Assembly: GCA_963969365.1 (NCBI GenBank)
Contig: OZ017755.1
Span: 868,001-932,000, forward strand
Length of the DNA stretch: 64,000 nt
DNA from: Asterochloris sp. CNOR1
Lineage: Eukaryota; Chlorophyta; Trebouxiophyceae; Trebouxiales; Trebouxiaceae
Direction of reading: 5' to 3'
Shown here: piece by piece, positions 1 through 64,000 of the stretch
How the letters are laid out: each line of letters starts with the position of its first letter
How positions within the stretch are numbered: position 1 is the first letter of the stretch
Position numbers and translations under genes: made by a program
Notes under the pieces: model-generated
Seen by the model: only the letters and a program-made list of their open reading frames with translations
Told to the model about the DNA's origin: nothing
The model's database searches: none

Positions 1-838
1 ATGTGGTACAGGGGGGTCACCTATATGTATGCTTGGTGGCAGGGATGTGATGGGGATCCTCTGCAGCAATCTGGTCTCCGAACTGCTGGGACAGGTAGCC
101 CCACCTACAGGGCAGTAACTCATTTCTGGCTGGCACGGCAGCGTGTGGCAACTCGTGGCAGACATGGGGCCTCTTGGCAAGCATGTCTCTGCGCATTCAT
201 TCACTGACAAAGGCAGAGACTGCCAGCAGCTAAATCGACACTGGCTGACTTACATCTGTGGCAGACTTCTGAAGGGCAGCTTGTCCACTCCATGCACCGG
301 CGTTCCCTGCGAGACCATCTGCTGCCCAAGCACATGTGGCGGGGCTGCATTTCCAACCTGCTTACAGGCATCAGATCTCTCAGGCAGGAAGGACGTCGCC
401 AGAATAGCTGTGCTGGCAGTTGCGCCACAGGAATTCACCTCCGGACTGGCGATGCTCCTGATGGTTGCATGCCTGCGAGCTCTGCTGCTGAATGCCCTCA
501 GATGTGGCAGCTGAGAGGGGCCAGGGCTGCAGACCCGAAATCGGGCAAAGCCGCCTAGATGAGAGCGAGGGGACTGCAAGACTTGCATGCTGTGTAGTGT
601 AGAGTCCCTAGGACCGCTCTCCTCCCGACGAGGGCTCTCGGCGGGTCAGCAGTGGTTTCAAAGTCAGCAGCACATCACTTTGCCAAGCAAGCTTGCGCCT
701 GAACCCAGCAGCCTACGTTGTCAACACAGACAGGCACCACCTGTACGTATGCTCCTCTACGCATAGGAGCATTCCAGCATCATAGGGACCATCAAATGGT
801 GCAGGGTTCACAAAAGGTGCAGTGCAGTTGACAGGTAA
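1..838. other. No supported gene
   Basis: Several overlapping short open frames exist on both strands, but none shows family resemblance, convincing splice sites or consistent coding character. The right part is probably the 3' flank of the minus-strand gene that ends at 839. Confidence 0.4.
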
Positions 839-1644
839 TCAGCAGTTGATAACAACTCTATGACCACCACCGTCCAATATGCCTGCCAGGAAGTGTGTAT
901 GCCCCCAGTCTGGCACGTTGCCAGCCTCCACCTGTAGCAGTGCTTCTGTCAGCAGCTCTCGCAAGCAGATGATAAACTGTGTATTTTGTGCATGTGACAA
1001 TTCCCTGCCCATAAGGAAGGCCCTGTCATATCCTTGCCCATCTCTGATCCACTCTGCCAGGCCGCCAGGTTCCAGAAATTGAGACAACAACATCTCATGA
1101 ATGCCTTCGCACTTGCCACATTCCTTGTGGTTATATATCCACATCTCTCTGCCGTCACACTCTCCTGCCTGCATGCACTGGCAATCGTCAGCGGCCCCCG
1201 GATGATGTGAAGATCATCAGCCGTTCACAGCGTGAGGCTTACCAGAGTCAATGGGGCACCCGGGGCAGCCAAGAGCAAGCCCTTCACAAACTGTGCGGAC
1301 CATCCTGGGGGGTAGACATCCCATACTTTGCCCACGGCCTTCAGCACTCGAACGCACCGCTTAGCTGCAGGCAGCCCTGGCAGGCCGCAGCTGAGGATGG
1401 GTGCAGCCTCCCTGCCCAGGTGGTAGGCCAGCAAGGGTTGGTGAAACTGCCGCTTCTGGAACATGGGGTACCATACAATGTCATCCACTGAGTCTGCCAC
1501 TATGTGGACAAAGCACTGCGCATAGCCAGCAAGTCTGCTGTCAGGAGCAGCCGCAGAGAGGATCCTGCAGACATCTTCTTGCTGCATGCTATGTACGTGA
1601 AGCCCCTGCACTGCATCAGGGGGTGGGCTTGCAGCCTGGGACAT
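839..1644 (-). CDS. Unrecognised two-exon protein
   Basis: Two exons join in phase 0: 1644-1243 and 1168-839, separated by a 74-base intron with donor CTG|GTAAGC and acceptor TGCAG. The product is about 243 residues if translation starts at the ATG at 1644, where the protein begins MSQAASPPPDAV. Residues around 35-110 look like a helical globular domain (VHIVADSVDDIVWYP, then KAVGKVWDVYPPGW). The second exon has a CGKC motif and a helical segment ending in DGGGHRVVINC. I do not recognise the family. The reading frame continues upstream of 1644 as a leucine-rich stretch without an ATG, so a further 5' exon is possible. The gene is divergent from the kinesin, about 550 bases away. Confidence 0.6.
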
Positions 1645-2195
1645 CAGCAGAAGGAGTGCTGAGGGCGGTGGCAGAAGATAGCAGACTAGCAAGCATATCG
1701 CATGAACCAGCAGTCTCACGTTTAGTCAGAACTGCAAGTGCATGTCAGCTGTTAAGGAAAGCCACAAGCTGGAAGAGATGCAGCTGTACCATGCCTCTTC
1801 TTTCCTGTCTAGAGCTGCTTAAGACAGGGCGCCTAAACACGTGCTCGCCTGTAGCTCTACCGTGACTGGAGCCTCAAATCATAGCTCCGGACCGGCTGGG
1901 CTATAGCGTTGACTTTCGCCATGCTGTGGGTCTGCACTTCGTAGAGGTACAGAGTCCTTCATACCCATTGGAAAGGCTCCGAAAGGCTTGGATCCACAGC
2001 TGGATGCTTGAGAGCAAGCGATAGTGCTTGAGGTAAGCTCTTCATGTGACCTGCAAGCTGTGGACCCTCTGTGGCCTGTCAATGGTACTCAATATATACT
2101 CAGTGGGTTGCATGCTGATTGCATGCTCCATAGTGACATGCACGCCAACATGTAAGGCAGGGCCTACCTCAAGCTCCCTTGCTCCCCTGTGCAGC
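1645..2195. promoter_or_regulatory. Divergent intergenic region
   Basis: This stretch separates the start of the minus-strand gene from the kinesin ATG at 2196 and should hold both promoters. No TATA-like or other recognisable element stands out. The bases just before the kinesin ATG (CCTGTGCAGC) look like a splice acceptor, so a non-coding 5' exon of the kinesin could lie here. Confidence 0.35.
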
Positions 2196-5100
2196 ATGGA
2201 GAACATCAGCGTGCACGTGCGTGTGCGGCCTCTGAATGCTCAGGAGCGAGAGAAGGGCAACTGCTGGCACAATGCAGACAACCGCATTTTTCAGATCCGG
2301 CGTGACACGGGGGAGCCTGTTAACGCTGATGGTTATGCGCTGGACAACATTTTTGGCAATGACTGGAGCACTGCACAGGTCAGTAGCTGGAGCCTGGCAG
2401 CGCTGATCAAGGTGCTGTAAAACTGGGGCGGCTTCCTCGCAGCCTGAAAGTAGGCCTGGCCTCATATTCCTGCCTGCTGCAAGAAGAGCTGGCTGCACTG
2501 ACAGAGCATCTCTGGAGGTAGCACTTCAGGGGGGCAAGCAGAGGCCACACAGCGCTTAGACACCTGCTCAACCCAGCATAGCCAATGTGCATACTTTGCT
2601 CCCAGCTCTACACAGCGTTACCTCAATGTTAGCCTCAGGTCCTGAGGTCGGCTGCACGAAGGCCCCACAGCTGCCAGGTCTTTCTAGCTAGGTCCACCGC
2701 AGCACCCAAGATCAGCAGGCTTGGCATCAACAACTTCCTGGTGCCTCTTCATATATGCCTGTGCAGGTGTGCAGTGCCACCTGACGGCTTGCAGCCCTCT
2801 GGGGAGTCCTAACAGCTGGCACTCTGCCTGCCTGCGGCCCAGCCTCTCTCCAGCTCAGTCTGGCAGCGTCCTGCACTGCTCCACGCATCTCTTGAGCGGC
2901 ACCTGCTGCAGGCCTGCCTGATCTGGCTGAAGTGCGGCTCCCTGAATCAGCCCACCTGCCTTGATCAACTTCCACATCCTGCCTGCTACAGGTTCACAGC
3001 GCCACCACACATGCCTGGCTCGGGTCTGGTGCACCTCCCCCTGCTCAGCCTGCTTGCCTCTGCCCACTGTCCCATGTTGTATGCTGCAGGTCTACAGCGC
3101 CACCACCCAGCCTCTGATCCAGAAGGTGGTGGGTGGGTTCAACAGCACGGTCTTCGCTTATGGGCAGACCAGCAGTGGGAAGACGCACACCATGCGAGGC
3201 ACAGAGCAGGAGCCCGGTATCATCCCCCTGGCTGTTCGGGAGATCTTTGACCACATCGGCAGCATGCAGGACCGAGAGTTCCTGCTGCGGGTGTCCTACA
3301 TGGAGGTATGCAACCCATCTGCCTCCAGTTCAAGCTGTGCATGCCATGAGGCTGGGCTGAAGTCCCAGTCACTTGCAGAGGTGCAGAACAGGCCCTGTGC
3401 AGCACAGAGCATGCAGCCACCAAGTTTGAGGGGCTGTGTTCACAGGAGAGTTGGCATCAGGCCTGCTGCATGTGCTGCTATGGGGCCAGGCTGTGCGACA
3501 AGAGATAGGCATATCTGGCCTATGGTACATGCAAGGGGCTGCTTTGTGAGTTTCCCCAGTGCTGTCTGTACTTCTGACATTAGCCATACCCTGCCACCTG
3601 CACCATGCCGACCTGCACTTCAACCATCTACACTGCTGCCAGCAGGTCCATCACAAGAAGCTGCATCATCTAATGTCAAGGTAGCCACGCAGACTGCTGC
3701 CCGCTTGCATCGTACCTATTGCCAGACCTGGTCTTCTGCCTGCCTGCAGATCTACAATGAGGAGGTGCACGACCTCTTGTCCAGCGAGCAGACCAAGCTG
3801 CAGATTCATGAGAACAAGGACAGCGGCATCTATGTGGCCGGCCTGCGGGAGGACATAGTGACCAGCGCAGAGCACGTGCTGCAGCTCCTGGGGGAGGGCG
3901 AGAAGATGCGCCACTTTGGGGAGACCAAGATGAACAAAACGTCTAGCAGGAGCCACACCATTTTCCGCATGGTGAGGCAGGCAGACTTGGCCGCAATCAT
4001 GGCACCGTTGTGTGAATGAAGCTGAAAGGTCCAGCTGCAGCTCTACAGGCCAAAAGATGAGCTGAGCCAGGAGGCGCTTGGATACGGCGAGACTTGGGAC
4101 TCCTGCACATCTATGGGAGGCTGCATCCACGACTTGCCCGGGCCAGCAAGTGGACATGCAGTTTTGTGGTCCAGTAGACTGGATGAGCTGCCACGAGCAG
4201 CTGTCTTTGCAATCCAGCCTGGGCGGCTGTCAGCCTGTGTTTGCTGGCCAACGCCGCACCCCTGAGCTGCCTGTGGAGGAATTGTCAGCAGGAGTTTGGT
4301 GGCTCAATGTCAACTTGGCAGCTGCATGCATCAGGGTCTGCTCCTCACCTGCAGCCCTGTTGCCGCATGCAGGTGGTGGAGAGTCGCAGCCGTGACCAGA
4401 CAGCTGAGTCGGATGACGGCGGCGCAGTCTGGGTGTCCACGCTGACTTTGGTGGACTTGGCGGGGTCTGAGCGCATCAGCAAGACGGGGGCCGAGGGCCT
4501 GCGCATGAAGGAGGGGGCCTCCATCAACAAGAGCCTGCTCACGCTGGGCACTGTCATCAACAAGCTGAGTGAGGGGACCCAGGCCACAGGTGAGACATGG
4601 GTGGCATGGTGGAAGAAGGCCAGGTCGGTAGATGTGCCCTGTGTAGATCTGGAAATTTCCAGATACGGACCCGAGCAAGGCCCCTAGGTGAACAGCCACA
4701 GCGCCGGGAGTTGCCCTGGGTCAGACAGGGGCACTGAATGACACCCATGCCACAGGTCACAGCAGGTTGGACATGCAATGGATGACAGATGGGCTGGACA
4801 GCGACCCACCTGCCCGGGTGCAAGGGCCAGCTCTTGGACCGCTCTCAGGCTCATGGCAACCTCAGTTCAGTGGCCAATTCCTCTGCCTGGGTGGCTCTGG
4901 GTAGGATGCAGGAGCAGGTTATCTGGCGGCTGCCCTGCGCCACTAGCGATCAGCTTCCTTTGCACTGCGCAATGCACTGCATCTCAGGATGATGCTGCCT
5001 TCTGCCTCGATCAGCACAGAGCGTCGTCCCTGAACGCCTCACACCCAGCATGGCGTGGCAGGGCACGCCACAGCTCCTGTTGTGCCTGCAGCTAGCCAGC

Positions 5101-8100
5101 ACTCCGCAGCCCTTGCTGTGTGCTTGGCCCCTGGCAGTTTGCAGCGGAGTGACGCCTCCTAATGGTCTGTACTGCAGGTGGCCACATCCCCTACCGCGAC
5201 AGCAAGCTGACTCGCATCCTGCAGCCGTCCCTGGGTGGCAATGCCAAAACAGCAATCATCTGCAACATCACTCCCGCCGCCGTGCACGTGGACGAGAGCC
5301 ACAGCACGCTGCGCTTTGCTTGCAGAGCCAAGCGCGTGGTCAACAATGCGGTGCGTGTGCTCGCTGCCTTGTCTGCTGCGCATCTGGTCCATTGCTGCAA
5401 TGCACTGCGCTTCAATTCTGTGGAGCACCTTGCTGCCATGCTGCAGGCGTCCACATCTGTTGCAAATACGCTGCAGCCAGATGCAGTACAGCATGCCGTG
5501 TGGCCGTTGAATGCACAAGCACACATCAGCATTTGGGTTTCACATGAGCAAATGCGCACACACTATCCTGCGTGTGCTCACCAAAACACATGCTGCAGGT
5601 GGTGAATGAGGTGCTGTCAGACGCTGCTGTTCTCAAGCGCCAGGCACACGAGATTGAGGAGCTGCGCAAGATGCTGGCAGGCAGCGGGTGCGCCTGGACT
5701 CCTCCCATACACTGTCTTCTATTGCTGGCTGACAAAGTAGTGGCCTCAGCAAGAAAGCCGCAGGGCACCTGCTGGTGGCCCTGCTGCAAGGCTAGACCAT
5801 CAGGCGACACTCTGCTGATGCTGCACAACATGCTGATGGGCACCGCAAAGGCATTGCTGAACGGCTGTGCTGCATGGTCGGCCTGTGCACAGTAGACTCC
5901 CTCTCTGCATGTACATCTTGCCAGATTGCGCACCATGCCAGGCTGTTCAAGACTCACATGTCACACTGCTGTCCTGGACTGCTGCTGCACACCCACCATT
6001 GCTACTCACAGATGATTATCTTCTGAGAGCTGCACAGGGCCTGTAGGGCTGCCAATGACACTTGGAGCTGCTAGCGGCTGGTAGCTGGTAGCTGGCACCA
6101 GAGAGACCGAAGCTACATTGCGGGCTGTACTCACCGCCAGAGAGTGTACGTCAGCTGAGGGCCTGGGTGCACTGCAGGAATGCTGAGATCGAAGCCCAGA
6201 TTGCGCAGTTGCGTGCTGCCCTGTTGCACAAGGAGCAGGAGCATGACCGCATGCAGCTGCAGCTGGCCCAGGAGAAGGAGGAGCGTGAGAAAGTGCAGCG
6301 CAAGGTGAGAGATGCAGTCTGCAGCGCGTATCCCAAATTCAGGAGAGAGGAGGAGTTTTGGTCTCAGAATCTCGTGGTCATGATGAGTGGGGCTGCACAG
6401 CACAAGAGAATGCAGGGCACCGTCACTGGGTCTGCTGACACATCCAAGCTGTTCAAAAGCTCCGGCTGGTGGTGAAAAGGATCAGCGCAAGGAAGTGCAG
6501 CTCAGGGTGAGAAGGCGCATTGACCAGGAGTCTGTGCGTACCAGAAATGCAAACTGCCTGCTGTGTGGGTTTGATGCAATCACTGGCACACAACATAGAA
6601 CCTGGGCTGTTTGCGGTGCATCTCATAGCGCTTGCCCCACAAGGCTGTTGGCAGTGTAACTACCGGCTGCTATCCATTGCAGTCTCCTTTGCCAGGCTTT
6701 GGAACATGCGGGAGTGGAGCACAACGTGGAAGCCCTGCATATGAGTATCAGCCTCCTGCAGGTGGAGCACATGACTGAGCTCATGCTGAAGGGAAGACGC
6801 GATGACACAGATCAGGAGGTGCCCAGCAGCAAGGGCAACAGGCGCGAGACTTGGGCGCCAGGCCTGGCTGGTGAGGCTCCAATTACCACTGCAGATAACA
6901 GTGCTTCGCCAGCTGAACGAGGATTGCTACGCTGCCTCAGAGCAGATTGCCATGTACAACAATAGGCCTTAACCTGATGGCTGCTGGCTCCGGTGTTGGT
7001 AGGCAGCTCAATGCCAAATGCCACAGAACAAAATGCCACGCTGACCAGCTTGCCTTTGAACATGTTGCTCTGTGCAGGCTACGTCATCCCCCTCAAAAGC
7101 TGTCAACCCAGCAGCCTGCTGCTGTGAGTGGCAACAGCCCCTGACACACAGCCACAGACACGCAGCAATGCCAAAGCTGTCTGCCTGCAGGTCAACGAGG
7201 CAGGAAGAGGCCTCTGCCGCCACGTGACAAGCCATCGCCAGCACAGGACACCAGACTTCCGTCACACGCAGGAGGACGCAAGTCTGAGCCAGAGGCTCTG
7301 GGTGCTTTTGGGGGCGAGGCCATGACGCCCCCGCCGCTGCGGCGCAAGAGCATGGCAGGTATGACCTGCAGTGAGTGCTGGTTCTGTGCTCACACCGCAT
7401 GGCTGCGGTTTGCACATGACATGCAGCGTCTGGCGTCGCCTGTCCCACTGGGAGGCTAGCCCTCCTCAGACATGACCCTGCACCCCCATCAGCGAGCTAG
7501 GCTGCCAGGCCAGACCTCCCAGCAGCTGGCAGCTCGTTACTTTACAGCCCTGAAGCCTGCAGATTGCTTTGTGCACAGGCAGCAACATTGCAGATGCCAG
7601 GTGTGGAGCATGAGCTCTGGCTGCGGCTGCCCATGCATTGCTGCATCAAAGCCCTTGCTCAGATGGCCAGCCTGCTGCTTGCAGATGCTGGGGACGAGGC
7701 AACAGGGTTGGCTGCCGCTGTTGCCGCCTCACACGGTGCTGATGAGAAGGTCAGAGCCTTGGAGGCTCGTGTGAAGGAGCTCGAGATGGAGCAGACCCTT
7801 ATGCAGCGAGAGCTGGATAACATGAGCGATGTAGCCCAGCGCAGCGATGCTCAGTTGCGGTGAGTGCCTTGCACAAGGGCTGCTGGGGTAGCTGCAGGGT
7901 TAGGTGGCTATATCTGCTGCAGCTCACTGCTGAGTCAGCTGCAGGGTCCTCCTGTACACAGCTGAGCTGAATGACAGCTTGCATGCGCCGGGCACACTGC
8001 AACATGCGAGGCCAGCTCTGGGAAGCATTTTAGTGCAGGCTCACCTATGATGCACTGCCTGGGAGAAGCCATTGACACGTGTTTGAGATTGGACGCCAAA

Positions 8101-11100
8101 GGGAATTTCAGGAAAGTTCAGACAGGCAGCTCGCCGCTGCTGCCGAGCGGCAGAAAGTGAGTGGGTGGGGGTGTCTCAGCGCTTGAGGCAGGATGGCAGG
8201 GCGTCTTGCTGCTGCATGCAGTGCTGCAGGGGTTGAGCTGGTAGGTGTGTTGGTCTGAGCGGATAAGGCAGCTCCTCTTTGCACGATGGCAGAGTATGAG
8301 CTAGTGAAATGATCATCATTCGTGATGCGGGGTGACCCAACACGCCCAGTGCACACTGTTGCCTGCAGCGCTGCAGAGGATGAGCTGATGGAGCTAATGT
8401 GATGGTTGATGAGAGGCACAAGCTGGTTTCCAATGTTGCGGCAACTGAGCTGATAGGGGTAGACTGGCATGAGGCGCAGCTCAAGTAGCCTCAAGGCCTT
8501 CTGCAGGGCTGCAAAGGGTGAGCTGCCTGGGGTCACTGAGTAGGGTGCATGATGCAGGCAGCAAGGTCAGACTGACCTAACATGCCAGGACTCCTCGCTG
8601 CTTCCAAGAAAGCTGCAGAGGCCAACCTGGTGGAGGTGGCTCGTGAGGTGCCAGCATTTCAGGAGGCTGCCCAACATGCGATGGTGTCTGCAGGGCTGCC
8701 GAGGATGAGCTGGTTGGGGTGGCTGATGAGAAGGACAAGCTGGTGCCCCAGCTGGAGGAGGCCAAGTGGCGAGCGCGCCAAGCTGAGAAGGAGCTGGAGG
8801 CTGCCACAGAAGCTTCCGCAGCCACAGAGCAGGTGTGGGGCCAGCAACAGATGCATAACGGGCAGCAAAGCGCCATCAAGTTCCATGGATACTGCTGCGT
8901 GGACTTGCACGAGCAGCATGTAGCTGACAAGCATCAGAAATACTGCGGGCTCATCCAATTGCTTGCAGGGCTGCACCGAGCTGAACAACATAGAGCTCAA
9001 GGTCGCTTCAACTCATGCACTGTGACCACCAGCGCTGACTGGAGTAGGAGTGTCAAGCCTGCACGTGACCTTGCTTCTGAACACACCTGCCTTTCCCTGT
9101 GCAGCTGAAAGGGGAGCTGCAGGGGCAGGTGACCAGCCTGCAGCAGCAGCTCGCCGACCAGGCTGCCGCCGCCACCCAGCAGGAGAGGGAGGCCAGCATG
9201 GGGAGGGCAGCCCTGGAGCAGCAGCTTGCGCAGCTCAAGGCCGACCTCTCAGGCCAGCAGGACCAGTCTGTTGAGCTGGCGGACAGGGCTGCTAAGCTTG
9301 AGAGCAAGCTTGCCAGGCAGCAGGAGGTGAGTCAGGTGCTCTTGCAGCTTGATTTGCCGAGGGAGTGGCACTGCATTTGGGGGGCCCTGCTATGTGATGG
9401 CAATGAGCTCAGCTAGGATTGAGACTATCTGCTGTTGAGGTAGCTCAACAAAATTCCACTCCTTGCTGACCTGCTACATCATCACTGCCGCCTTGCTACA
9501 GCCTGGGCGGCTGCACAAACATCCTCGCCCTTTTTCTGCAGGAGGGCCAGCAGGGGGCCGCCAAGCTGCAGACTGCATATGTAGACCTGGCAGAAGCCCG
9601 CAGAGCCAGAGAGGCAGCGGATGAGAAGGCAGCGGTTGCTGAGGCCAGGTCACGCGACCTGTACGACTCCAACACCCGCTTGGAGGCTCACATTGCTGGT
9701 GAGGCGCCCTGGTGCAACCAAGCCTGCATCTGAAAATGGGTGCAGCGCCTCAAGATTCCACAAGGGCAGCATGTGTAAAGTCACCTGACCACGAATCCTG
9801 CCCAGCATTGCTTTCTGGATGTGTGCGACAAGGTTGAGCTATGAGTTGGAATCTTGGGAGCCGGGTTATGAACTTGTATGCAGATCTGGAGAGGAGCAAG
9901 AGGGCCCCCCTGTGTAAGGACCTCAAGCTCAGCTGTTCACTGGCTGCATGCTGCAGGGACTTGTGAGTCTTGGTCTGTGTAGACCTGTCCATAGGGCTGC
10001 TTTCATTCTGAATCCGGCACCCACCTGGCTGCACAGATTACATGGTGGCATGATTGAGTGCAGACCTGGAGAGCCGTAAGAGGGCCCCTCTGTACCAGAA
10101 GAAGCAGGAGGAGGAGCTCAGAGCCGCAATAGAGAAGGCGCAGGAGTGCGAAATCAGGGCGCAGGAGGCGGAGCTGCGCTGCAAGGAGGCAAAGGCGGGT
10201 TCTGCTCCAGGCTTTGGGGGATGAGCGCTGCCCATGCTTGGGGACGACAGCAGTCAGGGCACAGGATGCAAAGCTGCGCAGCAAGGGGGCCAGAGTGGGG
10301 TGCACGCCTTGACTCTCTTCGAATGCTGCAAACCAGCTTGGCTTGCACAGAGTTGGGTCTGAGTCTGGCATCAGCACTGGGCCGGCCTCCCAGCAGGGGC
10401 CAGAGGCAAGGTTGAGCAGGTGCAGCCTCTCCTGGTGGGATCATATTTGGCCGAAAAGATAGTGTGCAGCATTGCCTCTGGTGGAAGGCCGAGGCCATGC
10501 CTGCCTGTTGGCATCAGCACTGGCCATGCTCTGAGGGCAAAGACAGAGGCCTCCCAGCATCTTGGACACTCAACATGTCTGGCAGCTTTTGACCTTTCAG
10601 GTGCGCTTTTCTTTAGGGACACATTCTTGAGTGGTGTGGCACTGAGGAGCCCCTGACACCTCTTCTCGGCTGACACCCCAGTGGGCTGCTTCTGGCCTGC
10701 AGGCTGAGCGGGAGACAGCACAGCAGCAGGCTGAGAATCTGGCATCACAGCTGGAGGCTTTGACTCAGCAGGCTGCAGAGGCTGCTGCTGAAGCTGCAGC
10801 TAGCCTGGAGGCTGCAGAGGCGCGGGGTGCGCAGGCGCTGGAGAAGATGCAGGCAAGTCAACCCTTAGGTGCTCCACATGTGAGCATGTGACCAGCATGG
10901 CTGAGGTCTACAATCACACCTGCAGGAGTGGTTTTGACGGCCTTCCGTGGGCCTCAATCCCGCACTAGAGGCTGATTGCGTCTGTGGTGCTGGTGCCTTG
11001 AGGGCATAGCTGTCTCTCTCAGTGCGCACAATGACCTGCAGGCGTCTCACGAGGCCAGGGCAGCAGAGATGCAGGCTCAGCTGGAAGCAGCGCAGGCAGC

Positions 11101-14100
11101 CACTGAGGCCAAGGATGCCCAAGTGGCGGAGGCCTCAGCCGTCTTGGAGCAGCTCAAGCAGCAGCTGCAGGATGCGGAGACCTGCGCTACCGGACTGGAG
11201 GCCACAATGGGTATGTGTGCCCCCTGCCCTGCCTTACGCGCATGCTTGTGAACTGCAGCCAGGCGATGCGGATCATCCCAGACGAGCAGGTACTGCCATG
11301 CAGAGCTGTGTAGGGCAGCAGAGCATCACTTTGAAGATCAGGGCCTGCCGTCACTCTCACATGCCAAATGTTCACACGCTGCGCCCAACAAGGCCTGAGC
11401 TGTGCCCCTGGTGGGCCGCCACTGACCCTGTCCCCTGGGCAGTGGTGTCTGCCAACATGCAGGCCAGTCCATGCAGAGGAGACAATGCCTGCCTGTGGAC
11501 ATGCAGTAAGATGGACTGAAGTTTGCTGCATTGTCTATGAGAAGTAGGTGTCCACGAGCTGTGCAGCTGCCATTTCCTGGGTGCTCTGGGCCGTGTTGCT
11601 TGCCTGCATGCTGGCTGATGATACACACGCAGACTGCTGCCGTGCAGGGGAGACGCAGGCCTGTGCAGATGCGGCAGCTGAGCGCATTCAGACCCTGGAG
11701 ACGACCCTGGAGGAGCAGGCCGCTGCAGCTGAGGCTGCTGCTGCTGAGGCCCGGAAAGCTCTGGCCAGTTTGCAGGAGCAGGCTGCAGCAGGCCTCCAGA
11801 AGGCTGAGGCTGACATGGCGACAGCTCTGGAGGCGGCCGCTGCGGACAAAAAAACAGCAGTGGGAGCACTGCAGGCACAGCTGCAGCAGGTGCAGGTGGG
11901 GAAGCGCCTGATGCACCTGCCCGCCTGGCTCCCAGCGCATGTCTTTGCATGCCAGACAGGCCGCAGACGCTTCCTTAAGCTGCTCAGCAGAACCCAGCAC
12001 CCCATGGTGCCTGCATTCCTGTTGTTTTCCTTACAGCTTCCTCAACACAGCAGCTCCGCTGCAATGCAGGAGTCCTCTGAGTCAGCGGCCACCCAGGCCG
12101 AGGCCACACTGAAGGAGACCAGGGAGTCTGCAGAGGCTGCTGCCGCCAGGGCGACAGCAGACTATGACTCCCTGCGGCGGGTGCTGGATGCTGTCAACGC
12201 CCAGAAGGCAGAACTGGACAGCAGGCTGGCCAAGGCTGGTGGAGCATTGAATGCTGCAGAGGAGCTGAGGGAGGCCAAGTGAGTGCCACACCTGCTGGGA
12301 TTGCAGATCCTTCATCCCCCTCTAGGCAGGAGGTCCAGGAGGAGGTGGAGAGCACTATGTCTATAAGGCCTGCAGAGCCTGCTTCAGGCAGCAGGATCTT
12401 TGTGTGCAGTTCCTGAAGCTGCAGTCCAGACCAGCTGCATGCTGCCGGCCTTGTGCATACCACACAGCATTGCACCGCCAGCTTCAGAGATGCTTATCAC
12501 CTTGATCTCGAGATGCTTGGCGGCCTGTGACTCAGTCACACAAACCTGCAACACACATGCGCATGCTCACTGCCTGCAGACGGCAGCACAAGCAGGAGCT
12601 GATGAAGCTGACCCAGCAGCTCAAGTCTGCCAGCGTCAGCAGCAAGGGCGGGGAGAAGGAGTCTGAGCGCCTCAAAAAGGACCTTGACAAGAGCAGGCAA
12701 GTCAATGTGCCTGGCTGCAGTCCAGACAGTGTCCCTCCTGCTGCCACTTCAGCAAACCCAAGCTGAATGTACTTCATGCAGCCTGTGCTGACAATGTTGC
12801 CGGGCCTCCACCTGTCAGCATGTTGTGTCTCAGGAAGCGCAGGTCTGACATCCCCAGTCAAGTGCGCAGCCAATCTCTGCCTCACTGCTTGCGTTTAATG
12901 GACTCCTGTCTGGGTTGGCTTCCCCCAGAGTGGCAAGCTGCCACTCGTCAGTGCCTTGTAGGATTCCATGCGTGCGGACATGCCCCTCAGCAACCCCGCC
13001 CCCATGCTGTGCAGGCGCTGGAGGCCAAGCTTGCCTGCCACTCGTCAGTGCCTTGTAGATCCCATGTGTGCAGGCATGCCTCTCATGAAGTCCGCGCTCA
13101 TGCTGTGCAGGGAGAAGGTGCAGGCACTTGAGGCCAAGCTGCGGGGCGCCATGCAGGACAAGGCCAACACCCAGATGGAGAAGGCTGCCCTGGAGCGCGA
13201 GCTCAAGGGACTCAGGAACCAGGCTGGGAAGCTGACCAAGGTGGGGTAAGGTAGCAAGCACTCGTTGCGGATAATCTGTTATGTAGAGCCAGCTCCAGGC
13301 GCTCGCAACATGCTGACCAAGGTGAGAGCCACCTACTGTGGCAGCTCCAGGCACTTGACTATGGGGCTCCAGACGCTCAAACAAGAAGCTGGCCAATGTG
13401 TGGGCCTGAACTTACAGTCTGTCGAGGTCTAAATGCAGGCGGCAAAGGGCTAGCTGTGACTGCCAGAATGCAAGCCGCAGGTCTATCATATGCTGCGTAT
13501 TGGCATGTGAGCAAGGAGTGCAGGCTGCCAGGCAAGCCCTGAAGGGCACAGTGGCCGACACAGTGTTGATGCATCAGACAGCTTCATCTGAATGCATGAC
13601 CTTCCTCTGCCCATCATGTCACAGCGCTGAAAGCTATGGCCACAGGGCCTAAGGGTCTTTGCATTACACCCTTTTGACAGATCTGCAGGATGTAGGCTGG
13701 CCCCTGTATGCCAGTATCATTGCCAGCTTGCATATGGACACAGCTGCAGTTGTTTGACGAGTTCCTTTGACAGGAGCAGCTGCAGGCATCAGGCTGTCTC
13801 TGAGCATTTCTGTTGTCTGACATGCTGTATGGCAGCAGAACCGCTATACAATTGCATGCCTGTCATGCAACAGGGAATGATCTGCAGGACTTGGACAAGA
13901 AGGACGCCCTCGCTGAGAAGAAGCGCGAAACCATCATGACCGACTTCAACAAGACGCTGTCGGAGCTGGGCGGCCTGCAGGATGCACTGGCCAAGAGCCA
14001 GCTGGAACTGGAGAGGATGCACTTTGAGCTGCAGGCCAAGCAGGGTGCGTGCTGGCAGGGAGGGGCTCAAAATGGGCAGCCCATGATCATGCTGGCACAA

Positions 14101-17100
14101 GCAATGCATGGGCTTTCAGCAGTGAGCAGCACACATGGCTGTGTCCTACTGCAGAACAGTGGAGATACAGCGCTCTCAGCCGCAAGCCAAGCGAGGTAAG
14201 TGCTGGCAGTATGGACGTACCTTATTCTGCAGGCCAACAAGGTAGCTAATGGCTGCCAATCAGCATCCTGCACTGCACAATGAGGAGAAAGGGGTGCCAC
14301 TCATGAGCATCTTGTGCTGCAGGCCAACAAACAAGGGTGGGTGCTGGCAGCCACGATCAGGGACTTTGTGGTCGGACACATGGCCCGCACTGCATGTTGA
14401 ACAGCTGCCGGCGAGGGTGCATGCATCAGGAACCTTGTGTATGCAGTTTTTGCTGCAGGCAGCCCTGCAGCCCGGATCTGAGGCCTGTGACTGACCACGC
14501 ATGTCCGCTGACACATCTGGTCCAGTGTCAGACAGCCAACGCCGTGCAAGACATGGCACAGCTTGCCAGCCTGTCCCCTTCCTGCTGACTGAGAGCGCTT
14601 GGGATGCAGGGGAGTGCGAGAGGGTCAGTGCGGAGCTGGCGGAGTCGGAGAAGGCTGGGGCAGAGCTCATGCAGGAGCGCGATGAGTTGAGCAGCAGAGG
14701 CAGCGCCCTCGAGGCTGAGCTGGAGGGGGCCAGGCAAGCTTTACTCTGTGTATCGTGTCCTGCGGCAGCCCATAGCGGCTGGGTTTTGCAGGAGCGGGCT
14801 GAGCCTGCACTGATGTACCCCAAAGAGGCGTCCATTGCAAGAGGGGCTGGACATGTCAAGCCCACACAGCGAGTGCGCTGAACTGTTGCTGACAGATCTT
14901 GTGCCCACCACTGGCACCTGCAATGCACTGTTGGCGCCTACTTTGGCACTGCTCCCTATACTACTTCAACACAAGCAAGCCATGTGACCAACTCAAGGCA
15001 GAACGGCACAGCACACATGTCAGACCCTGCTGCCTGCAGGGCTGAATTGGAGGCCAAGGAGCAAGACGTGACTGCCACGGCTGAGGGGCGCGCCGAGATT
15101 GAGGCGAAACTGTTCGACCTGAGGACCGCGCATGACAGCCTGCAGCAGGCCAAGGTGCAGGTGGACAGAGACCTGGCAGGCCTGAGGCAACAGCTGCAGG
15201 GCATGCAAGAGGCGCTGGCAGCGGCTGAGGTGTGCACGCATGGGAGCCATCCTGTGCCTCGAGGGCGCCAGCTTACCTGTGGATGCTCATGGAATGGGCT
15301 GCATGGCTGTGTCTGGGTCGCGGCATGGCTCATGGAGATGCTGCCGGGGCATGCAGAATGAGCACGGAGCCAACATGTGTGATCTCACACACAGGTTGTC
15401 CTGTAATGCCCGGCAGGGGTCAGGGAGCAGCTGCAGGGCGTGTAGGAGGCAGGGGGGCAGCTGAGGGGGGCCGCTGAGGTGTGCACTTGCCAGCACCAGC
15501 TTGCCTCGACGCCTCTGGAGAACCCGTGCACTCTGGGTCTGGTTGGCAGGTGGAGAAGGACCTGGCAGGCCACGGAGCAGCTGCAGCTGTGCAGAAGGGT
15601 TGAGTGGTGGCTGAGGCTTGTGCCAAGCCAAAGCCTGACTAGCTTTATCTGAGAGCTCATGGGCTCCAGAAAATAGCTGCAAAGCATGCAAGGGTGCACT
15701 GAGGCGTCGCACTGGCTGACCTGTGCGTGTAAAGAGCCACAAGCAGGGTTGGCGTACCTGTGCTGTGCGTTTGCATTTATGCTGTGCATGCTTTGAGCTG
15801 CCCAATCTGGCTGCAGGCCTTCATTCGAACCTGCAGCGTGCATGACAAACAATATTTACTGCAATGTCCAGGCAAGCCTGCCAAAGACCTGCCATTCGCC
15901 GCCACAGCTGCATGCTACAAGACTCAGGAGGTGTTGACTTCGGATGGGAGGAAACTGCGGTCATGTGTGAGTGTTGCAGGCATGCAAACCTACAGCAGCA
16001 GCTGGATGCAGAGCGACGAGCAACCTCAGGCTGCTCTGCAAGCAGTCAAGCAAATGTGTGCGTGTGCAGGCACGCCTGCCAGAGATCGCCCAGTTGCAGC
16101 AGCAGCTGGACGTCGAGCGTGCGCGGGCCGCCGAGCTGGATGCCAAGGGCCAGCAGGATGCAGAGAATGCAGCCTTTGCCCAGGCTGAGTTGGAGGCTGC
16201 CAAACAGGAGCTGCAGCAGCAGGCAGCAGCTCTGGAGGCAGACCTGGCAGCGACAAACTCGAAGCTGGCTGAGGTTGAGGCTGTCAAGGCTGCAGTGCAG
16301 AAGGAGCTGGCAGAGCAGAGCGAGTATGTGCAGCAGATCGAGAGTGAGTCCCCTATCGTGGCTTTCTGCTGCTGTGCACTGTGGCAGTGTGGATGCATCT
16401 TTCTGAGAGCAGGTTCTGCTGCCCAGTTTTGCATAGCAGTGTGCTGCTATGCATCAATATGTCTCATGCTGCAGCATGCGTGACAGGCCTACTCAGCATT
16501 GGTGCCCAGTGATCACATCAAGTTCACCTAGCATACAAGTACATCATCAGCTGGCTCGGCGCTGCAGCTGCAGTCACAGCAGCAGCAGGCAGTCGTGCAC
16601 ACTCCATTGACCTTCCAGCTGCAGTCAACAGTGCTGCTGGTGCCCCTGCAGCGCAAATCAATGACCTCGAGCTGCAGAGTGAGACTGTGAAGGCCAGCAT
16701 GGCACAGATGGAGCAGGGCGCCAGAGAGGTGGCTGAGCAGCTCAAGAAGACCCAGGGGCAGTGCCAGGAGCAGGTAGCACAGCTACAAGAGAGCGCTGCG
16801 CAGCAGGAGCAACTTAGGTGGGCCAGCATGACCACCTTGTGGTACAGGACGCAAAGGCCAGCTGGACCATCGTGGTCCCCCGTCTCAAGCCTTGACTTGA
16901 CGTTGTAAGGGATGCTGGAGGCAGTCTGACATGAGCCTGCTCGAAAGAACGCGAGCAACATGCGTGCATGCGCTGCTGACATGAGGTGACGGCTGTCTGC
17001 AGAAGGCAGCTTCAGGAGGCCCAGACCGCCAGTGAAGCTGCATGCAGATCTTGGCCAGAAGCAACTAGCTGCTGAGAAGGGAGCGTGCCGCCCAGCTTGA

Positions 17101-20100
17101 GGCAAAAGTGAGCAGTGCCAGGGTGAGCCTGCCATACCAGCAGCCGATTGCTGCCTCACCAAGTCCATCTCCCTATTGTGCACATGGTTGTGCAACAGGC
17201 ATCAATGATTGTGCTGCAATACAGGCCCATCTGACGGTCTGGCTGGCAGCTGTGACACTCCTCAGGTGCACTTCCAGCCAGCACTGGCATACTGCCGCGG
17301 CATGCCTCAAAGTCTGACTGCATGGGGTGGACAGTCCTACTGCTGCTGCTGCAAGCAACAGGGGCCAGTCTAGTCCTGCCGTTTCAGCTGCCAGCCAGAT
17401 GCGCCAGCACATCCTGCTCCTGCAGTTGTCAGGGAGGTCGAACCCCCAGCCAGGCAGGCGCAGCACAATCTACTTGCACATGTGTGTGCAGAGTCAGATT
17501 GAGGCCGAAAGGCAGGATCATGAGGCCGCCATTGCTGACTGGGAGCGCAACCACCATGAGGCGGTGGAGTCTGCTGAGCAGTGGAAGGCCTTTGCTGACA
17601 AGCTGACTGCTGACCAGGAGGCCCTGCAAGTGGAGCTGGGGGCCAAACGGCAGCAGCTGCAGGTGAGCCAGGCACAGTGCAGTAACAGCAGTGCCAGATC
17701 TGGCTGTGAAGTTCACGAGGGGCGCCAGCAGCTACAGACTCAACAGCAGCTGCAGACTCAGCTGTCATGTCTCTGGCAATGGCAGCAGCTCTGGGTTGGC
17801 CAGGCACTGTGAAGACTGCTGCTCAACTTGCAGTGCCAGCTTTGGCTTTCAGCTGGCCAGGTGCAGCAGTTCTGAAGCTGTACAGATCATGCCCAGGGTC
17901 GGAGTGCACCAGTGTCATGCTGTTGGCAGCCCTGCCAGCTGCAGATCTGGTATGCACAGTGCACACCACTGCTGCATCACTGTTGCCAGCCTTTGCTGGC
18001 AGGCCTGTCAAGTCAGCCAGGTGCAACAGCACTGGCTGCTGGGTAGCCATGCATACCTAGATCTGCATCCACAAGCAGTGCTAGGATTCATGTCAATCCA
18101 TCTGCTTTCCCTTATACTGGGTGGCAGCAGCTGTCATCTGCTGTCAACCTAGTCATGCTGCGCTGCAGGCCACGCTGGCCGAGCTGAATGAGGCAGGCAC
18201 ATCCCTGGAACAGGCTCAGCTGCAGCTGGCTGCTCTGCAGCAGGCGCACATTGGCCTGCAGCAGGTTCATGAGGAAGCACAAACGTTTGGTGCGCAGGTC
18301 AGGCTAAAACAGCATTGCTCCTGCTTGATGTAGACCAATGCAGACCTGCAACCTTGACTGTGGAAACACATCAGCAAAAGGTGCCAGCAGCTGAGCTTTG
18401 CACCTGCACCTGCTCAGCGCGGCACCTGCACATGCTGAAATGCTCACAGCGCATGCTGCAAGTGCAGTCATATATGTCGCCATCTGCTGTTGACACTGGT
18501 TTTGTATGTGCAGCGTGAGGCAGAGGTGCTGGAGGCCAGCATGGCACGCGCTGCAGAGCGGTCCAACTTGCAGGTGCGGTGCGCAGCTGCCTGAGGCTGG
18601 TTGCCTGGGGATTCTAGGCAGCACACAGCCTGTGCTGCTGTAGCCTCAGGGGCACAGCAGGGCAACCGTTGTAGCCTGCAGGGCGACAAGCCTGCCCAGG
18701 CCATCTCTCGCACCTTTGGAGACGGCTCTGCAGCCCATGCAGGTCTGCTGTGCCGCTTGTGGCATGCCACTCATCGGACATGCTCCACCACGTCGTCGTG
18801 TCAGACCTGGAAGTCTTCAGTGATTGTGGACTGCTAGAGGCCATGGCCCGCCTGTGCAGGCCCAACTGCAGTCTTCACAGGAGCGTGTGGCTGCGCTGGA
18901 GGAGCAGCTGTCTGCTGCCACACGGCAGCTGCAGCTGTCGCAGGGGGCGGTGCAGGCTGAGCAGGCCCGGCTGCAGGAGGCAATGCAGTCAGTGAGCGGC
19001 CCTTCTTGAAGCAGGGCTGTGGTCTTGGGGCTGGTGTGTCATGCGCACTCAGAGGGCCTACCGTCTTGGGGCTGGTGGGTCCTGCGCAATAGACGAGGGC
19101 CTGTGCTGGCAGAGCATGACCAGACGTGTCTCAGAGACAGAGAAGCCGGCCGTAAAGCACAGTGTCTGCCATGCGATACTTGCACCTGGACAGGGAGCCG
19201 AGGTAGGCAGAAAGCAGGCCAGAAGCAAGCATTGAAGATGCATGGGGGGCCTGCTGCCAAGCACAGCCTGCCTGCCTGCCCAGCAGCGTCTGAAGCCCTG
19301 CAGATGTTGCTTTTGAGCAGCACAAAAAGCTGGGGCTGCCCCCTACGTAGCCCAGCGGCTGGGCATTCCTCTGACCCCACAAAGCATCTCCTCCATGCCC
19401 CTGTTGGCGCAGCGCGGCTGGCGGTCGACCTGCAGGATGCGCCCAGGCCATGTAGCTGAGAGGTTCTGTATCTGCTGCAACAGTCCCAGTCACCGTTTGT
19501 TCATTAAGCACCTGCAGGCGCAGCAACTGGAGGCTGAGCTGTGGATTGTAGAGGGGCCAGGCAGCTAAGAGACGCCCCCCACTCATGGTGTTTGCTCAGC
19601 GCCTGCAGGCGCAGCGGCTGGAGACCGACCTGCGAAAGATGACAGCCCAGGCAGCGGCAGCTGATGGAGAGGCCAGGCGAGCCCTGCACGCGGAGCAGGC
19701 TCGTGCCGCGGAGGCGGCACGGGAGGCTGATGTGCTGCGTGCGGGGGTGGGGGCAGGACCGCGACAAGGCGCTGCAGGCCCTCAAGGTGCGTCCTGTTCA
19801 GGCTCTGAGTCCCGGGTGGTGGCATGGGCGCTTTCATATACAGCCTTGATTACCAGCTGAGCAACAGCAAGAGAGTGACTGCCAAAAGGATGCTGCCCTG
19901 AGCTTTTGAGTGGAAGGTCACCCCTGCATGCAGTTGGGGCACTTGCAGGCACCAAAGCAGCTGCCCCAAGTCATGTTTGCACTGAAAACCCCGGGGTGTG
20001 CAGCTGGAGCATGCACATGCACTGGAAAAGCAGGGGCGCCAGGCAGCTGCCACGCACGACACCCCTGCATGCGCAGCTGGCGGAGGCGCAGGCCCAGGTG

Positions 20101-21714
20101 GCGGAGGTACGCCTCGCGGCCGAGAGAGCGCAAGACAGGCTGCGGAGCTGGCTGCTGTGGCGCTGGCGGCCGCGGAGAGCAATGCGGCACAGCTCAGGGT
20201 ACGCCTTTTCTTGGTGTGTGTGTGGAGTGAGAGGTGCTGTTGATGCGCGGGATGGCACAGGCTGCAGGGCCGACTGCGACGGCACTGATGGCCACGGAGA
20301 GCGATGCCGCCCAGCTCAAGGTAAGACTACAGGCAGTGGTGTTGTTGTCCAGGCTGCTTTTGGTTTTGTTGTGCTGGTTTCCATTGCGCTGATGGCTTTG
20401 TGTATCCACTCAGGTGTGTGAGGTATGCTGGCCATATGTAGGACAGCAATGTCACTACCAAGTTTGTTAGATGAGGGCTGCGGTATTGGTGCCTGCAGAT
20501 GCTGTGTGCCGCTGAAGGAAATGCTGACGACGAAAGATGTTGGCACAGTACACAGGGACTGCTTTGGATGGAGGATATTGTGCAGTTACATTGCGTGTCC
20601 GTCAGCTTAGGAAGTGGAGGCATGAATGTCTGCAGCAGCCAGTGCTGCTGCAATGTTGTACAACCCCTGCTGAGCTGTGAACACCCTTCCTGTCCAGAAC
20701 ACCATTGCCAGGCAGCTGTGTGGATCTCAGCGACTTCCGCCCTTTGCAGATGGAGCTGACTGCGGCTCGCAGTGACCTGACTGCTGGCGCTCGCGAGCGG
20801 CACGGCCTGCGAACCAGCCACCAGCAGGAGCTGCAACAGTTGCAGGGGGCTCTCAGCCGCCAGGACAAGTGCAGCAGGGCAATGCAGGTGGGAGCAGTTG
20901 TATGCTGCCAGCAACGTCATGGGGGGCACGCGCATGTGTGTGAAAGGGTACTAATGTGCTTTTAAATGTGGGATGTGCCAAGGCGCCAGCGAGCAGCATG
21001 TCGCCCAGGGTGAAGGCCGGCGTGGACCTGGGCTGCGCTGCGGGGCCTGTGTGGGAGGCTTGTGGATCTGGTAAGCGGGGCTGGCACCAGCCCTGGCCAT
21101 CAGTGAGCAAGCCCCCAGTGCTGCCAGCCATGCGGAGGCTGCAGTGCTCCCAGTACTTGGCAGCGGGAGCCCCTGTGATGCTCTGCAGGCACTGCAGAGT
21201 TTCAGGGGTGGGATCCCCCTGCCTCCCTTCTGTAGACTGCCCAGCATCAGGCCAAGCGCATGGTTGTCTTTGCTGAGTCAGAGTTGCGCTGAATTCAGGT
21301 GTAACATGTCCAATGCAGGGCCACTCGTAAGTGGGCACAGCGCATGGTCGGCTCCATCCTTTGCTGCATCAGATCCTGGCCCATCTCCTGCCCCTCCTGT
21401 GCCCCGCAGGCTTTCCAGCAGCAGGGCTGGCTCCTCTCATTGCCGACTCAGGCCCCAGCTAGTCCCCCTGGGCGGCCTCTCCTCTGCGCCGGTGGCAGGC
21501 AGCGTGCAGTGTGGACTCGCTGCAATGCTGCATCAGACACCTAAGGATCTGCCCCACCTGTGCTCTGCAGGCTGCCCAGGAGCAGGCAGAGCGCATGGTT
21601 GCTTCACTGAATGGGCGGGTGCAGCAGCTGGAGAGCCAGCTTCTGGCAGCGCAGAGGCAGGCGCAGCAGCAGGCTCAGCAGACTGGCGCTGGCAGTGTCA
21701 CACATGAGGTCAAG
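2196..21714 (+). CDS. Kinesin-7 (CENP-E-like) motor protein with long coiled-coil stalk
   Basis: Motor exons join exactly: 2196-2378, 3090-3305, 3750-3971, 4373-4589, 5178-5350, 5599-5687. They carry HVRVRPLN, the P-loop [19 protein letters not shown], switch I NKTSSRSH, switch [10 protein letters not shown] and [16 protein letters not shown]. The string [11 protein letters not shown] is typical of CENP-E-type kinesin-7, a plus-end motor at kinetochores and the spindle midzone. Then come 6178-6304, a basic proline-rich linker (6762-6870, 7191-7358) and coiled-coil exons, among them 7685-7859, 9105-9326, 9542-9698, 10064-10188, 10703-10852, 11042-11210, 11648-11895, 12037-12278, 12580-12696, 13111-13240, 13888-14044, 14610-14733, 15040-15229, 16070-16343, 16652-16817, 17492-17662, 18169-18297, 18514-18573, 18860-18991, 20750-20887 and 21571-21714. 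Total is about 1,800 residues. Exons near 8.1-8.8, 17.0 and 19.6-20.3 kb are not fully resolved. The 3' end is unknown: a short terminal exon at 22302-22328, past the N gap, is possible. Confidence 0.9.
2767..3020 (+). repeat. Decayed copies of kinesin exon 2 start inside intron 1
   Basis: The real exon starts at 3090 with GTCTACAGCGCCACCACCC. A copy at 2992 reads GTTCACAGCGCCACCACAC, also preceded by an acceptor-like CTACAG. A weaker copy at 2767 reads GTGTGCAGTGCCACCTG after TGTGCAG. Neither continues the motor reading frame, so both look non-functional. Confidence 0.65.
6478..6511 (+). repeat. Decayed copy of the 3' end of kinesin exon 6178-6304
   Basis: The real exon ends AAAGTGCAGCGCAAG followed by GTGAG. 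At about 6485 the intron reads GCGCAAGGAAGTGCAGCTCA followed by GGTGAG, a diverged copy that keeps the donor-like end. Confidence 0.5.
8210..8660 (+). repeat. Tandem decayed copies of a kinesin stalk exon
   Basis: The likely real exon at about 8693-8832 starts GCTGCCGAGGATGAGCTGGT and runs into GATGAGAAGGACAAGCTGGT. Related strings occur near 8222 (GCTGCAGGGGTTGAGCTGGT), 8372 (GCTGCAGAGGATGAGCTGAT, then GATGAGAGGCACAAGCTGGT), 8504 (GCTGCAAAGGGTGAGCTGCC) and 8609 (GCTGCAGAGGCCAACCTGGT). The copy near 8609 keeps a coiled-coil frame and could be a true small exon; the others are interrupted. Confidence 0.65.
9884..9935 (+). repeat. Decayed copy of kinesin exon 10064-10188
   Basis: The copy starts after GCAG with ATCTGGAGAGGAGCAAGAGG, then GCCCCCCTGT. 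The real exon starts after GCAG with ACCTGGAGAGCCGTAAGAGG, then GCCCCTCTGT. The two are about 180 bases apart. The copy loses similarity downstream. Confidence 0.7.
12950..13060 (+). repeat. Decayed tandem copy upstream of kinesin exon 13111-13240
   Basis: A unit of roughly 100 bases is present twice. Both hold GTGCCTTGTAG, a CATG..TGCGGACATGCC/TGTGCAGGCATGCC stretch, CTCATGCTGTGCAG-like acceptors and a G(C/G)ACTTGAGGCCAAGCT-like exon start. The second unit runs into the real exon. Confidence 0.6.
15404..15490 (+). repeat. Decayed copy of the 3' end of kinesin exon 15040-15229
   Basis: The real exon ends with CAACAGCTGCAGGGCATGCA, AGAGGCGCTGGCAGCGGCTGAG and donor GTGTGC. The intron repeats this from about 15426 as GAGCAGCTGCAGGGCGTGTA, GGAGGC, GGGCAGCTGAGG and GCTGAGGTGTGCAC. 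The donor-like GTGTGC is retained. Confidence 0.65.
15976..16036 (+). repeat. Decayed copy of kinesin exon 16070-16343 start
   Basis: After GTTGCAG the intron reads GCATGCAAACCTACAGCAGC, AGCTGGATGCAGAGCGACGAGC. The real exon after GTGTGCAG reads GCACGCCTGCCAGAG, then CAGCAGCAGCTGGACGTCGAGC. It is a shortened copy about 90 bases upstream. Confidence 0.6.
19510..19552 (+). repeat. Decayed copy of kinesin exon 19609 start
   Basis: The copy reads CACCTGCAG|GCGCAGCAACTGGAGGCTG. The real exon reads CGCCTGCAG|GCGCAGCGGCTGGAGACCG, about 92 bases downstream. Sequence before both (TTTGTTCA / GTTTGCTCA) is also alike, so acceptor and flank were duplicated together. Confidence 0.65.
21230..21360 (+). 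repeat. Decayed copies of kinesin exon 21571-21714
   Basis: The real exon starts GCTGCCCAGGAGCAGGCAGA followed by GCGCATGGTTGCTT. A copy near 21238 reads CTGCCCAGCATCAGGCCAA, GCGCATGGTTGTCTT. A second near 21318 reads GGGCCACTCGTAAGTGGGCAC, AGCGCATGGTCGGCT. Both lie 200-350 bases upstream in the intron. Confidence 0.55.
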
Positions 21715-22074
21715 GTGTGTCGACGTCATCACCTCAGCAGGCTGCATTTGGGGGTGCACCTGCAGGCAGCACATCCAGGACAGGGCAACAGATTACCCCA
21801 CAACTTGTTTGGCGTGGTGGACAGCCTGGCGGCGCTCAAGGCAGCTTTGTTGCGTTGCAGAAGTCCTGCAGCACATGGGGCCAGCGCTGCAGCCGCCCTT
21901 GGGAGATCTCCACATGCTTTGGCTGCTGCCCAGCACCAGGTCCCGAAGCAATACGGAGGGAGTAGGCAACTAATGCTGTCGTGCAATCGGCCAGATGGTA
22001 GGAGTCCTGAGTACAGAAGGCAGCAGGGAACATCCCAAAGCCTGGTCTCACAGGCGGCGACAGAACAGTACCTC

Positions 22075-22274
22075 NNNNNNNNNNNNNNNNNNNNNNNNNN
22101 NNNNNNNNNNNNNNNNNNNNNNNNNNNNNNNNNNNNNNNNNNNNNNNNNNNNNNNNNNNNNNNNNNNNNNNNNNNNNNNNNNNNNNNNNNNNNNNNNNNN
22201 NNNNNNNNNNNNNNNNNNNNNNNNNNNNNNNNNNNNNNNNNNNNNNNNNNNNNNNNNNNNNNNNNNNNNNNNNN
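22075..22274. other. Assembly gap (200 N)
   Basis: A run of exactly 200 undetermined bases. It falls where the kinesin 3' end would be, so the terminal exons of that gene may be missing. Confidence 0.99.
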
Positions 22275-22424
22275 TGCAGTCTTGATGACATGCGCCTGCA
22301 GCTGAAATGCAGGCCCCAGCTCATGTAGTTGGGTTTATTAAAGTGCCTCAACATCTATCTCTGCATACAAACCTTTCACCTCCACATACAGCAACTGTTC
22401 ACCTAGGTCGCAGTGCGGACTATG

Positions 22425-24709
22425 TCACTGGGAGTGGCTCCTGGCAAGCCGCTGCCTGGCTGTGGTTTGGGTGGGCTGTCTGTGTTCGCTTGGTCCTTGC
22501 CGCTGAGTTCCTGTCTGCCCCCCGCCTGGAGGCTGCTGTTGCTGTGCCAGTGGCTGGAGCACTTCTCGCCGCAGCCTCCAGTACCTGTGCACGCGCCTAC
22601 CAATGCCGAACAGCAGCTCGCAGGATGTCACACAGAAAATGCTGACGCAGGTGAAGCCCCACGGCAGGGGTAGCTCCTCCCTGCAGGTGAGAACAATGCA
22701 AAGAGGGTCAGCAGCTGGCTGCTGTCAGAAAGACTTGTGGGCATCCAGCGGCCTGAACTAGAGTCTGTCGTAACCACTCCATGCTAATCAGGGCCTGGCG
22801 CACTGCTTTACTGCTGGTCACAAGTAACCCTTCGTCAGGGATGCTTGTTGCACAAGAGAGGGTAAGCCACACTCAGCAGTGAGATTGCCCAGCAATGAAG
22901 CGCTCCTGCCGCAGACTTGAGCAGCAGATGCTCAGGCAGCATGCAGGACTCACATGAAGGGGTAGGGGAAGCTCCCCATGTAGTGCCGGCAGGCTATCAG
23001 CAGCAGGATGTAATTGACGGTGATGGCTGTCGAGAGAGACTCTGAGATGGAGCTGAAGGTACGCTGAGGAAGGCAGGCCATCAGGTCCACCAATGCTGCT
23101 ATGCTGTTGAAAACATGGAGGCCGAACTCTAGCCAGCCTGGCACCTTCTCCTGCAGGAGGAAGCCAGGCCTGAGAAAGAGAGAGGCAGGTGTGCCGGGCC
23201 GGCAACACAGTGTGGCAACTGACAGTACGCCAGGCCGCCCTCAGCATGCCAAGACTCACAAAAGTCAATGCTTAGTGTGTCTGCCTGGCAGGCCAGCCAC
23301 ATCCCGCGCATACAGGGCCATGGGGCAGTCAATTCAGACCCAAGTGAGGCAGCAAAAGCATGAGGCAACTTATGATGCGCCCTTTGAAAACTCAGGGCTT
23401 GGGCACATGTGTCTAGGCCGCTCGCAGGTTGTGCGCCACAATGCGCTCCCTACCAACATGCCTTGTGCCAACAGCAACACATAGGGAAGTGAGATGCAGG
23501 CATGGCAGGCAGGTCTTCCAAGCCGCACCCCATCTTCCAACGGGTTGACCCCGGCGGGGAGCACCTGGAATCTGTAGTCATCCCCATAGATGGGCTCCTG
23601 GATGGGCAGCAGCCGCATGGTGTAATAGGAAAGGGTGACGAACAGCACCGGCCCAAAGTTGGCACAGGCTAGCACGTCCACTAAGCTGCGCAGCTTAGCC
23701 TGCAGCAGCAGCAGGTGGGAGGTTGGTCCCTCATGTTGTTCTGCATGGCTACTGGTTGGTGGTTTGCTGATGTCAGGGCAGATCGGAAGCGTGCGTGCTG
23801 CTGTTGACTGCAGGTGGTACGAGCACTCTATTGTACTGGGCACAGAGGGGTCCACAATTGCTGCTGTACAGCAGCACAAAGGGGTGGTGGGAGGCACATG
23901 CTGTTGCGGAGGTGCTGGAGGTTGGAAGGGCCACGCTGCCGTGTGTCAGTGCTGTGCAGGAGCACTGGCTGGGGGACAGTCAGGCTTGCTGCCACGGCGG
24001 CTTGCTGCCAGGACGTGAAGAACCAAAATCTTGCTGAGCTGTGTGAGCAGTGTCCTGTGCCCAAACCCAACACTGGGGTGTCTTGACTCAATGCCCAGAA
24101 GCGTCAAAGTCCGATGGAGAAGAAGCCCCAGACCATGATGTGGGACAGCCAGTCAGCACCATGTAGGGGTGTGCTCACCAGGGGCAGGGCATCAGCCATC
24201 ACAGCCAGACTGAATTGCACCAGCTGCAGTGCAACCATGTAGAACGTCATGTATTGGAAGAACCTGCAGGCAGGAAACGAGTTTGAGGAGCCTCCTAGCT
24301 GCAGCTGTACTGCTGCGCTCCTGACAGAGGCCCGACCAGGTGCAGCCGTCGCCACCTCTCATCCCCATAAGCAAGTTCTCAAAGGGTACATATGACTGAA
24401 GGGGCATGGCTGCCGCAGGAGGCAGGCCCTTAGGGGCTTGAAGGGCCACGCACCAGCCCCATTTCTTTGACGCTGGCTGTGCTCCTGCTTCCACCGTGAA
24501 ATGCCATCCCACCACTGTGACAAAAACTGCCAAGCATAGGACATGTATGAGTGCTCTGAACTGGTGCTCATTGCTGCGCCAAGTTGACCTGCAGACATTC
24601 AAGGCCACTGAGGATTCTCAGAATCGAAAGGTCTTGCTGAGGCAATAAGCGCGATAGCCTCATCAGCGAGTCACCTCCAGTTGCTGCCAGTAGCGATCGT
24701 CTCCGGCAT
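22425..24709 (-). CDS. FAR-17a/AIG1-like multi-pass membrane protein
   Basis: Six exons chain in phase: 24709-24675, 24588-24454, 24263-24179, 23699-23565, 23150-22954, 22680-22425, giving 280 residues. Features in order: TM1 (ALIHVLCLAVFVTVVGWHF), TM2 with WFFQYMTFYMVALQLVQFSL, a SLVDVLACANFGPVLFVTLS segment, the signature PGWLEFGLHVFNS whose His matches the catalytic His region of AIG1/ADTRP, and GSFPYPFM, equivalent to the family's WVYPF. Family members are threonine hydrolases acting on fatty acid esters of hydroxy fatty acids in ER or plasma membrane. The function here is inferred from this pattern only. A glutamine- and arginine-rich tail of about 50 residues follows the last TM and looks lineage-specific. 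Confidence 0.8.
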
Positions 24710-24936
24710 TCACTGGGCACAATATCTGCAGGACACTGTTCTGGAAAATCTGGATGAGCCAGCGTAGCTGTGGAGCCGACGTGGCCCACCTCGGGTTGCA
24801 CCTCACGTTGAGAACCGAACCATGTTATGTTGTGAAAGCCGAGTGACTCAGGTGATGGTGAGGCACCAGAAAACTCATTGCGTTTTTGACACACAGTCCG
24901 AGGGCTCGTCCCTGTCGTAAGGCCTTAACCTGAATT

Positions 24937-26216
24937 TCACCCTGTGTTCTTTGTTTTCTCTGTGGCCTCCACTTCTTTCTCAAAAGCCTCCTCACTCTTC
25001 TTGAACTGCGTAGCAAGCAGAGCTTCCAGGTCAGCCACATATTCACGGCGCAGCATGATGGCAACCCTGCTGCACATGAGCTGACAGGCCTCACCTGCTC
25101 CCTCTCCCGCGCCACCTGCTCCGTCTCAGAGGCCACACACTTGCTGTAGCACAGGTCATATGCCTCCTGGTGCTTGTGCCGTTCCTGTGTAGTCTCTTGC
25201 TCATCGATAGGGGTTATGAGGCGATCAACCTCTGAGTGGCACTGTGTTGCACAGGCCTCTGCTGCATTCTCCCGCACTGCAAGAATTGCAGGAAGGTTAG
25301 ATGCAAAAGGCATGCGCAGTCTCCCTGCAGCACGCCGCCATGTGCATGGCCCAATGTCAGCACACAGCTGCCATGACGGCAGATGCATGAGCCAGGACGC
25401 AAGCCTTGAGCTGTTTGGCTTCACAAGATCACTGTACCAACAGTCTTAACGCAAATCACCTGCCAGAACTACCACCAGCCTGAATGACATGCAGCGGCCA
25501 CTGCGCATGCTGCATCACACCAGGCATCCGCTCACCTGCCAGGAAGGGCAGGCCGTAGCCCCCTGTATTGTACAGTTGATGCCTGTACATCACCAGCCCT
25601 CCAATGAGCAGGGCAGCAAAAGCCACCGAGCCCCACAGCCACCAGCTCTGTTTGGCCTGCTTGCTCAGGCTTTCCAATGGAGTGTCTGGCTTTGCAACTG
25701 GCGCCCGCATGGTCAGGTAGTCCAGCTTCTCCTCATCATCGCTGCAAGACGCACTGGTTCATGAAAGGACTGCCACAGTGCTGTTTTGTCGGCCTTGGAT
25801 GTGTACATCCTGATGGAGGGAGCACAACTGGAGTGAGGGTTCAAGCCAGCTGGTCTTACTGTGGAGAGGCTGGCCTCTTTCCCTGCAGTTTGCAGACAGG
25901 TTTCAGCTCAGAGCAAGCTTTGACACGGCATCTTCCGGCTAGGCGGTCAGGTGGTTACCTTTGAACTACCAGTGAGGGGGGACCTTTCCGCAGCGCTCAT
26001 GTCCCTCTTTGCTAACGCCTCAGGTCTAATGGCTGGTTCAAAGGGTCGTTTGGGAGCGGAGGGTATGGCAACTTCTCCTTCTGTCGAATGAAAACGAACT
26101 GCGTTTAGTCTCTGGAGAGTCTCTGCTGTGCATACAGAGGCCAGAAGCTCCGAGAAGGGACCTTGGCGACAATAAAATGATCCATAAAAGTAACTTGATG
26201 AAATGACAAGGGTCAT
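24937..26216 (-). CDS. Unrecognised, probably mitochondrial, single-pass protein with twin CX3C
   Basis: Four exons chain in phase to 229 residues: 26216-25984, 25741-25536, 25276-25095, 25005-24937. The N-terminus is rich in Ser, Phe and Arg and contains NAVRFHST, which resembles a mitochondrial presequence. A membrane span (WWLWGSVAFAALLIGGLVMY) lies near residues 110-130. After it come two CX3C motifs, CATQC and CYSKC, 29 residues apart in a charged helical stretch, then a Lys/Glu-rich end (FKKSEEAFEKEVEATEKTK). Twin CX3C domains are typical of intermembrane-space proteins oxidised by Mia40, but the 29-residue spacing is longer than in small Tims. I do not recognise the family. The first donor (GAAAG|GTCCCC) is weak and was chosen because it alone keeps the frame. 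The start lies 98 bases after the CKS1 stop on the same strand. Confidence 0.65.
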
Positions 26217-26314
26217 TTGAGTGGCTGGTGGCCTGGAACCCACCCTCATTGCACCTGGATGCCAGGGGCTGCCTGCTGCATGATCATGCCCTGCAGCAAA
26301 CACATCAAGCTGTA

Positions 26315-27330
26315 TTAAGAAAAAGAGTTGCGAGAATGCTGTCGTGTCTGCAATGCGGCACAAAGCGCAGTACGGTGTGCAATAAATATCACCTGGTTCT
26401 GCTGATAGTTTTTGGGCCGCCTGCAGGTCACAGCGTGCTGATTGTCAGGGGTCAATACCAGATTCACAAGTGGCCACGTTTCATGGTGCAACTATGATGC
26501 GCCTGGTTCTTGTGCAGTGGCCAGGTATAGCCTCAGAATACAATGTCAGGCAATCACAGGTAGTGTTCCCTCTGGCCTGCCAAGGGCCCCACAATGGGAG
26601 GCTCCCTGAACCTGGGGGCGAGCATGGGGCATTGGGATACCTGACACCCTTACTGTGTCCAGCAAGGGAAGCCGTTCCGCCATATCAATCTTGGCCTCTC
26701 AGGTCTCACCTGAACAGCATGATGTGAGGCTCCGGCCTGTGAATGGCGTAGTGTACCCAGCCCCGGGACTGCTGCACACCCATTGACCTCCACTCTGACT
26801 GCAGATCAACAGGCACGGACTGTTGCCAGGAGGGCCCTATGTGGTGAGCCTCTCATGTGGAAGCCTGGCCAAAGCCCTGCCAAAGTGCAGCAGCAACACT
26901 TGGAAACTTGCTTCTAATCTAAGATGCTGGCTGTAAGAGGCCAAATTTGGGCAGAATCAAGCTCAGCAGCTGACATAGGAGATGTGGGTGACAGACATTG
27001 TTGGCACTTGTGAAGCCAGGAGACGCTGGGCACTTTTGACAGCGCGCTTTTGAGGCAGCACACCTCTGACAATAGGCGGCCCTTGGGCAGCAGCTGGGCA
27101 ATGTCCTGGGGAAGCACCACATGCCTGCAAGAGCACATCGGAAGGATCAGGCTGACACCCTGGGCCAGTTAAAGGACGGCCCATGACCGCACCTGTACTC
27201 GTAGACGTCATCGTAGTACTTCTCGCTGCACCGCAGAAGCAGCCTATGTCAGCTGGGCTGTATCATGGAGGCCAGCGCAACTATAATGGCGGTAACAGGC
27301 TCACCTATACTGGATCTGATTAGCTGGCAT
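26315..27330 (-). CDS. CKS1: Cyclin-dependent kinase regulatory subunit CKS1
   Basis: Five exons chain exactly: 27330-27305, 27225-27193, 27124-27064, 26798-26710, 26420-26315. The first 79 residues are unmistakable [56 protein letters not shown] and [14 protein letters not shown]. The phosphate-binding Arg/Ser/Trp residues and the HxPEPH hinge that permits strand exchange are present. CKS1 binds CDKs and docks phosphorylated substrates during the cell cycle in nucleus and cytoplasm. The RRPKNYQQ tail is plant-like. After QNQ the frame reads a further 25 unconserved residues to a TAA at 26315, or a GTGATA donor may be used, so the extreme C-terminus is uncertain. It is divergent from the ADP-ribosylglycohydrolase. 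Confidence 0.95.
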
Positions 27331-27557
27331 TGTGCTGCAAGGACCACAGCGTGCTCAGACTTGGAATGAGTGCCCGATAAAGGTTTTCAGCTTCAACGAG
27401 AGGGAATCTGGAGGCTGCTCTGGTGTTAAGGGCAGGAGCAGCGCCTGCTCACGCCTCATGCCCTAGTCAGAGTGGCCTTCGGACCAAGATGTATCTCCCT
27501 CCTCCCATCAATGCTTTTGTAGCTTAGGTGTCAAATCCACGAGACAGTGGCAGCTTG
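27331..27557. promoter_or_regulatory. Compact divergent promoter region (CKS1 / ADP-ribosylglycohydrolase)
   Basis: Only 227 bases separate the two start codons, so both promoters must share this stretch unless upstream non-coding exons exist. No known motif is evident. Confidence 0.5.
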
Positions 27558-30054
27558 ATGGCTCCGACCGCTCATGAGGCTGCCCTGGGGGCTCTGCTAG
27601 GTGCCTGTGTTGGTGATGCCGCAGGAGTAACCCTGGAGTTCACCAGCAGTGAGCTAATCAAGCCTGCCGCGGCAAGTTCCTCCTTCACGATGTGCATGGC
27701 TCTGTATAGGGCTCTATTTTCAGGTGGTCAGCCATAGGCATCGCAGCAGGTCATCGCCCAGCACACATACTAACACATGGCGTGCCCCCTGCAGGTGCAC
27801 CATGCGCTCACACTGCCGGGAGGCGGAGTGTTTGGGGTTGGTCCAGGGCAGGTAAGCACCTCTTGACATCTAAAGCAGAAGGAATGCCCTACCGTCAGTG
27901 CATCAGGTCTCATGGCTAGCATTCTGGTGGTGGGGAGCACACTACCTGAACGAGGCAACTTCTGCCCCTTGCAGGTGTCTGACGACACAGAGCTGGCGCA
28001 GTGTCTAGCCCTTGGGCTGGCCAGAGGCAGGCCGCCAATCTTCCCTGCTGAGGCAGTGGCACGCTATTATGCGGACTGGTATAGCACTGGGCCCTTTGAC
28101 ATCGGGCTGGCCACCCGAAATGCCACCTCTGCAGCAGCTCGTGCACTGGCAGAGGGGCGGCCAGCTGCAGAGGCTATGTGGCAAGCTGCTGCTCAGGTAG
28201 GCATACCTGCATGCTCTTGTGGAAGCCATTTCAGCTCTGGAGCTGAGGCGCAGAGGCTCCTGGTACACACCGCTATGCAGCAGATGCTGAAAGGCGCCTG
28301 AGGGATCTGCACCATTAAGCTCTGCCTGCCAGCAGCTCTGGCGGGCAGCCCAACCCGTGCCGCATCCTCACCGGCATGTGCTGTGCGGCCAGGTCGCCCA
28401 GCCGGGCCGATGAAGGCTCACCGCACAACACACTGACGAAGGCTGCATGCCGTGCTTTGCAGCACAATGGGGGCAGCAAAGCCAACGGCGCCCTGATGCG
28501 GGCTGTGCCCCTGGCAATCTGGGGGTGCAGGTTGGAGCCTGAGCAGCTGGCAGCTGCCTGCAGCCAGGACACAAGCCTGACACACCCCGATCAGAGCTGT
28601 CAGGTGAGGTGAGGAAGCGTATGATGAATCCAAGAGCTGCCAGGACCATGCAGACTGGGACTGCAGATCACGCTTGTTGTACCAGACCGCTGTGCTCAGC
28701 GCATCATATTGCTTCAGACATGAAACCCGCTCTGCGATCCATCACAGGCTTGCCATGATATGCCTGCCTGCCCCACGGGCAAGCCTGCACTACCAAGCCC
28801 AAAGCTGCCGCAAGTGAGCATGCGAACTGGCTGCCCCAATGGAGCTCTCACAGTACGCAGCCGCCCTCAGACGCTGCTGCCACTGCTTCATCAGGACGCA
28901 ACTGCAGCCTACTGTATCGCTATTGCCTGGCTTATCAACCACCCTGGCGATGCTGGAGGCGCTGTGACGGCAGCTGAGGGCTGGGCCTCGCAGAGTGCCA
29001 CTGAAGAGGTCCAGGGGTGGCTGAGGGAGGCAGCTGATCCCGGCGATGGGCCCAGCTGCCTGCACCTGATTGGCTTTGTGCGATGGGGCTTTGTGCACTC
29101 CTTCAGGCAAGTGCTGCGCATGCTGTGCGCTGTGCTAGGCCTGTGCTGTGAGGGCAGGCTTGGCTGTGCAGCTGCTACATGGCCTTTCTGAGGTCAACGC
29201 TCCACAACGTGCGAAGTATGAGCTGTTTGTATTGTGTGCCCTGTCTGTGACTACCATGACTGAGTTGCTGACCAAGCCATTTGAGGGTTAGCAGCAGCTT
29301 TCAATCTGCAGCCCTTGTAAATTTGTTTGGGGTGCCCTGACAGCTTGGACCAAGCAATCTCAAGACATTTGCAGGTAATTGACAGATCTGCAGCCCTGCA
29401 GCCTTGTGCTGTTGTCCTGAAGAGTTCCAACAGGTTCTGACGTGCCCCGCAGCCACCTCCATCTGAGCTCAGGCCCCCCCAGCAGTCAGCTCAATGCCTC
29501 CTAGCTCAGAAAGCATAATCTGACCTCACACACATCAACAACTGCAGGCTGCTACCTACAAGCAACTGAGGCTGGGAACCTCAGGATGCACGTCATCACA
29601 AATGATGAAGCAGTAACTGATGCAGTAGCACCTGCAACCCCCTGGCACACATGATTGACATCAGGCCTCCCCTGGCTGCAGGCACCTGAGGCTGAGGACG
29701 CCTTTTGAGGCAGCTCTGGCAGACATGCTGCGCAGGGGAGGTGATGTCGATACCAATGCCTGCATTGTGTGCGGGGTTATGGGGGCCCTGCACGGTGCAG
29801 GTGGGCCTCTGGACCTTATAGTGTGCGGGGTCATGGTGCCCCTGTTGCTTCCGCCTTGTGTCACCTCAGGAGCTCGACCCAAGAAGCAATGCTGATGGTG
29901 ACTGGCCGTTGCTGCAGGCAGCATCCCCCCAGTCATGTCTGATGCAGTCCTCAGTTGCCGATGGTGCCAGGACTGCTCAACCCTAGGGCAGCCCAGGCCC
30001 AGTTTTCTGCTACCAAAACAAGTGCCAGAGCTCGTCAAACAGCTATGCTATTGA
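27558..30054 (+). CDS. ADP-ribosylglycohydrolase family protein
   Basis: Seven exons chain in phase to 333 residues: 27558-27671, 27795-27851, 27975-28196, 28463-28603, 28895-29106, 29682-29800, 29918-30054. Family landmarks are GALLGACVGDAAGVTLEF at the N-terminus, LPGGGVFGVGPGQVSDDTEL (TDDT-type metal site), KANGALMRAVPLAIW, and GGDVDTNACIVCGVMGALHG, the second metal-binding motif. These binuclear-metal enzymes hydrolyse ADP-ribose from proteins or small molecules. Substrate and location cannot be told. Thr is replaced by Ser in the first metal motif and by Val in GGDVDTNA, both tolerated changes. Two introns (27672, 29107) begin GCAAGT rather than GT. Confidence 0.9.
29555..29850 (+). repeat. 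Decayed copies flanking ADP-ribosylglycohydrolase exon 6
   Basis: Upstream, near 29562, GCAACTGAGGCTGGGAACCT resembles the exon start GCACCTGAGGCTGAGGACGC at 29682. Downstream, near 29821, GTGTGCGGGGTCATGGTGCC resembles exon bases GTGTGCGGGGTTATGGGGGC at 29767. The exon is therefore flanked on both sides by partial copies of itself. Confidence 0.65.
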
Positions 30055-30579
30055 ATTCAAGCTGCAAGCATGCCCAACCTCTGGTGAACCAAGTTCAGTG
30101 ACTGTCAGAGCATTACAGGATATACGTGTTTCATCACCATCATCGTAGCCCTCAGTCCACAATTCCCTGGCTACGGTACACATCAGCAACTGAAGAAGTG
30201 CAAGGTGGGCCAGCATACAGTAATGGGCCGTCAGCTGCAACTGTGTCATTCTGGGAGGCGGGCACAAGGGACACAACTCTGCAATCATCTGAGCTATGGA
30301 ACACTGAAATGGCAAAGCAAAGTGAGTAATACACCACAAGTCATCTGGCTATACATGTCAACCAGCAGGCATGGCAACGTGAGCTACAACAATATCGCCA
30401 GCGCTGCCTCATGGAGTAGAAACAGATCCCCGAGCCTGCCAGAAAGGTTTGGCAGCCAAGCAGTGGGCGTGTGTTCTTGTCGTTATACATGCCGTTACAC
30501 ATGCACGGGTGCTGAACAATATGAGAGCCCCAAGCTGCGATACTGAATCGAGCCGTGGGAAATACAGTCATGGACAAGC
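30055..30579. other. Convergent intergenic region, no gene seen
   Basis: This lies between the 3' ends of the ADP-ribosylglycohydrolase (+) and the protease (-). It is more AT-rich than the surrounding exons and shows no credible coding frame. It presumably holds both 3' UTRs. Confidence 0.45.
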
Positions 30580-33500
30580 TCAGAAAAGCTTGTGCCAGGG
30601 CTTGTGCTGAGCCCTGTGCTGAAGGGTGAGCTGTTGCTGCGCCAGAATGACACAAGGGTCCTCGTCAAGGGGGAGTTCGTCTGAGTTGGTGTCAGGAGTG
30701 TCAGGGCGGGTGCAGAAGGTGTCTGGGTCCAGACCAACCTGCAGGCAGCAGCAGAACAGGGTTGGGTCTGGAGTGTCATGTGCAGGGGGTGTCTAGACGA
30801 GGCCAACCTGTGAGCAGGGGCAGAAGTCTCAGGGGATGTGCCATCGAGAGTGTGTCAGGGCGGGTGCCAAAGGTGTAGTTTGACCTGCAGGCAGCCCTGG
30901 AAGAGGTGGGTCTAGTCTGGTGTTAGGACTGTCAGGGCAACTACAGAAAGTTCTGGGTCCAAGCCAGCCTGCAAGTAGTGACAGAAGGCTGTCTGCCCAT
31001 TTGTCGCCTGGCCTTGCCAGGAATGTGGGGCCGTATGCCTGATCAGGCACAGAAAGGTGCTCAGGGCTGATTAATGTCACAAGTCATCTGCAGATGGTGA
31101 TGCTAGCAGAGACACAAGGTATTCATGCCAAGCATCATGGTAGCTGAAGCATGTTACTCGGGACTCACCTGGTGAATTTCGTGATGAGCAGGCGTGGTGA
31201 TGCTGGCAGAGGAGACCAACAGTGTGGAGCCGTCCTGCAGCAGCCTCCAGCGTTGCGTTCTGCCCTTCCCAAAGGTGTGCGTCCCCAGCAGCTTGGCTCG
31301 ATTGTTGTCATGCAGCGCGCCAGAGAGCAGCTCGCTGGTGCTGGCTGTGCCATGGTTGACCAGCACCACCTGCAGCCAGCAGCAGAGCAGCCTGGCTCAG
31401 CTCAGTGCTGGGTCTGCAGCACAGCCCCTCCTGGCCCTAGAGAGAGTAGCAGCTTGGCTCGACGTCCTTGATAGGATCCCCATGCCCTGCATGGGTCACA
31501 AGGGGGCTGGGCGCTTACTCGCCCATGTGGGCACAACCCCTAGCTCAGCCTAGCAGTGTAAGCAGAGCAGTTCTGCCACTGCCTGCTGTAAGGTCACATG
31601 TCACCCTCCCGGGGAATGCCATCATCTTGCCCCCTCCACCCCACCCAACCCTGCGCAGTCAGAGCTTCCGCTTGGTCAGGCTGTACTGAGCGCGTGAGCC
31701 CCAGAACCTCACGCACACCATGGCAGCAGGCTTGACACCTGGCACCAGGCGCACCAGGGGCTGTGTGGTCATCTTTGCTCCCCCCGCTGGCCCGACGTGC
31801 AGGGGGTCCCCCACGCTGTGCTGGTCATGCACGTGGCCAAACACGCGGCCCTCGCTGAGCAGGAGCTCCGCAATGCCTGTCCCAGCGCTGACCAGGCCTC
31901 CCTGCGCAGTCGAGACTGTCATGTGAGACTTGCCTGACAAAACAGAGGGCTGACGGCGTGCCTGCACTGAGCCGGGGCGCGATGGCAGTCACTGCAAAGA
32001 GGCCAGGCCACGCTCAGACCAGACCCGACCAGGCCAGGCGTCGAGGTGCATCAAGGCAGGTGACGCTGTGAATGTGGCCCACCGCATTGTCCCTCAGGTC
32101 CATCACGAATGCCTGGGCTCCCTGCCTCTGCAGCTGCTGCAGTGCCTGGGTCACCTCGCGGGCAGTGGACTCAGCAAAGGAGGTGAAGTGCAGGAAACCA
32201 ATTGCGGGCTGCCCCTTGCTGCAGCAGGTAAAGCAAATGAAGCTCAGATGAGAACAGCACTGGCCGGGCTGCACCTTGCTTCAAAGCAGAAGGCAGGGAC
32301 CCAGGCATGGCCACCATGAGGGATGCTGTGGCTGGGGACAAGAACTACTGCAGTGCAGGTTTGCCAGGCCAATCTTGCAGCCCCACCTTCGCGTCAATTT
32401 GGCCTGGGGTTGGCAAAGCTCCTCTCTGCCTGAAGTCAAGCTTGCTAGGCACTTGCTGGCTAAGTGCAGTGATTTCTGCAGCCTCACTTGCGCAGCAGCT
32501 TGGCATGGACTGGGTACAGCTCCAGGGGCTCTGGAACCAGGTGGACAGCAAAGTGCTGCTCTCTCAAGAGGCGCCCTGCAGACGACCGCTCTGCCCTCCG
32601 CAGCTGCATCATCCCCTCTTCGTGCAGCTGCTCACGCACTGCCCTGAACAGGCACCAGGCAGCGGCTTGAGGACACACAGCTTGGGCTCCACTCAGCTGT
32701 GGCACAGGAGCCACTGCATGGGAGCTGCCTCAGGCCACCAAACTCTGCCTGCAATATGCTTTGAGGCGGTGCATAGTCAACTACTGACGCCAGATGCAGG
32801 AACATGCATGTCCAGTGCTGCATAGCTCCATCACCGCGTGACATAGGCGGGTGCTGTGCAGATTCTACAATAGTTCGGCATGCTGCTCAGACTTCCTCTG
32901 GGACCCTTGAAGCACGACCGCCTCAGAACGCAGCAAGTGCGCAGCACTGATGGTGTGGGTCACAGGTCAGGAGGTGTCTAAATGTGGCAGATGGGCGAGC
33001 GCAAGGTCCTCATGCCCTGCTGAGGACAGGCTGTTGAGGACAGGCTGTTCAGTACAGGCTTCCAGTTCATGTTGCCACATGGGCTGCAGGCGGCATGACA
33101 TACAGAGCCAACTCCTGGCTTGGGGCTTGGTACTGCAACAGGACCGGTGCACTGTCCTGCTGCCGCACCCTCCAATCACTCACACTCACACACGTCTCTG
33201 CAAATCAGCTCCGGCTGCCTCATTGCACTGCTCGGTTGTCGATCTCTGCCCAGCCCACCCCACACACAGCATGCCTGGGTGACCCCTTCCACAGGGTGCA
33301 CCCAAAAGAGTCAAAGCTGCCTCAGCTCAACCTAACATAGCTTGCGCTCACAGCATGCCCATCCAGGGACCTGTCACCTTTCCCACAGCCATGCAGATGT
33401 TCGCCTTGCAGCCCACTGCCCAGCTCACAGTGCGAACTACCCTCCAACACCTGGTGAAGCTCACCCCACATCGCTTGCGCTCACAGCATGCCCGTCCAGG

Positions 33501-35306
33501 GCCACCACCACATCCCCCACGCGGATGCCCGCCCTGCTGGCAGGGCTGTCGGGCGCAACAAAGGCAACCTGCAGCTGCCCGCCCTCCAGGGGCGCCACCT
33601 GCAGCATTGCATGCGGGTTGTCGGCTGGTGCCTGCCCTGTGCTCATGTCAGGCTGCCACACAGGGCAGGGTTGACGCGAGCAGCAGTTGCCTGCTGAGTG
33701 TAAGGCTGTGCAGTGCTTGGGCAGTGCAATGTGCTGTCAAGCCAGGCAGCCAGAGTAGATTCAGACGCTCAGCAGTGGCTTGCGGGGACTCACCTGCAGC
33801 CCTGCATGCACCACCTGGCCGACAGTGTCATCCCGGAATGCAGCTGACCGCGTGGCAGGGATGAGCCGAGTGTAGGGGTCCCCTGCATGGCGACAGGGAG
33901 GCACTGTGCTGCTGTGTTGCCACTCTGCAGGTGAGAAAGGGAGGCATTCTAGCGCTTTGCCACCATGATGCCGGCGAGGTTGCTGCGCATGCTGTATCTG
34001 CTTGCTGCTGCCGGCGCCCATGCAGACAAGCCATGCAGTGCCTGCGAGCATTGCCTCAGAACAAATGCTGCTCTGCGAGGTGCACAAGGGCTGTAACGAA
34101 TACACGGCTCCACACGCAGAGAAGTGACACAGACCTGCCTTGGCACTGCGGAACCACAAATCATAAGCAGCAGCGTGGCGTGCCAGCTCAGCAGTTAGCC
34201 CTGGCAGTGGTGCCCTGTGCTGGAAGCAGGCTGAGCAGGTCGTGGCATCAGCTGGTTGAGCATCCACAAAATCATGTACCTAGCTGTGCCAGCATGTGTG
34301 GAATGACAGCACCAGCCTGCTCAGGGTCGCTGGCTGCAGCCAGCTCCTCTTCAGCCCCCTGTAAGGCCAGAAGAGGGCTGGTTAGTCGCCTGGCTCTCAG
34401 TGCAGGCGATGCTTCATGCTGTTACTTGTCTTCAGGAGGCCAACACTGCCTGGAAAACGAGCTCTGGCAAACATGGCAAGATCCACCATAATGTGACATC
34501 CAGAGCTCAACAAATCTTGGCCAAGGTGCAGATGACACAGAGCAACCTCATGTCAGATGCAAGTCCAGACACACACGGGCTTGGGTGCTGAGCAGCGGTG
34601 CACGCTGCATCAAGGAATTACCGGGGCCTGTGACCACTGTTGCCTGCAACTGAGCTGGGCACGCACTGCAGCCATGGTTGCTTAGCAGGACAGAGGCCCG
34701 CAGAGCTGCAGGCCTGCCCCAGCCAGGGGCATCAACTGGCGGTCCATTTTTGTAAAGACTGCAACCACAGACAGCAACGCTTGCCTGCAGGACCTTGTCC
34801 CAGTCCAAACGGTTGAAGGAGGCATCAAGATACAAATCCTTGACAACTCCTGCAGACAGGGACTCCCATGAAGGGTCTCTGATTTTGGCGCCAACACCTC
34901 GCTGGAGGGATGACACGCTGCCAGGCTGCATGGGGGCAGGGCTGATTTGTATCGTTAAGACTGCAAGGAGCTTGCAGGGCTTACCCCAGGCCTCATGAAG
35001 GGTTGCACGCAGCTGCTTTGTTGCAGCAGCTGGCACTGCCTTGGGCTGCAAGGCAGCTGCCACCGCTGCGTCTGGTGCAGCCAGCATGAGAGCAGCAGTT
35101 AGCAATGCTGAGCTGGTTACTTTCAGCACATGTTGTTGCCAGCCTGAGCTGGCAGCGCATGCTGTGTCTGCACCGATACGCCAGTCACAGCAGTCTGATG
35201 CAGCTGGCTGGCTGAATGCGCGTGGTTGTGGGGGCCGGCGCGAAACAGGAGAACATGCTGGGCGCACGTTCCATTGATTCACCGCTGTCTCGATGCCCCG
35301 CCTCAT
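30580..35306 (-). CDS. Carboxyl-terminal processing protease (CtpA/S41), plastid-targeted
   Basis: Exons: 35306-34985, 34849-34785, 34358-34280, 33882-33794, 33652-33485, about 32658-32488, 32218-32083, 31901-31719, 31369-31169, 30738-30580; about 520 residues. A bipartite leader ends in a hydrophobic stretch and APDAAVAA, as expected for thylakoid-lumen delivery. Next come an N-terminal domain (EAWGVVKDLYLDASFNRLDW; DPYTRLIPATRSAAF), a PDZ domain (SPASRAGIRVGDVVVALDG) and the S41 core with VMDLRDNAGGLVSAG, GTASTSELLSGALHDNN holding the catalytic Ser, and HTFGKG holding the Lys. Family members trim the C-terminus of precursor D1 in photosystem II. The exon between the PDZ domain and the core has an unresolved 5' boundary; a small exon may be missing. 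The intron at 34784 begins GCAAGC. Confidence 0.88.
30755..30970 (-). repeat. Three decayed tandem copies of the protease terminal exon
   Basis: On the minus strand the real last exon starts at 30738 after CTGCAG with GTTGGTCTGGACCCAGACAC. A copy at 30968 reads, after TTGCAG, GCTGGCTTGGACCCAGAACT and goes on to GCCCTGACAGTCCTAACACC. Another at 30889 reads, after CTGCAG, GTCAAACTACACCTTTGGCA then CCCGCCCTGACAC. A third at 30808 reads GTTGGCCTCGTCTAGACACC. Unit spacing is about 70-80 bases. All three are interrupted. Confidence 0.75.
33341..33385 (-). repeat. Decayed copy of the protease PDZ exon end
   Basis: On the + strand, CTTGCGCTCACAGCATGCCC, then ATCCAGGGACC occurs at about 33342. The real exon end plus donor reads CTTGCGCTCACAGCATGCCC, then GTCCAGGGCC at 33475. 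The copy includes the splice donor and lies downstream in gene orientation. Confidence 0.7.
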
Positions 35307-35419
35307 CTGCCGATGCGCCCAACAAAGTGGGTGTCTCCTGAGAGATCTGCTGCTTGAATTGACTCAAGTCAACAGCTCAAAGTCAACACTCAACACACGC
35401 CGAGGGCGCCCCTGCAGCG

Positions 35420-36856
35420 ATGCCGCCTCGAGCAGGCCGCAAGGCCGCGCCAGAGGCGTTGACCATGCCTCGAGAGCATAGGCCACGAGCGTCGAAAACG
35501 GCTGCCCCCACAGCGTCCGAGCAACTCAACCCCCCTGAGCTAAGTACCATTGATGAAAACGCTGTCAGTCAGGCTGCACCTAGCATGGCAGTAGTGCATG
35601 ATGTTGCAGAAGGGAGCACTGTAGATGTGGAGACTGTAGTTGAGGCTGCAGCGGGGAGCATTGTGCCTGTGGAGGCCGCAGTTGAGGAAGCAGGCGCCAG
35701 TGTGGTTGAGGAAGGTGAATGGCCTGCTCCCGACTCCACCCAGAGCAGCCCTGCTGCACCAGCTGATGATGCTGCTGCAGAACTTTCAACACCAACAACA
35801 ACACCGAGCGATGACCGAGGGGAGATCAGCAGCCTGCAGCTGCTGGTCACCCAGCTGCTGCAGCAGAACAACCAGCTGCTGCAGCAGAGCAACCAGCAGC
35901 AGCAGCAGATCAACCAGCTTGTCGCCCAGCGGCAGGCTGACAAGCAGCAGCAGGGTGCTGAGATCCAGCTGCTGAAGCAGCAGCAGACTGCTGAGATCCA
36001 GATGCTGAAGCATGAGGTCGCCAGGCTACGCGACGATGTGGGCAAACGGAGCAGCCACCAGGACCAGGCTGCCAGCTTGGAGAGGGCAAACACACAGCTG
36101 GCCGCTCTGGGCCGGGACGTTGAAAAGCTGCAGAGGCAGCAGCCAAAGCAGGCCCAGCGGACTGGGGCGGAGACCCACACAGCCATACCTGGGCAGCAGG
36201 CCCGCCGAGGCAGCCCAGGCGTGGCTGATGATGCTCATGGAAGTATTGCGCATGAGCGTGCCCATAACTTCCTGCTGCACAGATTTCCTGAGGGTGCAGA
36301 GAACGAGCAATGCTTAATGCAGCTTGTGGAGGGTGTTGTGCATGGCGATCTGGGGGTGAAGGGAGTGGACATATTGAGTACCAAGAGGGTCAATGGCCAG
36401 AATCCAGCCTCCCCGGTGCTTGTGCAGGTTGGTGACGCCGCCCAGTGCATCAAGGTGCTGCGAGCTGCCAGTCAGCTGCGACACAGCACACGCTACAAAG
36501 GAGTGGGCCTCACGCCAGACCTCACAAAGCAGCAACGCGAGCACAAGCAGAAGCAGTGGGGGACATACCTGTCTCTCAAAAAGCAGGGCTACACAGTGTG
36601 CTTCCATGGGGACGCCCTGGTGATGTGGAACAACAAGCAGTGCCTATCCAGCCCCCCACTGGCCCGCCGCCACCGCCGGCGGGGCCACCGGCGCAGCCTC
36701 CAACCCAGACATTACCTGTGCCACAAGCACAACTGCCTGGGCCACCCTCTGAGAGGGTGGCCTAGGAAGAGGGGGGTCACTGCGTTGAGCTCTCATGTGT
36801 TCTCTGGAACATGCATGGCGGGCTCAACCATGCTTATAACAAGGCTGATGCTTTGA
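35420..36856 (+). CDS. LINE ORF1 protein (coiled coil plus RNA-binding domain)
   Basis: This frame encodes 478 residues from a true ATG. The N-terminal third is acidic and Ala/Val-rich. Residues about 135-240 form a glutamine-rich coiled coil (LLQQNNQLLQQSNQQQQQIN). Residues about 285-400 resemble the L1-ORF1p/plant-LINE RNA-binding region, with NFLLHRFPEGAENEQCLMQL and LTPDLTKQQREHKQKQWG. The coiled coil suggests multimerisation and RNP formation. From about 36640 an alternative frame, -1 relative to this one, reads proline-rich (PPTGPPPPPAGPPAQPP) to a TAG at 36763-36765 and looks more protein-like than the annotated tail. The true C-terminus is therefore in doubt. The frame overlaps ORF2 by 46 bases. 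Confidence 0.8.
   Translation: MPPRAGRKAAPEALTMPREHRPRASKTAAPTASEQLNPPELSTIDENAVSQAAPSMAVVHDVAEGSTVDVETVVEAAAGSIVPVEAAVEEAGASVVEEGEWPAPDSTQSSPAAPADDAAAELSTPTTTPSDDRGEISSLQLLVTQLLQQNNQLLQQSNQQQQQINQLVAQRQADKQQQGAEIQLLKQQQTAEIQMLKHEVARLRDDVGKRSSHQDQAASLERANTQLAALGRDVEKLQRQQPKQAQRTGAETHTAIPGQQARRGSPGVADDAHGSIAHERAHNFLLHRFPEGAENEQCLMQLVEGVVHGDLGVKGVDILSTKRVNGQNPASPVLVQVGDAAQCIKVLRAASQLRHSTRYKGVGLTPDLTKQQREHKQKQWGTYLSLKKQGYTVCFHGDALVMWNNKQCLSSPPLARRHRRRGHRRSLQPRHYLCHKHNCLGHPLRGWPRKRGVTALSSHVFSGTCMAGSTMLITRLML
36736..36766 (+). promoter_or_regulatory. Strong hairpin across the ORF1-side stop codon of the LINE
   Basis: Bases 36736-36749 (CCTGGGCCACCCTC) pair with 36753-36766 (GAGGGTGGCCTAGG) around a TGA loop. 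That is 14 pairs with one G-U wobble. The 3' arm includes the TAG at 36763-36765 that separates the proline-rich ORF1-side frame from ORF2 in the same frame. A run of six G (36772-36777) follows. It may be a recoding or reinitiation signal; this is inference. Confidence 0.6.
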
Positions 36857-39800
36857 ATGACCTGCATACTTTGGACTGCACATTTATTTGTTTGACTGAG
36901 ACCTGGACTGCGCCTGGGGATGCTGTGTATGACTTGCCAGGCTATGTCTGTCATGAAGTGCACCGCCCCCAGCACCTGCAGAACCGCAATGGCCCCAGGG
37001 GTGGCATTGCTGTGTACATGAAGCAATGCGTTGCTGACCATGTTAAATTTTGGAAAGCTGCAGATGACGGGACATACATTTGGCTGCACATTGAGCCGCA
37101 TGGCGGTTGTACAGAGCATATTGCCTTTGCCACTTGCTACATGCCTCCTTACTACGCTAACAAAACACTGGACACTTTCCGCAGATTGACTGCAGACATG
37201 GACAACTTTGCCAGCAGGGTGCCTGCCGGCAAGCAGCCGCACTACTGGGTGTGTGGGGACACCAATGCACACACTGGCACAGCACCAGACTTTATCAGAC
37301 TCATTGGACATGGTATCTCTTCTGAAGTGCAGGCCCTTGACCAGCTTCCAGCTGACCTGAAGACGCGCGCAAACCTCTGCACCCACAAGGTTGATGTCCG
37401 TGGCAAGCAACAGCTGGACTTCTGCAAAGACAACGAGCTGCTCATTCTCAATGGCAGGGCACCTGGCGACCCATCTGGTAAGGTCACATTTGTGGGGAGG
37501 GGCGCAGGCACCCTCATTGACTACCACATGGCCTCTGCGTGGCTGGCCAGCTGCTGCATGCAGCTGGCGGTGCTGGACATGGCCAGCGGGGCGTGCCGGG
37601 TGTGCTCAGATCACCTGCCGGTTCAGGTCTGCTTCCAGCTGCCCACCACAGATGGGGAACCACCAGCAGCATCAGCACAGCAGCAGCCAGCTGCAGTCCC
37701 GCGCGTACCAGACATCAGACTTGACCCAAGTCAAACAGAGGTCTGGCACCAGAACTTTGCAGCGGTTGCAGAGCGGTTGCGGTTACAAGTTGCGGTGACA
37801 GATCCAGAAGCAGGGGTCAGAGCCTGCACAGAGTGCATTTCAGAAGCGGCCGCAGACACCTTCCAGCTCAGACGACGGCAGCCTTTAAAAATTATGCAAC
37901 GCCCACCCTGGTTTGATGAGGAGTGCCGGTATGCTTGGAGGGAATGGAAGGATGCTGAGCGCTCCCCCATTATTGTTCCTTTTGCTGCTTTGAAGCTTCG
38001 CAACATGTACAGGGCAGTGCGCCGCAGGAAGCAGCGACGGTTCATGCACCAAAGGATGGCTGACATCGATAAGCTTGCATCGAAAAACATGGCACATTTA
38101 TACCGCGTGTTTGGCTGGCGCAGGCACTCAGCTTGCCCCAGGGCGCTGCACAGTCAGCATGCACACTGGCAAAGCAAGCTGGGTGGCCGCCCAGAGCCAC
38201 GAGGAATCCCTGAGCTGTTGACAGAGGACTGTCCCGGTGGGCCTGTTCCATCTGCTGCTGCCTTGAATGCACCTATCACCACCCGTGAGGTTTATGACAG
38301 CTTGCAGAAACTGAAGGGGGGCAAAGCAGCAGGGCTTGATGGCATGCCTGCAGAACTGCTCAAGAGTGGCCCCTTCTGCATGATGGAGTGCCTCGCGAGT
38401 CTCTTCACTGCAATCCTGCATGGAAGATATCCAGAGCAGCTGAGCACTGGCCTGATTACTGCAGTTCACAAAAAGGGAGACAAGGCAGACCTCAATAACT
38501 ACCGCCCCATCACAGTCATCCCGGTTCTGGCCAAGCTATTCGCCTCTGTGCTCACGCGCAGACTGGCAGACTGGACTGAGAGGAACAATCTCAGGGCGCC
38601 CACGCAAGCGGGCTTCCGGGCCAATCGCGGCACATCAGATCAACTGAGTATCTTGAATTACATAGTCAAGAAATGCCTGTCACAGGGGAAGAAATTGTAC
38701 TGCTGCTTTGTGGATTTTGAGAAAGCGTTTGACACAGTGGACAGGGAAGTGCTTTGGGCTGTCCTGGCCAACATTGGAGTGCGGGGACAGTTCCTGAAGT
38801 GTCTGCAGAGCCTCTATGGTGTTGACTCTGCTGCAGTGAGAACTGCACAGGGCACCTCTGGGGCTTTCAGGTGCTTTCAGGGGGTACAGCAGGGGAGTCC
38901 CCTCAGCCCCCTGCTGTTCGGGCTGCTGCTTGACTGCTTGCACAAGGTCCTGAAAGCTGTGCCAGGCAATGGCGCCCCAAGCCTTGCCGATTACTGGTTC
39001 ACAGCTGCGGGCCGCGAGTGGAAGATGCAAAAGCCTGTGCCGCTGCTGCTCTACGCAGACGACCTTGCCATACTAAGCACCAGAGCAGAGGGGCTACAGA
39101 ACATGCTTGATGCATTGCAGGTCTTTAGCAAGAAGAGGCGCCTCACAGTGAACCTGGAAAAGACTGAGGTGCTGGTCTTTGAGCTGCGGCACACCCCCTG
39201 CCGGGATTTCACATACGGCGGGAGAGTGCTCACCCGCAAGGACAGCTTCAAATATCTGGGCCTGTGGTTCCATGCCACGCAACGGGACTTCCGCCTTGCT
39301 CTGGGGAGTCTTGCAGCTTCTGCATGCAAAGCCATGCATGCCATGCGCCGCAGATGCTTCCAGCTTGGCTATGTGCACCCCCAGCGCATGTGCAACTTGT
39401 TCAATGCATTGGTGCTGCCCATCCTCAGCTATGGCTGTGAGGTGTGGTTCTGGCACCATGATGCCAGCAGCACAGTCACCAAAGTGCTGGAAGGCGTCCA
39501 CCTCCAGTTCTTACGTGGCCTGCTGGGAGTGAAACGCACCACGCACCACTTGATTGCCCTGGCTGAGTTTGGCAGATACCCGCTTGCTGTGCATTGGCAA
39601 AAACAAGTTGACAAGTTCAGGCTGCGCATCTGCAATGTCACTCGCACTGCATCTGACAACCCACTGTTCTGGGCGATGTTTGACGGCACACCCAATGTGG
39701 AAAACCTTAGGCTCCTGCGTACCCCTGCTGGATTTGCTGCCTTGCAGGCCCGCGGGAGGCCTGCCAGCGCCCCCAGCACAGAGCGCCATGAGCGGCTCTT

Positions 39801-40212
39801 TGCGGAGAACTCAGACAGCACCGTGGCAAAGTACAAGCAGATGCGCGGCTTCAGCGCAGCGTACACCACGCAACCTTACATCCAGCAGATCAGAGGCTAC
39901 AGACTGCGCAAATCAATGGCCCATATCCGCTGCAGCAGCCACAGGCTGAGAGTTGAGACAGGCCGCTACACATCAGAAGCCAGACACGAGAGGACCTGCC
40001 GCCTCTGCACATCAGCAACCGCCATAGAAGACGAGCAACACATCTTGCTGCACTGTCCCCAGCTCGATGACCTGCGCAACGCCCACAGCCACCTATTCAA
40101 GACGCCAGGACAGACTTTGACAGACCTCTTTGATGACCATCCCCCAATTTTGCTTGCTAAGTATGTGCGTGCAGCGCTGCTTATGCATCAATCAGTGCTG
40201 CTTTTGCCATGA
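36811..40212 (+). CDS. LINE ORF2: endonuclease / reverse transcriptase
   Basis: From the ATG the frame encodes 1,133 residues. The endonuclease shows TETW, CGDTNAHTG and CSDHLPVQV with the catalytic His. The reverse transcriptase shows NYRPITVIPVLAKLF, QAGFRANRGTSDQL, CFVDFEKAFDTVDREVL, GVQQGSPLSPLLFGLLL and the active site LLYADDLAILS. A CRLC-HILLHC knuckle lies near residues 1065-1085. The protein nicks target DNA and primes reverse transcription there. The ATG sits just after bases encoding LSCVLWN in the same frame. The Asn of that motif is normally a catalytic endonuclease residue, so initiation at this ATG would drop it. The in-frame upstream stretch has no ATG and begins at the TAG at 36763. 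Confidence 0.9.
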   Translation: MHGGLNHAYNKADALNDLHTLDCTFICLTETWTAPGDAVYDLPGYVCHEVHRPQHLQNRNGPRGGIAVYMKQCVADHVKFWKAADDGTYIWLHIEPHGGCTEHIAFATCYMPPYYANKTLDTFRRLTADMDNFASRVPAGKQPHYWVCGDTNAHTGTAPDFIRLIGHGISSEVQALDQLPADLKTRANLCTHKVDVRGKQQLDFCKDNELLILNGRAPGDPSGKVTFVGRGAGTLIDYHMASAWLASCCMQLAVLDMASGACRVCSDHLPVQVCFQLPTTDGEPPAASAQQQPAAVPRVPDIRLDPSQTEVWHQNFAAVAERLRLQVAVTDPEAGVRACTECISEAAADTFQLRRRQPLKIMQRPPWFDEECRYAWREWKDAERSPIIVPFAALKLRNMYRAVRRRKQRRFMHQRMADIDKLASKNMAHLYRVFGWRRHSACPRALHSQHAHWQSKLGGRPEPRGIPELLTEDCPGGPVPSAAALNAPITTREVYDSLQKLKGGKAAGLDGMPAELLKSGPFCMMECLASLFTAILHGRYPEQLSTGLITAVHKKGDKADLNNYRPITVIPVLAKLFASVLTRRLADWTERNNLRAPTQAGFRANRGTSDQLSILNYIVKKCLSQGKKLYCCFVDFEKAFDTVDREVLWAVLANIGVRGQFLKCLQSLYGVDSAAVRTAQGTSGAFRCFQGVQQGSPLSPLLFGLLLDCLHKVLKAVPGNGAPSLADYWFTAAGREWKMQKPVPLLLYADDLAILSTRAEGLQNMLDALQVFSKKRRLTVNLEKTEVLVFELRHTPCRDFTYGGRVLTRKDSFKYLGLWFHATQRDFRLALGSLAASACKAMHAMRRRCFQLGYVHPQRMCNLFNALVLPILSYGCEVWFWHHDASSTVTKVLEGVHLQFLRGLLGVKRTTHHLIALAEFGRYPLAVHWQKQVDKFRLRICNVTRTASDNPLFWAMFDGTPNVENLRLLRTPAGFAALQARGRPASAPSTERHERLFAENSDSTVAKYKQMRGFSAAYTTQPYIQQIRGYRLRKSMAHIRCSSHRLRVETGRYTSEARHERTCRLCTSATAIEDEQHILLHCPQLDDLRNAHSHLFKTPGQTLTDLFDDHPPILLAKYVRAALLMHQSVLLLP

Positions 40213-40369
40213 TTACATGAATTGTCAGTCCCATGCCCGTTCATTGTGGCCCCCGGACTTTAAATCCATTTCTCTCACATTCAGGTCTGCCATGTTTGGT
40301 CCCCTTTCACGAACCGCACATCAGCTCAGGAGTATGCTGGCCAGGTTTGCGCTGACCCAGCACACGAGT

Positions 40370-42133
40370 TCAGTTTGACACTTTCCCATCAAGGCGGGCG
40401 GCTGCCTCTGCCTCCTTGATGTGCACATGCTCTGTCATCACATCTTCTACATATAAGCTGGTCACTAGTGTGGTCATCAACCCCGAAAGGGCCAAGATTG
40501 TCAGGGGTAGCCTGCAGAAAGAATCACCAGTCAGCAGTCAATTCGCGCAGAGGCTGGAGGAACATCCCTCTGTAACCATGGGTCATGACAGCTGCGCGAA
40601 AGCTCACCTAAGGTGCATGTACCATCGCGGCAGCAGTCCCTGACCAGTAAAATGCCTGTCCATCATATAAGCAATCCCGATTGTGGAGCCCACTACTAGG
40701 GAGGCTGGGCCAGAGGGTAGCGTGACTGCAGATCAGATCAGTAAGGTCAGGATGGAGTGCCGCGAGCAAACCCATCAGCACAGCAAAACAGCATCCAGCA
40801 AGTCAGTCAGCTTGCACACTCGCAGCATGCTTTGAGCCTTCCAGAATGAATGCGCAACTCACCTGCTGGCCACGCCATGAGACAGGGGGTCACTCCCCAC
40901 AAATACCTTGTGGTTGCAAAACGTGCACTGAGTGGCCCTGCAAAGTATATGCAGTGTCAGGACGTGCAGGGCTACAATGTCTGGCTCTGGCACCTGTGGT
41001 CATAGAAGATGCACAGAGTGCATGATTCAGACAAGATTGACAAAACCCAGCGCTTCTGTCAAAGTGCAAAACATTTCAGCAGCACGGCTCTGCACCACTG
41101 AATGGACCCTGCACTTGACTTGACCCAGCAGATACACCATCCCACCTCCAAAGCCACCCATTGCTGTGCCCCAATGCACCCCTCCCAGAAAGCTAGCAAT
41201 GGTCGCTCCATACGCAACCTGCAGCAGCCCTGCGTTGGCAACGAGGTCCGCTGGCAAGAACGGCAGGCTGCTGGCGATCGGTGGCGACAGGCAGAGGAAG
41301 GGGATCGCTCCTGCAGGCAGGGCAGGGTGGCTTCAATTGCACGAATAGAGCGACGGTCAGGCAATGCGCCTGGCCCCAAGCCTCGGAGCTTACTGTGCGT
41401 GGTCCAGCGCGCCTCCCTCCAGCAATGCCAGCTTGCAGATGCCCTCTGAATGATGAGGGCAGCCCTGGGTGCCTCTCTGGCGTGTCCAGCACGTCGATCA
41501 CACTGACAGTGCAGCGGCATTCCTGATGCTGACCCTGTGCAAATGAACAGGGCCTGCTCTCTTGCTTCCATGCTGCATTGCTCAATACCAGGCCGCAATG
41601 TCAGGTGCAGCAGCTTGAGCCTAGAGTTTGCGCCAGTGGCACAAGAACCCATGCTTTCGAAGGGTCTGGGCATCACCTCCAAGCCCCAGCAGCCTAGCAG
41701 CAGGCGGAACGGTGGACCACCCCTCTGCAAGCGTCGGCGCTGCAGCCGCCGCAGCTGCTGCCCCTTGGGTTGCCTGCGCACTGGCAGTTGCTGCTGATGC
41801 CGCCGCTTGCGCAGCCTGAGGGAGCTGAACACCTGCATGCTGTGCTGAACCTGACTCATGGCTGACATGACACGTGTTGCAGGTCGCCTTGCAAGGCAAC
41901 TCACCCACTGCTTGGCCTGTCTGGCCTGTCAGGGGCTGCTTGCCAGCATGTGCAATGCCAGAGGCCTGGGAGACTCCAAGGCCAGGTCCCAGCACCTGAA
42001 GGGAGGAGAGCAATTGTTTGCACAAAATGACAAGGGCCTTATAGCAGATTGGGCCACAACGTGACAGATGCAAACTCACCCGGCTCTGTAACAGTGCCAA
42101 TCCATCCTGAGAGCCTGCCATTGTGATCTGCAT
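40370..42133 (-). CDS. DUF3429 / TMEM69-like membrane protein
   Basis: Seven exons chain exactly to 266 residues: 42133-42080, 41995-41905, 41832-41677, 41310-41146, 40937-40863, 40725-40608, 40511-40370. The N-terminal 100 residues are Ala/Gln-rich and could hold an organelle leader. The conserved core follows: VPPAARLLGLGGAIPFLCL, LPFLPADLVANAGLLQVAYG, ASFLGGVHWG, RYLWGVTPCLMAWPA, then IGIAYMMDRH and LLPRWYMHLR, the family's C-terminal signature, and a last TM (LTILALSGLMTTLVTSLYV). Four or five membrane spans are expected. Family function is unknown; TMEM69 is mitochondrial in animals. The gene is divergent from the TTLL gene. Confidence 0.9.
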
Positions 42134-42537
42134 GTGCCCATTGCAGGTCAGTCATTGGCTACAAAACATACTGATCTGCATATCAGATAGCATCCACCTG
42201 CTGCTGCAGCTTGCGTGACATCTGACGTAGCATGTTGAAGTCAGTGCGGGAGTCGGCAAGAAGAGAAGTTTCAACCTATTTGCAGGACATCCATCCAGCT
42301 AGCTTTGCTTGCACCTGGGCAGGCCCGCATGACGGCTGCCTATGACCCTGAAGTAATTAAACAGACATTGCTCAAGGCGAATCCGGTCAGGTGCAGGGAT
42401 GTTCTGGCTTGCTAGCTCGATGCAGCAATGGTGTGTTGCATCATCCGTTGCATCTGTGAAGTCAGTGGGCTTGAGTACTGCGTTTCTGCAGGTCATCGCA
42501 TTTGCATGGCAGTTGCAATCTTGATCAAGAGGATCAG
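42134..42537. promoter_or_regulatory. Divergent promoter region (DUF3429 / TTLL)
   Basis: About 400 bases between two start codons. A minus-strand open frame at 42299-42583 overlaps the TTLL first exon and lacks family or splice support, so I treat it as chance. No specific motif is visible. Confidence 0.45.
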
Positions 42538-45500
42538 ATGGAGGCGCAGAAGGCCACTTTGAAAAAGAGCGCGCGCAGGGCACAGTATCCTCCTGTGGCC
42601 ATCAACCTCACCAACTGCAAATACGATTTACGTGAGTGGGGCAACACACTCAGGGCTCAGCTTTGGCAACCTGCCATCTTGCTCCGAGTTAGGGCCTCAG
42701 CAAGGGCACCTTGATGCAAGATGTCAGGCAGTACGGCTGTGGTGGCTTTGCAACCTCAGAGGTGCAGGTTAACTCTGTTCTGAGCCCTTGCAGTGCGTAG
42801 CGTGCACCAGCAGCATGGTGAGCAATAGGTATGGCTGCAGCTGTTTTGTCTTTGTGCAGTGCGAAGTATACAGAAGCAGCTGGGGTGGACGACAGCCACC
42901 GATCGCGATGACTGGGACCTTTATTGGACAGACACCTCTGTCAGCCAGGAGCGGGTCATTCGCCTGAACAGCACGCAGGTGGGCTGCCCAAGCAGCAGAA
43001 AGCCCCACAGTTGTGACAACAGAGCAGCAGCCTGCACCACACCAACAACACACCCTCACACCTGACAGCAACGCTCCCTGGGGAGCCTCCTTCAGCAAGG
43101 AGCTAGATGTGCTGCATCAAGCAGACAGACCCCACACCTGCAACTCAGCCTGAGCCTGCTGCCAGGCGGCTGCCGTAGCAATGTGATTTTCTGCAGTGGC
43201 AGCTCCCACAGTTGCACGCTCAGCGTCTGCCAGGCTTGCAAACCTCTGCCAGGCCTCCTGCAGCAGCCATTTGTCCTTCATGTAGTGGCAGCTCCCACAA
43301 CTGTACCCTCAGCTGTCTGCAGGGCTCTAGCAGATGTAGCTGAGCAGCACTGGCTGTCAAGTGCTGGCCCATGTGTGCTTCCTTTGGCAGCACCAACCAT
43401 GACATTTGGGTGTTGCCTGCTTTGCAAGTAGGCTGGACTGAGTTTGCTGCTGCACAGCACCCTGCTGCCATGTCTTTGGGTCCTCCTTGTCGCCAAGTGT
43501 AGCCGCCTGCTGCAGAAGCTCAACCACTTTACAGGCATGCTGGACCTGTGCCGCAAGCGGTCTCTGGCCCGCAGTATTGCCATCATGGCCCAGCACATGC
43601 CCCAGCACTACGCCTTCTGCCCCCGCACCTTTGTGCTTCCCGAGCAGGCAGGAGAGCTGGGAGCTGAGCTGAAGGCACAGCGTGGGCACAAGCGCCAGCG
43701 GCGGACCTACATTGTGAAGCCGGACAGTGGCTGTCAGGTTTGAAGCTTGCATGTTGGGCTGTGACCAGCAGAGTGATGCTTGCCACTCAGATGTGCTTCT
43801 CTGTGGAGGCACCAGCCAGCTGCTGGCGCTCTGCTGAGAAGATCACCGCAGGAGCGTGCCCTCAGGCAGCACAGGATCAATGTCCATGACACGTGACTTT
43901 TCCATACTGCAAAAAGTTAGCAACTGGGGCTGACCAGTGCAGTGAGAGCCAGACATGACTCTGGTGCAGGGCATGGCATCCTGGGGACAGCATGCGATGC
44001 GACTGCAGGGCAGGAAGGTCTCTCCTTCTTGATGAGATGAGCGTGCTACTTGCGCAGGGCAAGGCATCTGCCTGATACAGACAGTGGCTCCGCTGCAGCG
44101 TGCTACCCCGGCACTCATACTCAGCATTTGTTGTTGGTCTATCCCCCCCCTTCCCCATGGTTGCTGGTGAAGGGCCCCCGAAGGGCCCCTGCCAGGGTGA
44201 GTACTTTGCATGACGGCAGGCGCCAGGCTGAATCAAGCATGTGCTAGTGCAGGGCAAGGGTATCCGCCTGGTGCAGACTGTGGCCCAGCTGCAGAGGGCT
44301 ATGGCAGAAATGGGCAGCGCGGAGGCCGTGGTGTCCCGCTACCGCCACAAGCCCCTGCTCGTGCGAGGGCTGAAGTTTGACCTGCGCGTCTATGTGCTGC
44401 TGCTGTCCTGCGATCCTCTGCGTGTCTTCATCTACAAGGAGGGGCTTGCCAGGTTCTGCACAGAGAAGTATGAATTTCCAGAGGTGGGGCTTGCATGGCT
44501 TTGATCAATCTTTGCATGATATTGAGTCTAGCACTGAGAAGCGTGAGTTTTGTGGTGGGTCCTGCAGGCCACAAAGGTGTGCTCCTGAAAGTGTCCAGAG
44601 GTGCCCTTGCAGCCCATGCCAGGAAGTGCAACATGAGCATGCCACTTTCAGGAACACTCTGGTGCTTCACACTTGCCTTGCTCGGATATGACCTGCACGG
44701 CATAGGCACACGGTTTAGATGCAAGGGATTGGAGCCTGCAGCTGTGGGGGAGGGTATGCAGCATGCATGGTGCCTCCCCAACAGCTTGACACAGTGTCAG
44801 TGAGCTTTGCTGCCACATCAAGAGCCATGCCAGCAGCAGCTGTGTTGGCACGGGCACTGCCTGGAGTGTGCCCAGAAGCGTTGGCACAGACAGGTCACAA
44901 TATGCTCAGCCCTGCCTCTTGGCTGGGCAGTTGCAGTCGTTGAACACACGCGCCGCTCAAGCCCACTCCTGCCGCCCCTGGTGTCCTGCAGGCCGGCAAC
45001 ATTGACAAGGCCTGCATGCACCTGACCAACTACTCGATGAACAGGTTCAGCGAGGGGTATGTGCAGGCAGACGGCAGCGTGGAAGGCGCCGACAGCGGCA
45101 GCAAGTGGACTTTTGCCACTCTCAGGTGGATGGAGGCCTGTGCCTTGCTGCCTGTGGAGCCTGGCAGCCACAGTCAGGCTGAGGCTCCTCACTCCGCCAT
45201 CTGCACTGCCCTGCAGCATTGTCTGTCAATGGCCACAGCTATCTGCAGCAACAATGCATGCACCTGGACATGGCTGCTCAGCAAGCATGCACATGGCTGC
45301 ATCTCATGTTATACAGATGGGCTGCTGCACTGCAGGACATGGATGGAGCAGCACAAGCTAAACTTTGATGCTGTCTGGCAGAGGATTGAGCAGCTTGTGG
45401 TGCTGTCGCTGATCTCTGTGCAGCCTCTGCTGCAGCAGAACTACAGGTGAGGTCCCGTGCCATGCGGTCCTGACAGCCCAGCGTGCCGCTGCCCACGGCA

Positions 45501-48500
45501 GGACAGCAGGCGCCGCTTGTCACAAGTGACCAGCATGATGCATCTGAGGCTGGACAGCTTGTTGGCAGGCCTGCATTGCATGCTGTGAGTGGGCTGGCCA
45601 CAAAAGTTCATGACTATCAGGTGCAGCTGTCCCCGCCCTTGAGTGAAGTTTCTGGCTAGGATGACGGGTGTGATGTCCGTGTCCAGGGTACCACTGCAAC
45701 TGGGCTGTCCAGGCTGCCTCTGGTGCAGTGCTGCGCGGGCTGCCTTCTGGAGGGTGCCATGTGCCGCCAGCATACCCCTGCATACTGTTGGCCCAGCAGG
45801 CATGTCATGCGCACGGTGACCGGCTGTCCAGCCGTGCCATGTGGGGTGCCTGCTGGACAGCGTGGCTCTCAGACGATCATGGCTCTGCCTTAGATGGGTG
45901 CACTTGCTCTGATAGCGCCTGGGTCTATCTCTAGCACGCGCCCTGCAGCAGCAGTGTGCAGCGAGGCTGGCAAGGCGGCTCAGACAGCGCTGCAGACCTT
46001 GCTGCTGCCAGGCCAGCACGCTGCGTCCAGCACAGCAGTTGCCACCTTGTACCTGCAGGACCAAGCAACTGCCAGATGACAAATGCTTGCCCTGCCGTGA
46101 TGGCAGCTGCCTGACAGGCGTGTGAGACATGCTGTGCGTGGGCTGTCTGCAGGACACTGCAGCACCTTAGTGACATTGCTCATGGCAGCTGCCGGACAAG
46201 CGCGCGTGACGTACAGTGTGGGGGCTGACTACAGGACACCTTGGGTCCTTGCCTGCTCTGAGCCGCCCTGCCTGCCAGCCATCCCTGCCAACCTGTGGGG
46301 GGTACCTGCAGGACCGTGCGGCCGCCAGATGACGACGGCTTTGCCTGCTTTGAGCTGCTGGGGTACGACATCCTGCTGGACCACAAGTGCCGCCCCTGGC
46401 TGCTGGAAGTGAACCACTCCCCCAGCTTCTGCACAGACAGTGTGCTGGACCTCCAGGTCAAGCAGCACCTCATTTTGGACACCCTTGCCCTGGTGAGAGG
46501 AAGTGCTGGCTTTCACTCTTTCGTGTCCCATAGCAGCAGTATGTTGTGTGCAGGGTGGTTCAGTACTGGTCACCCTGGCTCAGCTGGTGACTCGGTCTGG
46601 GATGGCATCTTGGCGGGGAGCAGCCTGGCTGGGGCACGTGCATGCGGTGTGACCAGCGACAGTCGCACCTCAGACAGGTGTTGCACTGAACAGTGTCTGC
46701 GTGCCCAGCAGCCAGCTGTTGCTTCGCATGCAAGCCAGGAGAGTCTACCTGCTGACAGGCCTGACAGGCCTGACTCTGAAGGCTCTTGGCTGGCACACAC
46801 ATGCAGGTGAACATGGACCCCAAGCAGCTCAAGAAGCAAAAGGCTGCCGCCCGGCAGGTAGCTGCAGAGCGCCTGGTTGCCCAGCGCACCCGTAGCACTG
46901 CTGCCGCCCCCAGCTCTGCCTGGGGAGGGGCCACCTGTTCAGATGGCCGCGGTGCAGGAGAGGGGGCCAGTGCAGGGGCCCTGGATGGTGAAGCTGGTGC
47001 CAGGGCACCCCTCTCCCGGAAGGCGGCCGCTGATGCAGAGCTGCTTCAGTTCAGGTGTGCAACGCCTGCCCAAGGCCTGTCAGTGCACTTGTGCTGCAAC
47101 ATACAGCAAATGCAGGGCTGCTTTAGTATTGATCTGCACTTGCCGCACATGTTCTGCCACAGTGCTGCTTCAGGCCGCAGCTCCAGAGCTGCAAGTGTGC
47201 ATAGGGTGCCCACTTGCAGCTCATGTTCTGCTGCTGCCCATCTGCTGCACCAGGTAGCAGGTGCATCGTTGCTTCAGGTGTGTAGGGGCTGCTCTTGCCC
47301 TGCCTCCCGCCACTCCTGGCCACTCATGCAATGCTGCAGCACTCAGGTGTGCATGGACTGCCTCTTGCTGTATCAGGGCAAAGCTTACAGGCCGCTGTGG
47401 GCTCTGAAAATGGCTTGAGGAGGGCACAGGGTGATGGTAGCTTTGCTCATTTGTGACATTGTCCAGGCATGATCTGCAGAAGCACTGGAGCATGGCTTGC
47501 CTCAAGACATTGCAAGCCAGGCAGAACATTCGCCCCTTGTGTCGGCCAGTTGCTGGGCTACAACATCAAGATGCCAGGGTGCTGTGCCACGTGTCCCCCA
47601 TGAGGGAGTGGCGAAGCAGCCAGCACCTGCAACATGCTGTGCATGCCTGAGAGATGCAATGTCTGGACCAGGACATGGCACCATTGTGCAGGACGGAGGC
47701 AGCTGCCAGTCGCCAGCGGCATGAGGACAGGCACATGGGCGCCTTCAGCAGGATCTACCCACCCCAGGACCCTGTGCGCCAGGCCCTGTATGCACAGGCC
47801 CTGCAGGTGGCTGCAGCTGCTTTTGCAGGCTCCATGAAGGCCAAGGCCCACTCCACCATTGAGAGGCTTCAGGTGGGCGTGAGCAACTGTGGGGCCTGCA
47901 GGTTGCAGAGGCGGCTGGTAGACAGGCTGTACTGCAGGAGGTCAAGCCAGCTCTGCTGGCTGCACCCGCTGTCAGCCAGCTGGCATTGGCCTGCACACGC
48001 CTTCCGTACGCTGGCTGCACTCATCTCGTGCTGCCAAGGACCCCCGCGACTTCACCGAAAGCAGCATGCCCAATCTCAGCATCTGCGCTGTCACCCAGAT
48101 CACCCATGTGCATCCCCTGCAGAAGCAGACTTGCCAGCAGCAGGCTTCGACTTGGTGCCAACGTGCTGGTGCTTCATCGCTACTCCTGAACGCTCAAGCG
48201 TCAGGAGCAGGGCATCTTGACTACCCTGCCAAGCAAACAGCATGAATGCATTGGGTCCGTTGCTGTGTGGCTGCAGTGAGCAGAAGGGCCAGCAGCAAAA
48301 CGCCCAGGAGGCCAATGTAAAGCAAAGATGGGGCACACTCTAATTTCTGCTTTGGTGCTGAGGTGCCCCCCACCTCGGCCCCACTCACCATCTACCTCCA
48401 CACAGCAAGTATCCAACATGCAGGAGCAGAAGCGCCAGCAGCAAGATGCCCAGGAGGCCAAGATGATGGCTGAGAGGCAGCGGGCAGTGGCGCTGCGCCA

Positions 48501-51500
48501 GCGGGTTCGCGCTCTGAATGAGCAGCGCTTGGCACGGGCCAGTCGCATTGCAGTGCCCCCAGTGACCAGCAACGACCTGCCCCCCGCTGAAGGTTGGGCT
48601 CCGTCAACCGTTGCAATGGGTCCTGGGAGGCAGCGGAACTTGCATTGCAGTGGTGCCTGGGCACTGTCAGGGGCGTGTTGCTGTGCCGCCCATGACCAGC
48701 AACGACCTACCCTGGCATGGAGGTGTATCGCAGTGCTGGCTGATGTGCTGTCCATTGGCTGCTACAATCATGGTGGCAAAGGCGCTCGTCTGCAAAGCAC
48801 CGCGATGTCTGTGAGCTAAGCACATGGTGGCCTGCTACATCGTCACTTGGCCTCAGCTGAGTTGCAGCCCATTCCTGACCACATGCATGTGGCTGCAGCT
48901 CCAGGGGGATGAGCACGCTGCCTCATGACTTGGCCGCAGCCTAAACACAGCCCTCTGGCGTGCTTGCAGTACATTGCTGTGCGCATGCAGAGGGCAGCAG
49001 AGGTAGGGAGACGTGCATGCATCAAACAGCACAGCCTCAGTCCAGGTGGGGCAAGTTGGGCATGCGCTGCTTGCAGGGGCGGAGTCGCTCAGCCCTGAGC
49101 GGCAGCGCCACTGCATGTCGCTGCCCAGAGCCGTCACTGTGGGGGACTGCCTCGCAGCTGCAGAGGACGCTGCGCTGGCAGGCCAGGCCGATGGCAGTGC
49201 ACCGTCAGACTTGGGCAGTGGCGCCTTGAGGTCTGTATGAGCATTTTAGCAGTGCTGCTGCTGCAAATTGCAGCCAACAGCCATCCAGATCAGACGTTTG
49301 GCTTCTGCGACTCACAGAATTGTAGATAGCATAGGGGACTTTTGCTGCATGCCTGATGAATATGCCCACAGAGTGTCTTATGACGTGCTCAGGATATTTC
49401 CGCGACGGAGGCGTCACACAGCAGATGCAGCCGCGGTGGGCAATGGCAGCAGCAGCAGCAGTCTGCCTGCGCCACAGGACTTGGGTCTTGCTTTGGAGGG
49501 CAGCACCCTACTGTCAGGGGCCGGGGTTGAGCGACGCGCTGCCGGTGCAGCCCTGCGGGCCACAGGGGCAGGGCCAGTCTCTGCAGCTGTACCTGCCTCC
49601 CGGCAGAAGCAGGAGCCTTCCCATGGGCTCAGCTGGGGTGCTGCCCTGTCCCAGGTGGCAGATGCGCAGGCCCTTCCGTCGCCATCTGCTGGGAGGTCAG
49701 GGACTGGGCCAGGCAGCGCGAGGGTTTCTGAGGCTGCTGAGTCAGACACCAGCCCCAGCGAGTCTACTGCAGGGGAGCAGCCACGTGCTGCGCTGGCTGG
49801 CAGTGCTACATATGCTACAGCGGCAGTGGGACCCAGCCAGCAGCCACTGGAAGCCCACAAGAGCCAGGCACCGGGTTTGGAGGGCCTGCTGCTTGGCTCG
49901 AGGCCAGCCCCACCTGCTGCCGTGCTGAGGGCAGAGGCCAGCTCTTCTGCTGGCGAGCGGGCTGAGAGTGCTGGGAGCAAGCACTGGGCCAAAGCAGCTG
50001 AGAGCAGCCTCAGCCAACGGACGCCGGCTGCTGCAGCACTGCTGGAGACAGGATTGAGGGCAGTTGCATCAGAGGTCAGCTCATCTCTGACTCACGCCAG
50101 GCCGCAGGTCAAGTAATATGGCCCGCATCAGCTGTGTTGGGCAAGTCTCTGGTATGCGAGGGCTGCCTGCCTGCCCTGCAGAGATGGGCGGATCTAGAGG
50201 CCGCCGGCGCAGCGCCTCATGCTCATGCTGCAGCCTGCAGCAGTGCAGCTCAGCTGGAGAGGCCCCTGCGCAGCTGTGCAGGGCAGCTGGCACCTGCGGC
50301 TATGCCTGAGCCACTGCAGCGTGGGGACAACCTTCCTGCTGGTCTGGTCAGCAGCAGCAGGCCGTCCTCAGAGCCCTGCCAGGAGGATGTTTATGATTTG
50401 GAGGGCTGCAGTGATACGCACTCGGCCAGGCAGACCAGGCGGCTTCCTGTGCTGAGCAGCCCTGCCAGCAGCAGTAGCCAGATGGGCACTGCAATGGCTG
50501 CTGCCTTCGAGGCCACCAGCGAGGTCTGCGGCAGCCTTACCCCAGCTGGTATAGCAGAGGCGGGCACGCTGCAATCCCACAGGAGCAGCCTGTCTGAGCA
50601 GGCTTCTGTGCCAGAGGCTGCCGGTGGCCCACAGGCCGACCTTGCTGCCTCTGGGCGCAGCCAGGCGGGCGAGCAGGAGCGCCTGCGCTGTGCACAGACG
50701 CCTGCGATCAGCAAAGGCAGTGCTGGTGGCACGGCACAGCCTGACCACACCGCAAGGCTTGGCACAGCTGCACTGGACCTGCCAGGGCGTGGACCGAGGG
50801 ATGCAAGCGCAGCACGTGTGCGAGAGGCACAGCAGCAAGTACTGGCCAGCCTGCCGGCATGCCCACCCCGCCAGCTCTCCCCTCAGGTGCGGACTTGACT
50901 GATAGGACAATGTTTGTGGCTCAGACTGGGGCATCAAATCTGCTTGGTGGCTGTGCTGGTGCGTCTTGGAGCCGGTACCTCCTCTCTGCTGCTGGCATCA
51001 GGCACTGCGTACAGTTGCTTCAGCTGATGTCCCCATGCACAGGCTTGGACCGCCCTGGCTGCTTTCGCAGATGAAGCGTATCCCACGGCGCACCATGTCG
51101 AGGGCAGCAGCCGCCTTTGCAGACCTGTCCCCTAGCCAAGCAGCCCTGTTCCAGCAGCATGGGCTCCTGGCAGGACTGCAGCTGCCTCAAGCAGACTTGC
51201 CCGAGCCTGCTCCACAGGGCAGCGACAGCCTTGTGGCCGCCCTGCAGCCCAGCAGGTGGCCCGCTCTCCACGGCTGCCAGGGCGCTTCGCCCAGCAGGGC
51301 ACGGTCCCTGTGTCAGGCAGACGTCGTCGAGCGCTTGGCAGCAGCAGGCGTATTCAGCACCAAAGCCTCTGCCTCAGCAGCCCGCTTCCTCAGCAAGGCG
51401 CCCTCCACTGGAGGCAGCCTACTCCCCGCCCGCCAGGCGATCATCAGAAGCAGCAGCATGCACAGCCCCTCCAGACGAGGGTGGCGCGCCTCAGCCCCCA

Positions 51501-51616
51501 GCGGTGCACTCAGTAGCACAGCCGCCAGGACCATGCAGGCCATGGGGTGGGACCACAAATTTGCACCTGTGAGGGCGCCCGAGTTCCTGCAGCTAGGTGG
51601 CCAGTCCAAGCGCTAA
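42538..51616 (+). CDS. Tubulin polyglutamylase, TTLL6/13-like, with long disordered tail
   Basis: Fourteen exons chain with no phase conflict to 1,269 residues: 42538-42631, 42860-42978, 43516-43737, 44253-44483, 44992-45125, 45336-45446, 46312-46492, 46807-47054, 47692-47872, 48424-48592, 49077-49230, 49393-50107, 50182-50886, 51071-51616. The catalytic TTL domain (about residues 15-350) has INLTNCKYD, LNHFTGMLDLCRK, TYIVKPDSGCQGKGI, LLVRGLKFDLRVYVLL, HLTNYSMNRF, FELLGYDILLD and WLLEVNHSPSF with ATP- and Mg-binding residues intact. TTLL6/13-type enzymes add glutamates to tubulin tails in cilia and spindles. Basic helices (RQRHEDRHMGAFSRIYP, EQKRQQQDAQEAKMMAERQR) follow as in the microtubule-binding region. 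The last 650 residues are low-complexity Ser/Ala/Gly-rich and probably disordered. Confidence 0.93.
43190..43330 (+). repeat. Tandem 89-base repeat in TTLL intron 2
   Basis: AGTGGCAGCTCCCACAGTTG with CTCAGCGTCTGCCAGG at 43195 recurs as AGTGGCAGCTCCCACAACTG with CTCAGCTGTCTGCAGG at 43284. It is a diverged two-copy repeat. I could not match it to either neighbouring exon. Confidence 0.6.
43965..44110 (+). repeat. Two decayed copies of TTLL exon 44253-44483 start
   Basis: The real exon reads, after GTGCAG, GGCAAGGGTATCCGCCTGGT, GCAGACTGTGGCCCAGCTGCAG. A copy at 44057 reads, after GCGCAG, GGCAAGGCATCTGCCTGATA, CAGACAGTGGCTCCGCTGCAG. A weaker one at 43970 reads, after GTGCAG, GGCATGGCATCCTGGGGACA. 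The acceptor is duplicated each time. Confidence 0.75.
46050..46270 (+). repeat. Decayed copies of TTLL exon 46312-46492 start
   Basis: The real site is GTACCTGCAG|GACCGTGCGGCCGCCAGATG. A copy near 46049 is GTACCTGCAG|GACCAAGCAACTGCCAGATG followed by ACAAATGCTTGCCCTGC. Shorter echoes follow near 46149 (GTCTGCAG|GACACTGCAGCACC) and 46233 (CTACAG|GACACC with CTTGCCTGCTCTGAGC). Spacing is 80-100 bases. Confidence 0.7.
48270..48722 (+). repeat. Decayed copies on both sides of TTLL exon 48424-48592
   Basis: Upstream at about 48278: GAGCAGAAGGGCCAGCAGCA, AAACGCCCAGGAGGCCAA, against real GAGCAGAAGCGCCAGCAGCA, AGATGCCCAGGAGGCCAA. Downstream at about 48683: GCCGCCCATGACCAGCAACG, ACCTACCC, against real GCCCCCAGTGACCAGCAACG, ACCTGCCC at 48555. 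One exon therefore carries a start copy before it and an end copy after it. Confidence 0.75.
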
Positions 51617-52497
51617 TGGCTTGCAGCGCATGACCTCCTTGACTGAAAGTTAGTACAAGCCATTACACACCTTCCAGCCTAGCGTCAGCATTGATCAGCA
51701 GAATTGCTAACAGGCAAATTGGAAGTGTGTCAGCCAGATCGAAGTAACAAAAATGGATTGGTAGCTTAAACATACCTGTTTGAATCTGCACCTGATTTGA
51801 ACACACAGCAGCCCCTGAGAGGTCTGCACTGTCTTAAGCAGATGATCAACAAGAAGTAATTGCTGCAGTTGTTGATGGGTGATTCAACTTCAGGCCAGTG
51901 TCACAGGGTATTCAGCTTTCTAGGACATGGTCGTCAGGTCATTGTGAGAGTGGCCATGGCAGTGACAGGAGCTGCTCAGACTTCTCCTGGCGCCAGATGG
52001 GTGATTGACGTCAGCCGGTGCTTCTCACCGAGGCTTATGTGATGCCAGCGGCAGGGACTGCTGCTGCTGACATCGCCTTGAAAGCTGCAGTCATGCCGCA
52101 CACAATGATGTTCCCAAGGATGTTTCAGCGCCCAAAAGGGTGGGGTTTTACTGCACACACTTATGTGCTGCATGCCCTGTCAGTGCAGACATCGACTTTG
52201 CAGCCGTACTTTGCTCACAGCTACATGTCCATTGCATGCCTGGTCTGCTTGGCAGGGTTAGGCACAGAGAGAACACCCAAAAGTTGAAGAACACAGCTGA
52301 AGCTTTTGTAGATACTTGATTGCAGTGGTCATCAGGTGCCCACCGATAGAGACAGGGTCCTCACACTGCAGACACAGCAAGTCAACCCGCCCGGACTCAA
52401 GCACCGCAGGCAGATGCAGCATTGCCAGCTACTACTGCGAGGCGTACTGAACTAGGTCTGCGATTGGCAGCTGCAGCTGAAGGAAGCACGATTTGGT
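51617..52497. other. Intergenic region, no gene supported
   Basis: This lies between the TTLL stop and the first recognisable septin-gene coding stretch. It is relatively AT-rich at 51650-51900. Short open frames have no family or splice support. It should hold the TTLL 3' UTR and the septin promoter, possibly with a 5' exon. Confidence 0.4.
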
Positions 52498-55400
52498 GTG
52501 GTTCAGCTTCGTGCCCTGGGCACGTCTCGTAGGTCAATACAGGTCAGAGGCCAAATTGTCTTGCCTGACAAGAGCCTGGGCGTGACATCCATCCCCATGC
52601 TGAGCCCCGAGAGCCCCGAGAGCAGTGACTCTGAGGAAAGCTGGACTCATGTGCAGGGGAGCGAGCCTGGCCATGGTGGCAAGCCTCTGCCACACGAAAG
52701 CCATGTTGTTCCTCCCGAGTCAGGCAAGCTGTCCTCCACGCTGTGCATAGGCACATGCTTTGAGTTTGATGCCCTGTTTCAAGGTCTGTGTCGGAGCACT
52801 ACTATCTCAGGTTCTCCGGCTCACTCAAGAGTCTCCGGGCGATCCTGTTGCCTCTGAACCCGTTGAGACCCCCGGGGAATTGCCTCATCGCGGGCCTGCG
52901 TACAAGTCGTCTCGGGGGCCATCCCTACCCTCTGCCCGGCCACAAGCTGAGCCAGGGCACCACAGGAGGGGTCTGCAGATGTCCCGCATGGCTGATCATT
53001 GCACTGATCTTTGACGATGTCACACACTTTGCGCAGATCAAGGGCAGGGGTCCTCAGAGGGAGCCAGTCTGCTGCTGAGCACCCCCCCGCAGACCTTTGA
53101 ACCTGCCCAGCTTCGGGGCCTGCTGGAGAGTCCACCTGGCACAGGGTGCGTTTGCGAATGCATGTGCTGTGCTGTGCTTTCACTGCCACCATAGCGCCCA
53201 TTGCAACCCCTGCTGGCGGCAGTCTGACAGCCTGATGGCCATCTGTGCAGGCTGAACTCCCGCGACAGGGAGGCATCTAAGCCTGAAGAATGTGCACAAG
53301 GTGGGCAGTTGATCGAGGCAGCGCCCCCACACTTTTAGGCCCCTTGAGCTGCACCTCTGACACTTGCAGTAGTGTCCCTCTGGGATAGTCTGCTTGCAGG
53401 CCGCACCCTGCAGCTCCCGCTGATCTTCATCTGTTGCCTGCGCTGCAGCTGCTCGCGCAGAGTCTCACCCTCTTCAGGATGCGCTCCTGCCTCTATCCAC
53501 AGGCCAGACCAGTACCCCTGGCAGCCCCTCAGCCATCCCAGCAAGCGAAGCTGCATCCGCCCACACCAGCCTCGCTGGTACCAGCGACCCACGACGGGCA
53601 TCCCATGGCTCCAACAGCCAGCCTGGCAGCCCATGCTCACTTCCGGGGGAGGTGCCAGAGCTCACCAGAGCAGCAAGTGTCGAGGCAGAGGCCTCCTCCC
53701 TCCCCTCTGTCGATCTGAGGGGCTCTGTAAGGAGTGATGCCCCAGACGAAGAGAGCACTACACCATCGTTGGACCAAGAGCAGGGAGAGAGCCTGGCAGG
53801 TGGGTCCTGGTTGGAGCTTCTGCCTGGCCAGATGTGCCGTCTTCACCTGCCTGCATGTTCTGTGCAAGTCAGATGCTTTTCGCATTGCTGCAAGTCCAGC
53901 AGTGCTGCGTCATCCTCTGTTGCCCATAGCATTGCTGCAAGCATGCCTCTGCAATGTGTGCTTCGCTGGGATCTTACGTGCCACCCTGTCCTGCAGAAGG
54001 AGGTGGCCACAGCAGCAGCAGGTGGTTGTGGCGCTTTGGCAGCCACAGTGGCCCCACACCCTCTCCATTTGCAGATGTAAGGCATCTGTTTGGGCAGTGC
54101 TGGCACACCTTGTACCTGTGCATACGTGGCAAAGTAGCCGCCAGCAGAAGCAGGTCTGCAATCTGTGACAGACCAGCGTCAGCAGATCCTATGCATCTTT
54201 GGTGGCTGTGAAGATGCAGGCCCCTGCAGTGCTGCGCAGCCTTGATTGCCATCTGCTGGGCCGTGCTTGGCATGGCTGCCTGTTTTGAGAGTGAGCAGAC
54301 TCCTGGAAACTTTGGGCTGGCGTCTGCAGCGCTTGGTGGGGCCCTCAACATCACCTGCTCTGGCTGTAGTCCCCATCCTGTGGTGCAGGCGGGAGCAGAC
54401 CTGAAGGGCCTGGGCAGCCCCCAGTAGGGCCCTCAGCGTCATTGGCAGGATGTAGGTCTGCCTCTGCAGACTCCAGCAGCATGGCTGCCTCAGCTGCCAC
54501 AAGCTCTGATCGCATAGCCAGTGTGACGATCTGAAGAGGCAGCTGCCTGCCCTGTTGCAGGTGGCTGGAGATGGTGCGGACATGCAAGAGGAGGAAGCTG
54601 AGGGCAACCTCCTGCACAATGATGGCCAGGACGGCGATGGACACAGTGAGGGCTCAGGGGACACGCCGGTCATGGTGCACGGGACCACCGAGCTGGAGGG
54701 TTATGGCGAGGTGAGCTGCAAGACTCTGGGTGTGCCATGCTGCTTTGCCCAGCTTTCTTCAGGGGGACAGTAAAGTGGTGGATGTTTGTTGGCGCGGTGC
54801 GCTGTTGACCTCACTCTTGCTTTCGGTCACTGCCAGGCCCCCTGGAACATGGACAGGGAGCACTGAACCCTGCTCACAACAGCAAGCAACGAAGCTTGTG
54901 GGTATGGGCGTTGCGGTGTACAGGGTCAGCGAGCTGAATGAATATGTCTAATCGAGCCCTTCATCAGTTGGTCGCTAGCTTGTCTCAGCACCAGCATGGC
55001 ATGCATCCATGGCACTGCCCCATAGCAGGCAGCACCCTGCGAGATGATATAGTGCACGCGGCGACTGCAAGCAGGAGGGGGAAGATGGCAAGACAGGCTG
55101 TGACAGGTTTGGTGCCTGCTGCCTCGGGATTTCTTTTAGCGTGAGGCCTACAGGGCGGACTTGTGGGACAGGATCTAGGTGTCCAGGCAGATCCTGGCAG
55201 TTGTAAGGCTAGGGCAGGCCAGCAGCTGCAAGGGCACAGCGTCCGGCGCTGCTGCGTCCCTCTGGCCTGCACACTTCAACATCAGAGCTTCTGGCCCTGC
55301 AGTTAGAGAGGGAGGCGAGGGAGTTCAGGCGCGCCTCCATGACGGCAGAGGACATCAGGAGGGCGAGGCAGCCCATCAACCCGGCTCCACGGCGCACACA

Positions 55401-58400
55401 CACATACATGAAAATCATGCTGGTGGGTGACCCCACAAGCAAAGCCGAGCTCTTGGCAAACACACCAAAGCATGCATCAGCTCCCAGGCAAAACCAACTG
55501 TAGACCTCGCTTTTGTGCGCCAGTGGCAGTTTGGCCCTTGACCTGTACGTGCCTCCAGCCAGGCTCATTGGTGGATGCCTTTGCTGGAAGCGCTTTCATG
55601 TGTCCATTTGCCGTGTTCTAGGTGATGGCCTTGCTTGAGGCCCTTGTTTATGATTCATGGAGCTTGCGCATCCTGTGCATAACCTGCCTGCAGCCATGTG
55701 TTGCAGTGGCTTCTGTCTCCCGCCTTTCAATTTTCTGAGTACCTAACTGTGACCATCCAGTGGGGCGAGCTTGGCCTAGGCAAGGCCATCTTGTCTAAAA
55801 GCTGTCATAGCTGGTGTTGTACTTGGAAGCTTTGTTACACCAGAACCGCTTTCGTTCAACTCATCCTGACCAAGAGTCTTCTTCTTTCCCTACAGGTGGG
55901 GGGGCCTGGCCTTGGCAAGACCACCTTCATGAAGATGCTGCAGCAGCAGGTGTCCTCTGTGAGCAAGCCCTATGAGGAGGACGAGCAGGCCTGCCTGCTG
56001 AAGCAGAGGGCTGAGGCCGCACCTGGAGAGTACTTTGACATCCAGGCCAAGCTTGAGGAGCACTTTGTTGCCAACCATACGGCCTTCAGCTGTGTCCTGG
56101 AGCACGTGGATGGGCCCTTCAGCTACACCTACACGCTGCAGGTGAGGCATAGGCGTGGCTGCAGACAGAAGCAGATAGACCCCACAAGCTGCACCTGCAT
56201 CTGCAGGGGAGGCCAGCGGGACTGTGAGCTATAATTTGTTTCAGGGTGCGGCTCTGCTTCAACAGCGGTGCATGGGCCATTGTCACCTCTCCCATCATCT
56301 GTGCTTGGTGGAAAGTGGCGCTGCACGCTGCAGGGCAGCCAGTGCGCCAGCTGTGCTTCTAAGCTCCACAGACAGCCCTGACTGTATGCCCAGTCTGCAA
56401 TCCATTTGGTGTGCTGAGGCAGCTGTGAATGCCTTGCTCCTTGGCCCAGCGAGACTGCCAAACATGCTTTTAACCTCCGCTTGCTGGGCTGATGACCTCC
56501 ACAGACGGCCCTGTGACCCAAGTGCTGGACCTGCTGGCAGCCTGGCGCGCGGGAAAAAGGGCTCTGTGATACTGTTCTTGAACCCTCCTCCTGCCTGTTA
56601 CAGGACGTGCCTCGCCTGCTGGCCTCCACAGACTGCCCTGTGGCCCGCGTGCAAGACCAGATGGCCGCCTGATGCGCTAACGGTTCACAACTATGGACAC
56701 TCTGTGTGTTTATCTGCCATGCTGCAGGACATGCCTGGCCTGCTGGCCTTCACCGACTGCCCCGTGGCCCACGTGAGGGACCAGCTGGCAGCCTGGCGCG
56801 CTGTGAAGATGGCTGACGAGGAGGGCCCAGACCCCCGAGTGGATGTGTGCCTGTACTTCATGTCGCCTGAGGGGCTGCGGGCGCAAGACGTGGAGATGAT
56901 GGCACAGCTGAGCAGATGGACATCGGTGGTGCCAATCATCGCCAGGGTGAGTGGGTGTGCTTAAGGGGTTGCAGGCTCAGATGGCTTTGCTGTGTAGACA
57001 GCGCATGCTTTTGGGGGGCTTTATGCTGCGCCTCTTGACAGCACCTTGGGGGGCCATGTGACCAGGCTGCACAGACATGTGAACCCCTTAAGTTCCCTGT
57101 GTGCTGCAGGCTGACAGCCTGGCCCCGGAGGGTCTGACTGCCTACCGCAAGCAGGTGGTGGCCTGTCTGGAGGAGGCCAGCACTGAGGCTGGCAGGAAGA
57201 TCACCTGGACGTTGCCGGAGGCGCTGAGGGCAACTGTGAAGGCCACTGCGGGTCACATCATGCCTCCCTTTGCCATTATCAGCAGCACAACCTTCGATGA
57301 GGAGTTTGGGAGGTGAGGCCTGGTCTTGGGGATTGAGACTGTGTCATTTGTAGGACAAGCCCTTTGCCATACCAGCAGCACTGCCCTTTCACACAAGCTT
57401 TGAAAGGTGCCGCCTGGGTCTGGTGACTATTCATGTGACCTTTTGTGTTGTGCCTGCTGACAAGGAGCTGCAGAGGCACAGACTGAGCAAGCCATAACCA
57501 TCTGGCTTTTGTGTACGTGGTCTGCAAGGGTTGGGGCTTGACCCAACCTGCTACTTGCAGAAGCTGCAGGAGGCAGGTATCTTTCCTCACTTAGCAACAA
57601 CAAGTAATGGGCCTTGAAGGTCCCAGGCCCAATTGACAGGCCTTCCACTTCTCTGCCCCTGATGCCGTGTAACTGCTGTGGCCTGCTGCCTGCAGCTTTT
57701 GGCCGGTGCGTCACTTTGCCTGGGGCACTGCCGCGGCCATGAACACAGAGTACTCGGACTTGCCCATGCTGCGCGATCTTCTCTTCAATGTGGGCCTGGA
57801 TCACGTCAAGCGCGAGACGAACACCTATTACTCCATGTTCTGCAATTGCCAGCCAGGTGTGTCCTGCAGTGTGCCAAGGCCATGGACATACAAGTTGCTC
57901 TGCGGTGGGCTCTTCAGGGAAGGTTGATGCTGCATATGCAGCAGCCTTTGTGCTGAGAGCAGTCTTTTGCCTTCCGTCAGATAGCTGTCTCTGCTGATGT
58001 GGTGATTGTCAGCGCTTCACCCCAGTCCCGGTCTTCCAGCACTGCAGTGAGCACCCCTGGCCAGCCATCCTGTGCCTCAGCTAGCCTGGAAGACTTGGCA
58101 CGTTTTCAGCAAAATATGCTGTTTGGGCTGAGGATCCTTTACTTCTGTGTGCAGACGAGGCTGCACCCCCCACCACCAACCAGGTTGCTCGTGGCGCCAG
58201 GACATGCTCAGCAAGCAGGTGGGCTGCCTCTTCCTCTGACATGTTTGGCAATGTCTTGGTGCTGCACCTGCTGCAGTTTGCGGCTACAGGCCCCTCCTCA
58301 GCCCCAGTTCGCACCCCTTGCCTTTGGTGGCTATTGTCATGTCTCTGGCGGCTCACCCCACATGACTGCCGTGACTGCCTTGCCCCTTGTGTACCTGCAA

Positions 58401-59021
58401 CCGGCCTGGCATGCACCTGGCATGTAGCAATGTGGTTCATTGGCGCAGCAGCCACTTGCCTGGTGGCCCCGTCCCTAGCCTGCGTGCAGCATTGGCAACA
58501 ATGCACATGCTCCTGTCCACCTTGTAGACTGGCATGTGCACAGCCTGGCAGCACCTGGCCTTTGGTGACAACCCTTCATGCCCCCAGTCTGCCAAAAGAC
58601 ATGCCGCAGCCTGCGCCTGAAGGCAGCCCTCACCCCTGTGGCCTGTTACATGTGCATTACCCCATGCACCTGCCTGCATGTGCAAGGTCAGCGCAGCCCG
58701 GCCTGTGGTGATGCTGCTGATTCCCCACCCCGCAGGCCATCACAAGGGCGCAGGCCCACCTGGTGGCGCCGCCTGCGCCTGAAGGCCCGGCCTTTGCGGC
58801 GGTGGGCGACGGTGGTGGGCCTGGGCGTGCTGGGCTTCTGGGCCGCCAGCGCGACCGTGGCAGCCCTGCACAATGGGCGTGCTCTGGCGGCCTCACGCAT
58901 GGAGCTGGAGCGCCACCAGGCCGATACGACCCAGGTCATTGCCCACCTTGCCAACACCCTGCACAGAGTCAACCGGCGCGGGCGCCGCCACCGCACCTGG
59001 AGCTGCGAAGCCAGTGCCTAA
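52498..59021 (+). CDS. Septin GTPase with acidic N-terminal extension and C-terminal membrane anchor
   Basis: The core is secure: exons 55303-55422, 55896-56141, 56728-56946, 57110-57312, 57696-57856, 58155-58218, 58736-59021 chain in phase. They give KIMLVGGPGLGKTTFMKML (G1), DMPGLLAFTDCP (G3), VVPIIARADSLAP (G4, AKAD-like), FAIISSTTFDEEFG and the septin end SDLPMLRDLLFNVGLDHVK. Septins polymerise into GTP-binding filaments at membranes and division sites. After the G domain comes a single hydrophobic span (RWATVVGLGVLGFWAASATV) followed by a basic end, so the protein is likely membrane-anchored. Upstream exons (53093-53145, 53251-53300, from 53503, 54561-54710) encode an acidic, Ser/Pro-rich disordered region. 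Their joins and the true start, somewhere near 52500, are not settled. Confidence 0.85.
55755..55800 (+). repeat. Decayed copy of the septin P-loop exon start
   Basis: The real exon begins GTGGGGGGGCCTGGCCTTGG, then CAAGACCACCTTCATGAAG at 55896. About 135 bases upstream the intron reads GTGGGGCGAGCTTGGCCTAG, then GCAAGGCCATCTTGTCTAAAAG. The exon start, with the GTP-binding loop, is recognisably duplicated. Confidence 0.65.
56350..56675 (+). repeat. Three decayed tandem copies of septin exon 56728-56946
   Basis: The closest copy, 56604-56672, follows TTACAG and reads GACGTGCCTCGCCTGCTGGC, CTCCACAGACTGCCCTGTGG, CCCGCGTGCAAGACCAGATG, about 83 percent identical by eye to the real exon over 70 bases, with a stop where the frame would continue. 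A second at about 56495 keeps CTCCACAGACGGCCCTGTG and GCTGGCAGCCTGGCGCGC. A third near 56362 keeps CTCCACAGACAGCCCTGACTG. Spacing is 110-135 bases. Confidence 0.8.
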
Positions 59022-59548
59022 GTACCCTGATCACCCCTGGGCTGTACCATGACCAGCAGCTGCCAGGGCTTTGAGCACCTTGCGCCAGCCTCAGGTCTCT
59101 TTCAGACCAGTTAGTCACGCTTGGGACTGCGCCAGCCTGTGCAGCACACCACCGCCGGTGCCCAGGGTTCATATCAACAGACACTCTCCATGCTGGCTTG
59201 CTTCGTGAGAAGCTGTGCTGGGTCCGTTGTCCCCGCCTGATGCCATTTCTTCCCTCATGCTGTACAGTTTCGAAGCTTTTGCACTATTGCCTGTAGTTGC
59301 TCGCTAAGGACCTTTGCTGCCTGCCTGCATGTACCCCGGATCTTTATTGCGTGTTTGCATTGATTCATTGCTGTTGTGTTGTATTGTTGTACATCTGCTG
59401 GCTTCTTGTAACTCCAATTCAGGTTTTCTCAGTGCCCTGGGCAAGGGTTGCCCCACAAGGTACCACAACAACTTTGGGCGGCCCCAAACATCACAGTTTG
59501 AAGCGTGCTTGAGCCCCCAGAGTTGTTGTTGCCCTGCACCTGGCTTTG
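59022..59548. other. Septin 3' flank / intergenic
   Basis: No coding signal is seen. TGTAC and TGTAA strings occur (59388-59411), compatible with the green-algal TGTAA-type polyadenylation signal of the septin gene, though such pentamers are frequent by chance. Confidence 0.4.
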
Positions 59549-62368
59549 ATGCTCGTCTCGTTCCCCATGCTGCTGCAGGTGCCAGCCTTCCCACAGGCCT
59601 CGTTACTGGCGCCGCCGGCTGAGAATTCCCCTTCAGTCAGGGCAGGGCAAGTTGAGGAGGTTAATGAGGCAGCCAGGCTGGCTGCTGTGACAGCTGATGC
59701 AGCGCCGGCCAGGGGGTCCTCAGAGGTCTGGGCTGATGTGGCTCACTCGCTGCAGGCCACGGGGGCTGTGGAGTGTAAGGTAAGCATTGGCGTGTGGTAG
59801 GCACATTTGACTATGTGGCTGGCCAGCATACCTGCCCTCTGCAGCATGCGGGCATCCACTCCCCTGCAGGTTCCCTGCTCGTGCTGCAGTGCTGCACAGT
59901 GTGTGTGTGTATACGGCATCCTGCTCTGGGAGTGGCCTGTGTTGCCTAGGATGTCCATTGCCGTGCTGCAGTGCGCTGGGTTGATTGTTATGCTGAGACT
60001 GCAGGGGGCTACTGCAGCCCATGCGAGCATGTCTGTGTGCTTGGGTGTAAGAGACGCGCCAGCCCGGCAAAGCTGCTGGAGCAAGCTGCCTGCTGCTGCA
60101 GGCTGAGCTTGCACTCTATTCTGCAGCATGTTGTGGGTGGTATTAGGCAGGGTGCCTGGGTTGTTGTGGAGATGTGTCGCGGCTGTCAGCTTTGATCAAT
60201 GCTTGGGGCCACAGCACTGCAGACCGTGGGTCCTGCTAAGCTGCAGGGGGTGCTGGAAGCATGCTCACCTGTTCTAAGCGCAGCTTCAGACTGTCCTCTG
60301 CATGGACGTCATGGCCACAGCTTGTCACTCCAAATGCGCTTGCCTGCAGTGCCGCTGCTGCCGGGTGCTGAAGCCACTGCACTGGGTGCTGCAGGCGCTT
60401 GCACTTGGTCCATGCATCTACGGGCATGGCACACGGCTTGCATGGAACCATGTCCACCCGAACAGTGGCAGCGACACCAGTGCGATGCTGCAGGAGGCCA
60501 CACCACTGTCAGGCAGCAACAAGAGGAATGCTGCGGAGTGGGGTTCAGCACTGCTGAGGACGTCCCTCGACAGCGGTCACTCCCTGGCTCAGATGGCAGA
60601 CCGTGCTGTCCGGGAGAGGGCTCTGCCTGCTGTGACTGGCAGCGCTGCAGTTGTGGGGCAGGCTGTGATGGGAGGCAGTCGGGAGGCAGCTGCTGTCAGC
60701 CGGAATGTCCTGCAGCGCGCTGGTCGCGACATGGCTGGGGCCATCTCGCAAACCCAGCAGGCAGCCAGCCAGGCTCGCAACTGGATGGGGGCAAGCACTG
60801 CCCAGGTGAGAGGCAAGCCTGGACTGGCTACATTGCATGCCCAGACTCTTGACAGGCTGCCTGCTCAACAACTGAAGGCTCTTGCTCCAAGACTCTGCTG
60901 ATGCTGGTGATGGGGCCCTGTGTTTCTCCTTTCTAATCTCAGCAATGACAGGCTCTTGCATCTTGACCGGCTGGCGTCGCATTTATGCCTCTACCCTCTG
61001 GATCTAGCATTGCAGGCTCGAAAGGCACTGCTAGATGTGCTGACTTGCTGCCAGATCCTGCTGCAGATTGGCAAGGCTACCACCAAGACCGGCTCTGTGC
61101 TGGCCCAGGTGGCTGTGCATGGCGGCAAGGAGGTGAGCTGTGTCACTACACCCCCTTTCTCATTTGCACGACTCTGCTCTGGTCTTTGGCAGCAGAGCTC
61201 TTGCATGCTGCCTAGTGGCTTGGGCTCTGGCCTGGTGTTGTGATCTGTAATGCAGTTCTATGCTGTGAACAAGCTGCCTGGCAGTCTGCCTCATTGCTTG
61301 CAAGCTGCCTCAAATGGCTTCTGTGTCCACCTTGCAGGCTGGAATTGCAGCTGTCAAGGTCAGTGCACAGCTCAACAAGGCAATGGACAAGGCTGCCACT
61401 AAACTGGGCAAGGCTGCAGCTGGATTTGGCAAAGTAAGCTACGCGCCGGTGGCAGCACTTCCGTACATGAATGCAATGCTCTTGATGGACAGTCCCCTTA
61501 GTGGAGGCTTTTGGACTTCCTGGCTAGCCCTGTGCCAGCTGGCAGGCCAACTATGCAGACTTCAGTGTGTGGCTGCAGTGCTCGCAGTGCACACTGACGG
61601 TGTCCATGCTTCAGCAACCAGTGGCACCCCACATGCAGGCTGGCAAGCAGACCGTGCACAGCAGCCTGACAGCCAGCCAGGCTGTTGGGCGTGTCACCAA
61701 GCGGCTGGGAGCAGATGCAGGTGCTGCCGCCAAGCATGCCACCAGTGCGACCGTCAAGCATGTAGCAGCCGCTGGTGACGCTGTGGGCCGGGCAGTCGCC
61801 CAGCAGGTCACCTCTGTGTTTAAGCAAGCCCCCAAGCAGGTATGCAGTCCTGCTGCTGTGATGTGAAAGCCCGCTGAGAGGACTCTTTGCAACAGCCTTG
61901 GCCTGATCAACTGCTCCCCTCACCTTTGGGCCGCTGCTGACAAGCGTTTCAGATTAGGTTTGAAGCTTCGTGGTGCAACACTTGGCAAGAGGGGCGGGTC
62001 AGTCGACGCCTCCTGCTGCACATGGGTTGATCGAGCAAGAAGATGTTGCACTTGATCCCAGCAAGAAGCGTGGGCAATTCGATCCTCGCCTGCTGCACCT
62101 GGGTCGCTTCCATTAGGATGGGTTGTCCAGGCCCTCCTGCTGCAGACCCTCACCTGAGGAGTCATGCTCTGTGCAGGTTGCAGCTGCAGCCCAGCAAGCA
62201 GGCCAGGCGGCCTCTGAGGCAGGGGCCTATGCTGAGGAACAGCTGAGCAAGGTGCCGGGCTTTAACATCAAGACAGAGGACCCCCATCGAAAGGAGCGTC
62301 GGATCTGGAAGGCGCTCCTGATAGCTGGCTCTGCAGCGGGGGCACTGCTGGGGTTCACCCTCCTCTGA
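59549..62368 (+). CDS. Alanine-rich amphipathic-helix protein with C-terminal hydrophobic anchor
   Basis: Exons in phase 0: 59549-59779, 60494-60805, 61016 (or 61067)-61132, 61338-61433, 61639-61839, 62177-62368; 365-382 residues. Most of the protein is Ala-, Lys- and Gln-rich amphipathic helix made of loosely repeated 11-residue-like units, e.g. AMDKAATKLGKAAAGFGK, GAAAKHATSATVKHVAAAGD and AAAAQQAGQAASEAGAYAEE. It ends KERRIWKALLIAGSAAGALL-GFTLL, a basic stretch plus a hydrophobic segment at the extreme C-terminus, as in tail-anchored proteins. The composition recalls LEA, apolipoprotein or lipid-droplet coat proteins, but that is resemblance of style, not homology I can prove. An extra exon between 59780 and 60493 is possible. 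Confidence 0.6.
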
Positions 62369-63914
62369 TGTACAAGACCCCTCATGTACTCCCTTGCGCT
62401 CCATGTTGCTAGCTGTATGTTATTGCGTCATGACAGACTCCTCACTGTCAGCTGTAGCCTGTTCGCCTGTCTATTGGTGGAAACGAGCTCTGTTGTGCCT
62501 GGCTCGCGGTCGCTTGTCCCTGAGATGCCCCTGTATACCTGAAGAGTTCCCACTCCATCTGATGCCTGGCCCCCGAACGTTCACTTTCCTTTGTACATAA
62601 AAGAGATGCCATCACTGAAGGGGAATTCAACACTGCATTTCCGAAAGTGGTCAAACGAAGAAGCCAGTGGAACTTCCAGCTGAAGATCTTCGTGCCTACT
62701 GCACAATACAGGCTGCCGACACCACCAGCACCTGTGGCTGTCCTGTGCTCAAGCCATGCTGTGTTCAAACATGACCTTGAGCAGCGCCGTGACCGGGAGA
62801 CTCATGCCAAGCAGGCAACATCTTGTTGGCAGGACACCGTGCAGGTAGGTCTGCCTGGGAGGGAACAGTGCAGCATTCTAGATCATTCCCTGCACAACCT
62901 GTGCCTAAAGTGGCAGTGGCCTGCAATGTCCACTCTCACTGCAAACCATGCTGGTGTAGCCTCACGCCTTGCCTCAGACCGTCCTCACAAGTGCTGCCAC
63001 CCAAGGCGGCCCATACCAGCGCAATGCCGTTTTGGCGCCGGAGCAACGGCCAGCGCCTACAGAGCAGAATGCTGGCTGCCCCTGCACTGTCATGAGAGAC
63101 TGATGACTGGACGTAGTTGCCTGCATGCTGCAGGGGCCGCTTGCATCGCCTGCAGCTGCTGGCTGTGTCTCAGGCACACGAAGACAGCCCTATCCCCGGG
63201 TTGGAGCCTTCCACTGAGGCAGGCGCCCTGGCAAGCCAGGTCAAGCGCGTATCCACCGCCGGGTGCGCCAGCTCTTGTTCTGCATTCTATTCTCCATTTG
63301 TTGCGGGCGCTGCATTTGTGGGATCTGTGGCCGGCACCCGTTCAGAGCTGTAAAGGAGCACTTCAGGGCGGGCGGGGTTCACGTTGCTGGGGGTGTGCGT
63401 TGCCCTGATTCATTACGCTCAGCCCGCCTCCACTGCTGTGGGTGCCAGCTTGTGGCATATTGGATCAGGGCGGTTGCAGTCCTTCAGGCCCTGCCATGCT
63501 GCGCACTGGTGCCAGTGAACCCCTTTGCAGACCAGGGCAGAGGCGGCTTGAGCTTGCTCATTGCGGCCCTTCCCAAGGCTTCTCGGCGGCTTGGAAACTT
63601 GCCATGCACGCTCTGCATCCAGCAAGCCTGCAGAATACACCATCTGGTCTCTCTGCGCCGCAGTATCCTGACATAGCACACCACAGCCTGTGCTTTACAA
63701 GCCTGCAAGAGCCCTTGCCTGCCTGCATCTGGTCAAGGTGAAGGGCACGTGGCCCAGCAGCCACATGTGCCAGGGCCGGGCCCAGATGCTTGACAGGCCT
63801 GCAAGTTTTCAGTCCCTGCCTGCTGCACGTGAAGCTTGCAGACTCAGGCCTCAACGTCCAGCAGTCTGCAGCGGTGGCTCTGTAAGCCTCCATCACGCCA
63901 TGCCCTGCCTGCAG
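62369..63914. other. Poorly resolved region, possible exons only
   Basis: TGTAC strings at 62369-62395 and 62592 may belong to the 3' end of the preceding gene. A frame ending at a donor-like CAG|GTAGGT at 62844 has some coding character (QWNFQLKIFVPTAQYRLPTP) but no ATG. A frame at about 63172-63353 (GLEPSTEAGALASQVKRVS to SVAGTRSEL) ends in a stop and includes a hydrophobic stretch. I cannot join them into a gene. The final part before 63915 looks intronic, with repeated TGCAG-type acceptors. Confidence 0.35.
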
Positions 63915-64000
63915 CAAGTCAAAGCGCAAGGCTCGTGCACCCAAAGCGGTTGACAGTGCTTCCGAAGTGACAGTGGACGAGGCTGGCCCACCAGCCAAGC
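63915..64000 (+). CDS. Exon of a gene truncated by the window edge
   Basis: After the acceptor CTGCCTGCAG the sequence is open in a frame reading KSKRKARAPKAVDSASEVTV then DEAGPPAK. The basic KSKRKARAPK resembles a nuclear localisation signal. The remainder lies outside the window and no family can be assigned. A weak echo of the exon start (CCTGCCTGCATCTGGTCAAG) occurs near 63717. Confidence 0.45.

Follow-up and report, generated by a model that had tools for sequence, protein, structure and literature searches.

The window analysed here is the whole stretch of 64,000 nucleotides of Asterochloris sp. CNOR1 DNA. It is gene-rich nuclear DNA, and its G+C content, TGCAG acceptors and gene content by themselves suggest a green alga. 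The exon map was made with our own small gene finder and hand edits, and all splice junctions are predicted. Pfam confirms a kinesin, an ADP-ribosylglycohydrolase, a TTL gene (TTLL below), a septin, and a minus-strand PDZ/S41 protease, which bears out the five gene identities given by an earlier, sequence-only reading of this DNA. A LINE occupies 35.3-40.3 kb and was left out of the main direct-repeat count below. No relatives of a kinesin exon, the LINE or a TTLL exon were found in a viral contig collection, and none of the kinesin exon or the LINE in a genome contig collection. Rfam at gathering thresholds gave no matches in the window, and ARAGORN found no genes there.

The window contains many short-range direct repeats. 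Outside the LINE, 49 direct pairs with a score of at least 18 lie 15-600 bp apart, compared with a mean of 0.55 and a maximum of 3 in 20 shuffles that preserve dinucleotides in 100-bp blocks. The same scan found no inverted pairs (15-600 bp, LINE excluded). The spacing is 41-549 bp, mostly 80-200 bp, close to the 50-350 bases noted earlier, and shows no frame preference (remainders 0, 1 and 2 in 16, 20 and 13 pairs). When the window was compared with itself by gapped blastn, 18 same-strand matches reached a score of at least 44, every one at most 500 bp apart; no same-strand match at this score was found from 500 bp to 32 kb, and there was a single match on the opposite strand. An ungapped scan at a score of at least 20, LINE included, placed 45 of 46 matches within 1 kb, and the laxer score of 16 gave a weak excess up to 2 kb (19, 6.5 expected). 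A mobile element was rejected as the source of the copies, as no self-match with a score of at least 44 lies beyond 500 bp in the window.

These copies are anchored at splice junctions. After dropping 8 of the 49 pairs that fall outside the four modelled genes, we classified the remaining 41. An intron copy is paired with exon sequence in 28 (16.9 expected), and the exon copy touches a predicted splice junction in 24, compared with 7.2 expected when the exon map is rotated, in line with the predicted peak of similarity at splice sites. Exon-exon pairs are depleted by the same measure (1 of 41, 5.3 expected). The sequence-only reading had proposed adjacent against non-adjacent exons, together with shuffles, as a check, and adjacent similarity is indeed far higher: scored against 3074 non-adjacent pairs, 17 of 106 pairs of an intron with its own exon reach p<0.01, compared with 3 of 92 for next-but-one exons. 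Of the 17 best intron-exon pairs, 15 have a match that reaches to 9 bp or less from the intron-facing edge of the exon. A contiguous duplicated unit has to give such a match, and copying from random places in the exon would not give it. In a junction-centred test with 2090 control pairs per side, which omitted 6 of 53 introns (those below 200 bp), similarity to the intron that the junction borders reaches p<0.01 for 12 of 47 junctions on the acceptor side and for 12 of 47 on the donor side, where 0.5 per side is expected. Altogether 21 of the 47 introns are positive on either side, all in four genes, and the other 26 have no ghost, as we call such a copy, at p<0.01. Copies of exon edges in neighbouring introns are thus confirmed as an observation. 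Ghosts had been claimed in at least five genes; they are clear in kinesin, TTLL, septin and protease, and weaker in the ADP-ribosylglycohydrolase (pair 29764/29818, 54 bp apart, score 19; acceptor p=0.026). The ghosts and the real exons used for orientation are as follows (percentages are identities).

2947-3011, plus strand: ghost in kinesin intron 1, intron tail and exon head, ghost acceptor CTACAG before 2992 (71% over 65 bp, p=0.0005); real junction before 3090, spacing 98; intron part also similar, z=3.3.
3090-3305, plus strand: real kinesin motor exon 2 (VYSATTQPL...; Pfam PF00225, gene finder).
6474-6512, plus strand: ghost of the tail of exon 6178-6304, ghost donor GTGAGA, 202 bp downstream (79% over 39 bp, donor p=0.0005).
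8209-8647, plus strand: head of exon 8694-8832 present as four ghosts, near 8222, 8369, 8507 and 8611, the first three keeping AG (p=0.0005).
9874-9913, plus strand: ghost acceptor followed by the head of exon 10064-10198, at a spacing of 180 (82% over 40 bp, p=0.0005).
10254-10299, plus strand: tail of exon 10064-10198 copied as a ghost at a spacing of about 100 (78% over 46 bp, donor p=0.0005).
12938-13034, plus strand: complete 97-bp tandem unit made up of intron tail, exon head and, between them, ghost acceptor GTGCAG (gapped alignment), adjoining the second copy from 13035; 24 bp at 100% and 54 bp at 80%, intron part z=11.0.
14160-14209, plus strand: tail of exon 13839-14044 copied at a spacing of 151, with GTAAGT as ghost donor (74% over 50 bp, donor p=0.0005).
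15409-15571, plus strand: tail part of exon 15040-15229 copied in two ghosts, at spacings of 237 and 389 (79% and 88%, donor p=0.0005).
17778-17814, plus strand: donor junction of exon 17458-17662 copied as a ghost at a spacing of 132 (78% over 37 bp, p=0.0005; intron part p=0.010).
19498-19541, plus strand: ghost acceptor and head of exon 19609-19746, spacing 91 (77% over 44 bp, p=0.0005).
20135-20206, plus strand: donor-side pair with 20257-20328, junctions CTCAGG/GTACGCC and CTCAAG/GTAAGAC, spacing 122 (76% over 72 bp); which of the two is the real exon is uncertain.
21229-21425, plus strand: acceptor and head of exon 21571-21714 copied in two ghosts, at spacings of 335 and 161 (84% each over 38 bp; first p=0.0005; second, intron part z=2.8).
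29818-29844, plus strand: weak ghost of an ADP-ribosylglycohydrolase exon end (IVCGVMGAL, from the reading frame), 54 bp downstream (85% over 27 bp).
32376-32422, minus strand: ghost derived from the tail of S41 protease exon 32488-32643 and carrying a ghost donor (72% over 47 bp, p=0.0005).
33330-33368, minus strand: tail of PDZ exon 33465-33652 copied as a ghost at a spacing of 133 (90% over 39 bp, p=0.0005; PDZ by Pfam).
44063-44105, plus strand: ghost of the head of the TTLL exon from about 44253, spacing about 195 (79% over 43 bp, p=0.0005).
46049-46239, plus strand: three TTLL ghost acceptors, before 46059, 46153 and 46235, the real one before 46312 (77%, 79%); spacings 94, 82 and 77, intron-part z -1.2 for the first step and 4.9 and 1.6 for the last two.
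48278-48315, plus strand: ghost of the head of the TTLL exon from 48424, spacing 146 (92% over 38 bp); borders abrupt, remainder of the unit not recognisably related (intron part z=-1.4).
55753-55792, plus strand: ghost of the head of the septin-gene exon from 55896 (VGGPGLGKTT), spacing 135 (75% over 40 bp, p=0.0010).
56345-56678, plus strand: three ghosts of the head of septin exon 56728-56946 (78-82% over up to 83 bp, p=0.0005), a near-regular array with spacings of about 133, 127 and 124.
56728-56946, plus strand: real septin exon (Pfam PF00735).

The surplus copies are without visible coding constraint. Across 23 ghosts (3 of 26 ghost regions were dropped for weak alignments), mismatch is 0.193, 0.170 and 0.241 at codon positions 1, 2 and 3, and pN/pS is 0.65, near the value of (1+w)/2 that constraint on the real exon alone would give. 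The frame had been described as usually lost, which holds for about half: 12 of the 23 carry frameshifting gaps and there are 4 in-frame stops. Splice sites are carried along in many copies and lost in others: AG survives at the corresponding position in 11 of the 15 acceptor ghosts that could be used (4 of 19 could not), and GT in 4 of the 6 donor ghosts that could be used (5 of 11 could not). Overall, 15 of 21 dinucleotides are retained, about the neutral rate at 20% divergence, which lends no support to the spare splice sites suggested by the sequence-only reading. Several ghost acceptors score within the range of real acceptors. Coding alternative exons were rejected on the codon-position, frame and stop counts. 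No whole duplicated alternative exon with both splice sites and an open frame was found; the best matches are exon edges, mostly of 25-85 bp, with the pair 20135/20257 an ambiguous case.

We consider it probable that these copies arise from recurrent local tandem duplication, in which the surplus copy of a junction becomes intron and then erodes. Stretches of about 50-400 bp, in most cases 80-200 bp, would frequently be duplicated nearby in direct orientation. A duplication inside an exon would break the protein and be lost. One that straddles a splice site would be tolerated, as one junction copy would still be joined to an intact exon and could be spliced; the surplus copy, wholly intronic, would lengthen the intron and decay like ordinary intron sequence. 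The direct-only orientation, the anchoring at junctions, the abutting unit at 12938/13035, the near-regular arrays of septin and of TTLL acceptors and the pN/pS support this process, as the sequence-only reading had suggested. In plant genomes, staggered breaks give rise to short direct tandem duplications of tens to hundreds of bases, and the copies described here are likewise direct and of that size. We infer that the events were tandem duplications in the strict sense, and their order; that the junctions designated real are the ones used is predicted from the sequence.

Tandem duplication in its plain form does not explain everything. In 5 of 18 pairs the presumed unit can still be recognised in its intron part, and with slightly shifted coordinates again in 5 of 18, a different five; in 13 pairs the rest of the presumed unit has no recognisable homology. 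Simulation at the ghost-derived age leads one to expect 17-18 of 18, and greater age with more indels gives 14, 8 or 3. Pooled over the 18 pairs, similarity between the intron parts exceeds that of controls (Stouffer z 5.3, or 2.8 minus the best pair). The share of exon-intron pairs, 28 of 40 (0.70), also exceeds the 0.28-0.46 (SD 0.11-0.15) obtained under four simulated settings of random duplication and visibility. The 26 of 47 introns without a ghost at p<0.01 also weigh against the preferred reading. Splice junctions may be preferred sites of duplication, or ghosts may be renewed or kept, for example by exon-to-ghost conversion, although we regard this as rather unlikely. If it were true, junctions would seed continuing intron growth, since ghosts outlast the intron part of the unit and exceed the numbers from random duplication and visibility.

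The pairs lacking homology beyond the patch (13 of 18) and the abrupt borders of the 92% pair 48278/48424 would also fit patch copying, in which repair or replication puts nearby pieces of 25-80 bp together with unrelated filler into the intron, and never full units. End joining with templated inserts yields both orientations, whereas we find no inverted copies beside 49 direct ones. The copies moreover adjoin splice junctions rather than random exon places, and the window has near-regular arrays and no fewer than one complete unit with abutting copies. Patch copying seems to us an improbable explanation. We give clearly less weight to the retention of ghosts as regulated alternative or decoy splice sites or as alternative exons. 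The acceptor scores within the real range, the exon-like part that outlives the adjoining intron part and the excess of exon-intron pairs above visibility effects speak for it. The pN/pS, the frameshifts and stops, the near-neutral retention of dinucleotides and the spacing without frame preference speak against it.

Exon-derived sequence within introns also recalls the Rogers model, in which introns are themselves created from exonic AGGT segments via tandem duplication (review PMC3443670). In this model, the start of the downstream exon should come right after the donor, and the end of the upstream exon right before the acceptor. Tandem duplication of gene segments supplies intron sequence in both cases, but here existing introns lengthen and the positions of the ghosts misfit that geometry: acceptor-type ghosts are for the most part located towards the 3' side of the intron and preceded by an AG of their own, and those of donor type follow the real donor, mostly with their own GT. 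We therefore consider this origin very improbable here. The idea that chance or composition, through shared TGCAG and CAG-rich sequence, mimics similarity draws on the CAG-rich, coiled-coil-like tail of the kinesin. It is refuted by the non-adjacent exon controls and by the presence of the effect in septin, TTLL and protease too; the locally shuffled controls (0.55 compared with 49 direct pairs) answer the TGCAG/CAGCAG objection that the sequence-only reading had itself raised.

Local tandem duplication across splice sites, the reading we prefer, has a precedent in the potato RdRp gene. There, as described in PMC4974935, a tandem duplication spanning an intron-exon boundary made a new intron in one event, the duplicated segment bringing an acceptor, tract and exon head, and an 83-bp tandem duplication also lies within the first intron. 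The boundary-spanning segment is shared with our case; in the window, by contrast, the surplus remains within the pre-existing intron, where it decays, and 21 of the 47 introns that were tested show this. Tandem exon duplication likewise leaves exon-like, sometimes degenerate sequence in neighbouring introns, but that work, in the parts concerned (PMC9013439, PMC12343006), centres on whole exons and alternative splicing, whereas here exon edges are copied across the splice site. At identities of at least 80%, 346 of 9085 exon bases (3.8%) have a local non-exonic copy in our data; the figures given in PMC9013439, where the methods differ, are about 0.06-0.08% for worm and fly and 2% for human. 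Introner elements are a source of intron sequence chiefly in fast-evolving lineages such as green algae, in the account of PMC9860276; unlike introners, in which one sequence occupies many introns, each copy here matches its own neighbour alone within the window. Boundary-crossing duplication is thus already known from potato, and we found no report of a comparable density in the literature searched.

Since introns decay and few have a recognisable source, the origin of intron sequence is usually hard to trace. Here a local source, anchored by a still-conserved exon, is visible in nearly half of the tested introns. Summed over the 21 positive introns, the distances from ghost to junction come to about 4.5 of 24.5 kb of modelled intron. 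Ghosts thus contribute, roughly, a substantial share of the modelled intron in the 64-kb window but not the majority, which agrees with a source of intron growth and does not establish the main source in the genome that had been proposed. Exon-like stretches in introns may draw false exon calls and call for caution in annotation. Such ghosts would allow stepwise dating of intron growth and measurement of how often splicing tolerates duplicated sites, and they would open the question of whether ghost copies seed alternative splicing.

Many introns in this region contain decayed copies of the edges of their adjoining exons (here called ghosts), often together with the splice acceptor or donor. 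The sequence-only reading had claimed such tandem copies, and self-match, shuffle and own-exon tests confirm that its observation is real and well above chance in the 64-kb window, where G+C is 52-62%. Exon models came from our own small gene finder, and Pfam searches covered the plus strand at 2.1-12.0, 24.0-33.9, 40.3-50.2 and 54.0-63.9 kb and the minus strand at 0-2.4 and 22.4-27.3 kb, with stops translated as X and extra runs on single exons and the LINE-like element. Together, the two sources gave the features listed here.

2.2-21.7 kb, plus strand: long kinesin gene, 31 exons in the hand-edited list
Plus strand: ADP-ribosylglycohydrolase gene
31169-33882 (31.2-33.9 kb), minus strand: PDZ/S41 protease gene
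42.9-48.6 kb, plus strand: tubulin-tyrosine-ligase-like (TTLL) gene
54.6-57.9 kb, plus strand: septin gene
Minus strand: CKS gene
Minus strand: FAR-17a/AIG1 gene
35444-40212: LINE-like element, with a reverse transcriptase match and an endonuclease match below threshold

Most introns in the window end in TGCAG. The "protease" of the sequence-only reading is the minus-strand PDZ/S41 peptidase, and both of its ghosts at p<0.01 are donor-side. Directly after the last modelled kinesin exon, 200 unknown bases at about 22020-22260 appear as an X run in the reading frames. The first ORF of the LINE-like element contains tandem units of 21, 33 and 42 bp, and the second, of 1148 aa, carries the reverse transcriptase and below-threshold endonuclease matches. 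Relatives were sought in contig collections with sequences from the window and none were found, so this is a single-window study.

When the window was compared with itself, 18 same-strand matches scoring at least 44 lay within 500 bp and none farther apart; at a lax threshold, a weak excess persists to 2 kb. An ungapped scan at 15-600 bp, with the LINE-like element excluded, gave 49 direct pairs against a mean of 0.55 in 20 locally shuffled copies, and no inverted pairs. Pair spacing peaks at 80-170 bp and shows no frame preference. Since spacings below 50 bp are almost absent outside the LINE-like element (1/49), the duplication process seems to favour sizes of about 80-200 bp. Short direct repeats forming a family also lie outside the modelled genes, at 30687-30986, between the ADP-ribosylglycohydrolase and protease genes.

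The repeats are tied to exon edges. Introns were matched both to their own flanking exons and to every other exon. Judged against 3074 non-adjacent pairs, 17 of 106 own pairs reached p<0.01, and 15 of the 17 had their match no more than 9 bp from the intron-facing exon edge. A junction-centred test was positive (p<0.01) for 12/47 acceptors and 12/47 donors, with 0.5 expected for each, in 21 of 47 introns spread over four genes; two of these matches, one on the acceptor side and one on the donor side, fail to cross the modelled junction. Mixed intron-exon pairs (28/41) and junction-touching pairs (24/41) exceeded the 16.9 and 7.2 obtained when the exon map was rotated within genes (both p<=0.0005).

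Their direct orientation, junction anchoring, near-regular arrays and one abutting 97-bp unit point to an origin of the ghosts in tandem duplication of short segments.

12938-13034: complete abutting unit, 97 bp
46049-46312: near-regular TTLL array of four acceptor-like sites, spacings 94/82/77 bp, the last being the real acceptor
Septin gene: near-regular array, spacings 133/127/124

A duplication within an exon would be expected to be lost, and exon-exon pairs number 1/41 with 5.3 expected. A junction-spanning duplication would keep the junction next to the exon intact and leave an unused surplus in the intron.

Strict tandem duplication also copies the intron part of the unit. This part was recognisable (z >1.64) in 5 of 18 pairs, and simulation at the age that the ghosts suggest predicts 17-18; if the true age is greater and indels are more numerous, only 14, 8 or 3 of 18 would be expected. 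Some intron-part homology is present, as the 18 parts combined show a clear excess (Stouffer z 5.3, falling to 2.8 when the best pair is dropped); a less strict earlier test of 19 pairs yielded Fisher p=0.0003, 4 of the 19 lying below 0.05. The exon-intron fraction, 28/40 (0.70), is also above the 0.28-0.46 of simulated random duplication and decay. These misfits could mean that junctions are preferred, that ghosts are kept or renewed, or that spacing often exceeds copy length.

Human tandem-array introns and rice tandem duplications have been reported. Among the literature searched, the nearest case is a potato gene that gained a new intron through a duplication across an intron-exon boundary (PMC4974935). 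Related processes are described in a review (PMC3443670), exon-duplication papers (PMC12343006, PMC9013439) and an introner survey (PMC9860276); widespread exon-edge ghosts in introns are not reported in the titles and abstract openings of the matches listed, which cover few subscription journals. Within the four genes, local non-exonic copies that are at least 80% identical exist for 346 of the 9085 exon bases (3.8%), compared with about 0.08% in fly, 0.06% in worm and 2% in human in a published survey (PMC9013439), a rough comparison only, as methods differ. Of the 24.5 kb of modelled intron, ghost-spanned distances in positive introns account for roughly 4.5 kb by our own addition. Most probably, an already known type of event is at work here, at unusual density.

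Coding decay was assessed in 23 ghosts with a predicted frame, from 26 regions tried. Mismatch rates to the exon at codon positions 1, 2 and 3 are 0.193, 0.170 and 0.241; 12 of the 23 contain frameshifting gaps, and there are four in-frame stops. The pN/pS of 0.65 is as decay predicts, because a free ghost paired with a constrained real exon should give a value near (1+w)/2. The splice dinucleotide is intact at the exact homologous site in 11/15 acceptor and 4/6 donor ghosts, near the neutral expectation (64% at 20% divergence). Several ghost acceptors score like real ones, and ghost acceptors may therefore occasionally be used in splicing.
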